Source: an uncultured Prevotella sp. (GTDB taxonomy: Bacteria; Bacteroidota; Bacteroidia; Bacteroidales; Bacteroidaceae). From it: a stretch of 64,000 nucleotides of DNA. A model generated the notes under the pieces. That model was not told where the DNA came from. It did no database searches and saw only the letters and a program-made list of their open reading frames with translations. The stretch lies in assembly GCA_900315545.1 (NCBI GenBank), contig OMZM01000003.1, forward strand, positions 1 to 64,000, read 5' to 3'. Positions 1 to 64,000 of the stretch are shown one piece after another (position 1 is the stretch's first letter; the number at the start of each line of letters is the position of its first letter). The position numbers were made by a program, and so were the translations under genes.

Positions 1-115
1 ATATTGATGTTGTGCTGTTGCTTTTTACTGAAAGCTGCTACTAACGACTCATAAATCTACCCTTAATCGTGTATTGGATGATAGTTGCGGATTTTAGGTG
101 TAATAAAATAAGGCT

Positions 116-277
116 ATGGAAAGATATATCAAACCAGAGATAAAGTTCGTAAGAACAGAACAAGAGAATCTTCTGTACACTGCTTCGCTGAAAGTTGACA
201 ACAGCAAGACTATTGACGACGAGAGCGAAATATTGGCTAACGAACAAACGTTTGACAGCGTATGGGACGAAGAATAA
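116..277 (+). CDS. Small hypothetical protein (53 aa), upstream of secreted protein
   Basis: An ATG-initiated ORF reading MERYIKPEIKFVRTEQENLL and ending ...SVWDEE. It has no signal peptide or membrane segment and is rich in acidic residues at its C-terminus. Its last 16 bases overlap the start of the next, secreted-protein gene, so the two are probably translationally coupled. Short proteins beginning M(E/K)(R/K)YI.P are often seen ahead of secreted protein genes in Prevotella; that is a general impression of the family, not a database result. No function can be assigned. It could be a small structural or leader-like protein, or a coupling ORF that sets translation of the gene behind it. Confidence 0.55.
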   Translation: MERYIKPEIKFVRTEQENLLYTASLKVDNSKTIDDESEILANEQTFDSVWDEE

Positions 278-1632
278 CAACGCTGCTGACTATGGCTGCG
301 CTGCTGACTGCATGTGTTTCGGTCAGCGCACAGTCGTTCTCAGGCGGCAGCGGCACGCAGTTTGATCCGTACCTCATAAGCAATGCCGACGACCTTGACG
401 CCCTGAACGAGGCTACAAACAACGAGTTTGAAAACATGACTGAGGGTCGCTACTATCAGCTGACAGCCGACATAACGACTCCATACACGGGCATGATTGG
501 CACGGAGGGTGTCTTTCACGGCAATTTCGACGGCAACGGACACTGCATAACGCTCGATATTGAGCGGTATGAGAGTTACGTCGGACTGTTCGGCACGACT
601 TCGAGGGCTACTATCAGAAACCTTCAGGTGGACGGAAGCGTGTTTGCGCAGCACTATGTGGGCGCCATCGTGGGCAATCCTTCTAACGGTACGCTGATAG
701 AAAACTGCATAAACTATGCTTCGGTTACAGGCTCTACGCGTGTCGGAGGCATAGCTGGAGGCATCGTCTCGGTGTCGCAGGGCGGCAACGTGGGTGCCAC
801 TGTGCGCAACTGCGTGAACTGCGGCACGGTGTCGGGCAAGGATATCGTGGGCGGAGTGATTGGCTACAGCGGTCAGCAGGTGGGCAACAGCCTGTGCCGT
901 CTCGTCAACTACGGACACGTGGATGCTCCTGTGCGCAGCGGAGATGAAAGGCTCGGCGGCGTGATAGGCAATCCGCTGTTCGACGACGTGGTAGTGGCTT
1001 TGCTCAATTTCGGAACAACAAGCAACAGAACGGTTGCCGGATGCATGGGCAATGCTAATCCGGAGTCGCAGTCGTTGCTGTTCTACGACTGTCAGATGAG
1101 TCCTTCCGACTATGTTTTCCCTACTCAGGAAGTGCTGACGCGTGAGATTCTGGGCAACGCACTGGAACAGTATGCCGATGCTGAAGACATGTCGTCGACC
1201 TACTGGCGATATGACGACAACATGCTGCCACGACTGAAGATGGACGGGCTGGAACTGACTGACAGGGCTATACTGTATGCTACGCCTGTCGTTCTCGACG
1301 ACAACGACCAGATAGACAATATATCTCACCACTTCAAGGTGGGCACCGAGAACGGTGTGTCGTGGGCTTCGCAGAACGGACGCGTTGTCTTCAGCAGCGA
1401 CGGCACGGCATCGATTGTGAGCGACGGAGACGACATAATAACGGCAAGGCTCGGCAACTGCGAGCGTCAGATTGCCGTAAGCATCAACAATTCAGCCACA
1501 GCGATAGAGTCAGCCAGCCACGTTGAGAACGTGCAGCAGCACTGCTACACGCTGAGCGGCATGCGCATTGACGGCAAGAAAGCATTGCCAAAGGGCATCT
1601 ACATAGTGAACGGTCGCAAGATTGTGAGATAA
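262..1632 (+). CDS. Secreted GLUG-like repeat protein with C-terminal sorting-like tail
   Basis: A 456-aa exported protein. Residues 1-24 form a signal peptide (basic MGRR, hydrophobic core, cleavage after VSAQ). Residues about 60-260 carry repeated glycine-rich beta-helix-like units such as YVGAIVGN, RVGGIAGG, IVGGVIGYS and LGGVIGNP, the pattern of GLUG-motif surface proteins. The last 27 residues (YTLSGMRIDG ... GIYIVNGRKIVR) match the short tails common on Bacteroidales exported proteins and probably direct sorting or anchoring. No catalytic residues are recognisable. Adhesion or matrix binding is the usual guess for GLUG proteins, but substrate and partner are unknown. It overlaps the upstream small ORF by 16 bases and is followed by a clear terminator. 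Confidence 0.72.
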   Translation: MGRRITTLLTMAALLTACVSVSAQSFSGGSGTQFDPYLISNADDLDALNEATNNEFENMTEGRYYQLTADITTPYTGMIGTEGVFHGNFDGNGHCITLDIERYESYVGLFGTTSRATIRNLQVDGSVFAQHYVGAIVGNPSNGTLIENCINYASVTGSTRVGGIAGGIVSVSQGGNVGATVRNCVNCGTVSGKDIVGGVIGYSGQQVGNSLCRLVNYGHVDAPVRSGDERLGGVIGNPLFDDVVVALLNFGTTSNRTVAGCMGNANPESQSLLFYDCQMSPSDYVFPTQEVLTREILGNALEQYADAEDMSSTYWRYDDNMLPRLKMDGLELTDRAILYATPVVLDDNDQIDNISHHFKVGTENGVSWASQNGRVVFSSDGTASIVSDGDDIITARLGNCERQIAVSINNSATAIESASHVENVQQHCYTLSGMRIDGKKALPKGIYIVNGRKIVR

Positions 1633-1676
1633 GAAACTGATTTCTGCATCATGCACAGTCAGCGACAGTAAGAGAG

Positions 1677-1718
1677 AGAGCCATGCAAGTCTAAATACTG
1701 CATGGCTCTTTCTTTATG
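1677..1718 (+). terminator. Rho-independent terminator
   Basis: An 11-bp inverted repeat AGAGCCATGCA/TGCATGGCTCT with an 11-base loop is followed by TTCTTTATG. It lies 45 bases after the stop of the GLUG-like protein gene. Confidence 0.8.
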
Positions 1719-1749
1719 TCAGCAGCGCGAAACATTGTTTGTACGCAAG

Positions 1750-2208
1750 AAAAAGACTAATCAATTTTTGCTCGTTTACTGTCGCGAGAATGCCCTCGAA
1801 ACCCGTTTCTGAAATCAAAGGGGCAAAATATGCCCAAAATTCGCATATACTTGTAATCGTCTGACAGTCAGGTTATTAACCGTAAATATAAGTCTTTTGT
1901 GCATAAAACGTATATGTTAAAATTGTCAAAGAGCATGTTTGACATTGTCAAACAGTGTGTTTGAGGCGGTCAGACATAGTGTTTGGGGGTGTCTGACATA
2001 CTGTTTCGCATGACGAAAAAGACGAAATAGGGGCGTCAAAGATACTCTTTGACAATTTTAACAGTTAGCAATGGTCTGAAAATTAACAGTATTTTGCACT
2101 TTCAGAGGCTATTCTGATTCTATTTGAACGGTTTTTCCCTGTCAAAATTTTTCATCATTTTTCGTCGCGAAGGAAAATCCTGATGAGTTTGGCACACTTT
2201 TTGCTGTG
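1750..2208 (+). repeat. Phased-palindrome intergenic repeat, copy 1
   Basis: First of five copies of a non-coding family in this window. The left arm starts at TAATCAATTTTTG and contains the hairpin GGGCA-AAATA-TGCCC and the palindrome CTGACAGTCAG. The core is bracketed by GTTAAAATTGTCAAAGA (1916-1932) and its reverse complement (2046-2062). Inside it, 17-bp palindrome units begin at 1926, 1948, 1970, 1992 and 2036, so steps are 22, 22, 22 and 44 bp. The right arm ends with a -24/-12 type element TTGGCACACTTTTTGCT at 2189-2205. No ORF is conserved between copies. The copy fills the gap between the GLUG-like gene and the subtilisin gene and points toward the latter. Confidence 0.9.
2189..2205 (+). 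promoter_or_regulatory. Sigma-54-like -24/-12 element at end of repeat copy 1
   Basis: TTGGCACACTTTTTGCT has GG and GC exactly 10 bases apart, as in the sigma-54 consensus TGGCAC-N5-TTGCW. It is 104 bases upstream of the subtilisin ATG at 2309. The phased palindrome array lies about 140-265 bp further upstream, a distance usual for enhancer sites. An ordinary Bacteroidetes -7 box (TATATTTG, 2288-2295) also sits closer to the gene, so the protease may have two promoters or only the latter. Confidence 0.45.
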
Positions 2209-2308
2209 AGAGCAAAAAGTGTGTTTCCGAGTGCTACGAAAAGGCGAAAAATTGTCGATATTGTTTATATATTGAGATGTTTTTCTTATATTTGCATCAT
2301 AAAAATTG

Positions 2309-4573
2309 ATGTCCATGAGCAGAAGAAACAATAGAAGCAAGGTTTACATATATGTTGCTACGGCTGCAATGCTGCTGTTTTCGCTGACTTCCGGCGCCCA
2401 GCGTGCCGCCTACGGCAAGATGTCGGCGTGGGTAAGGCAGATAGCCGTAGAACAGCAGAATGCACGTCAACGTGCGGGAACGCAGGATGGCAAGCAGAAA
2501 ACGACACTGAACGACAACCGCAGCAGGCTCTGTGCACTGATGAAGATTGACGGTCAGGCGGAGCAGGTGCTTGAGAAACACGGCTGCCGCGCACTTGCCA
2601 AGATAGGCAACGTGTATGTGGCAGACATTCCGCTGAACAGGCTGGCAAGTCTTTCTGCCGACAGCCGCGTGCTGAGGATTGAGGCACGACAGAGCAACAG
2701 GCTGCACATGGACACGACGGCGGCACTGATTGGCGCGACAAACATCTACAGCTCGCTGCACCTGCCACAGGCTTTCACAGGACGGGGCGTCGTAGTGGGC
2801 GTGCAGGACGTGGGCTTCGACCTGACGCATCCTAACTTCTACAGCAGAGACTTGAAGGAGTACAGGATAAAAACGTTCTGGGACATGCTTTCTACCGATA
2901 CCATCGGCAGCAACACATACGTAGGACGGACATACAACGGCAAGGAGGAAATACTGAAATACGGACACTCGCGCGACAATCTGCTTATCTCGCACGGCAC
3001 ACACACGGCAGGAACGGCAGTGGGAAGCGGCTACAACACCGACTTCAGGGGCGTGGCGTGGGAAAGCGACATCTGCCTCGTGAACAATGCCGTAGGCACC
3101 GACCTGGTGCTGATAGACAGTGCCGACGTCTACAAATATACATACGCCACCGACGTGCTGGGATTTAAATACATGTTCGACTATGCCGACCGCATGGGCA
3201 AACCGTGCGTGGTGTCGTTCAGCGAGGGCTCGCATCAGGACCTCAGGGGCGACGACATACTGTTCTACGAGGCTCTGGAAGCGCTGTCGGGACCAGGACA
3301 CGTGATTGTGGCATCGGCTGGCAACGAGGGCACGCAGACGTCGATGGTGCCGAAACCGGCAGGCATGGAGAAGGCTGGCACATACATCATCAGCGAAGGA
3401 AAGAGGGTTGGCGTAACGGCTGAGTCGACCGACGACATGTATATAAACACGCTGCTGCTAAGGGAAACAGGCAAGATTGACACGATAAGGATAAGTACGC
3501 GCGACGTTTTCGCGGCTGAAGACTCCGTATATGCAGACTCAATAACTACCGCCGACGGCAAGTATATAGTGGAAATACACGGTTTCAACTCGTGCTACGA
3601 CAAAGACATGAAGGCTTACGACATAATAGTCAGGGCTCCGAAAAACATAGGCAGAGAGCCGTATGTGTACATGGAATGTGAAGGAATGGATGTTGACGCT
3701 ACTATGTATATCAGTTCGGGATATTTCTACAACTACATGTGCAGCAGGAAAACCGGCAACGCCGTAAACGGACACAACATACACTCGCCCGGCAGTGCAC
3801 CGTCGGTGATATGCGTGGGAGCAACGGCTTACAGGGAAAGATACACCAACTATAAGGGCGAGATGCAGGTGTCGAACGCCGTAAGACCAGGCATGAGGGC
3901 TCACTACTCGTCGATGGGACCGACGCTCGACGGCAGAATAAAACCAGACGTAGTGGCTCCGGGAACGAACATCATATCGTCGTACAGCAGCTACTATATT
4001 GAGGCTAACCCAGAGGCAGAAGACCTTAATGCCGACGTGAGCCGATTCGGATTTAACGGAAGGATGTACTCGTGGAACGCAAACACAGGTACGTCGATGG
4101 CGACACCTATCGTTGCCGGAACGATAGCACTGTGGCTGCAAGCACGACCAGACATGACGGGCGAAGACGTGATGGACGTGCTGCGACACACCTGCGACCA
4201 GCCAGACCCGCATCTGGACTACCCGAACAACGAATATGGCTACGGTGCCATAAACGCATACACCGGACTGCTGTATGTTTTGGGACTGGACACAACGCTG
4301 GGACTGGACAAAATGTCGACTGAACAGCCACAAAAGGCACGATTTGCACTAAACGGCAAGAAACTGGAGATTGTCTTCGACAACGAAAACGGTATGGACA
4401 GCAACGCAGGAACGCTGACGATATACAGTCTGGACGGAAAGAAAATGATTTCTACAAACATTGATGCCAACCACAATGAAGTGGACATGAGCATGCTGAA
4501 GAGCGGTGTCTACGCCGTGCAACTGCAAACAGGCGACACCAAAACGACAGGCTCAACACTCATTAGACTGTAA
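2309..4573 (+). CDS. Secreted subtilisin-like serine protease (S8) with type IX sorting tail
   Basis: About 754 aa. The ATG at 2309 is preferred over the TTG at 2306; ATG 2315 is also possible. A signal peptide (MSMSRRNNRS..., hydrophobic core, SGAQ) is followed by a pro-region. The S8 catalytic triad is visible: Asp in VGVQDVGFDLTHPNF (about residue 167), His in SHGTHTAGT (about 229) and Ser in NTGTSMATPIVAG (about 596). A long insert between His and Ser probably forms a beta-rich accessory domain. The last 70 residues (LTIYSLDGKKM ... GVYAVQLQTGD ... LIRL) match the type A sorting domain of the type IX secretion system. The protein is therefore probably exported to the surface and degrades extracellular protein. 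Repeat copy 1 occupies its upstream region. Confidence 0.9.
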   Translation: MSMSRRNNRSKVYIYVATAAMLLFSLTSGAQRAAYGKMSAWVRQIAVEQQNARQRAGTQDGKQKTTLNDNRSRLCALMKIDGQAEQVLEKHGCRALAKIGNVYVADIPLNRLASLSADSRVLRIEARQSNRLHMDTTAALIGATNIYSSLHLPQAFTGRGVVVGVQDVGFDLTHPNFYSRDLKEYRIKTFWDMLSTDTIGSNTYVGRTYNGKEEILKYGHSRDNLLISHGTHTAGTAVGSGYNTDFRGVAWESDICLVNNAVGTDLVLIDSADVYKYTYATDVLGFKYMFDYADRMGKPCVVSFSEGSHQDLRGDDILFYEALEALSGPGHVIVASAGNEGTQTSMVPKPAGMEKAGTYIISEGKRVGVTAESTDDMYINTLLLRETGKIDTIRISTRDVFAAEDSVYADSITTADGKYIVEIHGFNSCYDKDMKAYDIIVRAPKNIGREPYVYMECEGMDVDATMYISSGYFYNYMCSRKTGNAVNGHNIHSPGSAPSVICVGATAYRERYTNYKGEMQVSNAVRPGMRAHYSSMGPTLDGRIKPDVVAPGTNIISSYSSYYIEANPEAEDLNADVSRFGFNGRMYSWNANTGTSMATPIVAGTIALWLQARPDMTGEDVMDVLRHTCDQPDPHLDYPNNEYGYGAINAYTGLLYVLGLDTTLGLDKMSTEQPQKARFALNGKKLEIVFDNENGMDSNAGTLTIYSLDGKKMISTNIDANHNEVDMSMLKSGVYAVQLQTGDTKTTGSTLIRL

Positions 4574-4588
4574 AATCAAACGCAACAA

Positions 4589-4747
4589 TGCGCTTTCTGC
4601 GGGCAGAAACATACCAGTTCTGCGCTCACACGACAATAAAAGAAATTGAATTGATGCGACTTCGGTGGACATAAAACTAAAATACTGATGCCCGAAAAAC
4701 TATAAAAGATAACTGAAAGTCGCGCCTTCTGCTGGCAGAAACATGCT
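4589..4747. repeat. Two short related hairpin sequences
   Basis: GCGCTTTCTGCGGGCAGAAACAT (split here as GCGCTTTCTGCGG and GCAGAAACAT, 4590-4612) recurs imperfectly as GCGCCTTCTGCTG plus GCAGAAACAT at about 4724-4745. Each contains a TTCTGC/GCAGAA hairpin and is followed by a similar ACAATAAA stretch. They lie in the convergent gap between the subtilisin gene and the TPR gene. Function unknown; they may be remnants of a small repeated element. Confidence 0.4.
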
Positions 4748-4762
4748 GATACAACAATAAAC

Positions 4763-4800
4763 AAACGAGGCTTGCCACTGCGACAAGCCTCGTTTATTTG
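4763..4800. terminator. Bidirectional terminator
   Basis: A 12-bp perfect stem AAACGAGGCTTG/CAAGCCTCGTTT with a 9-base loop has T-rich sequence on both sides (TATTTG one way, GTTTATTG the other). It separates the convergent subtilisin and TPR genes and can serve both. Confidence 0.85.
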
Positions 4801-4841
4801 TTTGCTAAATACTAATTTAAATATGTAATTCCTATATCACA

Positions 4842-6266
4842 TTATTCCGTTGCTTCCGTTGTTTCCTCCTGTGCCTCGTAAGCCTGCTTTGCAACTGGGT
4901 CGTTTGGATCGAGTTCGTAGAGCTTGTTGAGATAAACCTTAGCCTTCTCGAAATCGTCTCTGCCTGCCCAGAATGTATAGCCTGCTATCTTGTAAGCACG
5001 CTTCAGATAAGCTGTCTCGCTTTCATCGCGGTCGGCTTTGTTTTCAAGCAAGCTTATCACCTTGTCGTAGTTCTCGACAGCAATGTCGTCGTATTCTGCC
5101 GTGTAGGCATTGTTTCCCTTCTGCAGGTATGCCCATGCAGCAATCTGAGGATACTTATTTGCTACGTCATCGAAGACGCTCATGGCTTTCTTGAAGTTAG
5201 TTTCCTTGTCAATGCCGTCCTTAACCATTTCCATGTATATGGCAGCCAGCGAGTTGTAGTCTGACGGTTTAGCCTCGTTATTGAGGTTGAGGTACTTCTG
5301 CATGAGGTCGAGACTCTTGCTCATATCGTCCTTACCCTTGTAAGAATCAGACATATAGCGATATGCTTCAACCTTCTCAGCATCTTCCTTCAGTGCTGTT
5401 TCAAACTGCTTGATAGCCTCGTCATACTGCGCGTTGCCATTCAGCGCACGACCATAGTTGATATAGTCGGTAGCATTTTTCTTGCCATCGTCGTTGAACA
5501 CCATCTGCGCATACTTGAGTGCATCTGCATTTTCGCCCAAGTCGATAGCATTGATGACTGCAAGACGTGTCAGCGCGAGGCTGTTAGGATGGATGTTGAC
5601 ACCCTGCTTTGCAACGTCGAGAGAGAGTTTCTTGTTACCTAAGATGTTGGCTGTGAAGACATACTCAACAAACTTTTCTTCGTCGATAGACTCCTTCTTT
5701 GCCTTCTGGAAGAACTCAAGCGCCTTGTCGTAGTTCTTTGTGAGATAGTTAGAGTGTCCAAGTTCAGCCTCAACTGGGAAGTTAGGCATTATTCGGCGCA
5801 AATCGTTCAGCACGCGCTCAGACTCCTGTGGGTTTACCTTACGGAAGACATTGGCATAGCGGAGATAGCCCTCTGCATTCTGCGGCTCGGCTGAAATAGC
5901 ACGGTCGTACCAGTTGGCAGCAGCGCCACCATCGTCTTTCAGTGCCTCAACGTCGCCTTTCAGAATGAAAGCATTGCCATAGTTAGGGTTCTTTTTCAGT
6001 GCTAAATCAGCACATTCAACAGCCTTGTCGAACAGTTTTTCGCTGAGATAAGTGTTTCCGAGAGCAACGAGAGCCTCAGGATTCTTCTTGAAAGTCTTGA
6101 TGTACTCTTTTGCGCCCTTTACTGCTTCAACACTGGCGTAGTCAGACTTGATAGCCGACACAACAGGCACAAGCATTGTCTTGTAGTCTACATCCTGTGC
6201 CATAGCTGGCGATGACAATCCAATCATCATCGCACCCGCAATCAGATATTTATTAAAGTTCTTCAT
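4842..6266 (-). CDS. Periplasmic tetratricopeptide-repeat protein
   Basis: 474 aa. A signal peptide (KYLIAGAMMIGLSSPAMAQ) is followed by roughly ten TPR helices-turn-helices, visible as runs such as ALVALGNTYLSEKLFDKAVE, GNAFILKGDVEAL, YINYGRALNGNAQYDEAIKQF and AWAYLQKGNNAYTAEYDDIA. No catalytic domain is present. It is the last gene of the TonB/ExbB/ExbD operon, 20 bases after the small TonB-domain gene. TPR proteins of this kind commonly act as scaffolds, so it may link the TonB machinery to periplasmic or outer-membrane partners. That role is inferred from position. Its signal-peptide region is nearly the same as that of the gene just upstream (see findings). Confidence 0.85.
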   Translation of the reverse strand: MKNFNKYLIAGAMMIGLSSPAMAQDVDYKTMLVPVVSAIKSDYASVEAVKGAKEYIKTFKKNPEALVALGNTYLSEKLFDKAVECADLALKKNPNYGNAFILKGDVEALKDDGGAAANWYDRAISAEPQNAEGYLRYANVFRKVNPQESERVLNDLRRIMPNFPVEAELGHSNYLTKNYDKALEFFQKAKKESIDEEKFVEYVFTANILGNKKLSLDVAKQGVNIHPNSLALTRLAVINAIDLGENADALKYAQMVFNDDGKKNATDYINYGRALNGNAQYDEAIKQFETALKEDAEKVEAYRYMSDSYKGKDDMSKSLDLMQKYLNLNNEAKPSDYNSLAAIYMEMVKDGIDKETNFKKAMSVFDDVANKYPQIAAWAYLQKGNNAYTAEYDDIAVENYDKVISLLENKADRDESETAYLKRAYKIAGYTFWAGRDDFEKAKVYLNKLYELDPNDPVAKQAYEAQEETTEATE

Positions 6267-6286
6267 ATTCTATATTTGTTTTATAG

Positions 6287-6700
6287 TTATTTCTGCAATT
6301 TAAAACTTAATGGTAAAACATATTTTACCCGCACTGGCTTACCGGACATGGTTCCTGGATTCCAATTCGGCATCGCCTTTACTAAGCGGACTACCTCTTC
6401 CGTGAGAGAAGAGTGAGGGCTCTTCAGAGCCTTGATATTTGAGACAGAACCGTCTTTCTCAATAACGAAACTAACAATAACCTTGCCTTCGATGTTGTTT
6501 TTTACGGCTTCTTTAGGATAACGCATGTTCTGAGCAAGCCACAAATTGATATCGCCTTTGAATGTAGGCTGCATCTCTGGATTCCCGAAAACCTTTTTAG
6601 ACTCAATGTTTGTTATGCTGTCTACATCCTGCGCCATAGCAGGCGATGACATTACTATCATCATCAGTCCAGCAAGAATATATTTGCAAATGTTCCTCAT
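6287..6700 (-). CDS. Stand-alone periplasmic TonB C-terminal domain protein
   Basis: 137 aa: a cleavable signal peptide (residues 1-23, ending SSPAMAQ) joined directly to a TonB C-terminal domain (IEGKVIVSFVIEKDGSVS ... PVRVKYVLPLSFKLQ). It lacks the N-terminal membrane anchor and the charged spacer of a working TonB, so it cannot couple to ExbB/ExbD in the usual way and should be free in the periplasm. The TonB part closely resembles the full-length TonB encoded at 7916-8749, while the signal peptide resembles that of the TPR protein downstream. It has its own -7 box (TACTTTTG, 6742-6749 on the minus strand). It might bind TonB boxes of receptors or modulate TonB; this is inference. Confidence 0.82.
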   Translation of the reverse strand: MRNICKYILAGLMMIVMSSPAMAQDVDSITNIESKKVFGNPEMQPTFKGDINLWLAQNMRYPKEAVKNNIEGKVIVSFVIEKDGSVSNIKALKSPHSSLTEEVVRLVKAMPNWNPGTMSGKPVRVKYVLPLSFKLQK

Positions 6701-6741
6701 TGGCTATTTCGTTATTTATACATTCAGTACTGTTTGCAGTG

Positions 6742-6749
6742 CAAAAGTA
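6742..6749 (-). promoter_or_regulatory. Bacteroidetes -7 box ahead of the short TonB-domain gene
   Basis: TACTTTTG followed by C on the minus strand, 42 bases before the ATG. The -33 element is weak. It suggests that the last two operon genes can be transcribed separately. Confidence 0.5.
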
Positions 6750-6808
6750 AAAAATTATATCTTTCTATCGTATTTTATTTATATATTATTGTACACACGC
6801 GTGTAAAC

Positions 6809-7768
6809 TTATTGTTTTTTAACATTAACCGTACGTATATTTATCTCTCCACGATACGGCAGCAGTCCTGACTTGAATATTATCATCTGCCCCTTTGGAC
6901 CTGCTATGAAGTTGGCAAAACTCCATGGCAATGCGCGCTGGGGGTCTATGGCAATGGCATAGAGCGTGCGGACAAATGGGTAGCGACCATCGAGCAGATA
7001 GCCCTGATAGGGTTTCCAACTGTTCTGTGGCGTGGCTTTATCTAGTTTTGTCACCTTCATGACATGAATGTTCTTCTTGAATGTGGTGTTGGTGGTGTCG
7101 CGACGGTCGTTCAACCAGTTGGAACCAATAACACCAATGGCATTTGGCGTCTTGTCGACATATTCTATGACATCCTTGCTCGTCTTTGCTGCAACGATAT
7201 TAGGACTGTCTATCGGCTTTCCACCCAATATGGAGTCAACGACATAGTGCAGCGTTGCAGACCGCTTGTTGTCGAACACCACATCTATCATTCCACGCTT
7301 AGAACCTGGATATATCTCGCTCCAGTCTCGCGCAGAACCACTCAATATGCGCTTGACATCGCTGACGGTTATACATGTATCGGTGTTATTCTTGTTTACG
7401 ATTAGTGCAAGTCCGTCGTAACCTATCGGCATAACAACCGGTATCTGCTTCTTCGTGCGGAAGTAAGCCATCTCTGGCTCAGTCAAACCACGCGACGTTA
7501 TGAGCAGACAGGTTTTCAAGTCTTTAATCTTGTTCAGTCCTTCTATCTCGTCGGTATAGTTAGCCTGTAGATGCGCCTGAGGGTATTGAAACTCAAACTG
7601 TTCGCGCAGTTCTTCTACTATTGGACTGAAACTCTCATCGGCATAAAATGCTATCGTACCCGATGTCTTGGTGTCCGTCCTGCCGCCACGATTCTTCTTA
7701 ACACAAGATGTGAACGAAAAGCATACTACCAATAACGACAAGACTGTATAAGAAAATGTTTTTTTCAT
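6809..7768 (-). CDS. PstS-like periplasmic substrate-binding lipoprotein
   Basis: About 319 aa when started at the Met of MKKTFSYTVLSLLVVCFSFTSC; the upstream start at 7792 would spoil the signal peptide. The lipobox FTSC gives a lipidated Cys at residue 22. The fold is that of a type 2 periplasmic binding protein: GTIAFYADESFSPIVEELRE at the start, VMPIGYDGLALIVNKNN, a YPFVRTLYAI motif and ANFIAGPKGQMII near the end are typical of PstS/phosphate-binding family members. It lies inside the TonB operon rather than with pstCAB genes. In Bacteroidales this arrangement recurs, so a role with TonB-dependent uptake or sensing is plausible, but the ligand is unknown. Confidence 0.82.
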   Translation of the reverse strand: MKKTFSYTVLSLLVVCFSFTSCVKKNRGGRTDTKTSGTIAFYADESFSPIVEELREQFEFQYPQAHLQANYTDEIEGLNKIKDLKTCLLITSRGLTEPEMAYFRTKKQIPVVMPIGYDGLALIVNKNNTDTCITVSDVKRILSGSARDWSEIYPGSKRGMIDVVFDNKRSATLHYVVDSILGGKPIDSPNIVAAKTSKDVIEYVDKTPNAIGVIGSNWLNDRRDTTNTTFKKNIHVMKVTKLDKATPQNSWKPYQGYLLDGRYPFVRTLYAIAIDPQRALPWSFANFIAGPKGQMIIFKSGLLPYRGEINIRTVNVKKQ

Positions 7769-7829
7769 TCTGTCAGCTTTAAATGAAAGCATCTAATAAA
7801 ATAGGGAATATAACCATTATTTATTATTT

Positions 7830-7893
7830 AAGGTGCGTTCTATAAATCTGTGTAACAACATAGAGTCATTAACATATCTATAGAACCCACCTT
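7830..7893 (-). promoter_or_regulatory. Long inverted repeat between tonB and the PstS-like gene
   Basis: AAGGTGCGTTCTATA (7830-7844) and TATAGAACCCACCTT (7879-7893) match in 14 of 15 positions with a 34-base loop. It has no T-run, so it is not a standard terminator. In the operon mRNA it would fold in the 147-base tonB-pstS gap and could mark a processing or partial-attenuation point that sets the ratio of upstream to downstream products. Confidence 0.45.
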
Positions 7894-7915
7894 ATCTATA
7901 AGAGTTTATCGTAGC

Positions 7916-8749
7916 TTATTGCAGTTTGAATGAAACTGGCAATGTGTACTTAAAACGTACTGGCTGTCCATTGTTAATACCTGGACTCCATTTTGGCATC
8001 ATTGATACTACGCGTACTGCCTCTTTCTCAAGAGAAGGGTCAGGACTGCGCACTGCCTTAACCTGTGAAACCGAACCGTCTTTCTCAACAACGAACTGAA
8101 CGATAACTTTACCTTCGATGTTGTTTTCCTGAGCGTCAGCCGGGTAACGCAAGTTCTGGCTAAGCCATGAATTGATATTGCCTTTGAATGTAGGCTGCTT
8201 CTCTACGACCTCGAAAATCTTTTCAGCAACCTCTTTCTTTGGCTCTGGTGGAGGAGGTGTTCCTACCTCTTCTTCTACCTTGATAGCCTCAGTAAGACGG
8301 TCCTTAGTACCTTCCTGGTCCTTAGCACCTACTGCTACGTCTTCTTTCAAGTCAGCCTGATTGGTAAGCTGGTTTTCTTCCTTCACAAGTTCGTCCTTCT
8401 TGATGACAGGAGCTGTAAACTTCTGTGTCTCACGAACAACTTCCTTAACTTTCTCAGGTTCAATCTGCTTTTCTATCTTTGGCTGTTCTTTCTTCTCACG
8501 AGCCTGCTCCTGCATCTTAGAAAGCTCAAGTGCTTCCATACGTGCGATGCGTTCAGCTTCTCTTTGCTCTTCAAATACTTTCCATGCAAGGAAGCCTCCT
8601 ATAGCCAATGCAGCAACGAGCAGGATTACGAGGGCTTTGATGTTACGTCCCGACGTACCCTTGCGAAGCTCATAGGCTCCGTATGCACGGTTCTTGTCGG
8701 CGAACACCATGTCTACCCATTTAGGATCAAATAAATCTATTTTTGCCAT
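7916..8749 (-). CDS. tonB: TonB energy-transducing protein
   Basis: 277 aa. The cytoplasmic N-terminus (DLFDPKWVDMVFADKNRAYG AYELRKG) is the one typical of Bacteroidetes TonB. A single membrane segment follows at about 36-56 (ALVILLVAALAIGGFLAW). A long charged region rich in Lys, Glu and Pro (about 60-175, with TPPPPEPKKE) spans the periplasm. The TonB C-terminal domain (about 180-277, IEGKVIVQFVVEKDGSVS ... FKYTLPVSFKLQ) contacts TonB-dependent outer-membrane receptors. It uses the proton gradient through ExbB/ExbD, encoded just upstream in the same operon, to drive uptake of glycans, iron complexes and B12. Confidence 0.93.
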   Translation of the reverse strand: MAKIDLFDPKWVDMVFADKNRAYGAYELRKGTSGRNIKALVILLVAALAIGGFLAWKVFEEQREAERIARMEALELSKMQEQAREKKEQPKIEKQIEPEKVKEVVRETQKFTAPVIKKDELVKEENQLTNQADLKEDVAVGAKDQEGTKDRLTEAIKVEEEVGTPPPPEPKKEVAEKIFEVVEKQPTFKGNINSWLSQNLRYPADAQENNIEGKVIVQFVVEKDGSVSQVKAVRSPDPSLEKEAVRVVSMMPKWSPGINNGQPVRFKYTLPVSFKLQ

Positions 8750-8777
8750 TTTATCTAATCGTTTTTAATATGTTATT

Positions 8778-9431
8778 TTACATTTTAACGCCCTTAGACT
8801 CTAACAACTGCTTGTCGTCAGAACTAATTTTGTCAATAACATAAGTTCCAATACTCAATATCTGCATTTCATCGAGAGCATCAACCATGTTCTTGTAAGA
8901 AGCATTGTCGGTTGGTTTGATAACTACAGTCAGTGTAGGTATCTTCTCGTTTCCGAGCTCACCTCTCTTGATTTTGTTCAGCTCTTTCTGGAAAATAGAA
9001 TCCGGCCACATCTTTGGTTCCTTTGCTTTCTTGGCGTTAAGTTCCTTAACTGCCAGTTCGATACGCTTAACAGGAATTGTACCGTCTTCTGTTGCATGGT
9101 TTCTGAGAACATCGCGTACTCCGTCCTTACCGTTGCCCCAACGTGTTTCTTTCAACCAGTTAGGGTTGCTGTACTGCGGAATACCTTCACCATAGTAAAT
9201 CTTATCGTCGGCTGTTACATAAAGAGTAACTGTCTCAGAAGCTTTAGCCTCGTTCTTCTTTTCATCCTGAACATCCTCGTTACTTGGCATGGTAAGTTCC
9301 ATTGTCTGTGGCTTACTCAATGTTGTACAGAGCATGAAGAATGTAATAAGAAGCATGAGCATATCCACCATCGGCGTAAAGTCGACGCGGACGTTCATCT
9401 TTTTCTGTTTGCTTTCTTTCTTCTTTGCCAT
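8778..9431 (-). CDS. exbD: ExbD/TolR family biopolymer transport protein (second copy)
   Basis: 217 aa. A short basic N-terminus (KKKESKQKKMNVRVDFTPMV) leads into one membrane helix (MLMLLITFFMLCTTL) that begins with the conserved Asp of DFTPMVDMLM, the proton-carrying residue of ExbD/TolR. The periplasmic domain is longer than in E. coli ExbD. The ATG overlaps the stop of the preceding exbD (TAATG), indicating tight coupling. Two different ExbD proteins beside one ExbB are usual in Bacteroidetes and may form a mixed dimer in the ExbB pore. Confidence 0.9.
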   Translation of the reverse strand: MAKKKESKQKKMNVRVDFTPMVDMLMLLITFFMLCTTLSKPQTMELTMPSNEDVQDEKKNEAKASETVTLYVTADDKIYYGEGIPQYSNPNWLKETRWGNGKDGVRDVLRNHATEDGTIPVKRIELAVKELNAKKAKEPKMWPDSIFQKELNKIKRGELGNEKIPTLTVVIKPTDNASYKNMVDALDEMQILSIGTYVIDKISSDDKQLLESKGVKM

Positions 9432-10075
9432 TACTCTTCCTCCGATTTCTTAAGATTTGTAATCATGTAGTAGTGGCTCTCATCCATGTCCTGAAGCTCG
9501 TTCATGACTTTCTTGACAGTCTTGTAAGGTGTTGTTGCGTCAGCCTTCAATGCAATCTTTATTTCATTGTTGGCAGCACGGGCTGCATTTACCCAGAGCT
9601 GGAATTCGCTCATACCACCGTTGATACTGTCAAGAGGAATACCTTTCTCGCCGATAGTCTTAGCTCTATTCTGGCTTGAAAGCGACAGATAGTTTGCGAG
9701 TTCGTTCATAGGAACACCGAATGTTGACTCTGCCTTGAAGTTCTTTATCTGTTCACCTGTAAGGTTGACGCCGAACTGTCCGGTCATATCTGTCAGAGTA
9801 GCCTCTAATTGGTCTACATTGTCAATACTCATAAATACCTGGCCTTCTCCGGTTGGTTTGCCGGAAGCATCCTTTTCAGGACTTACCAAGATTGTCAAGA
9901 CACCGTTTTCAGGCACCTTTATCTCTGACACAGACCCTGGCGTATTGACTTTCACAGGCTCATTCTTGACGAAAGTACTCGTCAGCATGAAGAAAGTCAA
10001 CAGCAGCGTCATCACGTCAGACATAGGTGTCATGTCTATCCAGATGTCACTTTTCTTAATTTTTACTTTACCCAT
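9431..10075 (-). CDS. exbD: ExbD/TolR family biopolymer transport protein (first copy)
   Basis: 214 aa. The sequence KKSDIWIDMTPMSDVMTLLL holds the membrane helix with the conserved Asp, followed by LTFFMLTSTF and a periplasmic domain ending DESHYYMITNLKKSEEE. It differs clearly from the second ExbD next to it and is probably a paralogue with a distinct place in the ExbB-ExbD motor. It lies 31 bases after exbB and overlaps the next gene by one base. Confidence 0.9.
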   Translation of the reverse strand: MGKVKIKKSDIWIDMTPMSDVMTLLLTFFMLTSTFVKNEPVKVNTPGSVSEIKVPENGVLTILVSPEKDASGKPTGEGQVFMSIDNVDQLEATLTDMTGQFGVNLTGEQIKNFKAESTFGVPMNELANYLSLSSQNRAKTIGEKGIPLDSINGGMSEFQLWVNAARAANNEIKIALKADATTPYKTVKKVMNELQDMDESHYYMITNLKKSEEE

Positions 10076-10106
10076 AGCGATAAAATTTTAAAGGGTTAGC
10101 AAAAAA

Positions 10107-10931
10107 TTAAGCTTCTTCTGCGTGGTTTGCTTCGTAGGTCTGAGCGATTGAATAACCAACCTCATCGAGGGCGTATGTCAACTTGTCAACCTTGTTGGTG
10201 TAGTAGTTGTAAGAAACAACTGCAACCCAAGATGTTGCAATACCGAATGCAGTGTTGATAAGAGCCTCAGAGATACCCTGTGAAAGTGCAGCTGAGTCAG
10301 CACCACCACCTGCAGAAAGAGCAGAGAATGAACGGATCATACCTACAACGGTACCGAGAAGACCGGTAAGTGTACCAAGTGTAACGATTGTTGCAATGAT
10401 AGGAAGGTTCATTGTCAGAGTAGGCATTTCGAGCTGAGTAGCCTCTTCGTGTGCCTGCTGAATCTTTGCAACCTTCTGTGCTTTCTTTATGCCTGCTGTG
10501 TTCTGCATTTCGTTGTATGCGTTGAGAGATGCATAAACAACGTTAGCTACTGAACCACGCTGCTTGTCGCAGAGCTGCTTAGCCTTGCCGAGATCGTTTG
10601 CGTTGAGTGCTGCCTTGATGCTTTCAACGAACTTAGGGAGTGAACCCTTACCAAACGCAGTCTTCAGAGCCAACCAACGCTCGATAGACATAGCGATAAC
10701 TGTAAGAAGCAATGAGTGGATTACAGGCACGATGATACCACCCTTGAAGATTGTACCCCATACGTCAGTAGGATGTTCCATGCTTTCATCAGCAAAGTGA
10801 GAAACGTGTCCAAACCATGTGAAGAATACGATAAATGCTACGACAGCGCAAACTAAGATAATCCAGAATGCACCTCTAACTCCTTGGAAGCCCTGATTGT
10901 TCTTAGGGCTTGCTGCTTTTGTTGTTGCCAT
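10107..10931 (-). CDS. exbB: ExbB/TolQ/MotA proton-channel protein
   Basis: 274 aa. Membrane helices are visible at about 22-42 (FWIILVCAVVAFIVFFTWFG), about 68-88, about 172-198 (NLPIIATIVTLGTLTGLLGT VVGMI) and about 212-236. The central cytoplasmic part is a charged helix (KKAQKVAKIQQAHEEATQLE). The LGTVVGMIRSF segment with the following helix is the MotA/TolQ/ExbB signature. It is the first gene of the operon exbB-exbD-exbD-tonB-pstS-like-TonB domain-TPR. A -7 box TATCTTTG lies 131 bases upstream. Confidence 0.92.
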   Translation of the reverse strand: MATTKAASPKNNQGFQGVRGAFWIILVCAVVAFIVFFTWFGHVSHFADESMEHPTDVWGTIFKGGIIVPVIHSLLLTVIAMSIERWLALKTAFGKGSLPKFVESIKAALNANDLGKAKQLCDKQRGSVANVVYASLNAYNEMQNTAGIKKAQKVAKIQQAHEEATQLEMPTLTMNLPIIATIVTLGTLTGLLGTVVGMIRSFSALSAGGGADSAALSQGISEALINTAFGIATSWVAVVSYNYYTNKVDKLTYALDEVGYSIAQTYEANHAEEA

Positions 10932-11061
10932 AATTTTGTTTTTTGTTTTTAGTTATAAATTAATTTAGTTGTTAAATATTTATTCGAATATTGTTGATAT
11001 TATCATTCAATTTCTACTTTTCACTTACAGTTTGATATTACAAATTGCGTGTTTAACTTCG

Positions 11062-11069
11062 CAAAGATA
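11062..11069 (-). promoter_or_regulatory. -7 box of the exbB operon promoter
   Basis: TATCTTTGC on the minus strand matches the Bacteroidetes TAnnTTTG element; the -33 region is poorly conserved. It would give a leader of about 125 bases for exbB. The 259-base gap between ribBA and exbB otherwise shows only AT-rich sequence. Confidence 0.55.
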
Positions 11070-11190
11070 GCAAAAACGTTTTAACTATCGTTGTTATTAA
11101 GAAGTTTTAACAACATTTTCTTCGTTTTTTATCATATTGGCGCGATTGTGCACACACATATATAATATAACGGTAGTTGTATCGCTTTTA

Positions 11191-12399
11191 TTATAAATGA
11201 AGATTATGTCCCATTCTTTCCTTTTTTGTTTTAAGATATTTCAGATTATATTTGTTTGGTGTTATTTCGATTGGGACATTCTCCACTATCTCCAATCCAT
11301 AGGCTTCCAGCCCTACTCTCTTTACTGGGTTGTTGCTCATGAGTCTCATTTTCCTTACGCCGATGTGTCTTAGCATCTGTGCTCCGCATCCGTAGTCTCT
11401 TTCGTCAGACTTAAATCCGAGATGCAGGTTTGCATCCACCGTGTCGAGTCCTTCTTCCTGCAACTTGTATGCGGCTATCTTGTTCATCAGTCCGATGCCT
11501 CTGCCTTCCTGCTGCATGTAGACGAGCACTCCCTTTCCTTCTTTTTCTATCATCTGCATCGATTTGTGCAGCTGTTCTCCGCAGTCGCATCTCATGCTTC
11601 CCAATATGTCGCCTGTAGCGCACGAGGAGTGTACCCTTACCAGTATCGGTTCGTCTTCCTTCCATTCTCCCTTTATCAGGGCAAAATGTTCGAGTCCGGT
11701 GCTCTGCTGTTTGAATGGTATCAGCCTGAAATGTCCGTATTCGGTAGGCATGTCTACTTCGTTTCCCACTTCTATTATCGATTCCTTTTTCAGTCGATAT
11801 GCGATAAGGTCTTTTATGGAAATGATTTTCATGTTCCATTCCTTTGCCATTACCTGCAGTTCCGGCATGCGCGCCATTGTTCCGTCTTCGTTCATTATTT
11901 CCATCAGTGCTCCAGCCGGATACAGTCCAGCCAGTCGGCAAAGGTCTACGGCTGCCTCTGTGTGTCCACTTCTTCTGAGCACTCCATGCTCCTGTGCGTA
12001 GAGCGGGTTTATGTGTCCTGGCCTTCCGAAAGTCTGCGGTGTTGATTTAGGGTCAGCCAGTGCCTTTATCGTTGCAGCCCTGTCTTCTGCCGACACGCCA
12101 GTGGTGCATCCTTCCAGTTTGTCCACCGTTACGGTGAATGGTGTTCCGAGCATCGACGTATTGTCGGACACCTGATGCGGCAGGTCCAGCTCCTTGCATC
12201 GGCTCATCGTTATCGGCACGCACAGTACGCCCCTTGCGTTTTTCAGCATGAAGTTAACTTTCTCTGCCGTTATTTTCTCTGCTGCGATTATCAAATCGCC
12301 TTCGTTCTCGCGGTCTTCGTCGTCTACCACGATGACAAACTTGCCTTCCCTGAAGTCTGTCAGTGCTTCCTCTATTGTGTTTAGTTTAAACTTTTCCAT
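11191..12399 (-). CDS. ribBA: Bifunctional 3,4-dihydroxy-2-butanone-4-phosphate synthase / GTP cyclohydrolase II
   Basis: 402 aa. The N-terminal half is Rib[21 protein letters not shown] binds the metal and ribulose 5-phosphate, and [17 protein letters not shown] is the second active-site motif. The C-terminal half is Rib[21 protein letters not shown] supplies the three zinc cysteines, and [14 protein letters not shown] and [10 protein letters not shown] bind GTP. The enzyme makes both precursors of riboflavin from ribulose 5-phosphate and GTP. It is the third gene after the START-like gene and lptG, 33 bases after lptG. No FMN riboswitch is present upstream. Confidence 0.97.
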
Positions 12400-12432
12400 A
12401 ATTATATATGTCGTCTTTTATTTATTTTCAGT

Positions 12433-14370
12433 TTATATAGATATGCTGTTCTGCTCGTTGCCGTCGTCGCAGTGCACGTATTTATCCTTTATCTCCTTTA
12501 TTATCGTATCGTTTGCTGCGCTTATGTTCTTCAGATCTTTGTACAGTCTCAGTCTGAAACGCCACATTCTGACATACAGGAACAGTCCGACGGGCACTAC
12601 AACTGCAGCCGCGATGTTCATCCATCGTCGTTCAAACGGGCGTGTGTGGGCCTTTGCTGCCACTATGGGGTATGTCGACAGTGTCGTTACGATTATCTTG
12701 TCCTTACTGTTCGACAGGTCTTCTATCACGTCTTCCAGCCTGTTGCTTATGTGTTCTATTTCGTTGTCGGGCTGATAGTAGAAGAAAGTCTTCATCACGT
12801 TTGGCGGCGTTGTCAGCCTGTTCTGCGCCGAGTATGTGCTTATGTCCCTGTTCATCTGCGTCATAATCGCCATGTCTTTTTCGTAGTCAGGGTCGTTTAT
12901 CACCACTTCCTTGCCGTAGTTTGGTCGCTTAATCCTCAGTCCGAGCATTCTCATCATTATGTTCTTGTATGCATCGATGTTGAATACTGCCGAGTCGTTG
13001 TTAGCCTTTATCGTGAAGAACACCGCCAGTGGTGCCAGCACAGCCGTAGCAATTCCTTTTCCGAACCATATTGTCCACATTCCTCCGCGTGCCATTCGGT
13101 AGCCGGTGTTGTCGAGAATATAGTATATAATGAACACCAGGACACTGATGATGATAGGTATTCCGAGTCCGCCCTTGCGTATGATTGCTCCGAGCGGTGC
13201 TCCGATGAAGAAGAAAATGATGCACGAGAGCGACAGTGTGAACTTGTTCCACTCCTCTATTCTGTGCTGCCGTATTATCTTGTCGCCGTCGGCGGTAACC
13301 ATACTTCTGAACTCCAGGTCTCCCGCCATCTGCTGTGCACGCGACAGTGCCGACATCATTGCCTGCTTTTTCTGTTCGTTTGTGGTTTTGGCGAATATCG
13401 AGTCGATGTTCAGTTCCTCGTTGCTCATCTTTGCAATCCTCATCGAGTCCTGCTTCTTCAGGTTTGGTATTGTGAACACCAGCTGTCGTGCGTCGTTGTA
13501 GAACGCGCTTCCCACGCTGTCGTAATAGTTTTTCAGCGAGTCCATAGCGTGGTGTATCTGCCTGATGCTCTTTCCCCTTGCGTTGTTCGAGAGTGTGCCT
13601 GCATCGGCGAGGTTAAACTCCCTGTCGAAGTCTATCACGAGTTTTTTGTGCAGGAAAGTTTCCCTTCGGTAAGGCACGCTCGCACTTCCTGCGAGTTCCT
13701 GCGAGCGCATGTTCTCAAACCACTCGCCGCTGTACAAGTTCAGCACGAGGTGTTTCTTGTCTGCCGTCGACTGCAACATGCCTGAGTCTGCAAGTATTAT
13801 GGCTGCATCCTCATAGCTGCTGGTCATGCGGTATATCATTATTCCGTAGAGTTTTCCGCTCTCCATGTCTTTCTTCTGCACGTAGAGGTTGCAGTTTGGC
13901 AGTCCGTCGTAGAAGACGCCTTCTGGTATTTCCAGTTCCGGGCTCTGCTGCTTCATGGTCATGAGCATCTGCGTTAGGTGCTGGTTTGCCTTCGGTCCGA
14001 TGTTGTTCTGAAAGTAGAATGAGCCGCAGGCTATCAGTATCGACACCACCATCAGCGGTCTCAGTGCCTTCATCAGCGATATTCCGGCTGCCTTTATGGC
14101 TGTCAGTTCCGAGCTTTCGCCCAGATTTCCGAATGTTATGAGCGACGAGAGCAGTATGGCGAGTGGCAGCGCCTGCGGTACGAGGAACAGCCCCATATAC
14201 CAGAAGAACTGTGCCAGGATTTCCACCGACAAGCCCTTGCCTATCAGCTTGTCAATGTGTTGCCACAGAAACTGCATCATCAGCACAAACTGGCAGATGA
14301 AGAACGTTCCAACGAACAGCAGTCCGAACTGTTTTGTTATGAATATGTCTAATTTCTTTATCCGAAACAT
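12433..14370 (-). CDS. lptG: LptF/LptG family lipopolysaccharide export permease (YjgP/YjgQ)
   Basis: 645 aa, longer than E. coli LptG (about 360) because of a large periplasmic jellyroll region and a C-terminal extension. The first membrane helices (KQFGLLFVGTFFICQFVLMM, GLFLVPQALPLAILLSSL) and the cytoplasmic coupling region GNLGESSELTAIKAAGIS that contacts LptB are clear. C-terminal helices include LSLSCIIFFFIGAPLGAIIR, PIIISVLVFIIYYIL and a final helix near AAAVVVPVGLFLYVRMW. Bacteroidetes often have a long single protein of this kind. It moves LPS from the inner membrane to the Lpt bridge. It follows the START-like gene by 14 bases. Confidence 0.92.
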   Translation of the reverse strand: MFRIKKLDIFITKQFGLLFVGTFFICQFVLMMQFLWQHIDKLIGKGLSVEILAQFFWYMGLFLVPQALPLAILLSSLITFGNLGESSELTAIKAAGISLMKALRPLMVVSILIACGSFYFQNNIGPKANQHLTQMLMTMKQQSPELEIPEGVFYDGLPNCNLYVQKKDMESGKLYGIMIYRMTSSYEDAAIILADSGMLQSTADKKHLVLNLYSGEWFENMRSQELAGSASVPYRRETFLHKKLVIDFDREFNLADAGTLSNNARGKSIRQIHHAMDSLKNYYDSVGSAFYNDARQLVFTIPNLKKQDSMRIAKMSNEELNIDSIFAKTTNEQKKQAMMSALSRAQQMAGDLEFRSMVTADGDKIIRQHRIEEWNKFTLSLSCIIFFFIGAPLGAIIRKGGLGIPIIISVLVFIIYYILDNTGYRMARGGMWTIWFGKGIATAVLAPLAVFFTIKANNDSAVFNIDAYKNIMMRMLGLRIKRPNYGKEVVINDPDYEKDMAIMTQMNRDISTYSAQNRLTTPPNVMKTFFYYQPDNEIEHISNRLEDVIEDLSNSKDKIIVTTLSTYPIVAAKAHTRPFERRWMNIAAAVVVPVGLFLYVRMWRFRLRLYKDLKNISAANDTIIKEIKDKYVHCDDGNEQNSISI

Positions 14371-14384
14371 TACGGTCGGTTTTA

Positions 14385-14780
14385 TTACAGTCCGGTAGAC
14401 CGGTGCAATGCTTCAAAGTTATGGTCCCAAATAGAGCGCAGCACGTCCATGTCATCAGCTACGGCAAAGTCGGTTATCTGCAATATATAGTCGTTAGTCA
14501 GGTCGCTGTATGCCATGCGCATCTCCCAGTATGCCTCGTCGTCTTCGTCGTCCCAGTGGAAACGAATGTGCGAGTTTTTCACTCTTTCTACAATCACCGA
14601 TGTGCGTTTTTCATGTATAGCCCATTCCTCTCCCCACATGAAAGTCATCTTGCCGTCGGCTTCCACCACATTGTCGGCAATCCATTTCTGCAGTCCGGTT
14701 TCCGTGCTTATCAGCGACCAGATGATGTTTTCCGACCGCGATTTGAGTTCATGTTCTATGTAGAGCTTTTCTTTATTCAT
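14385..14780 (-). CDS. START-like (SRPBCC) domain protein
   Basis: 131 aa starting at MNKEKLYIEHELKSRSENII. The TTG at 14819 is rejected because the -7 box (TATTTTTG, 14817-14824) would lie inside the reading frame. The order of strands and the motif TETGLQKWIADNV ... MTFMWGE ... HIRFHWDDED fit the compact START-like proteins of Bacteroidetes, which have a hydrophobic ligand cavity like AHSA1. It heads an operon with lptG and ribBA. A lipid or envelope-stress role is suggested only by its link with lptG. Repeat copy 2 lies upstream and ends in a sigma-54-like element pointing at this gene. Confidence 0.78.
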   Translation of the reverse strand: MNKEKLYIEHELKSRSENIIWSLISTETGLQKWIADNVVEADGKMTFMWGEEWAIHEKRTSVIVERVKNSHIRFHWDDEDDEAYWEMRMAYSDLTNDYILQITDFAVADDMDVLRSIWDHNFEALHRSTGL

Positions 14781-14924
14781 AAAGCCTTTTTTGCCTTTTA
14801 TATCATTACGACGGTACAAAAATACAATTTTTATTCGTAAATATCAATTATTCGTCCAATTATTTTTATTAATATAAGGTATAGGGGTTGCTGAGCGTCT
14901 GTCTTCGAGGTGTGTTTTCAGCGC

Positions 14925-15380
14925 ACAGCAAAAAGTGTGCCAAACTCGTCAGAATTTTCTTTCGACCCGAAAAATGATGAAAAATTTTGACAGACAAAAA
15001 CTCTCCAAATAGAAATTTTTTAGCCTCCGAAAATGCTAAAATATGTAAAAATCATAGTCAGCGATAACTGTTAAAATTGTCAAAGAGTATCTTTGACGCC
15101 CCTATTTCGTCTTTTTCGCCATGCGAAACAGTATGTCAGACACCCCCAAACACTATGTCTGACCGCCTCAAACACACTGTTTGACAATCTCAAACATACT
15201 CTTTGACAATTTTAACACATGCGTTTTATGAGCAAAAGACTTATAATTGCGAATAACAAACTGACTGTCAGAGAATTACAGATGCTTGCGAATTTCGGGC
15301 GTATTTTGCCCCTCTGATTTCCGAAACGGGTTTCGCGGGCATTCTCGCGACAGTAAACGGGCGAAAAATGATTAAACCTT
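14925..15380 (-). repeat. Phased-palindrome intergenic repeat, copy 2
   Basis: Inverted relative to copy 1. Palindrome units begin on the plus strand at 15080, 15124, 15146, 15168 and 15190, giving steps of 44, 22, 22 and 22 bp, the mirror of copy 1. The bracketing inverted repeat GTTAAAATTGTCAAAGA/TCTTTGACAATTTTAAC is intact (15070-15086 and 15200-15216). The left arm of the element (here on the right) has CTGACTGTCAG at 15261 and the GTTTACTGTCGCGAGAATGC segment. The other end carries a sigma-54-like element. The copy fills most of the 795-base gap between the START-like gene and the tRNA. Confidence 0.9.
14928..14945 (-). promoter_or_regulatory. Sigma-54-like -24/-12 element at end of repeat copy 2
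   Basis: On the minus strand TTTGGCACACTTTTTGCT has GG and GC 10 bases apart. It reads toward the START-like gene, whose ATG is 148 bases on. A -7 box (TATTTTTG) for the housekeeping factor lies between. The palindrome array of copy 2 is upstream on the same strand. Confidence 0.45.
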
Positions 15381-15515
15381 TATCAGCACGCTGAACGCAT
15401 CTTGGCACATGAAAGTCAAGTCGTCGGAAAATGGCGCAAAACAAATAAAAATAGCATCATCAACTCCGTTTTTATAAAAATATTTGCATTCCGACTGAAA
15501 AAAACGACAAATATT

Positions 15516-15546
15516 TTTGGCGATTAAAAACTTATTCCTACCTTTG
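15516..15546 (+). promoter_or_regulatory. tRNA promoter
   Basis: TTTG (15516-15519), a 19-base spacer and TACCTTTG (15539-15546): a full match to the Bacteroidetes -33/-7 consensus, 28 bases before the tRNA. Confidence 0.85.
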
Positions 15547-15574
15547 CACCCGCAAAATCGTTCTTTTAGAGTAT

Positions 15575-15651
15575 GGCGGGATAGCTCAGCTGGTTAGAGC
15601 GCATGATTCATAATCATGAGGTCGCCGGTTCAATCCCGGCTCCCGCTACCA
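15575..15651 (+). tRNA. tRNA with CAT anticodon (tRNA-Met, possibly tRNA-Ile2)
   Basis: 77 bases with encoded CCA. The acceptor stem GGCGGGA/TCCCGCT has a G-T pair at the end. D-arm GCTCAGCTGGTTAGAGC, anticodon arm CATGA-TTCATAA-TCATG, variable AGGTC and T-arm GCCGG-TTCAATC-CCGGC are all regular. The anticodon CAT and the paired first base point to elongator methionine tRNA. A lysidine-modified tRNA-Ile(CAT) has the same anticodon and cannot be fully excluded by eye. Confidence 0.95.
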
Positions 15652-15660
15652 GAAAAGACA

Positions 15661-15694
15661 AGAGTACCGATGCATCATCGGTACTCTTTTTGTT
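15661..15694. terminator. Terminator after tRNA, usable from both sides
   Basis: A perfect 12-bp stem AGAGTACCGATG/CATCGGTACTCT with a 3-base loop is followed by TTTTGTTT. In the other direction it is followed by TGTCTTTT, so it can also end the M15 peptidase transcript. Confidence 0.9.
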
Positions 15695-16443
15695 TATTTC
15701 GCTATCTCAAAGTGCTGATAGTCCTTGCAGCTGTTCCAGTCGCCACCCCACTCGAAGCCGTTTTTCGTAAACAGCCTGTGGCAGAGGTCGCCTTTCACTA
15801 TCTTGTATGGAAAATCTTTCGCGCGGTCGCAGTATTGCCCTGCCGTCGACGGTTGTACGACAATCTTGCCGTTCTTATACTTCTTATAGTAAGGGTTGTA
15901 CAGCGTATTGATGTCAATAGCCATGCCCCGAGAATGTGCCGACAGCTTGGTTGTTCCGGCAACGGCACGGAAGCAGAACGACGAACTGTTGTTTGCGCGC
16001 ATCGACGTCTCGTCGTCGGCATCGTAATCGTCTATCAGCACCATCCGCTCTATAGCGTATCCGTTGGCGTAAAGCTCGCGGAAAATTCCCAGCACGCGCT
16101 CGGCAATAGCCTTGTTGACCACCATCTCGCCAATAAGAATCTGCCCTTCGGCATTCTTGTGCAGCGTCTTTATGTAGCGCAGGTCTTTGCGCCCGATTAC
16201 GTCATTGGGCTTAAACGACTTGCCGTTCATGCGCCTGAACGTCGCATCGCTGATATGCTCCACACGGAAGCACTTGCTTTCGCCATAAGCCTTCACAGCC
16301 TCTGGCGTTACCACTTTGCCCGCCTGCCATTTCCTCAGATAGTCGAGCGTCTTTGGCTCTGGCTTTGCAGACGACAGAAACAGGCACATTGCCGCCATAA
16401 CGCACAATGCGCACACCAACATGTAAACTGAATTTCTTTTCAT
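15694..16443 (-). CDS. M15-family metallopeptidase (D,D- or L,D-carboxypeptidase-like)
   Basis: 249 aa with an N-terminal signal or anchor helix (VYMLVCALCVMAAMCLFLSS). The zinc motif SAHSRGMAIDIN gives His and Asp ligands, and the third ligand is the His of DYQHFEIAK at the C-terminus; FEWGGDW is also typical of M15 (VanY, endolysin) peptidases. These enzymes cut D-Ala-D-Ala or L-Ala-D-Glu bonds in peptidoglycan peptides. Its ATG overlaps the stop of tadA (ATGA), so the two are cotranscribed. Exact bond specificity cannot be told. Confidence 0.85.
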   Translation of the reverse strand: MKRNSVYMLVCALCVMAAMCLFLSSAKPEPKTLDYLRKWQAGKVVTPEAVKAYGESKCFRVEHISDATFRRMNGKSFKPNDVIGRKDLRYIKTLHKNAEGQILIGEMVVNKAIAERVLGIFRELYANGYAIERMVLIDDYDADDETSMRANNSSSFCFRAVAGTTKLSAHSRGMAIDINTLYNPYYKKYKNGKIVVQPSTAGQYCDRAKDFPYKIVKGDLCHRLFTKNGFEWGGDWNSCKDYQHFEIAK

Positions 16444-16922
16444 CCTTGCTGTCTCCTCTCCTTAAAAAAATCCTGCATCAGCGTCCTGCACTCCTCCTCC
16501 AGCACGCCCTTAGTAACCGTCGTGCGCGGATGAAGGGCAGCAGGCGCATATTTCATAAATCCGCGTTTTTCGTCGGAAGCGCCGTAGACGACACGCTCCA
16601 CCTGCGCCCAGCCTATCGCACCGGCACACATCGTGCACGGCTCGACGGTAACATACAGCGTGCAACCCGTAAGATACTTGCCGCCGAGCGTATTGGCTGC
16701 CATCGTTATAGCCTGCATCTCGGCATGAGCAGTAACGTCGGTCAGCGTCTCCGTCAGGTTGTGTGCCGACGCTATCAGCCTGTTGTTTGCCACGACAACG
16801 GCACCTACGGGTATCTCGCCGTCGCGGAAGGCAGCCTCAGCCTCAGCTATGGCGCGTCGCATCCATTGCTCGTCGGTCTTCTGCTGCTGACTGGCAGAAC
16901 TGCTTTTTTGCTCTTCATTCAT
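16440..16922 (-). CDS. tadA: tRNA-specific adenosine deaminase
   Basis: 160 aa. The deaminase motifs are intact: HAEMQAI holds the zinc His and catalytic Glu, and VEPCTMCAGAI holds the two zinc cysteines. The N-terminal stretch of Ser, Gln and Lys is extra. TadA converts A34 to inosine in the anticodon of tRNA-Arg. A -7 box TAATTTTG is seen upstream on the minus strand (16978-16985), back to back with the birA promoter. Confidence 0.93.
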   Translation of the reverse strand: MNEEQKSSSASQQQKTDEQWMRRAIAEAEAAFRDGEIPVGAVVVANNRLIASAHNLTETLTDVTAHAEMQAITMAANTLGGKYLTGCTLYVTVEPCTMCAGAIGWAQVERVVYGASDEKRGFMKYAPAALHPRTTVTKGVLEEECRTLMQDFFKERRQQG

Positions 16923-16996
16923 GTCGCTTATTATAATATAAATATGTAAAGAATTGACTTTTTATTGCTTTTCCGTGCAAAATTACTTATTTTTTG

Positions 16997-17027
16997 TTTG
17001 ACAGATGGACTAAAAAACGTATTTTTG
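16997..17027 (+). promoter_or_regulatory. birA promoter
   Basis: TTTG (16997-17000), 19 bases, TATTTTTG (17020-17027): a perfect Bacteroidetes promoter. The predicted start is about 15 bases before the ATG at 17047, so the leader is very short. Confidence 0.82.
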
Positions 17028-17046
17028 CATATTGCAAAACAAAAAA

Positions 17047-17751
17047 ATGAAAAAACGCATACTGCACATCGACAGCACCGACTCTACGAACAGCTACATC
17101 AAGCAAGTTGCCTCCGACGGCAACGAACTGCTTGTCGTCGCTGCCGAAAGCCAGTCTGACGGTCGCGGATGCGGCACCAACAAGTGGGAAAGCGAGCCTG
17201 GAAAGAACCTCACGTTCTCCATACGCTACACACCGAAAGGCATACCCGCACAGCAACAGTTTGTCATCTCGATGCAGACAGCCGTTGCCATACACCGTGC
17301 GATGGGTGACTTCGGAATAGAAACGAGCGTGAAATGGCCCAACGACATATATGTCGGCGACAGGAAACTCTGTGGCATACTGATAGAAAACCGACTGTTT
17401 GAAAGCATAATATGCGAGACCGTAATCGGCATCGGGCTGAACGTCAACCAGCAGAAGTTTGTCAGCGATGCGCCAAACCCTGTGTCTATGAGACAGATAC
17501 TGCAACACGACTGCGACAAAGAGGATGTGCTGAAACGCATAATATGGCACTTTACAAACATCGAAGACAACATCCTGCCTGTCTATAAGTCGCTGCTCTA
17601 CCGCAAAACAGGCTATCACGGATACCGCGACGACAAAGGTTTCTTCGAGGCAGAGATAGCAGACGTGGCTCCCAACGGCATGCTGACACTGCGCGACAGG
17701 CAGGGAAAGACAAGACAATATGCCTTCAAGGAAGTGGCTTTCTGCATCTGA
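17047..17751 (+). CDS. birA: Biotin-[acetyl-CoA-carboxylase] ligase (catalytic domain only)
   Basis: 234 aa from MKKRILHIDSTDSTN; a TTG 15 bases earlier is too near the -7 box. The biotinyl-AMP signature SDGRGCGTNKW is present, as are VKWPNDIYV and KLCGILIEN. There is no N-terminal winged helix, so unlike E. coli BirA it cannot repress transcription. It attaches biotin to carboxyl-carrier proteins such as those of acetyl-CoA or methylmalonyl-CoA/oxaloacetate decarboxylase complexes. pyrH follows after 55 bases. Confidence 0.92.
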   Translation: MKKRILHIDSTDSTNSYIKQVASDGNELLVVAAESQSDGRGCGTNKWESEPGKNLTFSIRYTPKGIPAQQQFVISMQTAVAIHRAMGDFGIETSVKWPNDIYVGDRKLCGILIENRLFESIICETVIGIGLNVNQQKFVSDAPNPVSMRQILQHDCDKEDVLKRIIWHFTNIEDNILPVYKSLLYRKTGYHGYRDDKGFFEAEIADVAPNGMLTLRDRQGKTRQYAFKEVAFCI

Positions 17752-17806
17752 CGGCAACGGCAAATGAACGAAATAAAAACAAAATTAACATAAAATACAA
17801 ACTAAA

Positions 17807-18517
17807 ATGGTAAGATTTAAGCGAATACTTCTTAAGCTCAGCGGCGAAAGCCTGATGGGTAGTCAAGGCTACGGTATAGACCCAGAGCGACTGGCTGACT
17901 ATGCCCGACAGATAAAAGAAATCCACGACATGGGCGTGGAAATAGGCATCGTAATAGGCGGCGGCAACATTTTCAGAGGTCTCAGCGGCTCGCAGAAAGG
18001 CTTCGACCGCGTGAAAGGCGACCAGATGGGCATGTGTGCAACAGTGATAAACTCGCTTGCACTGAGCTCGGCACTTGGCGCCATCGGCGTGGCAAACAAG
18101 GTGCTGACGGCTATACGCATGGAGCCGATAGGCGAATTTTACACCAAATGGCGCGCAATAGAGGCTATGCAGAACGGACAAGTGTGCATATTCTCTGCCG
18201 GAACAGGCTCGCCCTACTTCACGACAGACACTGGTTCGTCGCTGCGCGGCATAGAGATAGAGGCTGACGTGATGCTGAAAGGCACACGCGTGGACGGTGT
18301 CTACACGGCTGACCCAGAGAAAGACAAGACCGCAATGAAGTTTAAGGAGATAACTTTCGACGAGATTTACAATCGCGGACTGAAGGTAATGGACCTCACA
18401 GCTACTACGATGTGCAAGGAAAACAACCTGCCAATATATGTATTCAACATGGATGTCGTAGGCAACCTGCGCAAGGTTATCGAGGGCGAAGACATCGGCA
18501 CGCTGGTGCATGCATGA
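17807..18517 (+). CDS. pyrH: Uridylate kinase
   Basis: 236 aa, the usual bacterial length. KRILLKLSGESLMG at the N-terminus and GIVIGGGNIFRG bind the phosphates. TDTGSSLRGIEIEADVMLKG and GVYTADPEKD form the amino acid kinase core. PyrH phosphorylates UMP to UDP with ATP, is hexameric and is controlled by UTP and GTP. A perfect terminator follows. Confidence 0.97.
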   Translation: MVRFKRILLKLSGESLMGSQGYGIDPERLADYARQIKEIHDMGVEIGIVIGGGNIFRGLSGSQKGFDRVKGDQMGMCATVINSLALSSALGAIGVANKVLTAIRMEPIGEFYTKWRAIEAMQNGQVCIFSAGTGSPYFTTDTGSSLRGIEIEADVMLKGTRVDGVYTADPEKDKTAMKFKEITFDEIYNRGLKVMDLTATTMCKENNLPIYVFNMDVVGNLRKVIEGEDIGTLVHA

Positions 18518-18553
18518 CGCCTGCCAGCGAGCACAATACACAGACATAATACT

Positions 18554-18597
18554 AGCAATGCCCTTTGACAACATCAAAGGGCATTGCTTATTCTTTT
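18554..18597 (+). terminator. Rho-independent terminator of pyrH
   Basis: A perfect 15-bp stem AGCAATGCCCTTTGA/TCAAAGGGCATTGCT with a 5-base loop is followed by TATTCTTTT. Confidence 0.92.
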
Positions 18598-18652
18598 AAA
18601 TAATGGTTTTCTTTTGTCAACAGGCAGCGGCTGTTTTTGCCAAACCACTGTC

Positions 18653-18943
18653 CTATTCCGTTTCTTCAAAGTCTACGTACTCGCCTTCGTTCTCGGCAAA
18701 GATGCGCTTGTTGCGCTCCTCGTTACTCCGGCTGTCGCTGACAGACTGCTGGCTGCCTGAGCCCGCACTGCCATTCTGCCAGCCCGACGTTCTGCCTTGC
18801 TGCTGACCTCCGCCCATATTGCCACGCATGTTGTCGAACTGACGCTTTATGTTCTTTATCGAAGACAGGAAAAATACCAGTCCGACTATAGCTGCGACGA
18901 ACAGAAACAATATGGCTAAAAGCAAGAATCGTATTATAAACAT
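18653..18943 (-). CDS. DUF4834-type small membrane protein
   Basis: 96 aa: a long N-terminal membrane helix (FIIRFLLLAILFLFVAAIVG LVFFL), a polar Gly/Gln/Ser-rich stretch and an acidic end (EYVDFEETE). The pattern fits the Bacteroidetes DUF4834 family. It lies 9 bases after pssA in the same direction and so belongs to the phosphatidylethanolamine operon psd-pssA. No enzymatic function is visible; it may help assemble or localise the membrane enzymes. Confidence 0.75.
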   Translation of the reverse strand: MFIIRFLLLAILFLFVAAIVGLVFFLSSIKNIKRQFDNMRGNMGGGQQQGRTSGWQNGSAGSGSQQSVSDSRSNEERNKRIFAENEGEYVDFEETE

Positions 18944-18952
18944 GTCCTGGAA

Positions 18953-19645
18953 TTATTTATCAGCCTTGCATGTCAGTACCGACAGCACTACATACCATGC
19001 TATGATGATGGCAATGCCTGTAGTACGGAAAAACAGAAGTATAGGAATACACGTTATCAGGAATATGTATTTCACTTCGTTTCCGCGCCATCCCCAATGC
19101 TTGAACTTCAATGCAAACATCGGAATCTCAGACACCATGAGCCAGCAACTGATAATGACTATTGCTGCAAACACATATATCAGATAGTGCAAATGTGCCG
19201 CACGTCCGCCCAAACCAACAAGCAACGATGCCCAGAAGAGTGCATTTGCCGGCGTTGGCAAGCCCAAGAACGATGCCGTCTGGCGCTCGTCGATGTTGAA
19301 TTTTGCCAGTCGCAGCGCTGAGAAAGCTACCATAAGGAAAGAACAGAACGGCAGAATGACATGCAAGACATGAGGGTCTTCGCCCGTCATAACCTTCATT
19401 TCGGTATAGAGCATCGTAGCCGGAGCGACTCCAAACGTAACGATATCAGCCAGAGAGTCAAGTTCCTTGCCTATCGGCGACTGTACACCAAGCTGTCGCG
19501 CAGCCATACCATCGAAAAAATCGAACGCGGCACCAAGCAAAATGAATAACAGCGAGTATGCCGAGCCGTACAGTGCCATGACTATTGCGATGCATCCTGA
19601 CAACAGGTTGCAGCACGTTATAGCGTTTGGGATGTGTCTTTTCAT
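18953..19645 (-). CDS. pssA: CDP-diacylglycerol-serine O-phosphatidyltransferase
   Basis: 230 aa with about seven membrane helices. The CDP-alcohol phosphotransferase signature D-G-x2-A-R-x8-G-x3-D-x3-D is present as DGMAARQLGVQSPIGKELDSL. The enzyme makes phosphatidylserine from CDP-diacylglycerol and L-serine. The gene follows psd, which decarboxylates the product to phosphatidylethanolamine. Confidence 0.94.
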   Translation of the reverse strand: MKRHIPNAITCCNLLSGCIAIVMALYGSAYSLLFILLGAAFDFFDGMAARQLGVQSPIGKELDSLADIVTFGVAPATMLYTEMKVMTGEDPHVLHVILPFCSFLMVAFSALRLAKFNIDERQTASFLGLPTPANALFWASLLVGLGGRAAHLHYLIYVFAAIVIISCWLMVSEIPMFALKFKHWGWRGNEVKYIFLITCIPILLFFRTTGIAIIIAWYVVLSVLTCKADK

Positions 19646-19708
19646 AACCTATAATACTATGTTTGGTTTGTAATAAAATATCAATTCGCGCCCAACTTGC
19701 AAAGATGT

Positions 19709-20401
19709 CTAATGCAACTTGGCAATGACGGTCTGGTCGCCTGTCGTTGTCTGCCCCATCTTCACACATACTTCCGTGCCCAGAGGCAAATATACATCCA
19801 CTCGTGAACCAAACTTTATAAATCCGAGATGCTCGTCGATGTAGCAGTCTTCACCGTCTTTTGCGTATGTAACGATACGCCTTGCCACTGCGCCTGCTAT
19901 CTGGCGGCACAGCACTTCCTTGCCCGACGGCGTTTCTATCAGCACGTCTGCACGCTCGTTTTCCTCGCTCGCCTTCGGAAGCCAAGCCTTATGGAAATTT
20001 CCATTATGATGGACTACAGACTTCACTTTTCCGTCTACAGGAAACCAGTTTGCATGCACGTTAAACAGACTCATGAATATGCTGACCATCAGTCGGCGGT
20101 CGTGAAAATACTCATTCTCGTCAACTTCCTCCACAACGACCACCTTTCCGTCTGCCGGAGCTACAACGATGTTCTCTGTATCATCGTTAGGAAAGTGCCG
20201 AATAGGACAACGGAAGAAATTGACTACTATGCCGTAAACCGTTCCAAAGACAGCAATGAATATCCAGAAAGGGATTTTTGTATCAAAAGCTCTCCATAGT
20301 ATAACGGCGACAGCCACGAGAATGAAAAAGCTAAAAATAAGTGTATCCGTGCCTTCTCTGTGTATTCTTATCTTCTTTAATTTCTTTATTCGTTCACCCA
20401 T
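19709..20401 (-). CDS. psd: Phosphatidylserine decarboxylase proenzyme
   Basis: About 230 aa starting at [20 protein letters not shown]; the upstream in-frame start at 20440 overlaps the promoter. It is the short type of decarboxylase: an N-terminal membrane segment, [20 protein letters not shown] and the self-cleavage site GSRVDVYLP (Gly-Ser, where the Ser becomes the pyruvoyl group). It makes phosphatidylethanolamine. Promoter TTTG-N19-TACCTTTG lies directly upstream. Confidence 0.93.
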
Positions 20402-20429
20402 GCTTATTTTTATCTTCTGATTTACATTG

Positions 20430-20460
20430 CAAAGGTACAATTTTTTTTGTATTTGACAAA
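20430..20460 (-). promoter_or_regulatory. psd-pssA operon promoter
   Basis: On the minus strand TTTG (20460-20457), 19 bases, TACCTTTG (20437-20430): full consensus, about 29 bases before the psd ATG. Confidence 0.82.
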
Positions 20461-20476
20461 TTTTCTATAATTTTCT

Positions 20477-20508
20477 TTTGGTCAATTCAATATTTAAGCG
20501 TAACTTTG
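20477..20508 (+). promoter_or_regulatory. dnaE promoter
   Basis: TTTG (20477-20480), 20 bases, TAACTTTG (20501-20508). It gives a leader of about 90 bases before the dnaE ATG at 20602. Confidence 0.72.
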
Positions 20509-20601
20509 AGGCTCACAAACCACTGGATGACATATTTTATAGAAAATATGACAAACTTTGAAACACAAACAACACTTACAAGAAAACAACGATAAAAATA
20601 T

Positions 20602-23600
20602 ATGGAAGACTTTGTCCACCTGCACGTTCATACTTATTTCTCCATTCTTGACGGACAATCAAGCATAGAGAAACTTGTCAACAAAGCCATAGGCGATGGC
20701 ATGAAAGGCATGGCTATCACCGATCACGGCGAAATGTTCGGTATAAAAGAATTTACCGACTACTGCGCTAAAATTAACAAGGGCAGGAAGAAAGAAGGAA
20801 AAGAGCCTTTCGTCCCTATAATAGGATGCGAAGTGTATGTCGCCCGACACAGAAAGGAAGACAAAGTGAAGGAAAACGGCGACAAAAGCGGCTACCACCT
20901 CATTCTGCTGGCAAAAAACTATCAGGGATATAAAAACCTCATAAAATTAGTGTCGCGAGCGTGGGTTGACGGATACTATTTCAGACCGCGAACTGACCGC
21001 GCTGACCTTGAGACATATCACGAAGGACTGATAGCATGTTCTGCATGCATAGCAGGAGAAGTGCCAAAGAAAATCATAAACGACGATATTGCCGGAGCAA
21101 GAGAAGCCATAGAATGGTACAAAAGGGTGTTTGGCGAAGATTATTATCTCGAACTGCAACGGCACGAGGTTACCGACCCGAACATCATGGCAAACAGAGA
21201 AACATTCCCACTACAGCAGAAAGCAAACAAGGTACTGATAGAACTGGCACACGAATATGGCATACAACTGATTTGTACCAACGACTCCCACTTCGTTGAC
21301 AAAGAGAATGCCGAAGCCCACGACCACCTGTTGTGCCTCTCGACGGAAAGCGACCTGAACGACCCGAACCGCATGAGGTATTCCAAACAGGAATGGTTTA
21401 AGACAAAAGAAGAGATGAACGCAGTGTTTTCAGACATTCCAGAAGCACTGAGGAATACGGTCGACATACTCAAAAAGATAGAGATCTACAGCATCGACCA
21501 CGACCCTATCATGCCTTTCTTCCCTATACCGGAAGAATTTGGGACAGAAGACGACATAAGAAGGAAATACACTGAAGAACAACTGCTCGTTGAGTTTACG
21601 AGTGATGAGAATGGTGCCAACACTCTGCCACGTGAAGAAGGAGAGAAAAAGATAAAGCATCTCGGCGGATATGACAAACTCTACAGAATTAAGTTTGAGG
21701 CTGAGTATCTGAAAAAACTGACATACGACGGTGCAAAAAAACTGTATGGCGACCCTGTTCCAGAGAATGTTGTGGAGCGCATAAACTTTGAGCTTCACAT
21801 TATGAAGACAATGGGGTTTCCTGGCTACTTCCTTATCGTGCAAGACTTCATTAATGCTGCCCGCGACCAGCTTGACGTCATGGTTGGCCCGGGACGTGGC
21901 TCTGCCGCAGGCTCTGTCGTTGCATACTGTCTTGGTATCACACGCATCGACCCTATAAAATACGACTTACTGTTTGAGCGTTTCCTAAATCCCGACCGTA
22001 TATCGTTGCCTGATATCGACACCGACTTCGACGATGACGGACGAGGAAGAGTGCTGAAATGGGTGGAAGACAAGTATGGGCATGACAAAGTGGCACATAT
22101 CATTACTTACAGCACGATGGCTACGAAGAAAGCAATACAGGACATCGCACGTGTAGAGAAACTACCACCAAGCGAGAGTTCAAGACTGTGCAAGTCTATC
22201 CCAGAACGTATGCCAAACAAAATGAAACTTAATCTTGTAAATGCGATACAGGTCGTACCGGAACTGAGAGAGGCTGAGATGTCAAACGACAAGCGTCTGT
22301 CGAACACTATCAAATACGCCAAGATGCTTGAAGGTACGGTGCGTGGCACGGGTATTCATGCCTGCGGAACAATTATATGCAGAGATGCCATCAGCGACTG
22401 GGTTCCTGTGTCTACTGCCAACGATCCGGAAAACAAAGGAGAAAAGGTACTGTGTACGCAATACGACGGACACGTCATAGAGTCTACTGGACTTATAAAG
22501 ATGGACTTCTTGGGACTGAAGACATTGTCGGAGTTAAAGGACGCTATCGACAACATCTACATTTCTCATGGTGTAAAGATTGATATCGAGAATATTCCAA
22601 TCGATGACCAGTTGACATACGAACTGTATCAGCGTGGAAGAACTGTTGGAACTTTCCAGTTTGAGTCGCCTGGTATGCAGAAGCACTTGCGCGAACTGAA
22701 GCCTACAGTGTTTGAGGACCTTATTGCCATGAACGCCCTGTATCGTCCGGGACCAATGCAATATATTCCTGATTTCATTGAGAGAAAGAACAATCCAGCC
22801 AAGATAACTTACGATATTCCATGCATGGAGGAATACCTGAAGGATACTTATGGCATTACCGTCTATCAGGAGCAAGTGATGCTTCTGTCAAGAAAGCTGG
22901 CAGACTTCACTCGCGGCGAGAGCGATGCCTTGCGTAAGGCTATGGGTAAGAAGAAAAAGGAGATTGTTGACCAGATGAAACCTAAGTTTATCGAGGGTGG
23001 CGTGAGAAACGGACACAACAAAGAGATTCTCGAGAAGATTTGGAGCGACTGGGAAGCTTTTGCAGAATATGCCTTCAATAAGAGTCATGCCACATGCTAC
23101 TCATGGATAGCATACCAGACGGCTTATCTCAAGGCACACTATCCTGCAGAGTATATGTCTGCCATCATGAGCAGACGCAAAGACGACATAAAGGAAATAA
23201 CCAAACTCATGGACGAATGCCGTGCCATGAACATATCTACACTCGGTCCCGACATTAACGAAAGCCACCTGAAATTCGGTACGAACAAGAAAGGCGAGAT
23301 ACGATTTGGTCTCGCAGGCATAAAAGGCGTGGGAGAATCGGCTTCAGAGGCAATAATTAATGAAAGAGAAAAGAACGGACCATACAAGGACATCTTTGAC
23401 TTTATACAAAGAGTAAGCCTCAACAATGTGAACAAGAAGGTTATTGAGAGCATTGTGTTTAGTGGCGGTTTTGATTGTTTCGGCATTCAGAGAGAGGCAT
23501 ACATATCGAGAAACAACAAGGGAGAATCGTTCATCGAGTTGCTGATACGCTATGGACAGCTCTATCAGGCAGAGAAGAACAACATGCAGAATTCACTCTT

Positions 23601-24312
23601 CGGTGGTCTCAACAGTGTCGATATTCAGACTCCGAAATTTCCGCAGGTGGAAGAAATGAGCAATATAGAGAAACTCAACAAGGAGCGTGAACTCGTGGGC
23701 ATCTACTTGTCGGCACATCCATTAGACGAATACAACATCATACTTAACTATAAGTGCAACACAAAATGCCATGAGTTGTCAGAAAACATCGACTTGCTCG
23801 CATCAAGAAGCGAACTGACGTTTGGAGGCATTATCACAAACGTGAAGGAAGACTTTACTAAAAATGGCGAGCCATACGGTTTTGTCAGCATAGAAGACTA
23901 CGAAGGAGTTGGCAACATTCGTTTGTTTGGAGGTGTATGGGGGACATGGAAAGGCTTTATGACAAAAGGAAGCATCGTATTTGTCAGGGGCAAAAGCGTA
24001 CCGCGGTATCACGGAAGTAAGTTCTACAGTCTTGTTATATCCTCTGTTCAGTACATGCAGGAGGTAAAGGAAGTTCCGCTGAACAGCATAACGATAAATA
24101 TGGACATCAGTTCGCTTAACGAACAGATTGTTGACGAAATGACATCTGTCATAAACGACAATCCAGGCAACGTACCTATTAATATACGCATTCACGATAC
24201 GGAAAGCAATCAGTTCATATCGTTGAAAAGCAGGCTGCACAAAATAAACCCAAACAAAACAGTACTCGACTATCTGCAAGCGACAGAATCGATAAGTTAC
24301 TATCTGAATTAG
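20602..24312 (+). CDS. dnaE: DNA polymerase III subunit alpha
   Basis: 1236 aa, the replicative polymerase. The N-terminal PHP domain opens with FVHLHVHTYFSILDG and AITDHGEMFG. The palm motif PDIDTDFDDDGR (about residues 469-480) carries catalytic aspartates. GPGRGSAAGSVVAYCLGIT and the thumb and fingers follow, then an HhH segment (FGLAGIKGVGE) and a C-terminal OB domain (LTFGGIITNVKEDFTKNGEP YGFV split here). It is of the DnaE1 type without an exonuclease insertion. trxA follows in the same direction but has its own promoter. Confidence 0.97.
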   Translation: MEDFVHLHVHTYFSILDGQSSIEKLVNKAIGDGMKGMAITDHGEMFGIKEFTDYCAKINKGRKKEGKEPFVPIIGCEVYVARHRKEDKVKENGDKSGYHLILLAKNYQGYKNLIKLVSRAWVDGYYFRPRTDRADLETYHEGLIACSACIAGEVPKKIINDDIAGAREAIEWYKRVFGEDYYLELQRHEVTDPNIMANRETFPLQQKANKVLIELAHEYGIQLICTNDSHFVDKENAEAHDHLLCLSTESDLNDPNRMRYSKQEWFKTKEEMNAVFSDIPEALRNTVDILKKIEIYSIDHDPIMPFFPIPEEFGTEDDIRRKYTEEQLLVEFTSDENGANTLPREEGEKKIKHLGGYDKLYRIKFEAEYLKKLTYDGAKKLYGDPVPENVVERINFELHIMKTMGFPGYFLIVQDFINAARDQLDVMVGPGRGSAAGSVVAYCLGITRIDPIKYDLLFERFLNPDRISLPDIDTDFDDDGRGRVLKWVEDKYGHDKVAHIITYSTMATKKAIQDIARVEKLPPSESSRLCKSIPERMPNKMKLNLVNAIQVVPELREAEMSNDKRLSNTIKYAKMLEGTVRGTGIHACGTIICRDAISDWVPVSTANDPENKGEKVLCTQYDGHVIESTGLIKMDFLGLKTLSELKDAIDNIYISHGVKIDIENIPIDDQLTYELYQRGRTVGTFQFESPGMQKHLRELKPTVFEDLIAMNALYRPGPMQYIPDFIERKNNPAKITYDIPCMEEYLKDTYGITVYQEQVMLLSRKLADFTRGESDALRKAMGKKKKEIVDQMKPKFIEGGVRNGHNKEILEKIWSDWEAFAEYAFNKSHATCYSWIAYQTAYLKAHYPAEYMSAIMSRRKDDIKEITKLMDECRAMNISTLGPDINESHLKFGTNKKGEIRFGLAGIKGVGESASEAIINEREKNGPYKDIFDFIQRVSLNNVNKKVIESIVFSGGFDCFGIQREAYISRNNKGESFIELLIRYGQLYQAEKNNMQNSLFGGLNSVDIQTPKFPQVEEMSNIEKLNKERELVGIYLSAHPLDEYNIILNYKCNTKCHELSENIDLLASRSELTFGGIITNVKEDFTKNGEPYGFVSIEDYEGVGNIRLFGGVWGTWKGFMTKGSIVFVRGKSVPRYHGSKFYSLVISSVQYMQEVKEVPLNSITINMDISSLNEQIVDEMTSVINDNPGNVPINIRIHDTESNQFISLKSRLHKINPNKTVLDYLQATESISYYLN

Positions 24313-24314
24313 AG

Positions 24315-24332
24315 TTTGGCACGGTATTTGCA
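24315..24332 (+). promoter_or_regulatory. Sigma-54 promoter candidate of trxA
   Basis: TTTGGCACGGTATTTGCA fits the sigma-54 consensus TTGGCACG-N4-TTGCW, with GG (24318-24319) and GC (24330-24331) exactly 10 bases apart. It begins just after the dnaE stop and about 46 bases before the trxA ATG. The sequence GAGTTTGGCACGGT is identical to the end of repeat copies 4 and 5, although no palindrome array is present here. No TAnnTTTG box fits better in this gap. Confidence 0.6.
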
Positions 24333-24377
24333 TATATAATAACATACATAATATTCATTTAATTCATAATTAAGACT

Positions 24378-24692
24378 ATGGAAGTAAAAATCACAACAGA
24401 GAACTTTGAAGAATTGAAGAACGGCAACTTGCCATTAGTAGTTGATTTCTGGGCAACATGGTGCGGACCATGCAAGATGATTGCGCCTGTTATTGGCGAA
24501 TTAGCTGAAGAGTACGACGGACGCATCGTTGTAGGCAAGTGCGACGTTGAGGAGAACGACGACATTGCTATGGAATTTGGTATCCGCAACATCCCAACGA
24601 TACTGTTCTTCAAGAACGGACAGGTTGTAGACAAGATGGTCGGTGCTGCTCCTAAAGCTAAATTCCAGGAGAAGTTTGAGGCTCTGCTGTAA
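24378..24692 (+). CDS. trxA: Thioredoxin
   Basis: 104 aa. The active site WCGPC is at residues 28-32 within VVDFWATWCGPCKMIAPVIG, and the cis-proline loop is RNIPTILFF. It is a cytoplasmic disulfide reductase that supplies electrons to ribonucleotide reductase, peroxidases and methionine sulfoxide reductase. It has a separate promoter of sigma-54 type and a strong terminator. Confidence 0.97.
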   Translation: MEVKITTENFEELKNGNLPLVVDFWATWCGPCKMIAPVIGELAEEYDGRIVVGKCDVEENDDIAMEFGIRNIPTILFFKNGQVVDKMVGAAPKAKFQEKFEALL

Positions 24693-24780
24693 GAGGTTAT
24701 TAGTCCAAATGTGTCATTTTGTCATAGATGACTTACTGACCTTGAAGGGTAAAGCCATAAAACAGGGCAAGAATACAAAA

Positions 24781-24830
24781 CAAAACGGCTGGCAACATTA
24801 TTCTGTTGTCAGCCGTTTTGTTTCTTTTTA
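24781..24830. terminator. Terminator between trxA and obgE
   Basis: CAAAACGGCTG-GCAACA pairs with TGTTGTCAGCCGTTTTG, followed by TTTCTTTTTAT. It ends trxA; the A-run on the other side lets it also act on the convergent obgE transcript. Confidence 0.88.
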
Positions 24831-24834
24831 TAAT

Positions 24835-25986
24835 TTACTGCTCTACAAACTCATCGTCTATGTCTTCTATTTCATCATCGTCGAGGTAGATAATGTCGTC
24901 TTCTCCTTCTTCTGACATTTCCTGAGCGAAACTTGCAAAGTCCTTGTCGCGATGTACAAGCGTGTCTTCTGCCATTATTGTCTGCAACTTGTTGCTCTCG
25001 GCATTAAGTTCACGCCACAAAACGTCTTTCAGTTCATTCAGTCCGAATCCGGTAACAGCAGAAATGAACACTACCGGCAAATCTGTTGGCAGCGTTTCCT
25101 TCAGCATCTCTATAAGCTCCTCATCCAGCAGGTCGCACTTTGTTATGGCAAGTACTCGGTGTTTGTCAAGCATTTCCGGATTAAACTGTTGCAACTCGTT
25201 GAGCAGGATGTCATACTCTCTTTTTATATCGTCAGTGTCTCCCGGAACCATGAACAAAAGCAGCGAGTTTCGTTCTATATGACGCAGGAAACGCAGTCCG
25301 AGTCCTTTACCTTCGCTGGCACCTTCTATAATACCAGGGATGTCAGCCATAACAAACGACTTGTTGTCGTGGTATGCTACTATTCCAAGCGACGGTTCCA
25401 TCGTTGTGAACGGATAGTTTGCTATCTTCGGCCTTGCATTCGACAGTGATGAAACCAATGTCGACTTTCCTGCATTTGGGAAACCTACGAGTCCGACATC
25501 TGCAAGGAGTTTGAGTTCGAGTATAACCGTCATTTCTTCCATCGGCTCTCCTGGCTGTGCATATCGCGGAGCCTGATTTGTTGCAGAACGGAACTGGAAG
25601 TTTCCAAGTCCTCCCCTGCCGCCTTTCAGCAGCATGACGACCTGTCCGTCGTAGGTAACGTCGCATACATATTTGCCTGTTTCTGCATCGTAGACTACCG
25701 TGCCGCATGGAACGTCAATGTAGATATCTTTTCCGTCGGTGCCATGACATTTATCCTTTCCGCCGTTTCCTCCATGCTCTGCATATATATGCCGCTGATA
25801 GCGCAAATGTAGAAGAGTCCAGTAATTGTGGTTTCCACGCAAATATATGTTTCCTCCACGTCCACCGTCTCCACCGTCTGGTCCTCCGTTGGGGTTATAT
25901 TTCACGTGTCGCAAGTGCATTGAGCCTTTTCCACCCTTACCAGAGCGACAGTAAATCTTTACATAGTCGACGAAATTTGATTCCAT
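24835..25986 (-). CDS. obgE: Obg family GTPase
   Basis: 383 aa. The N-terminal glycine-rich Obg fold ([30 protein letters not shown]) is followed by the G domain: [10 protein letters not shown] (P-loop), DIPGIIEGA (G3) and TKCD (G4). The C-terminus is strongly acidic ([19 protein letters not shown]). Obg binds the 50S subunit and ties ribosome assembly to guanine nucleotide levels. It is the third gene of the operon hpt-adk-obgE, 14 bases after adk. Confidence 0.96.
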
Positions 25987-26000
25987 TTTACATTTATAGA

Positions 26001-26579
26001 TTATTCTTCAATACTGTCTATCAGATTGCAGATATTATTGAATATGTCGTGTATTGTTCCGTGCCCGTTTATGCGGTGGTGCAAGTTTGCTTTCTTATAG
26101 AATTCAATAAGGGGCATGGTGCTTTTATGATATACTTCCAGACGCTTTTTGGCTGTTTCGACAGTATCGTCAGAGCGTCCGCTTGCCAGTCCACGCTCTA
26201 CGATTCTTTCTATCAGCTCGTCTTCCGGTGCCGTTAGTTCTATCATTGCCGTTACTTTCTCGCCTCTTTCTGCCAACATCTCGTTCAGTGTTTCTGCCTG
26301 CGACAACGTGCGCGGATAACCATCGAAGATAACGCCACGCTTGTTTTTGGCGAGACGGTCATACTCCGTAGACAACAGCGACACCATCAGGTCGTCGGGC
26401 ACAAGCTGTCCGTTGTCAGTCAGCTGCTTTGCGAAATTTCCGAATGCGGTTCCTTTTCTCATTTCTGCTCTCAGGAGTTCTCCTGTAGATATGTGGGCGA
26501 AACCATATCTGCCGGAAAGCAAACTGCTCTGTGTTCCCTTGCCTGAGCCGGGAGCACCAAATATAACTATGTTTTTCAT
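26001..26579 (-). CDS. adk: Adenylate kinase
   Basis: 192 aa. [10 protein letters not shown] is the P-loop, [13 protein letters not shown] the AMP/NMP signature and [20 protein letters not shown] the region after a short lid without zinc cysteines. The enzyme interconverts ATP plus AMP with two ADP. It lies between hpt and obgE, 15 bases after hpt. Confidence 0.97.
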
Positions 26580-26594
26580 TGCTTGCTAAAAAAA

Positions 26595-27137
26595 TTATTC
26601 TTCGCTTACGAGTGTATATACATCGCGCAACTGTCGTCCCTGCTGGTCGTAGTCGAGTCCGTAGCCTACTATAAAGTCATTGGGAATAGGGATTGCGACA
26701 TAGTCCACTTTTATGTTCTCTTTCAGCAGTTCCGGTTTCTGGAACAATGTGCACACGTGTACCGACTTTGGATTTCGAGTTCCCAAACTTTCTATCATTC
26801 GCTTGACTGTCAGGCCTGACTCCACTATATCTTCTACTATTACTACTGTGCGGTCTGTCAGGTCTTCGTTTATTCCTATAACCTCCTTGATTTTTCCTGT
26901 AGATGTCGTTCCCTGATATGAAGCAAGTTTCACAAACGATATCTCGCACGGGATAGTTAGCCTGCGCATAAGGTCGGCTGCAAACATAAACGAGCCGTTG
27001 AGCACAGCCAGCAACAGCGGGTTCTTATCCTTCATGTCGCTGTTCAGTCGGTCAGCTACTTTCTGAATGCGCTCGAACAGTTCTGATTCTGGAATGAAAA
27101 GTTTAAAAGTCTTGTCCTTAAGTTTTACGGTTTTCAT
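26595..27137 (-). CDS. hpt: Hypoxanthine phosphoribosyltransferase
   Basis: About 180 aa from MKTVKLKDKTFKLFIPESEL; a start two codons upstream is also possible. VVIVEDIVESGLT is the PRPP-binding motif, and FIVGYGLDYDQQGRQLRDVY the C-terminal purine-binding segment. It salvages hypoxanthine (and probably guanine) to the nucleotide. A -7 box TAATTTTG is at 27161-27168 on the minus strand. It heads hpt-adk-obgE, a purine nucleotide and GTPase group. Confidence 0.95.
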   Translation of the reverse strand: MKTVKLKDKTFKLFIPESELFERIQKVADRLNSDMKDKNPLLLAVLNGSFMFAADLMRRLTIPCEISFVKLASYQGTTSTGKIKEVIGINEDLTDRTVVIVEDIVESGLTVKRMIESLGTRNPKSVHVCTLFQKPELLKENIKVDYVAIPIPNDFIVGYGLDYDQQGRQLRDVYTLVSEE

Positions 27138-27285
27138 AAGCAATTATGTAAAAGTTTGCGCAAAATTACGAAAAAAAAATCATTTTTCAGTGCTATTACA
27201 GATAAAAAATAGTGTTTCTGCGGCTTGTTTTAATTTTTTTCTAAAAAAAATGCTCATTGCTGACAACGTTGTGCAATATATTTTG

Positions 27286-27293
27286 TATTTTTG
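27286..27293 (+). promoter_or_regulatory. -7 box abutting the nnr start codon
   Basis: TATTTTTGC lies only 5 bases before the ATG at 27299. A start site 5-7 bases after the box would give a leaderless or nearly leaderless mRNA. No clear -33 TTTG is at the right distance, so the box may be weak. Confidence 0.5.
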
Positions 27294-27298
27294 CAACG

Positions 27299-28816
27299 AT
27301 GAAGATTTTTACAGGCAAACAGATTAAGGAACTCGATACATATACAATAGAGCACGAGCCGATACGTCCTATTGACTTGATGGAGCGCGCTTCAAAGGCA
27401 ATAACGCGTGCAATATCCGAGATATGGGCAGACACAATGCCTATTGTCGTTTTTGCAGGTCCGGGAAACAATGGAGGCGACGCGCTGGCTGTGGCACGTA
27501 TGCTGGCTGAACAGAACTACAACGTTTCGGTTTACTTGTTCAACATTAACGACAACTTGTCTGAGGAATGCTCTATCAACAAGAAAAGAGTTTTAGACTG
27601 TAAAAGAATTAAAAACTTCACTGAGGTTACCCAGCAGTTTGACCCACCGGTACTTGACTCTAAGACGCTGGTTGTCGACGGATTGTTTGGAACTGGGCTT
27701 CACAAACCGTTGTCAGGAGGCTTTGCATCGCTTGTGAAATACATAAACCAGTCGGCGGCGAAGGTTGTTGCAATAGATGTTCCTTCGGGACTTATGACCG
27801 AAGACAACACGTACAATATACCGCAGAACATTATCAGGGCAAACATTACCTTGTCGCTGCAAATGAAAAAAATGAGCTTCATGTTTGCCGACACGCAGCA
27901 ATATATTGGCAAACTGAAACTGCTGGACATCAGACTGAGTCAAGAATACATAGACAAGACCGAAACACGGATTCACATAACGGAAGAAAACGATGTCCGC
28001 AACATGCTTATTGGCAGACACGACTTCGACCATAAGGGAACTATTGGCAACGCCTTGCTCATATCAGGCAGCTACGGAATGGCTGGCGCTTCCGTGCTTG
28101 CAGCCAGAGCATGTCTGCGCAGCGGCGTCGGAAGGCTTACGGTTCACACTCCAAGAAAGAACTACACCGTCATGCAGACTGCCGTGCCTGAGGCTGTAAT
28201 GCAGATGGACAGGGAAGAGACAATATTCTCTGAAGCCGTAGATGCTGAAGACTATGATGCACTTGGAATAGGTCCGGGACTGGGACAAAGCGAGAATACT
28301 GCCATCGCACTGATAGCTCAGCTGCGACGCACAAGTGCGCCTATCGTTGCCGATGCTGACGCGCTGAATATTCTTGCCAACCACAGGGCATGGATGCAGC
28401 AACTGCCAAAAGACATTATCATGACTCCACACCCGAAGGAATTTGAGCGTCTGTACGGCAACAGGTGCAACGGCGACTACGAAAGACTGTCGAAAGCACG
28501 GGAAATGGCAGAGCGACTGCAAGCATACATCATTCTGAAGGGGCACTATTCGGCACTGTGTCAGCCTGACGGGCACATATTCTTCAACTCTACCGGCAAC
28601 TCAGGAATGGCTACAGCCGGCAGCGGCGACGTGCTGACAGGTATTATAACGGCATTGCTCTCGCGCGGATATACCCACCACGAAGCATGTGTCATGGGAA
28701 TGTACCTGCATGGGCTGGCTGGCGACATTGCCGCAAAGGAGTATGGAAAGGAAAGTCTGATTGCTTCAGACATAATAGATTTTCTGCCTAAAGCATTCAA
28801 ACGGCTGGAAGAATAA
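27299..28816 (+). CDS. nnr: Bifunctional NAD(P)H-hydrate epimerase / ADP-dependent (S)-NAD(P)H-hydrate dehydratase
   Basis: About 505 aa from MKIFTGKQIKELDTYTIEHE. The N-terminal YjeF epimerase domain has PIVVFAGPGNNGGDALAVAR. The C-terminal ribokinase-like dehydratase domain has GSYGMAGASVLAARACLRSG, DADALNILA, TPHPKEFERL and the ADP-site motif NSGMATAGSGDVLTGIITAL. The enzyme repairs hydrated NADH and NADPH. Repeat copy 3 lies behind it. Confidence 0.95.
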   Translation: MKIFTGKQIKELDTYTIEHEPIRPIDLMERASKAITRAISEIWADTMPIVVFAGPGNNGGDALAVARMLAEQNYNVSVYLFNINDNLSEECSINKKRVLDCKRIKNFTEVTQQFDPPVLDSKTLVVDGLFGTGLHKPLSGGFASLVKYINQSAAKVVAIDVPSGLMTEDNTYNIPQNIIRANITLSLQMKKMSFMFADTQQYIGKLKLLDIRLSQEYIDKTETRIHITEENDVRNMLIGRHDFDHKGTIGNALLISGSYGMAGASVLAARACLRSGVGRLTVHTPRKNYTVMQTAVPEAVMQMDREETIFSEAVDAEDYDALGIGPGLGQSENTAIALIAQLRRTSAPIVADADALNILANHRAWMQQLPKDIIMTPHPKEFERLYGNRCNGDYERLSKAREMAERLQAYIILKGHYSALCQPDGHIFFNSTGNSGMATAGSGDVLTGIITALLSRGYTHHEACVMGMYLHGLAGDIAAKEYGKESLIASDIIDFLPKAFKRLEE

Positions 28817-28853
28817 CACTATGCAGACACTGACGGAAAGCCCATCCGCATAA

Positions 28854-29308
28854 AAAACACTAATCAATTTTGGCTCATTTACTGTCGCGAGAATGCCCGC
28901 GAAAGTCGTTTCGGAAATCTGAGGGGCAAAATATGCCCAAAATCCGCACACATCTATAATTGTCTGACTGTCAGTTTGTTAATCGAAAACACAAGTCTTT
29001 CGCCCACAAAATGCATGTGTTAAAATTGTCAAAGAGTATGTTTGACATTGTCAAACACACTGTTTGAGGAGGTCAAACATAGTGTTTGAGAGTGTCAGAC
29101 GCTATGTCTGGCAAGCAAAAATGACGAAAAAGGCGCCTCAAAGATACTCTTTGACAATTTTAACAGTTGTGTCTGGTCTTGAAATTAACAGAATTTTACG
29201 ATTTCAGAGGCTGTTCCGATTCTATTTGAACGATTTTCCCCTGTCAAAAATTTTCATACTTTTCGGGCGCAAAAGAGAAATCTGACAAGTTTGGCACAGT
29301 TTTTGTAC
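28854..29308 (+). repeat. Phased-palindrome intergenic repeat, copy 3
   Basis: Units begin at 29029 (TCAAAGAGTATGTTTGA), 29051 (TCAAACACACTGTTTGA), 29073 (TCAAACATAGTGTTTGA), 29095 (TCAGACGCTATGTCTGG) and 29138 (TCAAAGATACTCTTTGA). Steps are 22, 22, 22 and 43 bp. This is the cleanest array of the five: units 2, 3 and 5 have 7-bp perfect stems with a 3-base loop, and unit 4 shows a paired change (AA/TT to GA/TC) that keeps the palindrome. The right end TTGGCACAGTTTTTGTA has GG and GT 10 bases apart. The copy lies between the convergent nnr and PAP2 genes, so its promoter-like end would read antisense into the PAP2 gene. Confidence 0.9.
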
Positions 29309-29364
29309 ACGCGCGTGCGAGCACTGCTGACGAGCCAAGTTTCAGCAGGCGCAATAACCTTAAA

Positions 29365-29937
29365 TCAGAACTGAATTATCATCGACACACCGTTTGTCGT
29401 AGGACTGACAACAAAACGGCTGCGCTCGCCTGTCAGCTTGTCGCCGAGCCAATAGCAAAGTTCAGTAGAAAGAATGCCTATTCCTGCTCCTACCACTACA
29501 TCATGCCACTCATGCCGGTGGCGAATGACACGGTCGACAGCCGTAAACGTAGCAACGCCATAGCCGGCAATGCTTATCAGCGGACTAATCTTTCCGTATT
29601 CCTTATGTAGAACCGTAGCGCCTGAAAATGCCACTGTAGAATGTCCAGACGGAAAGGCACGATTGTCTGTTCCGTCAGGTCTGCGCTCGTGTATGACATG
29701 TTTCAGCGCATAGGTGATGCCCGAACTGACGACAAAGGAAAGTCCGCCATTCACGGCAAGCCTCTTCCACGAACTGGCACCGTCTACACCTGCAACCTTC
29801 AAGGCAAGCACCGAAGCGTATGGAACATATTGCAAGACGTCGTCGCAACCGTCCCCTTTATAGGATTTGTCCTGCCCGTAGCACGTTATGATATGGCAGA
29901 ACAATAAAAGCATTACGAATATTCGTCTCATAAGCAT
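29365..29937 (-). CDS. PAP2 family membrane phosphatase
   Basis: 190 aa; the second Met at 29931 (MRRIFVML) is an equally good start. A signal or anchor segment leads into the PAP2 domain with all three motifs: KHVIHERRP, PSGHSTVAFSG and RVIRHRHEWHDVVVGAG. Such enzymes dephosphorylate undecaprenyl pyrophosphate, lipid A or phosphatidic acid at the periplasmic face. Which substrate applies cannot be told. It lies 14 bases after a small basic protein gene. Confidence 0.88.
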   Translation of the reverse strand: MLMRRIFVMLLLFCHIITCYGQDKSYKGDGCDDVLQYVPYASVLALKVAGVDGASSWKRLAVNGGLSFVVSSGITYALKHVIHERRPDGTDNRAFPSGHSTVAFSGATVLHKEYGKISPLISIAGYGVATFTAVDRVIRHRHEWHDVVVGAGIGILSTELCYWLGDKLTGERSRFVVSPTTNGVSMIIQF

Positions 29938-29951
29938 TGAGTTATAATGTT

Positions 29952-30137
29952 TTATCTGTGTCGGTTTGCCCTTTGTTCGCGATACTTAGCCTTCTGCTTG
30001 GCACTGCCAGAGCCGTGAGCACCGGTAATATACTTCTTTTTCTTGGCTTTGGTCTTCACCTTATTGCCGTCCTGCCGGTCGGTCTTCTTTTTCTTGAAAA
30101 CCATTCCACTCATTATTATATCATCTATGTCGCTCAT
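29952..30137 (-). CDS. Small, highly basic protein (61 aa)
   Basis: MSDIDDIIMSGMVFKKKKTD followed by a Lys/Arg/Gln-rich tail ending REQRANRHR. About a third of the residues are Lys or Arg, and the N-terminus is acidic and hydrophobic. It lies between the AICAR transformylase gene and the PAP2 gene, in the same direction, with 14-56 base gaps. The composition suggests binding to RNA, ribosome or DNA, or to an acidic partner. I do not recognise a family. Confidence 0.5.
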   Translation of the reverse strand: MSDIDDIIMSGMVFKKKKTDRQDGNKVKTKAKKKKYITGAHGSGSAKQKAKYREQRANRHR

Positions 30138-30193
30138 CGTTTCCTATACATTAATTAATATATAACAATCCTGTCAACCTGCGCAATGACTTA

Positions 30194-31375
30194 TCAGTGA
30201 TGGAACAGTCGCACCCCTGTAAATGCCATTGCAATATCATATTTGTCGCAGGTCATAATGACATGGTCGTCCCTTACACTTCCGCCTGCCTGTGCTATGA
30301 ACTCCACACCGCTCTTGTGGGCGCGCTCAATATTGTCGCCAAAAGGGAAGAAGGCATCGCTGCCAAGCGCAACCTGCCTGTTTCGTGCAATCCAATCCTT
30401 TTTCTCTTCCATCGTGAGGACCTCCGGACGATGCTTGAAGAACTGTTGCCACGCTCCTTCTGCAAGCACGTCGTCATGGTCTTCGCTTATATAAATGTCA
30501 ATGGTATTGTCGCGGTCAGCCCTTCTGATGTTGTCTACGAAAGGCAGGTTCATAACCTTTGGATGCTGACGGAGCCACCATATATCTGCCTTGTTTCCTG
30601 CAAGACGCGTGCAGTGGATACGACTTTGCTGACCGGCACCTATGCCTATGGCTTGTCCGTCCTTAACGTAACAGACCGAATTACTCTGCGTATACTTCAG
30701 AGTAATGAGCGCTATGACGAGGTCTCGTCGTGCATCATCGCTGAAAGACTTGTTTTTCGTCGGAATGTTTTCAAACAACTTGTCATCGTCGAGCCTCACT
30801 TCGTTGCGTCCTTGCTCGAACGTAACACCAAACACTTGCTTGCGCTCGACGGGAGCAGGACGATAGTTCACGTCAATCTTTATAACGTTATATGCTCCCT
30901 TACGCTTCTCGCGCAATATCTCAAGCGCATCCTCCGTATAGTCAGGAGCAATGACGCCGTCTGACACTTCACGCTTGATAATCAGCGCCGTAGCCTTGTC
31001 GCAAGTATCGCTCAGAGCAATGAAATCCCCGTACGAGCTCATCCTGTCAGCACCTCGTGCCCTTGCATAGGCACAGGCAATGGGAGAAAGTTCAACAGGT
31101 ATGTCGTCTACAAAGTATATTTTCTTTAGAGTATCGCTGAGCGGAAGACCTACAGCCGCGCCAGCAGGAGACACATGCTTGAATGAAGCAGCCGATGGCA
31201 TTCCCGTAGCCTGTCTCAACTCGCTGACAAGCTGCCATGAGTTCAGCGCATCAAGAAAGTTTATATAACCTGGTTTACCATTCAACACTTCTATTGGCAA
31301 CTCACCCTCATCCATGAATATGCGCGATGGTTTCTGATTAGGGTTGCATCCGTACTTCAAACTTAACTCTTTCAT
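30194..31375 (-). CDS. Stand-alone AICAR formyltransferase (PurV-like)
   Basis: 393 aa. The whole protein corresponds to the transformylase half of PurH: KYGCNPNQKPSRIF at the start, ASFKHVSPAGAAVGLPLSD with the catalytic Lys-His, KYTQSNSVCYVKDGQAIGIG AGQQSR and a DAFFPFGDN end. The N-terminal MGS-like IMP cyclohydrolase domain is absent, so closure of FAICAR to IMP must be done elsewhere. Stand-alone proteins of this type occur in several anaerobes. It uses 10-formyltetrahydrofolate. A -7 box TATATTTG is at 31435-31442 on the minus strand. Confidence 0.88.
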   Translation of the reverse strand: MKELSLKYGCNPNQKPSRIFMDEGELPIEVLNGKPGYINFLDALNSWQLVSELRQATGMPSAASFKHVSPAGAAVGLPLSDTLKKIYFVDDIPVELSPIACAYARARGADRMSSYGDFIALSDTCDKATALIIKREVSDGVIAPDYTEDALEILREKRKGAYNVIKIDVNYRPAPVERKQVFGVTFEQGRNEVRLDDDKLFENIPTKNKSFSDDARRDLVIALITLKYTQSNSVCYVKDGQAIGIGAGQQSRIHCTRLAGNKADIWWLRQHPKVMNLPFVDNIRRADRDNTIDIYISEDHDDVLAEGAWQQFFKHRPEVLTMEEKKDWIARNRQVALGSDAFFPFGDNIERAHKSGVEFIAQAGGSVRDDHVIMTCDKYDIAMAFTGVRLFHH

Positions 31376-31556
31376 TGCTGTAATATAAGACTTTGGTATT
31401 CTACGTTGTTTGTTATTTCATTATCTTTTGCTTGCAAATATACACATAATTTGCCTATTCCGTGCAATATCTGTAAATAATGTTTCTCTTTTTTTCACAC
31501 GAGCGACTTCCTGTTGCATGACATCAACAAACGGATTTAGCTTTGTATATAAAACA

Positions 31557-31593
31557 AAATAGGCTTCTTTCATTTCTGAAGGAGCCTATTTTA
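31557..31593 (-). terminator. Terminator of rplS
   Basis: A hairpin AAAATAGGCTNNTTCA/TGAANNAGCCTATTTT with a short loop is followed on the minus strand by TTTTGTTTTA. It lies 34 bases after the rplS stop. Confidence 0.8.
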
Positions 31594-31626
31594 TTTCTTG
31601 TTTTGAATGTTTTTAAGAATAACGTA

Positions 31627-31992
31627 TTATGCGTCTTTCTTTGCATAATTGCGCTTTTCCTTGATACGTGCTTTCTTACCTGTGAGTTCACGCAGATAGT
31701 AAAGCTTGGCACGACGTACCTTACCACGCTTGTTCACCTCAATAGAATCGATGTTTGGCGACTCAATAGGGAAGATACGCTCAACACCTATTGTTCCAGA
31801 CATCTTTCTGACTGTGAAACGGCGCTTGTCGCCATGTCCGTTAATCTTGATAACGACACCACGATAGAGCTGAATACGCTCTTTTGTTCCCTCGATAATC
31901 TTGTAAGCCACTGTGATTGTATCACCAGGACCGAACTCAGGGAATTGTTTGCCTGTAGCGAAAGCCTCTTCGGCAACCTTAATTAAATCCAT
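31627..31992 (-). CDS. rplS: 50S ribosomal protein L19
   Basis: 121 aa, the normal length. [47 protein letters not shown] and [11 protein letters not shown] are the L19 signatures. It is at the interface of the two ribosomal subunits. It is transcribed alone, with a leader of about 90 bases that contains a CCGCTGGCAGCGG hairpin. Confidence 0.98.
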
Positions 31993-32091
31993 CTTACTTT
32001 GGTACTAAAATGTGTTATTATTACTCCATGCAACATAGCCAACGACTCTTCCGCTGCCAGCGGTTACATGGAAATCGGCTGCAAAGATAAG

Positions 32092-32099
32092 AATAATTA
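32092..32099 (-). promoter_or_regulatory. -7 box of rplS with a 90-base leader
   Basis: TATCTTTGC on the minus strand. The leader between it and the rplS ATG includes CCGCTGGCAGCGG (about 32050-32065), a hairpin that may be a target for L19 autoregulation. This last point is inference. Confidence 0.55.
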
Positions 32100-32196
32100 T
32101 CCGTTACAAAACCATATTGTGCTTGTTTTTCTTAGTTTTTAACACTTTTCTGCATCTTTACACCACATACAAGGCTTGTTTTTCACATAATTTATT

Positions 32197-32204
32197 TACT
32201 TTTG
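32197..32204 (+). promoter_or_regulatory. -7 box of the split nucleotidase operon
   Basis: TACTTTTGC lies 32 bases before the ATG at 32237, with TTGT upstream at slightly short spacing. Confidence 0.55.
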
Positions 32205-32236
32205 CAGCATAAATATTGAAATTGTCATACATTAAT

Positions 32237-33007
32237 ATGAAAACAAAAACATTATTCCTATCAACTGTCATTGCTGGCATGATTGTGTTAGTTTCATGCC
32301 GTTCGCACTACGAGATGACCGGCTTGGAGCGCAGCCGTATTCTCATCGACGAAAAATATGACAACCGCGACGATGCAGAAGCAACCGCATTCATGACTCC
32401 ATACAAACAATACGTTGACTCCATAATGAGTCCTGTCGTAGGTCGCGTGGCACATTACATGTATGCCGAAGCACCGGAGAGCCCACTGTCCAACCTGCTG
32501 CCAGACATCCTCATGTGGGCAGGAAAACAATACGGAGAGCATCCTGAGTTTGGCATTTACAATATCGGCGGCATGCGGGCATCACTGGCAGAAGGCGATG
32601 TTACCGTAGGAGACATTCTCGAATTGGCTCCTTTTGAGAACAAGATTTGTTTCCTTACACTCAAAGGTACTGACGTCCGTGAACTCTTTGAGCAAATCGC
32701 CAGACAGAAAGGACAGGGCGTGAGTCGTGAAATAAAACTGACCATCGGAAAAGATGGCACGCTGAGAAAAGCACTCATTGACGGCAAAGACATAGACTTG
32801 CAGAAGGACTACAGGGTAGTTACCATCGACTATATTGCTCAGGGTAACGACAAGATGGAGGCGTTCAAGAAAAAAACAGACCTTAACTCGCCCACAGACG
32901 AGAGAAACAACATCAGATATGTCATAATGGACTATCTGAAGGAACGCATGGCTAAGGGTGAGACTGTCAGTCAGGGTATCGAAGGACGAATTACAATAGT
33001 TGAATAA
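32237..33007 (+). CDS. Lipoprotein with 5'-nucleotidase C-terminal domain
   Basis: About 256 aa from MKTKTLFLSTVIAGMIVL; the lipobox is VLVSC. The body is only the C-terminal, substrate-binding domain of UshA/YfkN-type 5'-nucleotidases: ESPLSNLLPDILMW, GIYNIGGMRASLAEGDVTVG DILELAPFEN (two parts) and DYRVVTIDYIAQGND. The metal-binding phosphatase domain is missing here but is encoded by the next gene 51 bases on, so the two should work together on nucleotides in the periplasm. Confidence 0.88.
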   Translation: MKTKTLFLSTVIAGMIVLVSCRSHYEMTGLERSRILIDEKYDNRDDAEATAFMTPYKQYVDSIMSPVVGRVAHYMYAEAPESPLSNLLPDILMWAGKQYGEHPEFGIYNIGGMRASLAEGDVTVGDILELAPFENKICFLTLKGTDVRELFEQIARQKGQGVSREIKLTIGKDGTLRKALIDGKDIDLQKDYRVVTIDYIAQGNDKMEAFKKKTDLNSPTDERNNIRYVIMDYLKERMAKGETVSQGIEGRITIVE

Positions 33008-33058
33008 CTCTCCACATATTAATATAATATACGAACTGAAAATAATTTACAACAGAAA

Positions 33059-33901
33059 ATGAAAAGGACTTACATCATAATACTTATGCTGTCGATTACC
33101 ATTGCTGTGGCAGCACAAAAGCAGAAGCAACTGACAATACTGCACACCAACGACACGCACAGTTGCATATATCCACTGAACAAAAACTTAGCCGACACTG
33201 CCCTCGCTGGACGCGGCGGATACTTGCGACGACTGACAATGATAAAGGAAGAACGCATTAAGAATCCAGACTTGCTGCTGCTCGACAGCGGAGACTTCTC
33301 GCAGGGCTCGCCATACTACACTTACTACAAGGGCGACGTGGAGGTGGAACTCATGAACAAGATGAAGTATGATGCCTCTACCATAGGCAACCACGAGTTT
33401 GACTTCGGACTCGAAAATATGGCACGAATATTCAAAAAGGCAAAGTTCCCTATACTATGTTCCAACTACGACTTCACAGGAACACCCGTAGAGGGATTGA
33501 CGAAGCGCTGGACCATTATCCGTCGTAACGGAATGAAAATCGGACTGTTTGCCCTCGACCCTGAAATGGAAGGACTCGTAGACCAGAACAAGTTTGTCGG
33601 AGTGAAGTATCTTGATCCCGTGAAAGTAGCAAACGAGATGGGCGACTTTCTAAAAAATAAGAAACACTGCGACATAGTTATATGTATTTCGCATATGGGC
33701 TGGGACAGTATGGGAATGAACGACCAGACAATAATCAGTCAGTCAAGAAACATTGACCTGTTTCTCGGCGGGCACTCACATACCTACATGAAACAGATAG
33801 AATACCACAAAAACATCGACGGTAAACTTATTCCTGACGATCAGAACGGAAAACACGGAATATATGTAGGCAAAATAACCATAAACATGGAAAAGAAATA
33901 A
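33059..33901 (+). CDS. Periplasmic metallophosphatase (5'-nucleotidase N-terminal domain)
   Basis: 280 aa with a signal peptide (MKRTYIIILMLSITIAVAAQ). It has the calcineurin-like metal motifs LTILHTNDTHSCIYPL, DSGDFSQGSPY, STIGNHEFDFG, ICISHMGWDS and DLFLGGHSHTYM. The C-terminal nucleotidase domain is absent. With the preceding lipoprotein it forms a split two-subunit equivalent of UshA, in reversed order. The product would hydrolyse nucleotides or sugar nucleotides to nucleosides. Confidence 0.92.
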   Translation: MKRTYIIILMLSITIAVAAQKQKQLTILHTNDTHSCIYPLNKNLADTALAGRGGYLRRLTMIKEERIKNPDLLLLDSGDFSQGSPYYTYYKGDVEVELMNKMKYDASTIGNHEFDFGLENMARIFKKAKFPILCSNYDFTGTPVEGLTKRWTIIRRNGMKIGLFALDPEMEGLVDQNKFVGVKYLDPVKVANEMGDFLKNKKHCDIVICISHMGWDSMGMNDQTIISQSRNIDLFLGGHSHTYMKQIEYHKNIDGKLIPDDQNGKHGIYVGKITINMEKK

Positions 33902-33964
33902 TATTTTTACTGAAACAGACGACAGCATCACTTATGTTTTTACAGCAGTTCTGAAAGTGATGGC

Positions 33965-34030
33965 AAAAAAAATGGAGTGCCGCTGCACTCCCTACCTTTG
34001 TTAACCTTAAATCTAATACTATGAAAAACA
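33965..34030 (-). ncRNA. Candidate small RNA (about 65 nt) with own promoter and terminator
   Basis: On the minus strand TTGT-N19-TATCTTTG (box at 34036-34043) is followed about 7 bases later by a short transcribed stretch (CATAGTATTAGATTTAAGG, then TTAACAAAGG). It ends in GGAGTGC-AGCG-GCACTCC and a run of eight T (33965-33972). No ORF of useful size is present. Promoter, spacing and terminator all agree on an RNA of 60-70 bases. The region lies between the nucleotidase pair and gdhA and faces away from gdhA. Confidence 0.65.
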
Positions 34031-34035
34031 CGATG

Positions 34036-34066
34036 CAAAGATAATCGGTTTTGCTGCTTTCCACAA
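34036..34066 (-). promoter_or_regulatory. Promoter of the candidate small RNA
   Basis: On the minus strand TTGT, a 19-base spacer and TATCTTTG followed by C, at the consensus Bacteroidetes spacing. Confidence 0.65.
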
Positions 34067-34104
34067 TATTTTATCAAAGAAAAATACTAAAATAAAACAC
34101 TTTA

Positions 34105-34118
34105 TTGACATAAATCAA
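34105..34118. promoter_or_regulatory. Crp/Fnr-family-like operator upstream of gdhA
   Basis: TTGAC-ATAA-ATCAA differs at one base from the FNR half-site pair TTGAT-N4-ATCAA. It lies about 200 bases before the gdhA start site in an AT-rich, gene-free stretch (33902-34401) that otherwise holds only the candidate small RNA and the gdhA promoter. Confidence 0.35.
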
Positions 34119-34281
34119 TGTATTGTGTACGTAAACAATCTTACATTTTAATATATATTGCTTATTTTTTCTTCTTATCTATAAGTTTTATGACATAAAA
34201 GTGCATGTAACCGTACATATGTAAAATAAAAGTAAAAATAACAAAAAGATAGTATAAATAGGAAAATTCTCAAAGATTTAC

Positions 34282-34312
34282 TTGGTTAATTGAAATATAA
34301 ACTATAACTTTG
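34282..34312 (+). promoter_or_regulatory. gdhA promoter
   Basis: TTGG (34282-34285), 19 bases, TAACTTTG (34305-34312). It gives a leader of about 80 bases. Confidence 0.72.
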
Positions 34313-34401
34313 CCACAAAATAATAGCAAAGTGTCAGTTATAGAAAGACAAAGAAAGAAAGAACATAATATACTGTTTAACTTATTTATAAATTATAAAC
34401 A

Positions 34402-35745
34402 ATGAACGTAGAGAAAATCATGCAACATCTGGAAGCAAAGCATCCAGGTGAGTCAGAGTACCTTCAGGCAGTTCGCGAGGTACTCGAGTCTGTAGAAGAA
34501 GTTTACAATCAGCATCCCGAATTCGAGAAGGCAAAGATTATCGAGCGCATTGTAGAGCCAGAGCGTATCTTTACTTTCCGCGTTACTTGGGTTGACGACA
34601 AAGGCGAAGTTCAGACAAACTTGGGCTACCGCGTTCAGTTCAACAGCGCAATCGGTCCTTACAAAGGAGGTCTCCGTTTCCACAAGGCAGTTACTCCTTC
34701 AATGCTGAAGTTCTTAGGCTTCGAGCAGACATTCAAGAACGCACTGACAACACTTCCTATGGGTGGTGGTAAAGGTGGTTCAGATTTCGATCCAGTAGGC
34801 AAATCTGACGCTGAAATCATGCGTTTCTGCCAGGCATTCATGCTTGAGCTCCGCCACAATATCGGTCCAGATCAGGATATTCCTGCAGGCGACGTAGGTG
34901 TTGGTGGTCGCGAAATCGGTTTCTTGAACGGTATGTATCAGAAACTTTCTCGTCAGTATCACACAGGCGTTCTCACAGGTAAGGGCGAGACATGGGGTGG
35001 TTCTATCCTCCGTCCTGAGGCTACAGGTTTCGGTGCACTCTATTTCACACAGCACCTTCTCCACAAGGCAGGCAAGGACATCAAGGGTCTGACTATCGCT
35101 CTCTCTGGCTTCGGTAACGTAGCATGGGGTGCAGCAAAGAAGGCTAAGGAACTCGGTGCAAAGGTTATCGCTATCTCTGGTCCTGACGGTGTTTGCCACA
35201 TTCCAGAAGGCATCACAGACGAGATGATCGACTACATGCTCGACATGCGTGCTTCTAACCGCAACAAGGTTGAAGACATGGCTACTAAGTTCCCTGGCAA
35301 GGCTCAGTTCACTGCAGGCAAGAAGGCATGGAGCATTCCTTGCGACATCGCTCTTCCATGTGCATTCCAGAACGAGCTTAGCGAAGACGACGCTAAGGAA
35401 CTGAAGGCTAACGGCTGCTGGTGCTGCTGCGAGGTTTCTAACATGGGTTGCCAGCCGGGCGCTATCCACTTCTTCCAGAAGAACGGTGTACTCTTTGCTC
35501 CGGGCAAGGCTGTAAACGCAGGTGGTGTTGCTACATCTGGTCTCGAAATGACTCAGAACGCTGCTCACCTCAGCTGGTCAGCTAAGGAAGTAGACGACAA
35601 GCTGCACTGGATTATGGAGAACATCCACGAGCAGTGCGTTAAGTTCGGTACACAGCCTGACGGTACAATCGACTACGTGAAGGGTGCTAACATTGCAGGC
35701 TTCATGAAGGTTGCACAGGCTATGCTCGAGCAGGGCGTAATCTAA
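34402..35745 (+). CDS. gdhA: Glutamate dehydrogenase (hexameric, probably NADP-specific)
   Basis: 447 aa. The substrate region KGGLRFHKAVTPSMLKFLGF EQTFKNALT and PMGGGKGGSDFDP with the catalytic Lys is complete, and the Rossmann domain has ALSGFGNVAWGAAKKA. Length and motifs fit the small hexameric type I enzyme of Bacteroides and E. coli. It interconverts glutamate with 2-oxoglutarate and ammonia. In this window it could feed glutamate-derived 2-oxoglutarate to the icd-acn-citrate lyase block. Codon use is strongly biased, suggesting high expression, and a strong terminator follows. Confidence 0.97.
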   Translation: MNVEKIMQHLEAKHPGESEYLQAVREVLESVEEVYNQHPEFEKAKIIERIVEPERIFTFRVTWVDDKGEVQTNLGYRVQFNSAIGPYKGGLRFHKAVTPSMLKFLGFEQTFKNALTTLPMGGGKGGSDFDPVGKSDAEIMRFCQAFMLELRHNIGPDQDIPAGDVGVGGREIGFLNGMYQKLSRQYHTGVLTGKGETWGGSILRPEATGFGALYFTQHLLHKAGKDIKGLTIALSGFGNVAWGAAKKAKELGAKVIAISGPDGVCHIPEGITDEMIDYMLDMRASNRNKVEDMATKFPGKAQFTAGKKAWSIPCDIALPCAFQNELSEDDAKELKANGCWCCCEVSNMGCQPGAIHFFQKNGVLFAPGKAVNAGGVATSGLEMTQNAAHLSWSAKEVDDKLHWIMENIHEQCVKFGTQPDGTIDYVKGANIAGFMKVAQAMLEQGVI

Positions 35746-35758
35746 TATTAACAAATAC

Positions 35759-35811
35759 ATTTCGGTCATTCTCAGTTCGGTTTTTGAACTGAAATGGCCG
35801 AAATTTCTTTT
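35759..35811 (+). terminator. Terminator of gdhA
   Basis: ATTTCGGTCATTCTCAGTTC pairs imperfectly with GAACTGAAATGGCCGAAAT around a T-rich loop and is followed by TTCTTTT. The rlpA start codon follows at once. Confidence 0.82.
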
Positions 35812-35812
35812 A

Positions 35813-36415
35813 ATGAGAATAGTAATATTCATCATATCACTTTTATTCTTCACTTCTTTGTCAGCACAGGAACAAAGAGGAAAAGCATCATATTATTCAA
35901 AGCGAGCAACAGGTGCACGCACGAGCAGTGGCGAGAAGCTTCACCACGACAGCATGACGTGTGCCCACCGTACGCATCCGTTCGGCACGATGCTCCGCGT
36001 TACGTGTCCCGCCACTGGCAAGACTGTTGTCGTGCGAGTTACCGACAGGGGACCGTTCAGTCATGGCAGGATTATAGACTTGTCGTGGGGTGCGGCAAAG
36101 GCGCTTGGCATACTCGACATGGGCATTGCCACCGTGCATGTTGAGGTGATAAGACAGGGACAGAAATTAGGTCCGCTGAAGAGCGACGAGAGCCTGGAGA
36201 TACCGGAAATAGACTTCATCGTGGGCGACGCCGGCTACAAGTTTCTGCCTGAGTTGCAGCAACACACGCTCAACGACAATCACGAGATACCAAAGAAGAA
36301 AGAGCCTAAACCAAAGGCAAAGTCCAAACATTCGCCGAAGGACGGCAAGAAAGAGAAAGCATTACATCCAAACAGTACAAATATTTGGTCAGACATTTTC
36401 AATCTGAACAAATAA
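35813..36415 (+). CDS. rlpA: RlpA-like double-psi beta-barrel protein
   Basis: 200 aa. Signal peptide MRIVIFIISLLFFTSLSAQ, then a DPBB domain: QRGKASYYSKRATGARTSSG, MTCAHRTHPFGTMLRVT, VVRVTDRGPFSHGRIIDLSW and ALGILDMGIATVHVEVI. The C-terminal tail is Lys/Pro-rich and unstructured. There is no SPOR domain, unlike E. coli RlpA. Family members cleave glycan strands that lack peptide stems. The FucP-like gene follows after 9 bases. Confidence 0.87.
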   Translation: MRIVIFIISLLFFTSLSAQEQRGKASYYSKRATGARTSSGEKLHHDSMTCAHRTHPFGTMLRVTCPATGKTVVVRVTDRGPFSHGRIIDLSWGAAKALGILDMGIATVHVEVIRQGQKLGPLKSDESLEIPEIDFIVGDAGYKFLPELQQHTLNDNHEIPKKKEPKPKAKSKHSPKDGKKEKALHPNSTNIWSDIFNLNK

Positions 36416-36424
36416 TATATAAGT

Positions 36425-37735
36425 ATGAAAAGAAACACATCACTGCTTAGTTCAGACGGAGTGAGCTACGTCATTCCGTTTATTCTGATAACCATGTGCT
36501 TTGCCCTCTGGGGATTTGCCAACGACATAACCAACCCGATGGTAAAGGCATTCTCAAAGATTTTCCGCATGAGCGTTACCGACGGCGCCTTAGTTCAGCT
36601 TGCCTTTTATGGCGGCTATTTCGTAATGGCTTTTCCTGCAGCCATGTTCATACGTCGCTACAGTTACAAGTCGGGCGTGCTGATGGGGCTGGCACTCTAT
36701 GCCATCGGTGCTCTGCTGTTTCTTCCGGCAAAGATGAGCGGCATCTATTATCCGTTTCTTGCGGCATATTTCATCATGACCTGCGGCTTGTCGTTTCTTG
36801 AGACGAGCTGCAATCCATACATTTTGTCGATGGGCACGGCAGAGACAGCTACCCGTCGGCTCAACCTTGCGCAGTCGTTCAATCCGATAGGCTCTCTCAT
36901 GGGTATGTTTGTAGCCATGAATTTCATACAAGCGCGCTTGTCGCCATTGTCTACGGAGGAGCGTGCCGCGCTCGACGACACACAGTTTGCCGCGTTGCGC
37001 GACAGCGACCTGTCGGTGCTGATAGCGCCATATCTGTTCATAGGCATTGTCATTCTTGCCATCTTCTTCATCATCCTGCGCACCAAGATGCCAAATACGG
37101 GCGACAGCGACAGCAAGGACCTTAACCTGTCTGCCACCTTGCGCAGACTGCTGGGCAGGCAGCGATACAGAGAAGGCGTCGTTGCGCAGTTCTTCTATGT
37201 AGGTGCCCAGATTATGTGCTGGACGTTTATCATACAATATGGCACGCGCGTCTTCATGGCTGAGGGTATGGCTGAGAAAGAAGCCGAGATACTTTCGCAG
37301 CAGTACAACATTGTGGCGATGGCTATCTTCTGCGTGAGCCGCTTTGTATGCACATTCTTCCTGAAATACATCCGTCCCGGCGTGCTGCTGTCGGCATTAG
37401 CCGTAGTTGCCGGAGTGCTTACAGCCGGAGTCATCATGGCTGACGGCAGAGTCGGTGTCTACTGCCTTGTGGGTGTATCGGCATGCATGTCGCTTATGTT
37501 CCCAACCATCTACGGCATCGCCCTTACAGGCATCGGCGAGGATGCCAAGCTGGGTGCTGCGGGTCTCATCATGGCTATTCTCGGCGGCTCGATACTGCCT
37601 CCGATGCAGGCAGCCATTATCGACCGTCAGGTGGTTGCAGGCATGCCGGCAGTCAACGTGTCGTTTGTCCTGCCGCTGATATGCTTCATCGTCGTGGCAA
37701 TATACGGTTACAGGGCTGTTTCGTGCAAAAACTGA
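36425..37735 (+). CDS. FucP-type sugar:proton symporter (major facilitator)
   Basis: 436 aa with 12 membrane helices. ITMCFALWGFANDITNPMVK at the start and LAFYGGYFVMAFPAAMFIRR and SFLETSCNPYI are FucP signatures. The closest known members carry L-fucose, galactose, glucose or N-acetylglucosamine; the exact sugar cannot be read. It lies 9 bases after rlpA, so the two are probably cotranscribed, a pairing that might recover wall-derived sugar. Confidence 0.88.
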   Translation: MKRNTSLLSSDGVSYVIPFILITMCFALWGFANDITNPMVKAFSKIFRMSVTDGALVQLAFYGGYFVMAFPAAMFIRRYSYKSGVLMGLALYAIGALLFLPAKMSGIYYPFLAAYFIMTCGLSFLETSCNPYILSMGTAETATRRLNLAQSFNPIGSLMGMFVAMNFIQARLSPLSTEERAALDDTQFAALRDSDLSVLIAPYLFIGIVILAIFFIILRTKMPNTGDSDSKDLNLSATLRRLLGRQRYREGVVAQFFYVGAQIMCWTFIIQYGTRVFMAEGMAEKEAEILSQQYNIVAMAIFCVSRFVCTFFLKYIRPGVLLSALAVVAGVLTAGVIMADGRVGVYCLVGVSACMSLMFPTIYGIALTGIGEDAKLGAAGLIMAILGGSILPPMQAAIIDRQVVAGMPAVNVSFVLPLICFIVVAIYGYRAVSCKN

Positions 37736-37774
37736 GCCGTCTGAGCTTACATTCTAACATTTTTGCTGCTATTT

Positions 37775-37806
37775 TTTGGAAGTTTTGCAAAAAAAGTTTA
37801 CATTTG
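37775..37806 (+). promoter_or_regulatory. Aquaporin gene promoter
   Basis: TTTG (37775-37778), 20 bases, TACATTTG (37799-37806), about 42 bases before the ATG at 37848. Confidence 0.7.
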
Positions 37807-37847
37807 CAATACAAATCACATATTTTTTAACTAAAACAAGAAAGAAC

Positions 37848-38525
37848 ATGAAAAAGTATTTAGCAGAAATGTTTGGCACAATGGTGCTTGTATTGATGGG
37901 CTGCGGCGTAGCAGTTAGTTTGGGATGCGATCCAGTCAACAACATCCCTGCCGTAGTAGGCACAGCCTTAGCCTTCGGTCTCTCAGTAGTAGCTATGGCA
38001 TACACCATCGGCGGCATCTCAGGTTGCCACATCAACCCTGCCATCACACTCGGCTGCTTCCTCAGCGGACGCATGAGCGCAAAAGACTGCGGAATGTACA
38101 TGATATTCCAGGTTATCGGTGCATTCATCGGCTCTGCCCTGCTCTATCTGCTTGTAGGCAATGTTGAGGGCATGACCGGCACAGGCGCCAACGACCTGCA
38201 AGAAGGCGTTAGCGTAGTAGGCGGACTGCTGGCAGAAATTGTCTTCACATGCGTATTCGTACTCGTTGTGCTCGGCGCTACTGCAAAGACTAACGGTGCA
38301 ACAAACAACTTCGCAGGTCTGGCTATCGGCTTGGCACTCGTTCTCGTTCACCTCGTATGCATACGCTACACAGGCACATCAGTCAACCCAGCACGCTCTA
38401 TCGCACCGGCTGTATTCCAGCAGGGAACAGCACTGACCAACCTCTGGATATTCATCGTTGGTCCGTTCGTAGGCGGAACACTGGCAGCATGCATCTGGAA
38501 AATCATAGAGCCAGCAGAGAAATAA
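37848..38525 (+). CDS. Aquaporin (MIP family)
   Basis: 225 aa from MKKYLAEMFGTMVLVLMGCG; the upstream in-frame start at 37776 lies in the promoter. Six membrane helices and both NPA motifs are present (GCHINPAITLG and GTSVNPARSIAP). An Arg follows the second NPA, as in all aquaporins. The residues around it and the lack of the longer glycerol-facilitator loops suggest a water channel of the AqpZ kind, but glycerol transport is not excluded. Confidence 0.92.
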   Translation: MKKYLAEMFGTMVLVLMGCGVAVSLGCDPVNNIPAVVGTALAFGLSVVAMAYTIGGISGCHINPAITLGCFLSGRMSAKDCGMYMIFQVIGAFIGSALLYLLVGNVEGMTGTGANDLQEGVSVVGGLLAEIVFTCVFVLVVLGATAKTNGATNNFAGLAIGLALVLVHLVCIRYTGTSVNPARSIAPAVFQQGTALTNLWIFIVGPFVGGTLAACIWKIIEPAEK

Positions 38526-38550
38526 TAATCTACCGACATAACACGTTTAC

Positions 38551-38595
38551 AGGAGCCATCTTCCCACCTGAGGGACAGATGGCTTCTGGCTTTTC
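38551..38595 (+). terminator. Terminator after the aquaporin gene
   Basis: AGGAGCCATCT pairs with AGATGGCTTCT around a 15-base loop, followed by GGCTTTTCC. It directly adjoins the sigma-54-like end of repeat copy 4. Confidence 0.7.
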
Positions 38596-38640
38596 CGCCC
38601 GCACGCCGACACCGGCGCAACGGCAGCTCTCGCGCACGCG

Positions 38641-39093
38641 CATACAAAAACCGTGCCAAACTCTCACGGATTTTCATTCTGCCCGGGAAATGATGAAAAA
38701 TTTTGACAGAGAAAAACTCTCCAAATAGAATATTTTTAGCCTCCGAAAGTGCTAAAATATGTAAAAATCAGTATCGTCGATAACTGTTAAAATTGTCAAA
38801 GAGTATCTTTGACACCCCTATTTCGCCTTTTTTGCCCTGCCAGACACAGTATCCAACACCCCAAAACACTATGTCTGACCTCCTCAAACACACTGTTTGA
38901 CAATCTCAAACATACTCTTTGACAATTTTAACATATACATTTCATGCACAGAAAGACTACGCACCACACTATCATATTGACGATCAGACAATTACAGACA
39001 CTATCGAAATTTGGGCATATTTTGCCCCTTTGATTTTCAAAACGACTTTCGCGGGCACTCACGCAACAGTAAAACAGCAAAGATTGATTATAC
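38641..39093 (-). repeat. Phased-palindrome intergenic repeat, copy 4
   Basis: Inverted orientation. On the plus strand units begin at 38796, 38840, 38862, 38884 and 38906, that is 44, 22, 22 and 22 bp. Unit 4 (38840) is the most degenerate. The bracketing inverted repeat is intact (GTTAAAATTGTCAAAGA at 38786-38802, TCTTTGACAATTTTAAC at 38916-38932). On the minus strand the end TTTGGCACGGTTTTTGTA has GG and GT 10 bases apart and would read toward the 3' end of the aquaporin gene. The left arm is more diverged than in other copies. The copy fills most of the gap between the aquaporin gene and the toxin-antitoxin pair. Confidence 0.88.
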
Positions 39094-39177
39094 ACTGCCA
39101 ACCCAGCAAGCGATTGTACATTCAGCAAAACTATACAAAATTTTTATCTATTTCTTCGGATTTCTGAAAATAATAAT

Positions 39178-39185
39178 TATCTTTG
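39178..39185 (+). promoter_or_regulatory. -7 box of the mntA-hepT operon
   Basis: TATCTTTGC lies 23 bases before the mntA ATG; the -33 region is weak (TTCG). Confidence 0.6.
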
Positions 39186-39207
39186 CAACATAATAAATCA
39201 TACGCCT

Positions 39208-39507
39208 ATGAGTACTCAACTGATGCAACAGACCATAGCAGACTACTTTAAAACACAGCCAGTGCTTAAAGCATGGCTTTTTGGCTCATACTCAAGAAAT
39301 GAGCAAAGAGTCTGGAGCGATATCGACATACTCGTAGAATATGACCGTCGCCAACCCATCGGACTTATGAAGATTGCAGGAATGAAAACAGATCTTGAAG
39401 ATTTGCTAAACTGCGAAGTCGACCTTGTAGAGAACGGCAAACTCCGCCAGTGGGCTGTAGAAAGTGTAGACAAAGACAAAAAACTGATTTATGAGAGAGC
39501 ACAGTAG
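39208..39507 (+). CDS. mntA: MntA-like nucleotidyltransferase antitoxin
   Basis: 99 aa. The minimal nucleotidyltransferase motif GSYSR (26-30) followed by DID (38-40) is intact, giving the metal-binding aspartates. In HEPN/MNT toxin-antitoxin systems such proteins AMPylate a Tyr of the HEPN toxin and so silence it. The gene overlaps hepT by 17 bases. It follows repeat copy 4. Confidence 0.88.
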   Translation: MSTQLMQQTIADYFKTQPVLKAWLFGSYSRNEQRVWSDIDILVEYDRRQPIGLMKIAGMKTDLEDLLNCEVDLVENGKLRQWAVESVDKDKKLIYERAQ

Positions 39508-39997
39508 AGATCGCGGACGACTGGAAGATATACTGAAACATGTACAGAACATAGAAAAAATAGTCAACGGTATATCGTTCGAGGAATTTGTAAAAGACAT
39601 TCGCATATATTATTCCGTCATGAAAAACGTAGAAGTTATCGGAGAGGCAGCAAACATGTTGACACGCCATTTCCGGAATGAACATACACAACTTCCATGG
39701 CGCCAGATAATCGGCATGCGCCATGTCCTTGTTCACGGATATTCCAATGTCTCTGACGAAGACCTATGGCTGACGGCAACAAGCGAAATAAATCCACTGC
39801 GCAAGCAAGTAGAGCAATATCTCTCAACCATCGATTGGAACGAATGGCAAAAGGAAGATGACCCATACTCGGAAACAGATAATGCAGCATTCAAACAGGC
39901 TGCATATTCTGCACGCAAGATGAAAGAAAAAGGATTCGACAACAGAGACATTGCAGAAATAACAGGCTTGACAGCAGAGGAAATAGAAAGACTGTAA
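39491..39997 (+). CDS. hepT: HepT-like HEPN ribonuclease toxin with C-terminal extension
   Basis: 168 aa. The HEPN (DUF86) domain covers residues about 8-120 and has the RX4HXY motif as R77-HVLV-H82-G-Y84, which combines the RNase active site with the Tyr that MntA modifies. Residues about 125-168 are extra: a charged linker and MKEKGFDNRDIAEITGLTAE EIERL (split), a small helix-turn-helix-like module. That module resembles the end of Rpn/PD-(D/E)XK nuclease-like proteins. Typical HepT is 115-140 aa. Confidence 0.88.
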   Translation: MREHSRDRGRLEDILKHVQNIEKIVNGISFEEFVKDIRIYYSVMKNVEVIGEAANMLTRHFRNEHTQLPWRQIIGMRHVLVHGYSNVSDEDLWLTATSEINPLRKQVEQYLSTIDWNEWQKEDDPYSETDNAAFKQAAYSARKMKEKGFDNRDIAEITGLTAEEIERL

Positions 39998-40020
39998 GAC
40001 ATAACAAAACAACTATAAAA

Positions 40021-40068
40021 AAATTCAGGGAAATGCCGACAAAATCGCATCTCCCTGAATTTCTATTT
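40021..40068 (+). terminator. Terminator after hepT
   Basis: AAATTCAGGGA pairs with TCCCTGAATTT, extended by an inner TGC/GCA, followed by CTATTTAT. The rest of the 425-base gap up to aspA is AT-rich, with a -7 box TATCTTTG at 40293-40300. Confidence 0.85.
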
Positions 40069-40292
40069 ATATCAAACAGAATTTATTTACTTGATTTGAC
40101 ATTCCACCCTTGTGCTTTTGCAAAGTTAACAATATTTTGAATGGTCGAAATAGTCCATTGTGTCGTTACTGCAAATCTAATACCTTATTATTTACATACT
40201 TATTTGTTATAATTTATGCCACTGTCAGCACTTTATGAGTTAAAAAACTTAAATATAAGCATCTTTTAAAAGCAATATTGAATAATAATATC

Positions 40293-40300
40293 TATCTTTG
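40293..40300 (+). promoter_or_regulatory. -7 box of aspA
   Basis: TATCTTTGT, giving a leader of about 115 bases before the aspA ATG at 40423. The -33 match is weak. Confidence 0.5.
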
Positions 40301-40422
40301 TAAACTTTTAATTCAACACGTGAAAAATACTTTTCAAAAAGCAAACGTACCGCAACACTAAAGTTGCACGACGGACAAAACGAAACAAGAAAACTTATAA
40401 CTTAAAAATAAATAAAAAAACA

Positions 40423-41829
40423 ATGGCAAAAGAAAAATTCAGAGTAGAGTCTGACTTGTTAGGCGAACTCCAAGTGCCTGCCGAAGCATACTATGGCGTG
40501 CAGACACAGCGCGGTATCAACAACTACCGCATTTCAAACACACGCATGTGTGATTATCCCGACTACGTGATAGCAATAGCTTACGTAAAATGGGCTGCTA
40601 TCCAGACCAACAACGTGCTCGGCGTTATCGACGACAAAATCACGAAGGCTGTTTCACAGGCTTGCGAGGAAATCGTCAACGGCAAACTGCACGATAACTT
40701 CCCAGTCGACATGATGCAGGGCGGTGCCGGAACATCTGTCAACATGAACGCAAACGAGGTTATCGCCAACCGCGCCCTTGAAATCATGGGCTACAAGAAG
40801 GGCGAATACCAGCACTGCTGGCCTAACGACCACCTCAACTGCGGACAGTCTACAAACGACGTTTATCCGACAACCATCCACCTGACTATTATCCGCATGA
40901 ACAAGGCTCTCATCGAGTCGCTGAAAGAACTCATTGCCGCTTTCCGTCAGAAGGGACGCGCTTGGCGCAACGTCATCAAGATGGGACGTACACAGCTGCA
41001 GGATGGCGTGCCAATGTCTGCCGGTCAGGAGTTCACAGCATTTGCCAACCAGCTGCAAGACGAAATAAAGAACCTCAACCAGAATGTTAAGCAGCTGTAT
41101 GAAATCAACATGGGCGGTACAGCCATCGGTACAGGTCTGAACGCAGCACCAGGATTCCCTGAGGTATGCGCAAAGAAGCTGGCAGAACTCACGGGCGAGC
41201 CTTTCGTAGCAGCAAAAGACCTCGTGGCAGCTACACCTGACACGGCACCATACGTGAGCTACTCTTCAGCACTGAAGCGTCTGGCTGTAAAACTGTCTAA
41301 GATTTGCAACGACCTCCGCCTGATGGCATCTGGTCCACGTTGCGGTCTGAACGAAATCAACCTGCCGGCTAAGGCTCCAGGCTCATCAATCATGCCGGGT
41401 AAAGTAAACCCAGTGATACCAGAAGTAACCAACCAGGTATGCTTCAAGGTTATCGGCAACGACATGACTGTGGCTATGGCAGCAGAAGCAGGACAGCTGC
41501 AGCTGAACGTAATGGAACCGGTCATCCTCGAGTCAATACTCGAAAGCATGACATGGCTGACACGTGCTATGCACACTCTGCGCGTAGAATGTGTTGAAGG
41601 CATAACAGTAAACCGCGAGCGCACTATCAAGATGGTACGCAACTCTATCGGTATCGTTACAGCCCTGAACCCATACATCGGCTACAAGGCAAGCACAAAG
41701 GTAGCAAAAGAGGCTCTCAAGAGCGGACGCTCAGTCTACGACATCGCCCTCGAACAGGGACTGATGACTAAGGAGCAGCTGGAAGAAGCTCTCGACCCGA
41801 AGAAAATGCTCAATCCTCACGAGTTCTAA
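40423..41829 (+). CDS. aspA: Aspartate ammonia-lyase
   Basis: 468 aa. The superfamily signature GSSIMPGKVNPVIPE is intact, with its catalytic Ser. GGAGTSVNMNANEV and the HCWPNDHLNCGQSTNDVYPT region are those of aspartase and class II fumarase. RVESDLLGELQVPAEAYYGV QTQRGINNY (two parts) at the N-terminus and the overall length favour aspartase. It converts aspartate to fumarate and ammonia and feeds fumarate to succinate formation. Codon bias suggests high expression. Confidence 0.92.
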   Translation: MAKEKFRVESDLLGELQVPAEAYYGVQTQRGINNYRISNTRMCDYPDYVIAIAYVKWAAIQTNNVLGVIDDKITKAVSQACEEIVNGKLHDNFPVDMMQGGAGTSVNMNANEVIANRALEIMGYKKGEYQHCWPNDHLNCGQSTNDVYPTTIHLTIIRMNKALIESLKELIAAFRQKGRAWRNVIKMGRTQLQDGVPMSAGQEFTAFANQLQDEIKNLNQNVKQLYEINMGGTAIGTGLNAAPGFPEVCAKKLAELTGEPFVAAKDLVAATPDTAPYVSYSSALKRLAVKLSKICNDLRLMASGPRCGLNEINLPAKAPGSSIMPGKVNPVIPEVTNQVCFKVIGNDMTVAMAAEAGQLQLNVMEPVILESILESMTWLTRAMHTLRVECVEGITVNRERTIKMVRNSIGIVTALNPYIGYKASTKVAKEALKSGRSVYDIALEQGLMTKEQLEEALDPKKMLNPHEF

Positions 41830-41858
41830 ACCCGTAAGGATAAGGACATAAAACAAAC

Positions 41859-41886
41859 GGATGCTACTCTCGCGAGCTACATCCGT
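41859..41886 (+). terminator. First hairpin after aspA
   Basis: ACGGATG/CATCCGT with a 16-base loop. It has no T-run and may stabilise the mRNA end ahead of the true terminator 40 bases on. Confidence 0.5.
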
Positions 41887-41924
41887 TCTCAGTCAATTAT
41901 AATACCTAATTTATTTAAGGTAAG

Positions 41925-41957
41925 CACCGTTGGATTTCTCCAACGGTGTTTCTTTTA
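41925..41957. terminator. Terminator between aspA and nfnAB
   Basis: A perfect 10-bp stem CACCGTTGGA/TCCAACGGTG with a 4-base loop is followed by TTTCTTTTA on the aspA side. It is convergent with nfnAB and may also serve it. Confidence 0.85.
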
Positions 41958-41960
41958 TAC

Positions 41961-44345
41961 TTACTTGCCAGACAACTTCTTGTGCATGTTGGCAGCAGCA
42001 CGTCGTCCGTCGCCCATAGCGAGGATGACGGTAGCACCTCCGCGCACGATGTCGCCACCGGCAAACAGTCCGTCGCGCGAACTCTGCATCTCGTCGTTGA
42101 CAGCAATAGTGTTCTTCCTGCCAAGCTCCAGCCCCTCGATAGACTTCGGCACAAGTGGGTTTGGCGATACGCCGACAGCCACGACTACCTCGTCAACGTC
42201 TATCGTAACGGTCTTTCCTGGTATAGGCTCCGGTCTGCGGCGACCGCTTTCGTCTGCCTCGCCGAGCTGCATGACTTGCAATACAGCCTGCTTTACCGCA
42301 CCTTTCTCGTCAGCAATATACTCGATAGGATTGTGCAGGGTAAGGAACTTTATTCCCTCTTCCTTCGCATGCTTCACCTCTTCGAGACGTGCCGGCATCT
42401 CAGCCTCCGAGCGGCGATAGACGATTGTTACGTCTGCACCGAGTCGCTTAGCCGTGCGGCATGAGTCCATAGCCGTGTTTCCACCACCCACGACAAGCAC
42501 ATTCTTAGCCTTATTGATAGGCGTATCGGCGTCTGGGTTGGCTGCATCCATGAGGTTTACGCGCGTCAGATATTCGTTAGACGACATTATGTTGAGGGCA
42601 TTCTCGCCTGGTATGTCCATGAAGTTAGGCAGTCCGGCACCTGAACCGACAAAGATTCCCTTGAATCCCTGTGCCTGAAGCTCGTCGACGCTGATGGTCT
42701 TGCCCACGATAGTGTCTGTATAGAAATGTACACCCATGTTGCGGAGATTTTCAATTTCAACGTCTACGATGCGGTTTGGCAGACGGAATTCCGGTATACC
42801 ATACTTCAGCACGCCACCGATTTCATGCAGTGCCTCGAAGACATGCACGTCGTATCCGAGCTTAACCATATCGCCTGCGAAGCTCAGGCCACTTGGTCCG
42901 GAACCTACGACGGCAACCTTTATGCCGTTGGCTGGTGCCACCTCAGGCAGCGACATCTTGCCGCTCTCGCGCTCGTAGTCGGCAGCAAAACGCTCAAGAT
43001 AGCCGATAGCCACAGCAGGCTCGTTCATCTTGAGATGTATGCAACGGCTCTCGCACTGCTTCTCCTGCGGACAGACACGACCACAGACAGCAGGCAGTGC
43101 TGACGTATCTTTCAGCACTTTGGCTGCACCGAGTATGTTTCCACGCTCAATATTCTTTACAAACGAAGGAATATTGATATTCACCGGACAGCCCTCCACG
43201 CATGTCGGCTTGGCACAGTCGAGACAGCGCTTTGCCTCACGCATTGCCATCTCCTTTGTCAGACCTACGTTGACTTCCTCCAGACGTGTAGTAGCACGAT
43301 AGACAGGGTCGAGTTCCGGCATGACGACACGCTCTATCTGCGTGCGCTCTTTCGGCTTCATCGACTTGCGCAACTCGTCGCGCCACGCAGCAGAACGGTC
43401 GGTAAGCACTGCTATGTCGTTGTCGAAGCTGCCATCGTCGGCACATGCTGACTTGCTGTTTGCTGCTTCGCCACAAGCCTTTTCCTCAGCCTTGCCACAG
43501 CCACAACCTTGCGAGCCATTCTTCATAGCCTCCTCATAGCGGCGCATATCTTCCTGCTCCACTTCGCGGAACGTACCCATGCGCTTGAACATCTCGTCCC
43601 AGTCAACCTGGAAACCGTCGAACTCAGGACCGTCGATACATACGAACTTGGTCTTTCCGCCTATCGTCAGACGGCATGCTCCACACATACCGGTACCGTC
43701 GACCATGATGGTATTGAGCGAAACATCTGTCGAAATATTATACTTTTGTGTAAGCAGACAGCAGAACTTCATCATAATTGGAGGTCCTATGGCAAATGCC
43801 TTGTCTACGTGTTCCTCGTTGATAAGTTTCTCCATACCTACCGTAACGACACCTTTCTCGCCGTACGAGCCGTCGTCGGTCATAATAACTACACGGTCGC
43901 TGTACTTGCGCACTTCGTCCTCGAGTATGATGAGATCTTTCGAGCGTCCTGCCAGGACAGACAGCACACGGTTACCTGCCTCTTTCAAAGCCTTGATGAT
44001 AGGCAGCATCGGGGCAACGCCTACTCCACCACCGGCACACAGTACCGTGCCGAAGTTCTCTATATGTGTGGCATTGCCGAGCGGTCCGACAACGTCAGTG
44101 ATGTAGTCGCCTTCATTCAGTTGACACAGTTTCGACGACGACAGTCCCACTGTCTGCACGACGATTGTGATTGTACCACGCTCAATGTCGGCATCGGCAA
44201 TGGTCAGCGGCATGCGCTCACCCTTCTCGCCTACTCTCACTATTACGAAGTTACCCGCCTTTCTGCTTTTTGCAATCAGCGGTGCTTCAATCTCGAAAAG
44301 GTAAACCTTCTCGGAGAATTTTTGCTTCTTGACAATCTTGTTCAT
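41961..44345 (-). CDS. Fused NfnAB-like NADH/ferredoxin:NADP oxidoreductase (annotated also as glutamate synthase small-chain fusion)
   Basis: 794 aa, a natural fusion. Residues 1-~290 are the NfnA/SudB part: an FAD-binding barrel, AGGGVGVAPMLPIIKA for NAD(P) and MVDGTGMCGACRLTIGGKTK FVCIDGPEFD with the [2Fe-2S] cysteines. Residues about 340-794 are NfnB/GltD-like: [4Fe-4S] motifs CLDCAKPTCVEGCPV and CGRVCPQEKQCESRC, then VVGSGPSGLSFAGDM (FAD) and VVGGGNTAMDSCRTAKRLGA (NADPH). Separate NfnA and NfnB bifurcate electrons between NADH, ferredoxin and NADP. The acidic linker (about 290-330) is Cys-rich. A -7 box TACTTTTG is at 44404-44411 on the minus strand. It could supply NADPH to icd or gdhA. 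Confidence 0.9.
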   Translation of the reverse strand: MNKIVKKQKFSEKVYLFEIEAPLIAKSRKAGNFVIVRVGEKGERMPLTIADADIERGTITIVVQTVGLSSSKLCQLNEGDYITDVVGPLGNATHIENFGTVLCAGGGVGVAPMLPIIKALKEAGNRVLSVLAGRSKDLIILEDEVRKYSDRVVIMTDDGSYGEKGVVTVGMEKLINEEHVDKAFAIGPPIMMKFCCLLTQKYNISTDVSLNTIMVDGTGMCGACRLTIGGKTKFVCIDGPEFDGFQVDWDEMFKRMGTFREVEQEDMRRYEEAMKNGSQGCGCGKAEEKACGEAANSKSACADDGSFDNDIAVLTDRSAAWRDELRKSMKPKERTQIERVVMPELDPVYRATTRLEEVNVGLTKEMAMREAKRCLDCAKPTCVEGCPVNINIPSFVKNIERGNILGAAKVLKDTSALPAVCGRVCPQEKQCESRCIHLKMNEPAVAIGYLERFAADYERESGKMSLPEVAPANGIKVAVVGSGPSGLSFAGDMVKLGYDVHVFEALHEIGGVLKYGIPEFRLPNRIVDVEIENLRNMGVHFYTDTIVGKTISVDELQAQGFKGIFVGSGAGLPNFMDIPGENALNIMSSNEYLTRVNLMDAANPDADTPINKAKNVLVVGGGNTAMDSCRTAKRLGADVTIVYRRSEAEMPARLEEVKHAKEEGIKFLTLHNPIEYIADEKGAVKQAVLQVMQLGEADESGRRRPEPIPGKTVTIDVDEVVVAVGVSPNPLVPKSIEGLELGRKNTIAVNDEMQSSRDGLFAGGDIVRGGATVILAMGDGRRAAANMHKKLSGK

Positions 44346-44439
44346 TTGTTTTGTATGTTTATATTGTTACTTTTGCATTTTCCGACAGTTGTCTTTGTCC
44401 GTGCAAAAGTACAAAATTATCTTCAAAGTAGATATAGAT

Positions 44440-44479
44440 GACAGGGTTTTATAGAATAAATCATCTGCAAAACCCTGTC
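44440..44479 (-). terminator. Inverted repeat after icd
   Basis: GACAGGGTTTT pairs with AAAACCCTGTC across an 18-base loop. On the minus strand it follows icd and precedes the nfnAB promoter. It lacks a good T-run on that strand, so it is a probable but imperfect end of the citD...icd operon. Confidence 0.5.
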
Positions 44480-44494
44480 TTTTCTACTTTCAGA

Positions 44495-45709
44495 TTATGC
44501 CAAGCGCTTTTCAAGACGCTGGCGGATGGCGCTGATAAAGCCTGCTGAGTTAACAGCCTTAGGCTCTACTCCTTCCATCAGGTTGACCAGGTCTTTGGTT
44601 ACGATGCCCTCGTTCAGCGTGTCGAAACATGCTGCTTCCAACTGGTCGGCAAAGTTTGCGAGCGCCTTGATGCCGTCGAGTTCGCCACGCTTGCGCAGCG
44701 CACCAGTCCAAGCAAAGATAGTAGCCATCGGATTGGTAGATGTCTCTTCGCCTTTCAGATACTTGTAGTAGTGGCGCGTAACGGTTCCGTGAGCAGCCTC
44801 ATACTCGTAGTTGCCGTCAGGACTAACCAGCACGCTCGTCATCATGGCAAGCGAACCGAACGCCGTAGACACCATGTCGCTCATAACGTCGCCGTCGTAA
44901 TTCTTGCATGCCCAGATATATCCACCCTTAGAGCGTATCACACGTGCAACGGCATCGTCGATGAGAGTATAGAAATACTCAAGTCCTTTCTTTTCAAACT
45001 CGTCCTTGTACTCCTGGAATACTTCCTCGAAGATTATCTTGAACTGCGCATCATATTTCTTAGATATTGTGTCCTTAGTTGAGAACCACACATCCTGATT
45101 GGTGTCGAGGGCAAACTTGAAACAGCTGTGTGCAAACGAGCGTATCGACTTGTCGGTGTTGTGCATGCCCTGAAGCACACCCTCACCCTTGAAGTTGTGT
45201 ATCACTACTTCTTCCTTCTTGCCACTCTCACCCTCAAAAACCATCTTTGCCACTCCTGGTTCTGTTACACGTATCTCCACGCTCTTATATACATCGCCGT
45301 AAGCATGTCGTGCAATGGTGATTGGCTTTTCCCAATTCTTCACTGCCGGCTTGATACTTGGAATAGTGATTGGTGTACGGAATACAGTACCGTCGAGTAT
45401 GGAACGTATCGTGCCGTTAGGGCTCTTCCACATCTCGTGCAGCTTGTATTCGTCCATACGCTGATGGTTTGGAGTAATTGTAGCGCACTTCACAGCCACG
45501 CCATACTTCTTTGTAGCCTCAGCAGCGTCAACGGTTATCTGGTCGCGGGTCTCGTCGCGCTTCACCAAACCTAAGTCGTAATACTCTGTTTTCAACTCTA
45601 CAAACGGAAGAATGAGTTCGTCCTTTATCATCTTCCACAAGATTCTTGTCATCTCGTCGCCATCCATCTCAACCAATGGAGTGGTCATCTGAATTTTATC
45701 AATATTCAT
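44495..45709 (-). CDS. icd: Isocitrate dehydrogenase (NADP, eukaryotic-like homodimeric type)
   Basis: 404 aa. The N-terminus TPLVEMDGDEMTRILWKMIK and the YYDLGLVKRD, RSILDGTVFRTPI, YGDVYKSVE and GGYIWACKNYDGDVMSDMVS motifs are those of NADP-dependent IDH resembling the mitochondrial and cytosolic enzymes. It interconverts isocitrate with 2-oxoglutarate and CO2 and is reversible. It lies 38 bases after acn with no promoter between. In the oxidative direction it makes 2-oxoglutarate for glutamate; in reverse it would feed citrate cleavage. Confidence 0.95.
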   Translation of the reverse strand: MNIDKIQMTTPLVEMDGDEMTRILWKMIKDELILPFVELKTEYYDLGLVKRDETRDQITVDAAEATKKYGVAVKCATITPNHQRMDEYKLHEMWKSPNGTIRSILDGTVFRTPITIPSIKPAVKNWEKPITIARHAYGDVYKSVEIRVTEPGVAKMVFEGESGKKEEVVIHNFKGEGVLQGMHNTDKSIRSFAHSCFKFALDTNQDVWFSTKDTISKKYDAQFKIIFEEVFQEYKDEFEKKGLEYFYTLIDDAVARVIRSKGGYIWACKNYDGDVMSDMVSTAFGSLAMMTSVLVSPDGNYEYEAAHGTVTRHYYKYLKGEETSTNPMATIFAWTGALRKRGELDGIKALANFADQLEAACFDTLNEGIVTKDLVNLMEGVEPKAVNSAGFISAIRQRLEKRLA

Positions 45710-45747
45710 ATTATTATATTGTTAAGTATTAATTCTACAAAAAACAT

Positions 45748-47991
45748 TTATTTCCTCTGTGCAGCATAGTAGTTCATCAGACATCCGTCGGCAAGAATCT
45801 GTCGCTCGTCTTGTGTCAGATTCTGGAAATAGAGATGTATATCCTTGACGCCTGTCTTCGTTATAACCTTAGCATCTATTTCTTCCTTGCCACCGAGTAT
45901 TGCCTCACGTATGCCCGGAACGAAAACGAAATCACCAGACTCGTAGTCGAACGGAGTCTCAGGTGCTATTGTAAACGGCACGATACCCCAGTTGATACAG
46001 TTGGAACGATAGCGTTTCGTTGCATATTCATAGCAGATGTTTGCATCGCCTCCAAGCACTTTCTGGCACGATGCAGCCTGTTCGCGTGCTGAGCCGTCGC
46101 CTGGACGGTTTGCAAACACGCATGAGCCAAATGACGTATCGCTGTCTTTCGCACCTACCTTTGCCAGTGCTTCAGCTACGTTCTGAGGTGTCTTGCCGTC
46201 GCGGCGTTCAAGGTCTTGCTGCTGTATGCGCTTGCTCAGTTCTACATATTCAGGCACACGACGCGACAAAGCGAACTCCGACAACTTCAGCGGATTAGAG
46301 CGATAGCTCGATGTTTCGCCAGAAGGAATCAGTTCGTCAGTAGTCGTTACAGGGTCGTGAATGACTGCCGCCAGTTCAAGAAGCATGTTCTCCTGCATAG
46401 GATACATCTTAGGCCAGTCCTTGATGTTTGGTCCATACTTCAGTGCAACGTTGTCATCAGCCTTGTTGAATCCGTTAAATACTCGACGTTCATATATCTT
46501 TCCATCGAAATCATACTTCTTATGATCATCGTTGTAGTCAATGTCTGTTGCTGCGGTTATCACACCACCGTTGGCAGCAGTTGCAGCAATGGAACGTGCA
46601 TCCATAAGTGCTACGAGCGAAATTTGTCCTTGTCCAGGCTTTGAGCCCTCACGGTTTGGGAAGTTACGCGTAGTATGACGTATGCTCAAACCGTTGTTTG
46701 AAGGCACATCACCTGCACCGAAGCATGGTCCGCAGAATGCCGGTTTAATAACGACACCTGCCTCTAACAGTTCTTCGGCTATCTTATTGCGAGTGGTAGC
46801 CATATATACAGGCACAGACTGCGGGTATGCCGAGATTGTGAAATAGTCGTTGCCCACCGACTGTCCTCGCAATATGGAAGCTGCGGCACTGAGGTTGTCG
46901 TATGTACCACCAGAGCATCCGGCAATAATACCCTGATCTGCCATAACCTTACCGTCCTTTATCTTACTTACAAGGTCAACGTCTATCTTGTCGCCAAAGC
47001 GCTTCTTTGCATCTTCTTCCACACGACGCAGTATCTCCTCAGGATTTTTCTGCAATTCATGTATGGTGAATGCATTTGAAGGATGGAACGGCAGTGCTAT
47101 CATGGACTCCTGCTGCGAGAGGTTTATTGTTATCATACTGTCATAGTATGCAACGTCGCCTGGTCGCAGTTCCTTATAGTCTTCAGGTCTGTTATGTATC
47201 TCGTAGTGATGCTTTACCTCGTCATCGGTAATCCATATTGAGCTCAGACACGTTGTCTCAGTTGTCATTATATCTATGCCGTTGCGGAAGTCGATAGGCA
47301 GATATTTTACTCCAGGACCTGCAAACTCAAGTACTTTGTTCTTTACAAATCCATTGTCGAATACTGCTTTTACCATAGAAATAGCCACATCGTGCGGTCC
47401 CACTCCCTTTCGCGGCTCTCCCTCGAGCCATACAAGCACTACTTCAGGAGCATTAATGTCCCATGTATTTTCGAGCAACTGCTTAACAAGTTCGCCGCCA
47501 CCTTCGCCTACGCCCATGTTTCCCAATGAGCCATAGCGTGTATGGCTGTCTGATCCGAGAATCATGTTGCCACATTTCACCATAGCCTCGCGTGCATACT
47601 GGTGTATGACAGCCTGATTTGCAGGAACATAGATGCCGCCATATTTCTTCGCAGCAGACAGTCCGAACACATGGTCGTCTTCGTTTATCGTTCCACCTAC
47701 TGCACACAGAGAGTTGTGGCAGTTGGTCATAGCGTAAGGAATAGGAAACTTTTTCAGTCCGCTGGCACGTGCCGTCTGAATGATACCTACATAAGTGATG
47801 TCGTGCGACATCATGGCATCGAAACGTATGCGCATCTTCTTGCCTTTGCCACCATCAACATCGTGAGCGCGGAGAATCTGATAAGTAATAGTCTTTTCTC
47901 TCGCTTCATCGGGAGCAGGCATACCTGCATCGCCCTTGACTACATGAGTCCCATTGAGGAGATATACTCCATGATTGATAAGTTCTACCAT
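45748..47991 (-). CDS. acn: Aconitate hydratase
   Basis: 747 aa, of the mitochondrial-type aconitase length. The [4Fe-4S] cysteines are in the GTINEDD-following ILGSDSHTRYGSLGNMGVGE region and in KPAFCGPCFGAGDVPSNNGL; GIIAGCSGGTYDN and FGSCVFANRPGDGSAREQA follow, with swivel-domain SNCINWGIVPF. It interconverts citrate and isocitrate. The gene sits between citCG (70 bases upstream) and icd (38 bases on) with no TAnnTTTG box in either gap, which suggests one transcript. Confidence 0.94.
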   Translation of the reverse strand: MVELINHGVYLLNGTHVVKGDAGMPAPDEAREKTITYQILRAHDVDGGKGKKMRIRFDAMMSHDITYVGIIQTARASGLKKFPIPYAMTNCHNSLCAVGGTINEDDHVFGLSAAKKYGGIYVPANQAVIHQYAREAMVKCGNMILGSDSHTRYGSLGNMGVGEGGGELVKQLLENTWDINAPEVVLVWLEGEPRKGVGPHDVAISMVKAVFDNGFVKNKVLEFAGPGVKYLPIDFRNGIDIMTTETTCLSSIWITDDEVKHHYEIHNRPEDYKELRPGDVAYYDSMITINLSQQESMIALPFHPSNAFTIHELQKNPEEILRRVEEDAKKRFGDKIDVDLVSKIKDGKVMADQGIIAGCSGGTYDNLSAAASILRGQSVGNDYFTISAYPQSVPVYMATTRNKIAEELLEAGVVIKPAFCGPCFGAGDVPSNNGLSIRHTTRNFPNREGSKPGQGQISLVALMDARSIAATAANGGVITAATDIDYNDDHKKYDFDGKIYERRVFNGFNKADDNVALKYGPNIKDWPKMYPMQENMLLELAAVIHDPVTTTDELIPSGETSSYRSNPLKLSEFALSRRVPEYVELSKRIQQQDLERRDGKTPQNVAEALAKVGAKDSDTSFGSCVFANRPGDGSAREQAASCQKVLGGDANICYEYATKRYRSNCINWGIVPFTIAPETPFDYESGDFVFVPGIREAILGGKEEIDAKVITKTGVKDIHLYFQNLTQDERQILADGCLMNYYAAQRK

Positions 47992-48061
47992 AATGATTTC
48001 ATTTAATGTTTTATTATATATTATATGTATATTGTTTTTCTAATTCCGTTTATTTATACCG

Positions 48062-49900
48062 TTATCCTGCTATTGCGTCGACAAACACCGTCAGAGCCAG
48101 CATGTCGGCTGCGCCACCCGGTGATATATTATCTGTTATATAGCGTTCATTCATTGCTTTCAGTTCGTCTATACTGAAGTTTTCCAACATTTGTCGTGCT
48201 TCCTGCTTAACACGCTTTGCCACATCTGCTCCCTTCCTGTGATAAATATTTGTGTCGTCTATCTGCTGCATGATAGCAAGAAGAGTCTGCAATATTCCTT
48301 CTTCCACATGCTTATGCTGTCTGTAGAAAGGCAACCAACCGTCGAAAAGCAGTCTGTATCCTTCCTTTGCAGCTGCCAGAGCGCCTGACACTTGCGGATA
48401 GCGGCGACTTACAGCAGCACCATGAGTGTTTTCCGCAGGTTGGACTGATGACGCCAACAACATAATTTCCTGCTGCAAACGGGCAGCAGATATTCTTGCG
48501 TCGGCATCGATTCGGCACTCTCCATAAGTGTGTTTATCGTTACATGTACGTTGCATGCCTTGTCTTAATACATTATTATATAATAAGTAAGACGCTGCTA
48601 CGATAGTCAGTCCCATTGCAAACAGTGCTCCCTTGTGTGTGTTGACGCCCTTTGTCGCTTCCAGCATTGCCTTTTCAGCATTCTCGCCTATTTGTTTCAG
48701 GGTATCAAACGGCGGTATTTTCTTTTGAAAACCAACCTTCGCCAGACTAAGAAAATACGGTCGTAGAGCCTCTATGCTGCGCATCATGATGTTGTAGTCC
48801 ATATCATGATGCGCACCATTGTCGTGTCTGTCCACGAGTCCGGGCTTCGGTGTAGCATCGAGTTCAGTTATCAAGGCTTTTACGGCAAACTGCGACAATA
48901 CGAAAGGCACCGTCGTGTCTGGCACATATTTAATGGCAGAATACAAATCGCCATCGGCAATATACTGTCTGACCAGCGATGCACTGACCACGCGGTCGGT
49001 CTTCAATCGCGGTATTTCAACAACTTCTATGCCTTGCTTTGGCAGCAGTGTGCTCATCAATTCATTATATCTACTTGTCAGAGCGTCTGCAGGTTCACTG
49101 CCAACAAAGCGTTTGCTGACATTCAGAGCCGTTGCTATATGCTTGCAGAATATGTCTAAATCGAGTGTGATTTGTGTATCGGTTGCATCGTCAAGGCGTT
49201 TGAGGAAGTAAGTTGGGAAAGTTGTCTGCGAAATCTGATAGTCGCTGCCCTTACAAACGGTAACGTTGTCTATGTCGCTGCAACCGTCTGCTATCATTGC
49301 AAGACGCTCTGCATAACTGAACAGAGATACGTCTTCCTTCACAACTATAATAAAAAGATGCTCCACCTGTCGTGCCGCATGCTCCACCAGATAGCGATGT
49401 CCAAGTGTAAAGGGGTTGGCATTCATCACTATCGCACCAACCACGTCGCAATCTTTTTGCAATCCGACCTTTTCACGTTCAGAACTAAGATAATCTTTAT
49501 ATGTTCTTATAGACTGCCTGCCACTTTCCATCAGTATCGCCTCTTCCGACGTGGCAAGCGTAGCAAACGACATGCTCTCGAACACACTCCTGTTGCTTGG
49601 TTTGGTGAATACTCGCACGCTGTCATAACCATTGCTTACGGCATGACTCATAAGGTGCGATATCAGTCTGCTGCTAAAGCCTTCCTCACGCATATTCTCA
49701 TCTACGGCAATGCACTTTATGACATTTCCCGACAGTCCTCCGCCTGCCAGGATACAGTCATCGTCGCCGGCAAAGACGGCAGCATAGTAATCCATGTCTT
49801 CAGCCATACGCAAACCATTGCTTTCAAGAAAGGCACTGATCCTTTGCCTGTATGTTTTTACAGTCAGAGGCATCTCGCGTATTTCGTAGTCCGTGTACAT
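48062..49900 (-). CDS. citC: Fused [citrate (pro-3S)-lyase] ligase and triphosphoribosyl-dephospho-CoA synthase (CitC-CitG)
   Basis: 612 aa, two enzymes in one chain. Residues 1-~335 are CitC: a GNAT-like N-terminus (CIAVDENMREEGFSSRLISH) and a nucleotidyltransferase domain with NPFTLGHRYLVEHA (T/HxGH motif). This part acetylates the lyase cofactor at the expense of ATP. Residues about 340-612 are CitG: KALITELDATPKPGLVDRHD NGAHHDMDYNIM (split) and THKGALFAMGL, which makes 2'-(5''-triphosphoribosyl)-3'-dephospho-CoA. In most bacteria citC and citG are separate, or citG is joined to citX. It follows citX by 38 bases. Confidence 0.9.
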   Translation of the reverse strand: MYTDYEIREMPLTVKTYRQRISAFLESNGLRMAEDMDYYAAVFAGDDDCILAGGGLSGNVIKCIAVDENMREEGFSSRLISHLMSHAVSNGYDSVRVFTKPSNRSVFESMSFATLATSEEAILMESGRQSIRTYKDYLSSEREKVGLQKDCDVVGAIVMNANPFTLGHRYLVEHAARQVEHLFIIVVKEDVSLFSYAERLAMIADGCSDIDNVTVCKGSDYQISQTTFPTYFLKRLDDATDTQITLDLDIFCKHIATALNVSKRFVGSEPADALTSRYNELMSTLLPKQGIEVVEIPRLKTDRVVSASLVRQYIADGDLYSAIKYVPDTTVPFVLSQFAVKALITELDATPKPGLVDRHDNGAHHDMDYNIMMRSIEALRPYFLSLAKVGFQKKIPPFDTLKQIGENAEKAMLEATKGVNTHKGALFAMGLTIVAASYLLYNNVLRQGMQRTCNDKHTYGECRIDADARISAARLQQEIMLLASSVQPAENTHGAAVSRRYPQVSGALAAAKEGYRLLFDGWLPFYRQHKHVEEGILQTLLAIMQQIDDTNIYHRKGADVAKRVKQEARQMLENFSIDELKAMNERYITDNISPGGAADMLALTVFVDAIAG

Positions 49901-49938
49901 ATTGCTGAGGGCTTGTTTATATCTTGAATATGCGTTTA

Positions 49939-50460
49939 TTATTTCTTTATACTGGAATAAGAATTCACGAGGTGTTCTATCTCTGCCATCAGTTCCTCCT
50001 GCGTATGTGTTTTGTTACGCATGCAGTAGCGTGCTTCATGCTCACACAGCAGGCAGCGTCGTGGCGGCATACCCACATCTGTGCGCGACATGGGCGTCCC
50101 GTCGGCATTGATAACGTCGACGTCGAAAAGTCTTCCCAGTGTATGTTCCTCTTCCAGGCGGCATGTCATCATCTTAGATGTCGCTGCGTCGGTGCCGACA
50201 ACAAACATTGCCTCATATCCTGTAGGCAGGTCGTGCACCTCAGTATGGCAAATTCCACTGTCGGCAAACACGTCGTTGAGAGCCGACGCTGCTGCTTCGC
50301 CTACCGTCAGCGACAAAGAATTACGCTTGACCTTTCCCGGCATTATCACCGTTAGGCATACGAGAGTTTTTTCGGGATATTCCCGAAGAAGCTGCATCTG
50401 GCGACTGTGTCGCTCGTCGCGACTTGCAAGGAGTTGTTCAAGCGTAATCTCCATAAACAT
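49939..50460 (-). CDS. citX: Holo-citrate lyase synthase (apo-citrate lyase phosphoribosyl-dephospho-CoA transferase)
   Basis: 173 aa. The N-terminus TLEQLLASRDERHSRQMQLL REYPEKTLVCLTVIMPGKVK (two parts) and the middle GYEAMFVVGTDAATSKMMTC RLEEEHTLGRLFDVDVI (two parts) are CitX signatures. It transfers the prosthetic group to the acyl carrier protein CitD. The Cys-rich C-terminus (RRCLLCEHEARYCMRNKTHT) is usual for the family. It lies 32 bases after citF. Confidence 0.92.
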   Translation of the reverse strand: MFMEITLEQLLASRDERHSRQMQLLREYPEKTLVCLTVIMPGKVKRNSLSLTVGEAAASALNDVFADSGICHTEVHDLPTGYEAMFVVGTDAATSKMMTCRLEEEHTLGRLFDVDVINADGTPMSRTDVGMPPRRCLLCEHEARYCMRNKTHTQEELMAEIEHLVNSYSSIKK

Positions 50461-50492
50461 ACTAACTATATGGTTCTTCTTTATTTACCGTG

Positions 50493-52028
50493 TCATCCTA
50501 CTATGTTCTTGATAACATCCTGAACGCTGCCGTCGCGGTTCATTACCACACCAACCACTTTGTCGCCGAAAGGCAATGGTGCCGGTGTGCCGATTATCTT
50601 TTCTGCGCGTTCCTTCAGTTCGTTCAGAGTAACGAGTTTCAGTCCGGCTTCTTTCAGGCGCTCGGCAATTTCCGGTCGTTTCGGGTTTACTGCAATGCCA
50701 TATTCAGTAACCACCACGTCGATAGTAGAGCCCGGTGTTATCAGCGTCGTTACCTCGTCGACAATACACGGAATGCGTCCGCGCAGCAATGGACATACTA
50801 TTATCGACAGAGCCGAGTCGGCAGCCGTGTCTGGATGTCCTCCAATGGCTCCCCTGATGATGCCGTCGCTGCCTACGAGCACGTTGACATTAAAGTTGAC
50901 GTCTACCTCGAGGGCAGAGAGTATGACCATGTCGAGATAGTGAGTGGCAGAGCCTTGTTCTTCGGCACTTGCATATTCGCACGACGACACTTCCTGATGC
51001 ATGGGGTCGTTCTTCATCGATTCGGCAGCCACCTTGTCGAACGACTGCACGTCGATGAGTCTCTCTATGAGTCCTTCCTCGTGCATCTTTACCATGTGGG
51101 CTGTAATTCCGCCGAGCGCAAACGATGCATGTATGCCTTGCTTTATCATTTCTTCGCGTATAAACTTAACTGCTGCGAGCGATGCACCTCCCGAACCTGT
51201 CTGTATAGAGAATCCTTCCTTGAAGTAGCCGCTGTTGATAATGACTTTTGCCGCCTGCTGTGCAAGCAGTATGTCGCGCGGGTTCTTCGTGTCGCGGATG
51301 GCTCCCGATGCTATCTTCGACGAGTCGCCGACAGAGTCCACCTCTACTACGAAGTCTACGTTGCGTTCTGATATTGAGTTCGGGGTGTTTGGATATTTCA
51401 CGAGGTCGTCGGTCAGTATTACTACCTTGTCGGCATACTGAGCGTCGGGCAGTGCATATCCGAGCGAGCCGCAGATAGACTTGGCATTCTCAGAGCGCGA
51501 GTATCCACACGCGTTGCCCAGTGGGTCGGCAGACGAAGCGCCGATGAAAGCCACGTCGATATGCAGGTCGCCATTTGCTATGGCTGCACCTCTCGATCCG
51601 TGAGAGCGGAAAACGACAGGCTCGTCCATGAGTCCGTGCGACACTTCCGCAGCCAGTTTGCCGCGCAGTCCGCTGGTAGAGATGCGTGTTATTACTCCGT
51701 TTCGTATGTGTTCTATCAGTGGTTCGTGCACGTCGATGAGGCTCGACGAAGCCAGATGGAGGTTTTTGTAGCCCATTTCGGCTAACTTTGCCACTACCAT
51801 GTTGATGACCTTGTCGCCGCTGCGGAAGTGGTGGTGGAACGAGATGGTCATTCCGTCTTTCAGTCCACTCTTGCGTATTGCATCTTCGAGGCTAACAACC
51901 TTCGTGCTCTCTTTCTGGTATTCCGAGCGTGGTGTAGCCACTTTGTCGGATGTGCCCTTGAATGTTTCTTTTCCCATTCGCTCAGCAGCATTGCTGATGA
52001 GCTGCTGTCTTTCTTTCAGTGTACTCAT
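50493..52028 (-). CDS. citF: Citrate lyase alpha subunit (citrate:acetyl-ACP transferase)
   Basis: 511 aa, the usual length. SLEDAIRKSGLKDGMTISFH HHFRSGDK (split), VISHGLM-like and GGITAHMVKMHEEGLIERLI DVQSFD (split), and RIPCIVDEVTTLITPGSTID VVVTEYGIAVNP (split) mark the CoA-transferase family subunit CitF. It moves the acyl group to citrate (or citramalate) on the carrier protein. Its start overlaps the stop of citE (TAATG). Confidence 0.94.
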   Translation of the reverse strand: MSTLKERQQLISNAAERMGKETFKGTSDKVATPRSEYQKESTKVVSLEDAIRKSGLKDGMTISFHHHFRSGDKVINMVVAKLAEMGYKNLHLASSSLIDVHEPLIEHIRNGVITRISTSGLRGKLAAEVSHGLMDEPVVFRSHGSRGAAIANGDLHIDVAFIGASSADPLGNACGYSRSENAKSICGSLGYALPDAQYADKVVILTDDLVKYPNTPNSISERNVDFVVEVDSVGDSSKIASGAIRDTKNPRDILLAQQAAKVIINSGYFKEGFSIQTGSGGASLAAVKFIREEMIKQGIHASFALGGITAHMVKMHEEGLIERLIDVQSFDKVAAESMKNDPMHQEVSSCEYASAEEQGSATHYLDMVILSALEVDVNFNVNVLVGSDGIIRGAIGGHPDTAADSALSIIVCPLLRGRIPCIVDEVTTLITPGSTIDVVVTEYGIAVNPKRPEIAERLKEAGLKLVTLNELKERAEKIIGTPAPLPFGDKVVGVVMNRDGSVQDVIKNIVG

Positions 52029-52918
52029 TATTCTACGTCCTCCTTCTTTAATACTCCCGATGCTATTGCCAAATCGATTGTGCGCTGTGCCCTTATGACT
52101 ACTGGTCGGTCTACCATCTTACCGTTAACTGCTATCACTCCGGAGCCTCGTTTCTCTGCTTCCTTAATTGCAGCGACAACAGCCATAGCCTTGTCGATGT
52201 CTTTCTGTTTCGGTGCAAACACCTCGTTGACGATTTCTATCTGTCGCGGATTGATGATAGACTTGCCGTCGAAGCCGAGTGTCTTTATGAGTTCCACTTC
52301 CTTGCGGAAAGTCTCCATGTCGTTGAGGTTGCTGTACACGGTGTCGAGTGCATCTATGCCTGCGGCGCGTGCAGCCACGACTATCTGCTGACGTGCGAAG
52401 AGCAGCTCCGTGCCTTCTGGCGTGCGCTGTGTCTTCAGGTTGGCGCAGTAGTCTTCGGCTCCGAGCGCTATGCCCATCATTCGCTTTGAGGCTATGGCTA
52501 TCTCGTAAGCATTGACGATGCCGAGAGTGCTCTCTATGGCAGCCATAATCTTTGTTCTGCCTACGCAGCCTATTTCCTCTTCCACCTTTTCGATTTCTCT
52601 TTCCACCTCGCGCACTTCCTCTGCAGTCTCGGTCTTTGGCATTCGTATGACGTGAACGCCAGCCTTTACCACAGCCTCAACGTCTTTCTTGCCGTAGGGC
52701 GTGTTGAGCGGATTTATTCTCACCACCATCTCCGTGTCTCCGTAGTCGATGGTTTTCAGCGCGTTGTGTACGAGCAGGCGCGCAGCATCCTTCTCTGCCA
52801 TCGTAACAGAGTCTTCAAGGTCGAGCATGATAGAGTCCGGACCGTAGATGAAAGCATCCTGCATCATGCCGGGATTGTTGCCCGGCACAAACATCATTGT
52901 TCTTCTTAGTCGTTGCAT
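52028..52918 (-). CDS. citE: Citrate/citramalate lyase beta subunit (citryl-ACP lyase)
   Basis: 296 aa. RTMMFVPGNNPGMMQDAFIY GPDSIMLDLEDSV (split) is the CitE/HpcH signature with the metal-binding Glu-Asp, followed by MVVRINPLNTPYGKKDVEAV and AAIESTLGIVNAYEIA. It splits citryl-ACP into oxaloacetate and acetyl-ACP, or citramalyl-ACP into pyruvate and acetyl-ACP. The two activities cannot be told apart from sequence alone. It lies 25 bases after citD. Confidence 0.94.
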   Translation of the reverse strand: MQRLRRTMMFVPGNNPGMMQDAFIYGPDSIMLDLEDSVTMAEKDAARLLVHNALKTIDYGDTEMVVRINPLNTPYGKKDVEAVVKAGVHVIRMPKTETAEEVREVEREIEKVEEEIGCVGRTKIMAAIESTLGIVNAYEIAIASKRMMGIALGAEDYCANLKTQRTPEGTELLFARQQIVVAARAAGIDALDTVYSNLNDMETFRKEVELIKTLGFDGKSIINPRQIEIVNEVFAPKQKDIDKAMAVVAAIKEAEKRGSGVIAVNGKMVDRPVVIRAQRTIDLAIASGVLKKEDVE

Positions 52919-52943
52919 ATCAGTGTGTTTTTGTTTTGTTTCT

Positions 52944-53222
52944 CTATTTCCAAACGTCTTTTCCCGTAGCCCTGACGGCAGCGGCAGTTACTCTCGCTTT
53001 AATGGTGCAGTCGAGTGCGCCTTTGTCGGTGGCTTTCACGTCAGCCTTGTCGATGCCAAGCTGCGCAAGCGTTTCGGTTATTACTTTCTTTATCTGGTCG
53101 CCAAACTGATAGGCAACGCTGCTCTCGAGGTCAATGTTCAGAGCCTCTGTCGTTGCAGGCGAAATCTGAACAAGTATGTCGCCGGACTCGAGTGTGCCGG
53201 CAAAAGCTGTCTTTATGTCCAT
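52944..53222 (-). CDS. citD: Citrate lyase gamma subunit (acyl carrier protein)
   Basis: 92 aa. The modified Ser lies in AGTLESGDILV (Ser13, matching Ser14 in E. coli CitD). The following ISPATTEALNIDLESSVAYQ FGDQIKKVI (split) is typical. It carries the phosphoribosyl-dephospho-CoA arm on which acetyl and citryl groups are held. It is the first gene of the operon. Between its ATG and the promoter lie about 385 bases of leader that include a cobalamin riboswitch. Confidence 0.93.
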   Translation of the reverse strand: MDIKTAFAGTLESGDILVQISPATTEALNIDLESSVAYQFGDQIKKVITETLAQLGIDKADVKATDKGALDCTIKARVTAAAVRATGKDVWK

Positions 53223-53343
53223 GTCGTATATTGTTTTAAAATTGTTGTTGTCTCTTCTTGTGTGTCAGTAAGCAAGCAAGCCAATACAACAGATGCAAAC
53301 ATACGTCATGCCTGATGTATGTTCTCTCCGCACCTGTCTTACG

Positions 53344-53420
53344 CTCCCGCGAATAGACACCGCATTATATCCCAGTAAAACATTATTTATTTCTTACCTT
53401 TCAACTCCTATTCCCGGGAG
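53344..53420 (-). promoter_or_regulatory. Possible riboswitch expression platform
   Basis: Just after the aptamer, CTCCCGGGAATAG (53408-53420 as read on the minus strand) can pair with CTATTCGCGGGAG (53344-53356) in 12 of 13 positions. A second hairpin AACATAC/GTATGTT follows near 53295-53316. Neither has a T-run, so control may act on RNA stability, Rho access or translation. Which state binds B12 cannot be decided here. Confidence 0.45.
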
Positions 53421-53429
53421 TATCAACGC

Positions 53430-53610
53430 TAATATGAATCGGCAGGTCTTCTGACTTACTCATCGACTGCACCTTCCCGTCGTGTGCGACAGTGGTTTGT
53501 CTTGCAGTCGAAAAAATGAGTTTACAGCAGCGGGTACTGTCCAGGTCTTTCACCTGATTCCCTTTTAATCTCTCATAGCATACTGCTAATTGGCAAGAAC
53601 CAAATTCATG
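53430..53610 (-). ncRNA. Cobalamin riboswitch ahead of citDEFX-citCG-acn-icd
   Basis: On the minus strand the aptamer runs AAAAGGGAA, TCAGGTGAAAGACCTG, GACAGTACCCGCTGCTGTAA, then ACCACTGT, CGGGAAGGTGCAGTCG and AGTCAGAAGACCTGCC. These are the conserved core blocks of the B12 aptamer, including the B12 box (53441-53457 on the plus strand). It starts a few bases after the predicted transcription start, so it forms the very 5' end of the mRNA. It controls a citrate-lyase type operon, not a cobalamin synthesis or transport gene. Confidence 0.93.
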
Positions 53611-53613
53611 CGG

Positions 53614-53644
53614 CAAAAATAATACTTTTATTTTACATACCAAA
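53614..53644 (-). promoter_or_regulatory. Promoter of the riboswitch-led cit operon
   Basis: On the minus strand TTTG (53644-53641), 19 bases, TATTTTTG (53621-53614): perfect consensus. The start site falls at about 53608, at the edge of the aptamer. Confidence 0.87.
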
Positions 53645-53794
53645 CATTTTGACAGAAAATTTTAAAGTATATCATACATTTTGTCTATGTAAATATAAAT
53701 AGGTTATACATATTGTATAGAAATACTGTATTGCCTATGAACGATATTTCTCTTATTTGCTTTTTGCAGCTGCAATGCTATTTACTGAACTGAA

Positions 53795-54249
53795 AAAATG
53801 CTAATCAATTATTGCCCGTTTACTGTCGTGAGAATGCCCGCGAAAGCCGTTTCGGAAATCAAAGGGGCAAAATATGCCCAAATCTCGCATACATCTGCAA
53901 TCGTCTGAGAGTCAGTATGATAGCACGATATATAAGGCTTTTATGCTGAAAACACAAGTGTTAAAATTGTCAAAGAGTGTGTTTGAGATTGTCAAAGAGT
54001 GTGTTTGAGGAGGTCAGACATAGTGTTTGAGGGTGTCGGACGCTATGTCTGTCAAGGCAAAAACGATGAAATAGGAGCCTAAAAGATACTCTTTGACAAT
54101 TTTAACAATTAGCAACAGGTTGGAAATTAACAGAAATTTGCACTTTCGAGGGCTGTAAAAAATCTATTTGAACGTTTTTTCTCTGTCAAAATTCTTCATC
54201 ATTTTTCGTATCGAAGGAAAATTCTGATGAGTTTGGCACGGTTTTTGTA
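53795..54249 (+). repeat. Phased-palindrome intergenic repeat, copy 5
   Basis: Units begin at 53970, 53992, 54014, 54036 and 54080, that is 22, 22, 22 and 44 bp. Units 1 and 2 are identical (TCAAAGAGTGTGTTTGA). The left arm keeps GGGCAAAATATGCCC; CTGAGAGTCAG replaces the CTGACAGTCAG palindrome. The right end TTGGCACGGTTTTTGTA has GG (54235-54236) and GT (54247-54248) 10 bases apart and reads toward the MarR gene, whose ATG is 174 bases on. The copy lies in the divergent gap between the cit operon and the MarR gene. Confidence 0.9.
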
Positions 54250-54363
54250 CGCGCGCGTAACAGAATCTGCCGATGTCGGGAACATATATGTTAATTGTGT
54301 TTAACAGACGTTATTTAAGTTATATATTTTCCTTTGGAAATTTATTTATATAATTATTTATAT

Positions 54364-54371
54364 TAACTTTG
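54364..54371 (+). promoter_or_regulatory. -7 box of the MarR-CoADR operon
   Basis: TAACTTTGC with TTTA 19 bases upstream, 52 bases before the marR ATG. Confidence 0.6.
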
Positions 54372-54422
54372 CATCGTTTTCCAATAGAAAATAAAATCAT
54401 AATTAAACTAACGTGATAATAT

Positions 54423-54785
54423 ATGGAAAGTTCAAATCTTTGCAAGATAAGAAACCTCTACCGCGCCATTGCCGAGATGGAGATGCAGCTGGAGCGGACA
54501 TTCGGACTGAACATAAACGAAGCCATGCTGCTCTGCCTGCTCAACGAGCGGAAAGAATTGCTCTCTGGAGAGATTGCCGACGAACTGCGCCTGTCGCGCT
54601 CAAACACGTCGAAGGTGATAGTGGCAATGGAAAAGGGTGGTTTCGTCAGACGGCACAGCGACAAGGAGGACAGCCGCCGACAGTGTTTCAGGCTGACGAG
54701 AGAAGGCGAGAAAATGCTGGCGGGCATACACTGCTGCGACGTCTGCATACCGGAAATAATAAAAAACGCTATAAAGGAACAATAA
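54423..54785 (+). CDS. MarR-family transcriptional regulator
   Basis: 120 aa. A winged helix-turn-helix with LSGEIADELRLSRSNTSKVI (recognition region) and FVRRHSDKEDSRRQCFRLTR EGEKML (wing, split) is clear. The C-terminus has a CCDVC cluster that could sense thiol or persulfide state. It is immediately upstream (14 bases) of a sulfur-handling oxidoreductase, so it probably regulates that gene and itself in response to reactive sulfur, oxidants or a thiol. That is inferred from position. Confidence 0.88.
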   Translation: MESSNLCKIRNLYRAIAEMEMQLERTFGLNINEAMLLCLLNERKELLSGEIADELRLSRSNTSKVIVAMEKGGFVRRHSDKEDSRRQCFRLTREGEKMLAGIHCCDVCIPEIIKNAIKEQ

Positions 54786-54799
54786 AAACAACATAAATT

Positions 54800-57220
54800 A
54801 TGAAACATATTATTATAGGAGGAGTGGCTGGTGGTGCCACTGCTGCGGCAAGAATACGCCGCGCCGACGAAAAGGCAGAGATACAGCTCGTAGAGAAAGG
54901 TAAATATATTTCGTATGCCAACTGTGGTCTGCCGTACTACATTGGCGGCGTGATAGCCGACAGAGAGAAACTGTTTGTGCAGACTCCGGCATCGTTTGGA
55001 AAACGATTCAACGTAGACGTTCGCATCAACACAGAAGCCGTAGCCATCGACACAGTGGCAAAAACGGTTACGCTGCTGAACAATGACGGCAGCAAGACTA
55101 CCGAAACCTACGACCGCCTGCTGCTGTCGCCTGGCGCAACGCCTGTGGTTCCGCCACTGAAAGGCATCGACAACGAAGGAATAATGACACTGCGCACGCC
55201 GGAGGACACCGACCGCATAAAAGCGTACATGGGCAGCCGAAACGTAAAAAGGGCGGTTGTCGTGGGAGGAGGATTCATCGGTCTGGAAATGGCAGAGAAC
55301 CTACGGAACGCCGGATGCAGCGTGGCAATAGTGGAAATGGCACCGCAGGTGATGGCACCAGTGGACTTCTCGATAGCATCATTCGTACACCGCGAACTGA
55401 CAGACAAAGGCGTAGAACTGCACCTCAGCACTGGTGTGGAAGGATTTGAGAAAGCAGGCGAAACGCTGAAGGTTATGCTGAGCAACGGCAAAACGATAGA
55501 CACAGACATGGTACTGCTGTCTATCGGAGTGCGACCGAACACCAAACTTGCCACAGAGGCAGGCATAGAACTGGGCGAAAGAGGTATAAAGGTGAACGAA
55601 TATCTGCAAACGTCTGCCGAAAATGTATATGCCGTCGGCGACGCAATAGAATATCCCCACCCTGTCAGTGGCAAGGCATGGATGAACTATCTGGCTGGAC
55701 CCGCCAACCGACAGGCACGAATTGTTGCCGACAACATGGTCTTCGGCAACAAAAAGAAATACGAAGGTGCGATAGGAACATCGATAGCAAAGGTGTTCGA
55801 CCTTACCGTCGGGGCTACGGGAATGCCTGCAAAACAACTGAAACAACTGGGCATGGACTATTGCAGTTCCACTACTTTCAGCCAGTCGAACGCCGGTTAC
55901 TATCCAGGAGCGTTCATGATGACACTGAAAATCACTTTCAACAAGTCAACCGGACAACTCTACGGAGCACAATGCGTAGGCACAAAGGGCGTTGACAAGC
56001 GTATAGACCAGATAGCAACCATCATAAAGCACAAGGGCACCGTCTACGACCTGACGGAAACGGAACAGGCTTACGCGCCGCCGTTCAACTCTGCAAAAGA
56101 CGCCATTGCCATAGCGGGATATGCAGCAAGCAACATCATCAACGGACAGATGAACGTGGTTTACTGGCGCGACATCGACAAGGCTGACCGACAGAAAGTG
56201 CAGCTCATAGACGTCAGGACTGCCGACGAACATGCTCTCGGAACTATAGACGGAGCAAAAAACATACCTATAGATGAACTGAGAGACAGAATGGGCGAGA
56301 TAAGCAAGGACATGCCTGTGATAGTTTTCTGTGCAGTGGGGTTGCGAGGATACCTTGCCGCAAGAATACTCATGGCTAACGGCTACGACGTGAGCAACCT
56401 GTCGGGAGGCTACAAACTGTACAGCACTGCCACACAGAAGACAGAATGCAAGGAAAGTTGCCGCCTGCCATGCGCGAAAGACGACGGACGCAACAGCAAT
56501 ACGATGAAGATTGACGCCTGCGGACTGCAATGTCCGGGACCGATAATGAAACTGAAAACGGCTATGGACAACATGAACGACGGCGAAAGAATAGAGGTGG
56601 TGGCTACCGATGCTGGCTTTCCGCGAGATGCCGCGGCATGGTGTCAGTCGACAGGAAACAAACTGCTGAAAACCGAAAGCAGCAACGGATATCATACTGT
56701 TGTCATGGAAAAAGGCTCTGCCGGAAAACAGCAGACTGTGCCGACGGCTGCCAGGAACAAGACCCTGATATGCTTCAGCGACAACCTCGACCGTGCTATA
56801 GCTACGTTCGTGCTGGCTAACGGTGCTGCCGCTACAGGACAGAAAGTGAGCATATTCTTTACGTTCTGGGGACTGAATGTCATAAAGAAGGAACACAAGC
56901 CTATACTGAAGAAGGACTTTTTCAGCAGGATGTTTGCATGGATGCTTCCGTCCAGTTCAAAGAAACTACACCTGTCGAAGATGAGCATGCTTGGCATTGG
57001 CGACAGGCTGATGAGATACATAATGAAGACAAAGAACATAAATTCGCTCGAAGAACTGCGACAGCAGGCTATAGACAACGGCGTTGAGTTCATCGCATGC
57101 CAGATGACTATGGACATGATGGGCATAGACAAGAGCGAACTGCTGGACAACGTAACCATCGGAGGTGTGGCAACATACATGCAGAGGGCAGAAGAGGCTA
57201 ATGTCAACCTATTCCTTTAA
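54800..57220 (+). CDS. Four-domain CoA-disulfide reductase/rhodanese/TusA/DsrE-like sulfur protein
   Basis: 806 aa. Residues 1-~445 are a CoA-disulfide-reductase type FAD/NAD enzyme: IIIGGVAGGATAAARIRRAD and the active Cys42 in SYANCGLPYYIGG, then VVGGGFIGLEMAENL. Residues about 460-555 are a rhodanese with Cys511 in VIVFCAVGLRGY. Residues about 570-640 are a TusA domain with CGLQCPGP (Cys574, Cys578). Residues about 650-806 are a DsrE/DsrF-like domain ending in IACQMTMDMMGID with a Cys. The chain should reduce (per)sulfides or CoA-disulfide and pass sulfur from Cys to Cys. It is paired with a MarR regulator. Confidence 0.92.
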   Translation: MKHIIIGGVAGGATAAARIRRADEKAEIQLVEKGKYISYANCGLPYYIGGVIADREKLFVQTPASFGKRFNVDVRINTEAVAIDTVAKTVTLLNNDGSKTTETYDRLLLSPGATPVVPPLKGIDNEGIMTLRTPEDTDRIKAYMGSRNVKRAVVVGGGFIGLEMAENLRNAGCSVAIVEMAPQVMAPVDFSIASFVHRELTDKGVELHLSTGVEGFEKAGETLKVMLSNGKTIDTDMVLLSIGVRPNTKLATEAGIELGERGIKVNEYLQTSAENVYAVGDAIEYPHPVSGKAWMNYLAGPANRQARIVADNMVFGNKKKYEGAIGTSIAKVFDLTVGATGMPAKQLKQLGMDYCSSTTFSQSNAGYYPGAFMMTLKITFNKSTGQLYGAQCVGTKGVDKRIDQIATIIKHKGTVYDLTETEQAYAPPFNSAKDAIAIAGYAASNIINGQMNVVYWRDIDKADRQKVQLIDVRTADEHALGTIDGAKNIPIDELRDRMGEISKDMPVIVFCAVGLRGYLAARILMANGYDVSNLSGGYKLYSTATQKTECKESCRLPCAKDDGRNSNTMKIDACGLQCPGPIMKLKTAMDNMNDGERIEVVATDAGFPRDAAAWCQSTGNKLLKTESSNGYHTVVMEKGSAGKQQTVPTAARNKTLICFSDNLDRAIATFVLANGAAATGQKVSIFFTFWGLNVIKKEHKPILKKDFFSRMFAWMLPSSSKKLHLSKMSMLGIGDRLMRYIMKTKNINSLEELRQQAIDNGVEFIACQMTMDMMGIDKSELLDNVTIGGVATYMQRAEEANVNLFL

Positions 57221-57244
57221 AGAGAAGGAAACCGTGATAAAAGA

Positions 57245-57287
57245 AAAGGCTTGGGCACCGTCATGTGTCCAAGCCTTTATCTGTTTT
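57245..57287 (+). terminator. Terminator after the CoA-disulfide reductase gene
   Basis: AAAGGCTTGGGCAC pairs with GTGTCCAAGCCTTT, followed by ATCTGTTTT. It lies between this gene and the convergent fumarase gene. Confidence 0.85.
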
Positions 57288-57309
57288 CGTATATTTCCGT
57301 CAGCAACGA

Positions 57310-58932
57310 TTACGGCAGCTGGTGGAAGAAGTCGTTACCCTTGTCGTCTACGAGGATGAATGCAGGGAAGTCTACAACTTCAATCTTCCATATAGCCTCC
57401 ATACCGAGCTCTGGATATTCCACGCACTCTATCGACTTGATATTGTCGTGAGCAATAACGGCAGCAGGACCGCCGATTGATCCGAGATAGAATCCGCCGT
57501 GCTTCTTGCAGGCATCGGTAACCTGCTGCGAACGGTTGCCTTTGGCAATCATGATGATAGAGCCGCCATTGTCCTGGAATTCGTCAACATACGGGTCCAT
57601 GCGCTGTGCCGTCGTCGGGCCCATAGAGCCGCAAGGCATTCCCTCCGGAGTCTTGGCAGGACCGGCATAGTAAACAGGATGCTTCTTGAAATATTCAGGC
57701 AGACCCTCGCCCTTGTCGATACGCTCCTTCAGACGGGCATGCGCGATGTCGCGCGCAACGACTATCGTTCCGTTCAGCAGCACGCGTGTTGCAACTGGAT
57801 ACTTGGTGAGTTCCTTGCAAACGTCGGCAATAGGCTGGTCGAGGTTGATGCGAATAGGATTGCTTTCGCCCGACTGGCGCAGTTCCTCTGGTATGAGTTC
57901 GTATGGTTTGTCGTCCATCTTCTCGAGCCACAGACCGTCTTTGTTTATCTTAGCCTTGATATTGCGGTCGGCAGAGCAGCTTACACCCATACCTACAGGG
58001 CAAGAACCGCCATGACGAGGCAGACGTACCACGCGAATGTCGTGGCATATATACTTGCCTCCGAACTGTGCGCCGAGTCCGAACTTGTAAGCCTCTTCGG
58101 TCAGTGTCTTTTCCAATTCAACGTCGCGGAAAGCGCGTCCGGTCTCGTCGCCTGTTGTAGGCAGCGAGTCGTAGAAGTGTGTAGATGCGAGCTTAACGGT
58201 AAGCAGGTTGCGCTCAACACTTGTACCACCGATGACGAAGGCGATGTGATAAGGAGGACAGGCAGCCGTGCCGAGAGTCTTCATCTTCTCTACGAGGAAC
58301 GGGATGAGTTTCTTCGGATTGAGCAGTGCCTTTGTCTCCTGGAAGAGATAGGTCTTGTTAGCCGAGCCACCGCCCTTAGCTATGAAGAGGAAACGATACT
58401 CGTTGCCTTCTGTAGCCTCGATGTCTATCTGTGCAGGAAGGTTGCAACGTGTGTTCACTTCCTCATACATAGACAGCGGAGCGTTCTGCGAATAACGCAG
58501 GTTCTCAGTAGTATAGACATTGTAAACACCGCGAGTCAGAGCCTCTTCGTCGCAGAAGTCTGTCCATACACGCTGACCCTTCTCGCCGTGAATGATAGCC
58601 GTACCTGTGTCCTGACATACAGGCAGTTTGCCCTTGCATGCCACTTCGGCATTGCGGAGCATGGTCAGGGCTACATACTTGTCGTTGTCTGAAGCCTCTG
58701 GATCATGGAGAATGTTGGCTACTTGCTGGTTATGTGTACGACGAAGCATAAACGATACGTCGTGGAAAGCCTGCTCTGTAAGGCGAGTCAAGGCTTCGGG
58801 AGTAACTTTAAGAATTTCCTTACCCTCAAATTCTGTAACACTTACGCCCTCTTTTGAAACGAGATAGTACTCCGTTTCGTCCTTTCCGAGCTGGAACATC
58901 GGGGCATACTTGAATTCAGGTGTGTTTGCCAT
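57310..58932 (-). CDS. fumA: Class I fumarate hydratase (possible mesaconase)
   Basis: About 540 aa from [20 protein letters not shown]; the frame is open further upstream but that would pass into the promoter. It is the single-chain form with alpha and beta domains: [52 protein letters not shown] and [36 protein letters not shown]. Cys residues for the oxygen-sensitive [4Fe-4S] cluster are present. The family hydrates fumarate to malate, and several members hydrate mesaconate to citramalate. Divergent position to glmS-glmL-glmE-mal favours a mesaconase role; both may apply. Confidence 0.92.
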
Positions 58933-59039
58933 AATGCTTTGTATTTTTGAGTTATTGTTATGTTTTAATTGTGCATTCTCAACCGATTGCAGGAATTGCA
59001 GCCGAAACACGCATTTTTCGGTTTTGCAAATTCTGTGTG

Positions 59040-59070
59040 CAAAATTATTATTTTTTTCTCAAACAACAAA
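59040..59070 (-). promoter_or_regulatory. Fumarase promoter
   Basis: On the minus strand TTTG (59070-59067), 19 bases, TAATTTTG (59047-59040): perfect consensus. It stands back to back with the glm promoter 80 bases away. Confidence 0.82.
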
Positions 59071-59149
59071 ACTTATAAGCCATTCTATTTGCAAAGAATA
59101 CAAAAACGGCAGAAAATTATTATTTTTATTTAAAAATAACGCTATAACT

Positions 59150-59180
59150 TTTGCTGTATCAAAAAAACATTGTAAGTTTG
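59150..59180 (+). promoter_or_regulatory. glmS-glmL-glmE-mal promoter
   Basis: TTTG (59150-59153), 19 bases, TAAGTTTG (59173-59180). The leader is only about 25 bases and holds no riboswitch. Confidence 0.84.
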
Positions 59181-59210
59181 CAGCCAAATTATAATACCGA
59201 ATCATAAACT

Positions 59211-59624
59211 ATGGAACAAAAAACTGTAATAATCGGCGTAATTGGCGCAGATGCACATGCTGTAGGTAACAAAATTATAGACCTGACACTGCAAAACTCT
59301 GGATTTAAAGTAGTAAATCTCGGTGTAATGGTGTCGCAGGAAGAATTCATTGAAGCTGCCATAGAGACTAAGGCAGACGCCATTCTCGTTTCATCGCTCT
59401 ACGGACACGGAGAGATTGACTGTATGGGAATGCGCCAGAAATGCGACGAGGCAGGACTGAAAGGAATACCTCTCTTCGTAGGCGGCAACCTCGTAGTGGG
59501 AAAGCAGAACTTCGACGACGTAAAGGTACGTTTCGAACAGATGGGATTCGACTTTGTTTATCCACCAAGTATGCCAATAGAACACACCATCGTTGACCTG
59601 AAGAAAACACTGAATATAGACTGA
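59211..59624 (+). CDS. glmS: Glutamate mutase sigma (B12-binding) subunit
   Basis: 137 aa, the same length as GlmS/MutS of clostridia. The B12-binding motif DxHxxG is D14-A-H16-A-V-G19, where His16 takes the place of the dimethylbenzimidazole as lower cobalt ligand. [14 protein letters not shown] and FVGGNLVVG complete the fold. With GlmE it rearranges L-glutamate to (2S,3S)-3-methylaspartate. It is first in glmS-glmL-glmE-mal. Confidence 0.96.
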
Positions 59625-59645
59625 TAAAACACATTTCATCGCAGC

Positions 59646-61052
59646 ATGAATATCTTAACGGTTGATGTTGGCAGTACATACACAAAGCTGGCTGCAATAA
59701 ACAGCGAGAGCCACGAAATAATATCAACGGCACAGTCCTTTACGACAATAGACACCGATGTAATGATCGGTTTTGAGAATGCCCTCAACATACTTACGGA
59801 AGAACGTGAGGATAATCCATGTGCAGGGTTCAAATACGACGAACTGCTGGTTTGCAGCTCGGCTGCCGGAGGACTGAAAATGGTTGCACTCGGACTGGTG
59901 CCAGACCTTACGGCTAAGGCTGCAAGGACTGCTGCGTCGAATGCCGGAGCAAAGGTAATGAAAACATATGCCTACGAGATAAGCGGCGACGAAGAAAAGG
60001 AAATATACGACATCAACCCAGACCTTGTGCTGCTATGCGGAGGCACTAACGGAGGTAACAAAGAAGTTATTATTGCCAATGCAAGGAGACTGTGCAACAT
60101 AGAACGCAACTTTACAACTATCGTTGCTGGAAACAAGAGTGCGACTGACGATATAAGGGAAATCTTCACAAAAGCCAATAAGAACTTTGTCATAACAGAA
60201 AACGTAATGCCGGAATTCAACAAGCTGAATATTGAACCGGCACGCGATGCCATTCGCAACATGTTCATTGAGCGAATCATTGAGGCAAAAGGTTTAAATC
60301 GCCTGCAATCAATGACACCACACAAGATCATACCTACTCCTCTGGCTGTTTTGCAGGCTTGTGAACTACTGGCAAAAGGAACAGACACACAGCAGGGAGT
60401 CGGCGACCTCTTGGCTGTAGACATTGGCGGAGCAACGACAGACGTCTACTCTATGGCAAGCGGAGAACCTACCATCGACAGCACCATGACAAAAGGACTG
60501 CCAGAGCCTTGGAGCAAACGAACAGTGGAAGGAGATCTCGGTATGAGATACAGCCTGCCACACGTTTTCGAGCAATTAGACATTGCACAGCAATCAACAA
60601 ACATCGGCAGAGATAAGGTTAAGGCATGGGTTGACCTGTGCAGCAACAATCCAGACACACTGGCAACGCCTGGAAGCGAAGAGGAAAAAATAGAAGAATA
60701 CCTCGGACGTTCGGCTGTTGCCATTGCTGTCGAGCGACACTGCGGACGCATGGAAGATGTATATACACCATTTGGACTAATGCACACGCTTGAAGGCAAA
60801 GACCTGATGAACGTGCCTATGGTGATTGGAATTGGCGGCGTGGTGAGAAATAGCCGACGACCAGCTGAAATTCTGAAAGGAAGTCTGTACGACATCAGGC
60901 ACGCTGGATGCACAAAGCCACGCAGTCCGAAGTTCTATCTCGACAAGAAGTACATATATGCTTCTATGGGTCTGCTCAGCATGATAGACCGCGAACTTGC
61001 TTTCGAACTAATAAAGAAAGAGACGATAGAGATAGTTGACAACAAAGAATAA
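59646..61052 (+). CDS. glmL: GlmL/MutL, glutamate mutase-associated ATPase
   Basis: 468 aa of the ASKHA (actin/hexokinase-like) fold: ILTVDVGSTYTKLAAINSES at the N-terminus, VLLCGGTNGGNKEVI, LAVDIGGATTDVYSM and MVIGIGGVVRNSRRPAEILK. Proteins of this type lie between the two mutase genes in clostridia and are thought to reactivate the mutase by exchanging damaged cobalamin. It follows glmS by 21 bases. Confidence 0.94.
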   Translation: MNILTVDVGSTYTKLAAINSESHEIISTAQSFTTIDTDVMIGFENALNILTEEREDNPCAGFKYDELLVCSSAAGGLKMVALGLVPDLTAKAARTAASNAGAKVMKTYAYEISGDEEKEIYDINPDLVLLCGGTNGGNKEVIIANARRLCNIERNFTTIVAGNKSATDDIREIFTKANKNFVITENVMPEFNKLNIEPARDAIRNMFIERIIEAKGLNRLQSMTPHKIIPTPLAVLQACELLAKGTDTQQGVGDLLAVDIGGATTDVYSMASGEPTIDSTMTKGLPEPWSKRTVEGDLGMRYSLPHVFEQLDIAQQSTNIGRDKVKAWVDLCSNNPDTLATPGSEEEKIEEYLGRSAVAIAVERHCGRMEDVYTPFGLMHTLEGKDLMNVPMVIGIGGVVRNSRRPAEILKGSLYDIRHAGCTKPRSPKFYLDKKYIYASMGLLSMIDRELAFELIKKETIEIVDNKE

Positions 61053-61121
61053 CTATTTATACATTATATATAAATATATTGAGAGAAAAACAAAACTTAT
61101 ATAAATAATAACATTATAGAA

Positions 61122-62600
61122 ATGGAATTAGAACTGAAAAATCAGCGTATCAGCGATGCCGACTTTATGGCTGAGCGCAAAGAAGTACTTCAGCAATGGC
61201 CAACAGGAGCCGACATCAACTTTGATGAAGCAGTAGAATATCAGAAGTCTATACCTGAAGAGAAACGCTTTGGAGCCAAGCTGGCAAAGGCTGACAAGGA
61301 AGGAATCACACTGATACAGCCTCGTGCCGGTGTTGCACTCTATCAGGAACATATCCAACTGCTGCAACACCTCGAATCCAAAGGTGGTGCAGACTTGCTG
61401 CCGACTACTATCGACAGCTATACACGTCTTAACAGATACAACGAATGCCAGATAGGTATTGAGAAGAGCCAACAGTCTGGTCGCTCGATGCTTAACGGTT
61501 TCCCTGCCGTCAACTATGGTGCTAACGTGTGCCGACTGGTTACATCATCTGTCAAGAGTCCTGTACAGGTGCGGCACGGAACGCCTGATGCTCGTCTGCT
61601 TACAGAAATAGCAATAGCAGGCGGATTTACTTCATACGAAGGCGGTGGCATTTCCTACAACATACCATATTCTAAGAATCACTCTATAGAGAAAACCATA
61701 AAGTACTGGCAATATACCGACCGTCTTGTCGGAATGTATGAGGAGGCTGGCGTAAGCATCAACCGCGAGCCATTCGGTCCACTTACCGGCACGCTTATTC
61801 CACCATGTATTTCCAACTCTGTTGCCATCATTGAGGCTCTCCTCGCTGCGACTCAGGGTGTGAAGGACATTACTGTGGGTTACGGTCAGTGTGGTAACCT
61901 TATTCAGGACGTTGCTGCAATGCGTGCGCTGCTGCATCAGACACGTGAATACCTGCACAAGTATGGTTTCGACGATGTTCGCGTAACGACAGTGTTCCAT
62001 CAGTGGATGGGTGGTTTCCCACAGGATGAGGCAAAAGCGTTTGGTGTAATAGCTTGGGGTGCAGCAGCAGCAGCACTGTCAAAGGCTACAAAGGTTATCG
62101 TAAAGACTCCTCACGAGGCTTACGGTGTGCCTACGAAAGAAGCCAACGCTGCAGGCTTGAAAGACACCAAGCAGGTTATCTCCATGCTCCGCGACCAAGA
62201 CTTGCGCAACATACCTCTTGTTGTCAAGGAGAGTAGTATCATCGAAGAAGAGGTTAAGTGCATCATGGACAAGATAGAAGAGCTTGGACACGGCGACATT
62301 GCCATAGGTACAGTGGCTGGATTTGCCTCCGGAGTGCTCGATATTCCGTTTGCTCCTAACCGCAACAACGCAGGCAAGGTGCTTCCTGCACGCGACAACG
62401 ACGGCGCCATACGTATTCTCGAAATGGGCAATCTGCCACTGAGCAACGAGCTAAAGGCATTCCACCGCGAGAAACTCGAGGAGCGTGCTAAGTTTGAGAA
62501 CCGCAAGGTGTCGCTGCAAATGGTTATCGACGACGTAAGTGCCATAGAGAAAGGATTCCTCGTTGGCCGTCCGGAAACAGAAAACATGCCACATGTATAA
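61122..62600 (+). CDS. glmE: Glutamate mutase epsilon (catalytic) subunit
   Basis: 492 aa, close to the 483 of Clostridium cochlearium Glm[58 protein letters not shown] and [20 protein letters not shown] are GlmE motifs of the TIM-barrel substrate site. It binds glutamate and the adenosyl group of B12 carried by GlmS. A 69-base gap separates it from glmL. Confidence 0.96.
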
Positions 62601-62654
62601 ACGATAAAGATTACATGTCTCTAAACTAAAAATCTAAATATAAAACTTTAAACA

Positions 62655-63902
62655 ATGAAAATTAAGAAAGTTGTTTGCTCAGCGGGGAAGACTGGTTTCT
62701 TCTTCGATGATCAGAAAGCCATCAAGGCTGGTGCAAAGAATGACGGAAACTTTTATGTAGGTGAGCCAATGACTCCTGGTTTCACTTCTGTACGTCAGAT
62801 GGGTGAGTCTATTTCTGTAATGTTTATTCTCGAAGACGGACAAATCGCTTACGGCGACTGTGCTGCTGTACAGTATTCAGGCGCAGGTGGCCGCGACCCA
62901 CTGTTCCTCGCTGAGAACTTCATTCCTGTAATAGAGAAAGAGATTGCACCTAAATATGAAGGACTTGAAATAACCAACTTCCGCGACATGGCTGACATTG
63001 TCGACAAGATGGTTTCTCCTTCTACAGGCAAGATTTATCATACAGCCATTCGCTATGGCGTAACACAGGCTTGCCTCGACGCTGTTGCCAAGAGCCAGAA
63101 AAAGCTCATGGCAGAGGTTATCGCAGCTGAATACGGCACACAGGTAAGCGACACTATGATTCCTATCTTCACACAGTCGGGCGACGACCGCTACATGAAT
63201 GCTGACAAGATGATCATGAAGGCTGCTGCCGTGCTGCCGCACGCTCTCTTCAACCATGTTGAGGACAAGACTGGTGTTAACGGAGAGAAGCTTGAAGCAT
63301 ACGTAGAATGGCTCCGCGACCGCATCATCGAGAAGAAGCCTCGCGAAGACTACAACCCTATCTTCCATATCGACGTTTACGGTACACTGGGCATCGTATT
63401 CAACAACGACTTCAAGCGCATTGCTGAATACATCACTGGTCTTGCCAAGAAGGCACAGCCATTCCACCTGCGCATAGAGGGTCCGGTTGACATGGGCGAG
63501 AAGCAGGCACAGATAGAGGCACTTGCAGCCATCCGCCGCTACATGGAAGAGATGGGCACAGATGCTGAAATAGTAGCTGACGAATGGTGCAACACCTTCG
63601 AGGATGTTGTCGACTTCACAAAGGCAAAGGCGGGCCACATGGCACAGATAAAGACTCCAGACCTTGGCGGTATCAACAACTCTATCGAGGCTGTACTCTA
63701 CTGTCGTGAGCATGGCATGGGTGCATACTTGGGCGGTACTTGCAACGAGACAAACCGTTCAGCCGAAGTTGGTGCACATGTAGCTATGGCTACACAGCCG
63801 AAACAATATCTTGCTAAGCCTGGTATGGGCGTTGACGAAGGCTACATGATTGTCTTCAACGAGATGTCTCGCATCCTGGCATTGCACAAAGCAGGTATCT
63901 AA
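62655..63902 (+). CDS. mal: Methylaspartate ammonia-lyase
   Basis: 415 aa, the length of the clostridial enzyme (413). It belongs to the enolase superfamily. VADEWCNTFEDVVDFTKAKA and QIKTPDLGGINNSIEAVLYC give metal ligands and the catalytic Lys, and YLGGTCNETNRSAEVGAHVA follows. It deaminates 3-methylaspartate to mesaconate. It ends the mutase operon, 54 bases after glmE. Confidence 0.97.
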   Translation: MKIKKVVCSAGKTGFFFDDQKAIKAGAKNDGNFYVGEPMTPGFTSVRQMGESISVMFILEDGQIAYGDCAAVQYSGAGGRDPLFLAENFIPVIEKEIAPKYEGLEITNFRDMADIVDKMVSPSTGKIYHTAIRYGVTQACLDAVAKSQKKLMAEVIAAEYGTQVSDTMIPIFTQSGDDRYMNADKMIMKAAAVLPHALFNHVEDKTGVNGEKLEAYVEWLRDRIIEKKPREDYNPIFHIDVYGTLGIVFNNDFKRIAEYITGLAKKAQPFHLRIEGPVDMGEKQAQIEALAAIRRYMEEMGTDAEIVADEWCNTFEDVVDFTKAKAGHMAQIKTPDLGGINNSIEAVLYCREHGMGAYLGGTCNETNRSAEVGAHVAMATQPKQYLAKPGMGVDEGYMIVFNEMSRILALHKAGI

Positions 63903-63929
63903 ACAAACCGATAACTGACAAACTTGTCG

Positions 63930-63965
63930 TAGGTCTTATGTGGCATGAAAGCCAGATAAGACCTA
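63930..63965 (+). terminator. Hairpin after mal
   Basis: TAGGTCTTAT pairs with ATAAGACCTA, with an inner TGGC/GCCA. There is no T-run, so it may be an attenuator or mRNA-stabilising end before the gene that starts at 63994. Confidence 0.5.
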
Positions 63966-63993
63966 TACAACTTATAATAAACAACAAATAACT

Positions 63994-64000
63994 ATGAATA
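63994..64000 (+). CDS. Possible start of a further gene, cut by the window end
   Basis: Only ATGAATA is present. It lies 91 bases after mal in the same direction, after an AT-rich stretch ending AACAAATAACT. Nothing can be said of the product. Confidence 0.3.

Follow-up and report, generated by a model that had tools for sequence, protein, structure and literature searches.

The window, a 64-kb stretch of DNA from the genome of an uncultured Prevotella species, contains five copies of a repeat of about 450 bp, referred to here as element A. The copies lie where a preliminary description had placed them, the second and fourth on the reverse strand, and align along a common left arm, core and right arm with a mean column identity of 85%. 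None overlaps a gene called with a home-made gene caller, in line with the earlier view that the repeats lack an open reading frame, and the ten genes at or near them have no apparent common function. Each core is a row of dyads flanked by a bracket word and its reverse complement (10 matches in the window at ≤2 mismatches vs 0.03 in shuffles). The dyads follow one another at 22, 22, 22 and 44 bp (last step 43 bp in copy 3, with a bracket distance of 129 instead of 130 bp), as first described. Places with a 22-bp step, detected by a class-free scan, are exactly these five copies, and none was found in the window at steps of 18–21 or 23–27 bp. The right end bears a sigma-54-like −24/−12 promoter motif. 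The preliminary description mentioned neither this right end nor three further points reported below: a second class of dyad, the spacing of the arrays over the genome and additional classes in a relative. The features in the window are as follows.

1758..2208, + strand: element A copy 1, with left arm, bracketed array, right arm and sigma-54-like end; sharp ends in the 105-copy alignment
1916..2062, + strand: copy 1 array; brackets 1916-1932 and 2046-2062; 17-bp slots from 1926, 1948, 1970, 1992, 2014 (degenerate) and 2036
2188..2203, + strand: copy 1 sigma-54-like −24/−12 motif TTTGGCACACTTTTTG, pointing outward; 0.01 expected per window
14925..15380, − strand: element A copy 2; sigma-54-like motif 14929-14944 on the − strand
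15070..15216, − strand: copy 2 array, both brackets
28854..29308, + strand: element A copy 3; sigma-54-like motif 29290-29305
29019..29164, + strand: copy 3 array; bracket distance 129, last step 43
38641..39093, − strand: element A copy 4; sigma-54-like motif 38645-38660 on the − strand
38786..38932, − strand: copy 4 array, both brackets
53795..54249, + strand: element A copy 5; sigma-54-like motif 54232-54247
53960..54106, + strand: copy 5 array, both brackets

Array layout and abundance

Element A occurs in about 140 copies genome-wide (277 bracket matches), each with six 22-bp slots and, in 116 of 119 copies, a bracket distance of 129 or 130 bp. Its dyads belong to the class TCAAACA-N3-TGTTTGA (17 bp, 7-3-7). 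The right-end motif TTTGGCACNNTTTTTG was found at 0–1 mismatch and in a fixed place in 52 of 62 copies (those with both brackets on contigs 1–24, listed by bracket search). A second dyad class, B, TTACARR-N3-YYTGTAA (TTACA-N7-TGTAA), sits on the same 22-bp grid, either alone or within A arms in gaps of class A. Nine copies have B dyads in their A arms while slot 6 is still A, and stand-alone B arrays have no common arms (by eye, among the arrays listed). A class-free scan of 910,565 unique bases of the 2,288,422-base genome, picked around copies and in large gaps, yielded 154 arrays at step 22 (127 A, 17 B, 10 mixed and none of another class) and 0–2 at each of the steps 18–21 and 23–26, with none at 23. 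Arrays of another class could be hidden between closely spaced copies, because those stretches fall mostly outside the scan.

The constant phase in more than 100 copies excludes random spacing of the further copies and confirms a phase-locked array; no description of this layout was found in the literature searched, in keeping with the earlier statement that no such family was known. The accompanying proposal that dimers would lie on one helix face holds only approximately, because half-site centres alternate at about 10 and 12 bp and 22 bp slightly exceeds two turns. Dyads are confined to arrays: the loci examined in this genome contain no isolated A dyad (one listed line is a copy cut by a contig end), one isolated B dyad, within a gene, and no isolated operators near a regulator gene; the looser dyad scan also lists background lines (7 expected per pass). 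The unit of interest is the array, and the 450-bp repeat is one carrier of it.

Selection on the dyads

Sister copies of element A that have diverged by about 16% keep slots 1 and 2 nearly unchanged, in line with the earlier view that the dyad is under selection. In 36 sister pairs, 4/504 positions differ in slot 1 and as many in slot 2 (0.8% each), compared with 15/504 in slot 6, 182/898 in the spacers and about 20% in the arms. These slots are kept while arms and spacers diverge, so each copy is under selection in place. Clear constraint is limited to slots 1, 2, 6 and partly 3, because variation in slot 4 almost reaches that of the arms. Because the bracket and right-end patterns served to collect most A copies, the conservation measured at the sigma-54-like motif (1/504 changed) and at the brackets is inflated; no search pattern covered slots 1 and 2, apart from the last seven bases of the bracket, which form the first half of slot 1 (and also the last half of slot 6). 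Ends, selection and half-site variation were analysed in 105 full copies, which have both ends in place and pass a profile score; the set does not include truncated or B-type copies or those whose right end differs.

The preliminary description had also reported base changes in one half of a dyad matched in the other, and here it did not hold. Slot 4 has 13 cells with a double (compensatory) change and slot 5 has 3, whereas slots 1, 2, 3 and 6 have none; of the two refuting outcomes set beforehand, random spacing is excluded but the absence of paired changes was observed. Watson-Crick counts in the A dyads were at or near the expectation for independently varying halves, and position 6 of slot 1 is non-pairing in 104/105 copies, most commonly as G/G. 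Because protein half-sites vary in this way, the independent variation supports protein sites, and the absence of matched changes points to a site in DNA rather than a helix in RNA. The alternative of a row of five small hairpins in RNA thus loses its main support. In B units, the halves agree at position 7 in 39/66 cases vs 26.6 expected (P 0.0015); a palindromic helix would also produce this mild symmetry.

Spacing along the chromosome

Intervals between A and B arrays are wide and near-regular. On 11 contigs chosen for length and array number, 85 intervals had a mean of 12.25 kb and a coefficient of variation (CV) of 0.374, and 1/85 was shorter than 6 kb vs 33 expected (the minimum of 10,000 uniform simulations was 19). 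A model with a plain 6-kb exclusion zone followed by a random tail yields intervals that are too irregular (mean CV 0.50, P 0.004). These counts treat hybrids as A and the pair C17:146623/146954 as one place, and omit C22:19581 (a single dyad within a gene, L200). A wider set of 27 contigs, for which the array list is incomplete, gave 1/86 intervals under 6 kb. Spacing holds across classes: none of the 14 B arrays tested is closer than 6,053 bp to an A array.

Among 107 copies placed relative to home-made gene calls, 32 are in divergent and 23 in convergent gaps, and those in codirectional gaps point with the gene in 23 cases and against it in 20. Like chromosome-dispersed architectural sites, the arrays are genome-wide, intergenic and kept by selection.

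Arrays in related genomes

One related species shows the same grid with other sequences. The class-free scan was applied to two relatives, G028 and G024, both chosen for B-type matches. The scan of 586 kb of G028 yielded 32 arrays at step 22 vs 0–4 at each of 14 other steps. Six recurring dyad classes account for 31 of these arrays; five classes are 7-3-7 palindromes, one (GTACGTGNCGTTCGGAC) is non-palindromic, and one of the six is near-private to its species. With placement limited to intergenic gaps, 3/30 mixed-class intervals in G028 were under 6 kb vs 8.2–8.7 expected (P 0.005–0.008), and the same placement test on CV gave only P 0.03–0.05. In 200 kb of G024, three places at step 22 and also three at step 21 passed the same threshold, with no clear excess. 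At least three forward B-pattern matches were found in just 9/71 same-genus relatives (control up to 2), so many species of the genus may be without arrays or use unknown classes.

By strict pattern, element A is absent from 118 relatives, and two other genomes hold one copy each. A patterns matched no viral contig, and blastn against plasmid and phage records gave no match. One viral contig contains a B-like pair, and four array patterns together gave one match in 2.9 million viral contigs. Array positions shared between this species and G028 were not in excess (6/62 array-adjacent genes vs 31/390 others, P 0.62; 854 own proteins, some counted twice because loci overlap).

Discussion

We tentatively interpret the arrays as protein-binding blocks that mark the chromosome at near-regular intervals and serve an architectural role, a reading we lean towards without regarding it as probable. 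A sequence-specific dimeric DNA-binding protein would dock on each element, with dimers on the 17-bp dyads (7-3-7). Dyads every 22 bp, about two helical turns, together with the outer half-sites of the brackets, would then build one cooperative nucleoprotein block of about 110–150 bp. The genome would keep one block per ~12 kb, with classes A and B interchangeable and each presumably served by its own binder, and the arrays would most likely serve chromosome architecture as anchors, as points of loop contact or as barriers that keep supercoils from diffusing between short domains. Between species, the dyad sequences would change but not the grid or the wide spacing. Class A would have spread in this species as a 450-bp element that also bears the sigma-54-like promoter motif. 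Clustering of 922 predicted proteins gave no convincing paralogous binder family, with HU-like, HIRAN-like and four-helix-bundle-like pairs seen (names provisional). Array positions show no conservation between this species and G028, which is odd for a fixed architecture. The sharp ends and arms of A elements look like mobile-element spread, which also speaks against architecture.

Known organizers of bacterial chromosomes offer partial parallels. Sites for MatP (matS), SlmA, Noc and ParB (parS) are dispersed palindromes bound by dimeric proteins that organize chromosomes. The arrays resemble them as many dispersed palindromes with a putative dimeric binder, but those systems use single short sites of one conserved sequence, whereas the arrays are phased, contain several dyads, fall into several unrelated classes and are near-regularly spaced. 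Plasmid centromeres and iterons (ParR-parC, TubR, 22-bp iterons) assemble several phased sites into one nucleoprotein complex, as we predict for the arrays, but occur once per replicon, whereas the present chromosome has >150 arrays. A broader form of the docking-block proposal is possible, though more doubtful: genus-wide anchors or insulators of ~12-kb domains, made of helically phased dyad arrays, in which binder specificity turns over by species while geometry and wide spacing stay fixed. These would be a counterpart of fast-evolving centromere and insulator systems, caught here in mid-replacement, with A taking over from B through hybrid arrays.

The arrays could instead belong to selfish, MITE-like dispersed elements whose transposase binds the array internally and avoids insertion near another copy. 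Such target immunity is known for Tn3, Tn7 and Mu and would yield wide spacing; the ~450-bp length, sharp ends, ~140 copies and strict-pattern absence from 118 relatives of element A also fit, as do array positions that differ between species. We nevertheless consider this reading unlikely. The ends of the 105-copy profile are unrelated by eye, with an inverted flank correlation of at most z 2.9, and 102 copies gave no diagonal signal of a target duplication (best z 3.2 among thousands of stretches); a MITE with terminal repeats or target duplications was accordingly rejected. Stand-alone B arrays have no common arms (by eye), exclusion also operates between classes whose sequences are unrelated, the low CV is not reproduced by a simple exclusion zone, and A arms decay while slots stay, unlike dead MITE copies. 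Among described families, the BrickBuilt MITE of Porphyromonas gingivalis (19 copies) is likewise intergenic, with a tandem array between leader and tail segments, but consists of 23-nt direct repeats without spacers and with IS-like terminal repeats (PMC4596501), and by our reading its consensus is no 7-3-7 dyad. Here a 22-bp dyad grid occurs in ~140 copies and another class, with 0 arrays at step 23 and, by eye, none of those terminal repeats at the A ends. REP/BIME sequences with RAYT (PMC3733652) are also high-copy intergenic palindromes of several classes with species-specific differences, but differ from the arrays, which have an exact 22-bp phase, near-regular genome spacing and no match to a Y1 transposase. 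Y1 tyrosine transposase (PF01797) had 0 matches in this genome (92% complete) and 1 in G028, and no constant GTAG/CGTC tag was seen by eye beside the palindromes in the units listed; RAYT-driven REP was rejected because the genome lacks a Y1 transposase match. Even if the arrays were selfish, exclusion over at least 6 kb between elements of unrelated sequence would itself appear new.

A sigma-54 enhancer-promoter cassette, in which an enhancer-binding protein uses the array as its upstream activator site and the −24/−12 motif fires outward, is improbable as a general function. The motif in 52/62 copies, rpoN in the genome, matches to sigma-54 activators (one strong, three of four weak), solo motifs near starts of other genes and the resemblance of 7-3-7 dyads to NtrC/NorR-type sites all point this way. 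At norVW, NorR binds an activator array upstream of a sigma-54 promoter, and element A similarly has 17-bp dyads in a row upstream of its motif. In contrast to norVW, direction is independent of genes (45/104 copies face the far end of a gene), and the strict motif was absent within 450 bp of 32 G028 arrays, 15 stand-alone B arrays and two B arrays from gaps (0/32, 0/15 and 0/2); a single activator would also leave two dyad classes unexplained. The cassette was therefore rejected in general and retained for element A alone, from which transcription may start. Similar −24/−12 sites were also considered as a trxA promoter in relatives and rejected, with 0/20 ahead of a thioredoxin-like gene.

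Self-recognition or recombination marks, in which species-private arrays would, like Chi or DNA uptake sequences, halt a nuclease moving along DNA or direct the uptake of DNA, are distinctly improbable. Two tested classes are near-private to one species, the arrays are spread over the genome, intergenic and orientation-free, and the four patterns have that single match in viral contigs; however, known marks are single short words whereas the arrays are phased, and the direction of A elements along contigs is not consistent (by eye). Least credible are RNA hairpin rows acting in transcripts as 3'-end stabilizers or terminators: each dyad could form a hairpin with a 3-nt loop, G028 arrays are often nearer 3' ends (by eye), and the mostly G-T mismatches of slots 3–4 on the + strand, tolerable for RNA, and the B position-7 symmetry count in favour, but the lack of compensatory changes in slots 1, 2, 3 and 6, on which we rejected this as the main reading, the non-pairing position in slot 1, a phase that is rigid even over the empty slot, the many copies in divergent gaps and the absence of Rfam matches at the copies count against it.

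Bacterial chromosomes are organized in domains of roughly 10 kb, and what sets these domains is an old question. If the arrays are docking blocks for chromosome architecture, they would represent a near-periodic organization of a bacterial chromosome that is visible in its sequence, with arrays differing by species. The origin of ~10-kb domains would then become directly testable, since candidate boundaries could be listed from sequence alone.

Results

The five copies that the preliminary description had claimed in the window are all real, copies 2 and 4 being inverted relative to the others. The repeat recurs across the assembly of the source Prevotella sp. (56 contigs, 2,288,422 bases, 92% complete): copy 1 as a BLAST query gave at least 40 near-full-length matches (40 of 165 candidates scored) and 20 short ones, the right-end word had 134 matches versus 0 in the control, and the bracket word, which with its reverse complement flanks the array, had 277 matches at ≤2 mismatches versus 7 with the reversed control, equivalent to ~139 copies. 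An alignment of 105 full-length copies, made from stretches taken around copies, shows conservation that sets in sharply near TAATCAATTTT and stops just as abruptly a few bases beyond TTTGGCACNNTTTTTG. Contigs C2, C8, C12, C16, C17, C21, C22, C23 and C36 begin or finish within a copy, and the repeat thus breaks the assembly. In the consensus, the array of these elements (class A, TCAAACA-N3-TGTTTGA dyads) runs from the bracket GTTAAAATTG through six 17-bp slots, whose starts are exactly 22 bp apart, to CAATTTTAAC.

Consensus of the slots in A arrays
Slot 1: TCAAAGAGCATGTTTGA
Slot 2: TCAAACACACTGTTTGA
Slot 3: TCAGACATAGTGTTTGG
Slot 4: TCGGACACTGTGTTTTG
Slot 5: degenerate
Slot 6: TCAAAGATACTCTTTGA

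Of 119 copies, 92 have a bracket distance of 130 and 24 one of 129; the remaining 3 differ from both. Two stretches, L042 (contig C9) and L111 (C28), have a partly duplicated array, with bracket distances of 165 and 144 rather than 130. Degenerate hexamer runs resembling GGGAAC/GATAAC/GTTAAC flank A copies in L088, L092, L137 and L191, and solo right-end motifs in L061 and L062, on one side or both.

A second dyad class, TTACA-N7-TGTAA (class B), occupies the identical grid in nine copies that keep the A left end and right arm, and slot 6 there remains of the A kind. The word TTACANNNNNNNTGTAA occurs at 77 places in the genome versus 2 for its control; many of these belong to arrays of 4-5 units, spaced in 22-bp steps and with no visible A arms, that are located between A copies, and an array was present at 15 of the 16 such loci examined. 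A further five A and two B arrays came from a scan of gaps totalling 348 kb. A class-free scan of 910,565 unique bases, with no preset dyad sequence, found 154 step-22 arrays (127 A, 17 B and 10 mixed) and no third class at that step; steps of 20, 21, 24 and 25 gave 1, 2, 1 and 1 arrays, and steps of 18, 19, 23 and 26 gave 0.

Arrays of both classes share a near-regular spacing. The 96 arrays, A and B together, on 11 contigs totalling 1.22 Mb define 85 intervals with a mean of 12.25 kb, a median of 11.3 kb and a coefficient of variation (CV) of 0.374. Only 1 of the 85 is shorter than 6 kb, against a mean of 33 and a minimum of 19 in 10,000 runs of uniform placement, and for all 14 B arrays tested the nearest A array is at least 6,053 bp away (6.3 expected within 4 kb by chance). 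The main rival to a chromosomal role is selfish spread with exclusion between elements. A simulated 6-kb exclusion zone with an exponential tail is too irregular (mean CV 0.50; P = 0.004 versus observed), so the upper tail of the intervals is short as well. Terminal repeats and target duplications were not seen at A elements, and the genome has no match to a Y1 transposase.

In 36 sister pairs of A copies (mean divergence 16%), halves of slots 1 and 2 each differ at 4/504 positions, those of slot 6 at 15/504 and those of slot 3 at 38/504; divergence is 18-20% in slots 4 and 5, the spacers and both arms. The constancy of slots 1, 2 and 6 relative to arms and spacers indicates selection on individual copies after their separation. 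Change is also low at the sigma-54-like motif (1/504) and the brackets (~3%), both of which partly served as search patterns for copies. Matched changes between dyad halves, previously proposed as the sign of selection, were not seen, with no double changes in slots 1, 2, 3 and 6. Halves of B units agree at positions 5-7 in 23 of 66 cases (expected 16.6; P = 0.03); position 7 accounts for this mild symmetry, which is a point against full half-site independence.

The A right end reads as what we take to be a sigma-54 -24/-12 motif. Of the 62 copies with both brackets on contigs 1-24, 52 match it with at most one mismatch and the other 10 with 2-5; several listed copies have a right end quite unlike it. 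The strict motif was absent within 450 bp of 15 stand-alone B arrays and of 32 arrays in the relative G028. Element direction is independent of genes: among 107 copies, 23 lie with and 20 against codirectional genes, 32 in divergent and 23 in convergent gaps, and 9 have one side missing. No common function links the ten genes located at or close to the window copies.

Other features in the window
24315-24330 (+): sigma-54-like site TTTGGCACGGTATTTG, ~47 bp upstream of the next gene
24378-24692: thioredoxin-like gene, named solely from its WCGPC motif
33962-34031 (-): FopS-family sRNA (RF04319)
53424-53619 (-): Cobalamin riboswitch, adjoining copy 5

Similar solo sigma-54-like sites exist in relatives, none of the 20 examined preceding a thioredoxin-like gene.

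The strict A pattern is absent from all 118 relatives (71 of the same genus, 47 of the same order). Among named genomes it occurs once in RUG13423 (Bacteroidales) and once on a contig of 4 kb assigned to Paludibacteraceae, possibly through mis-binning; the latter (L192, RGIG5082) carries a full A copy, reflecting either mis-binning of that contig or horizontal transfer. Three or more forward matches to a two-unit B pattern occur in 9 of the 71 same-genus relatives (controls there ≤2), and the seven of these whose matches were listed have dyad variants of their own; in the 47 same-order relatives the pattern never exceeds 2 matches per strand. The class-free scan of G028 (586 kb) found 32 arrays at step 22; 14 other steps gave 0-4 arrays each.

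Arrays in G028 by dyad class
TAAAATAGSCTATTTTA: 14
CAAAGTTAWTAACTTTG: 9
TTACA/TGTAA: 2
TTACC/GGTAA: 2
GTACGTGNCGTTCGGAC: 2
TGATTAGGGCCTAATCA: 2
Singleton: 1

Forward matches to the class TAAAATAGSCTATTTTA number 136 in G028 and 3 in the relative G029, with none in the remaining 117 genomes. In several CAAAGTTAWTAACTTTG arrays the same grid also carries outer half-sites in inverted orientation (CAAACGG / CCGTTTG), which resemble the A brackets. G028 arrays of unlike class avoid each other, as in the source genome (3 of 30 intervals <6 kb, expected 8.2-8.7, P = 0.005-0.008; interval CV 0.71, P = 0.03-0.05), and array positions are not common to the two genomes. In 200 kb of a further relative, G024, there is no clear step-22 excess (3 places each for steps 22 and 21).

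No Rfam family maps to the copies, blastn against plasmid and phage records gave no match, and A patterns occur on 0 viral contigs; one viral contig (L273, 361-399) has a single B-like dyad pair at step 22. The open-licence literature on repeats, arrays and sigma-54 yielded no recognised description of such arrays. The nearest known systems, BrickBuilt (PMC4596501) and tagged palindromes (PMC3733652), differ from them.

Discussion

Isolated A dyads are absent from the loci examined in the source genome. Together with independent A half-sites, a rigid phase kept over an empty slot and the exchange of dyads on a fixed grid, this sequence pattern points to putative dimeric DNA-binding proteins that would assemble on the array. 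Near-regular spacing across classes and the selection seen copy by copy point to a function exerted along the chromosome, not at genes, and chromosome architecture is the leading reading for these arrays.
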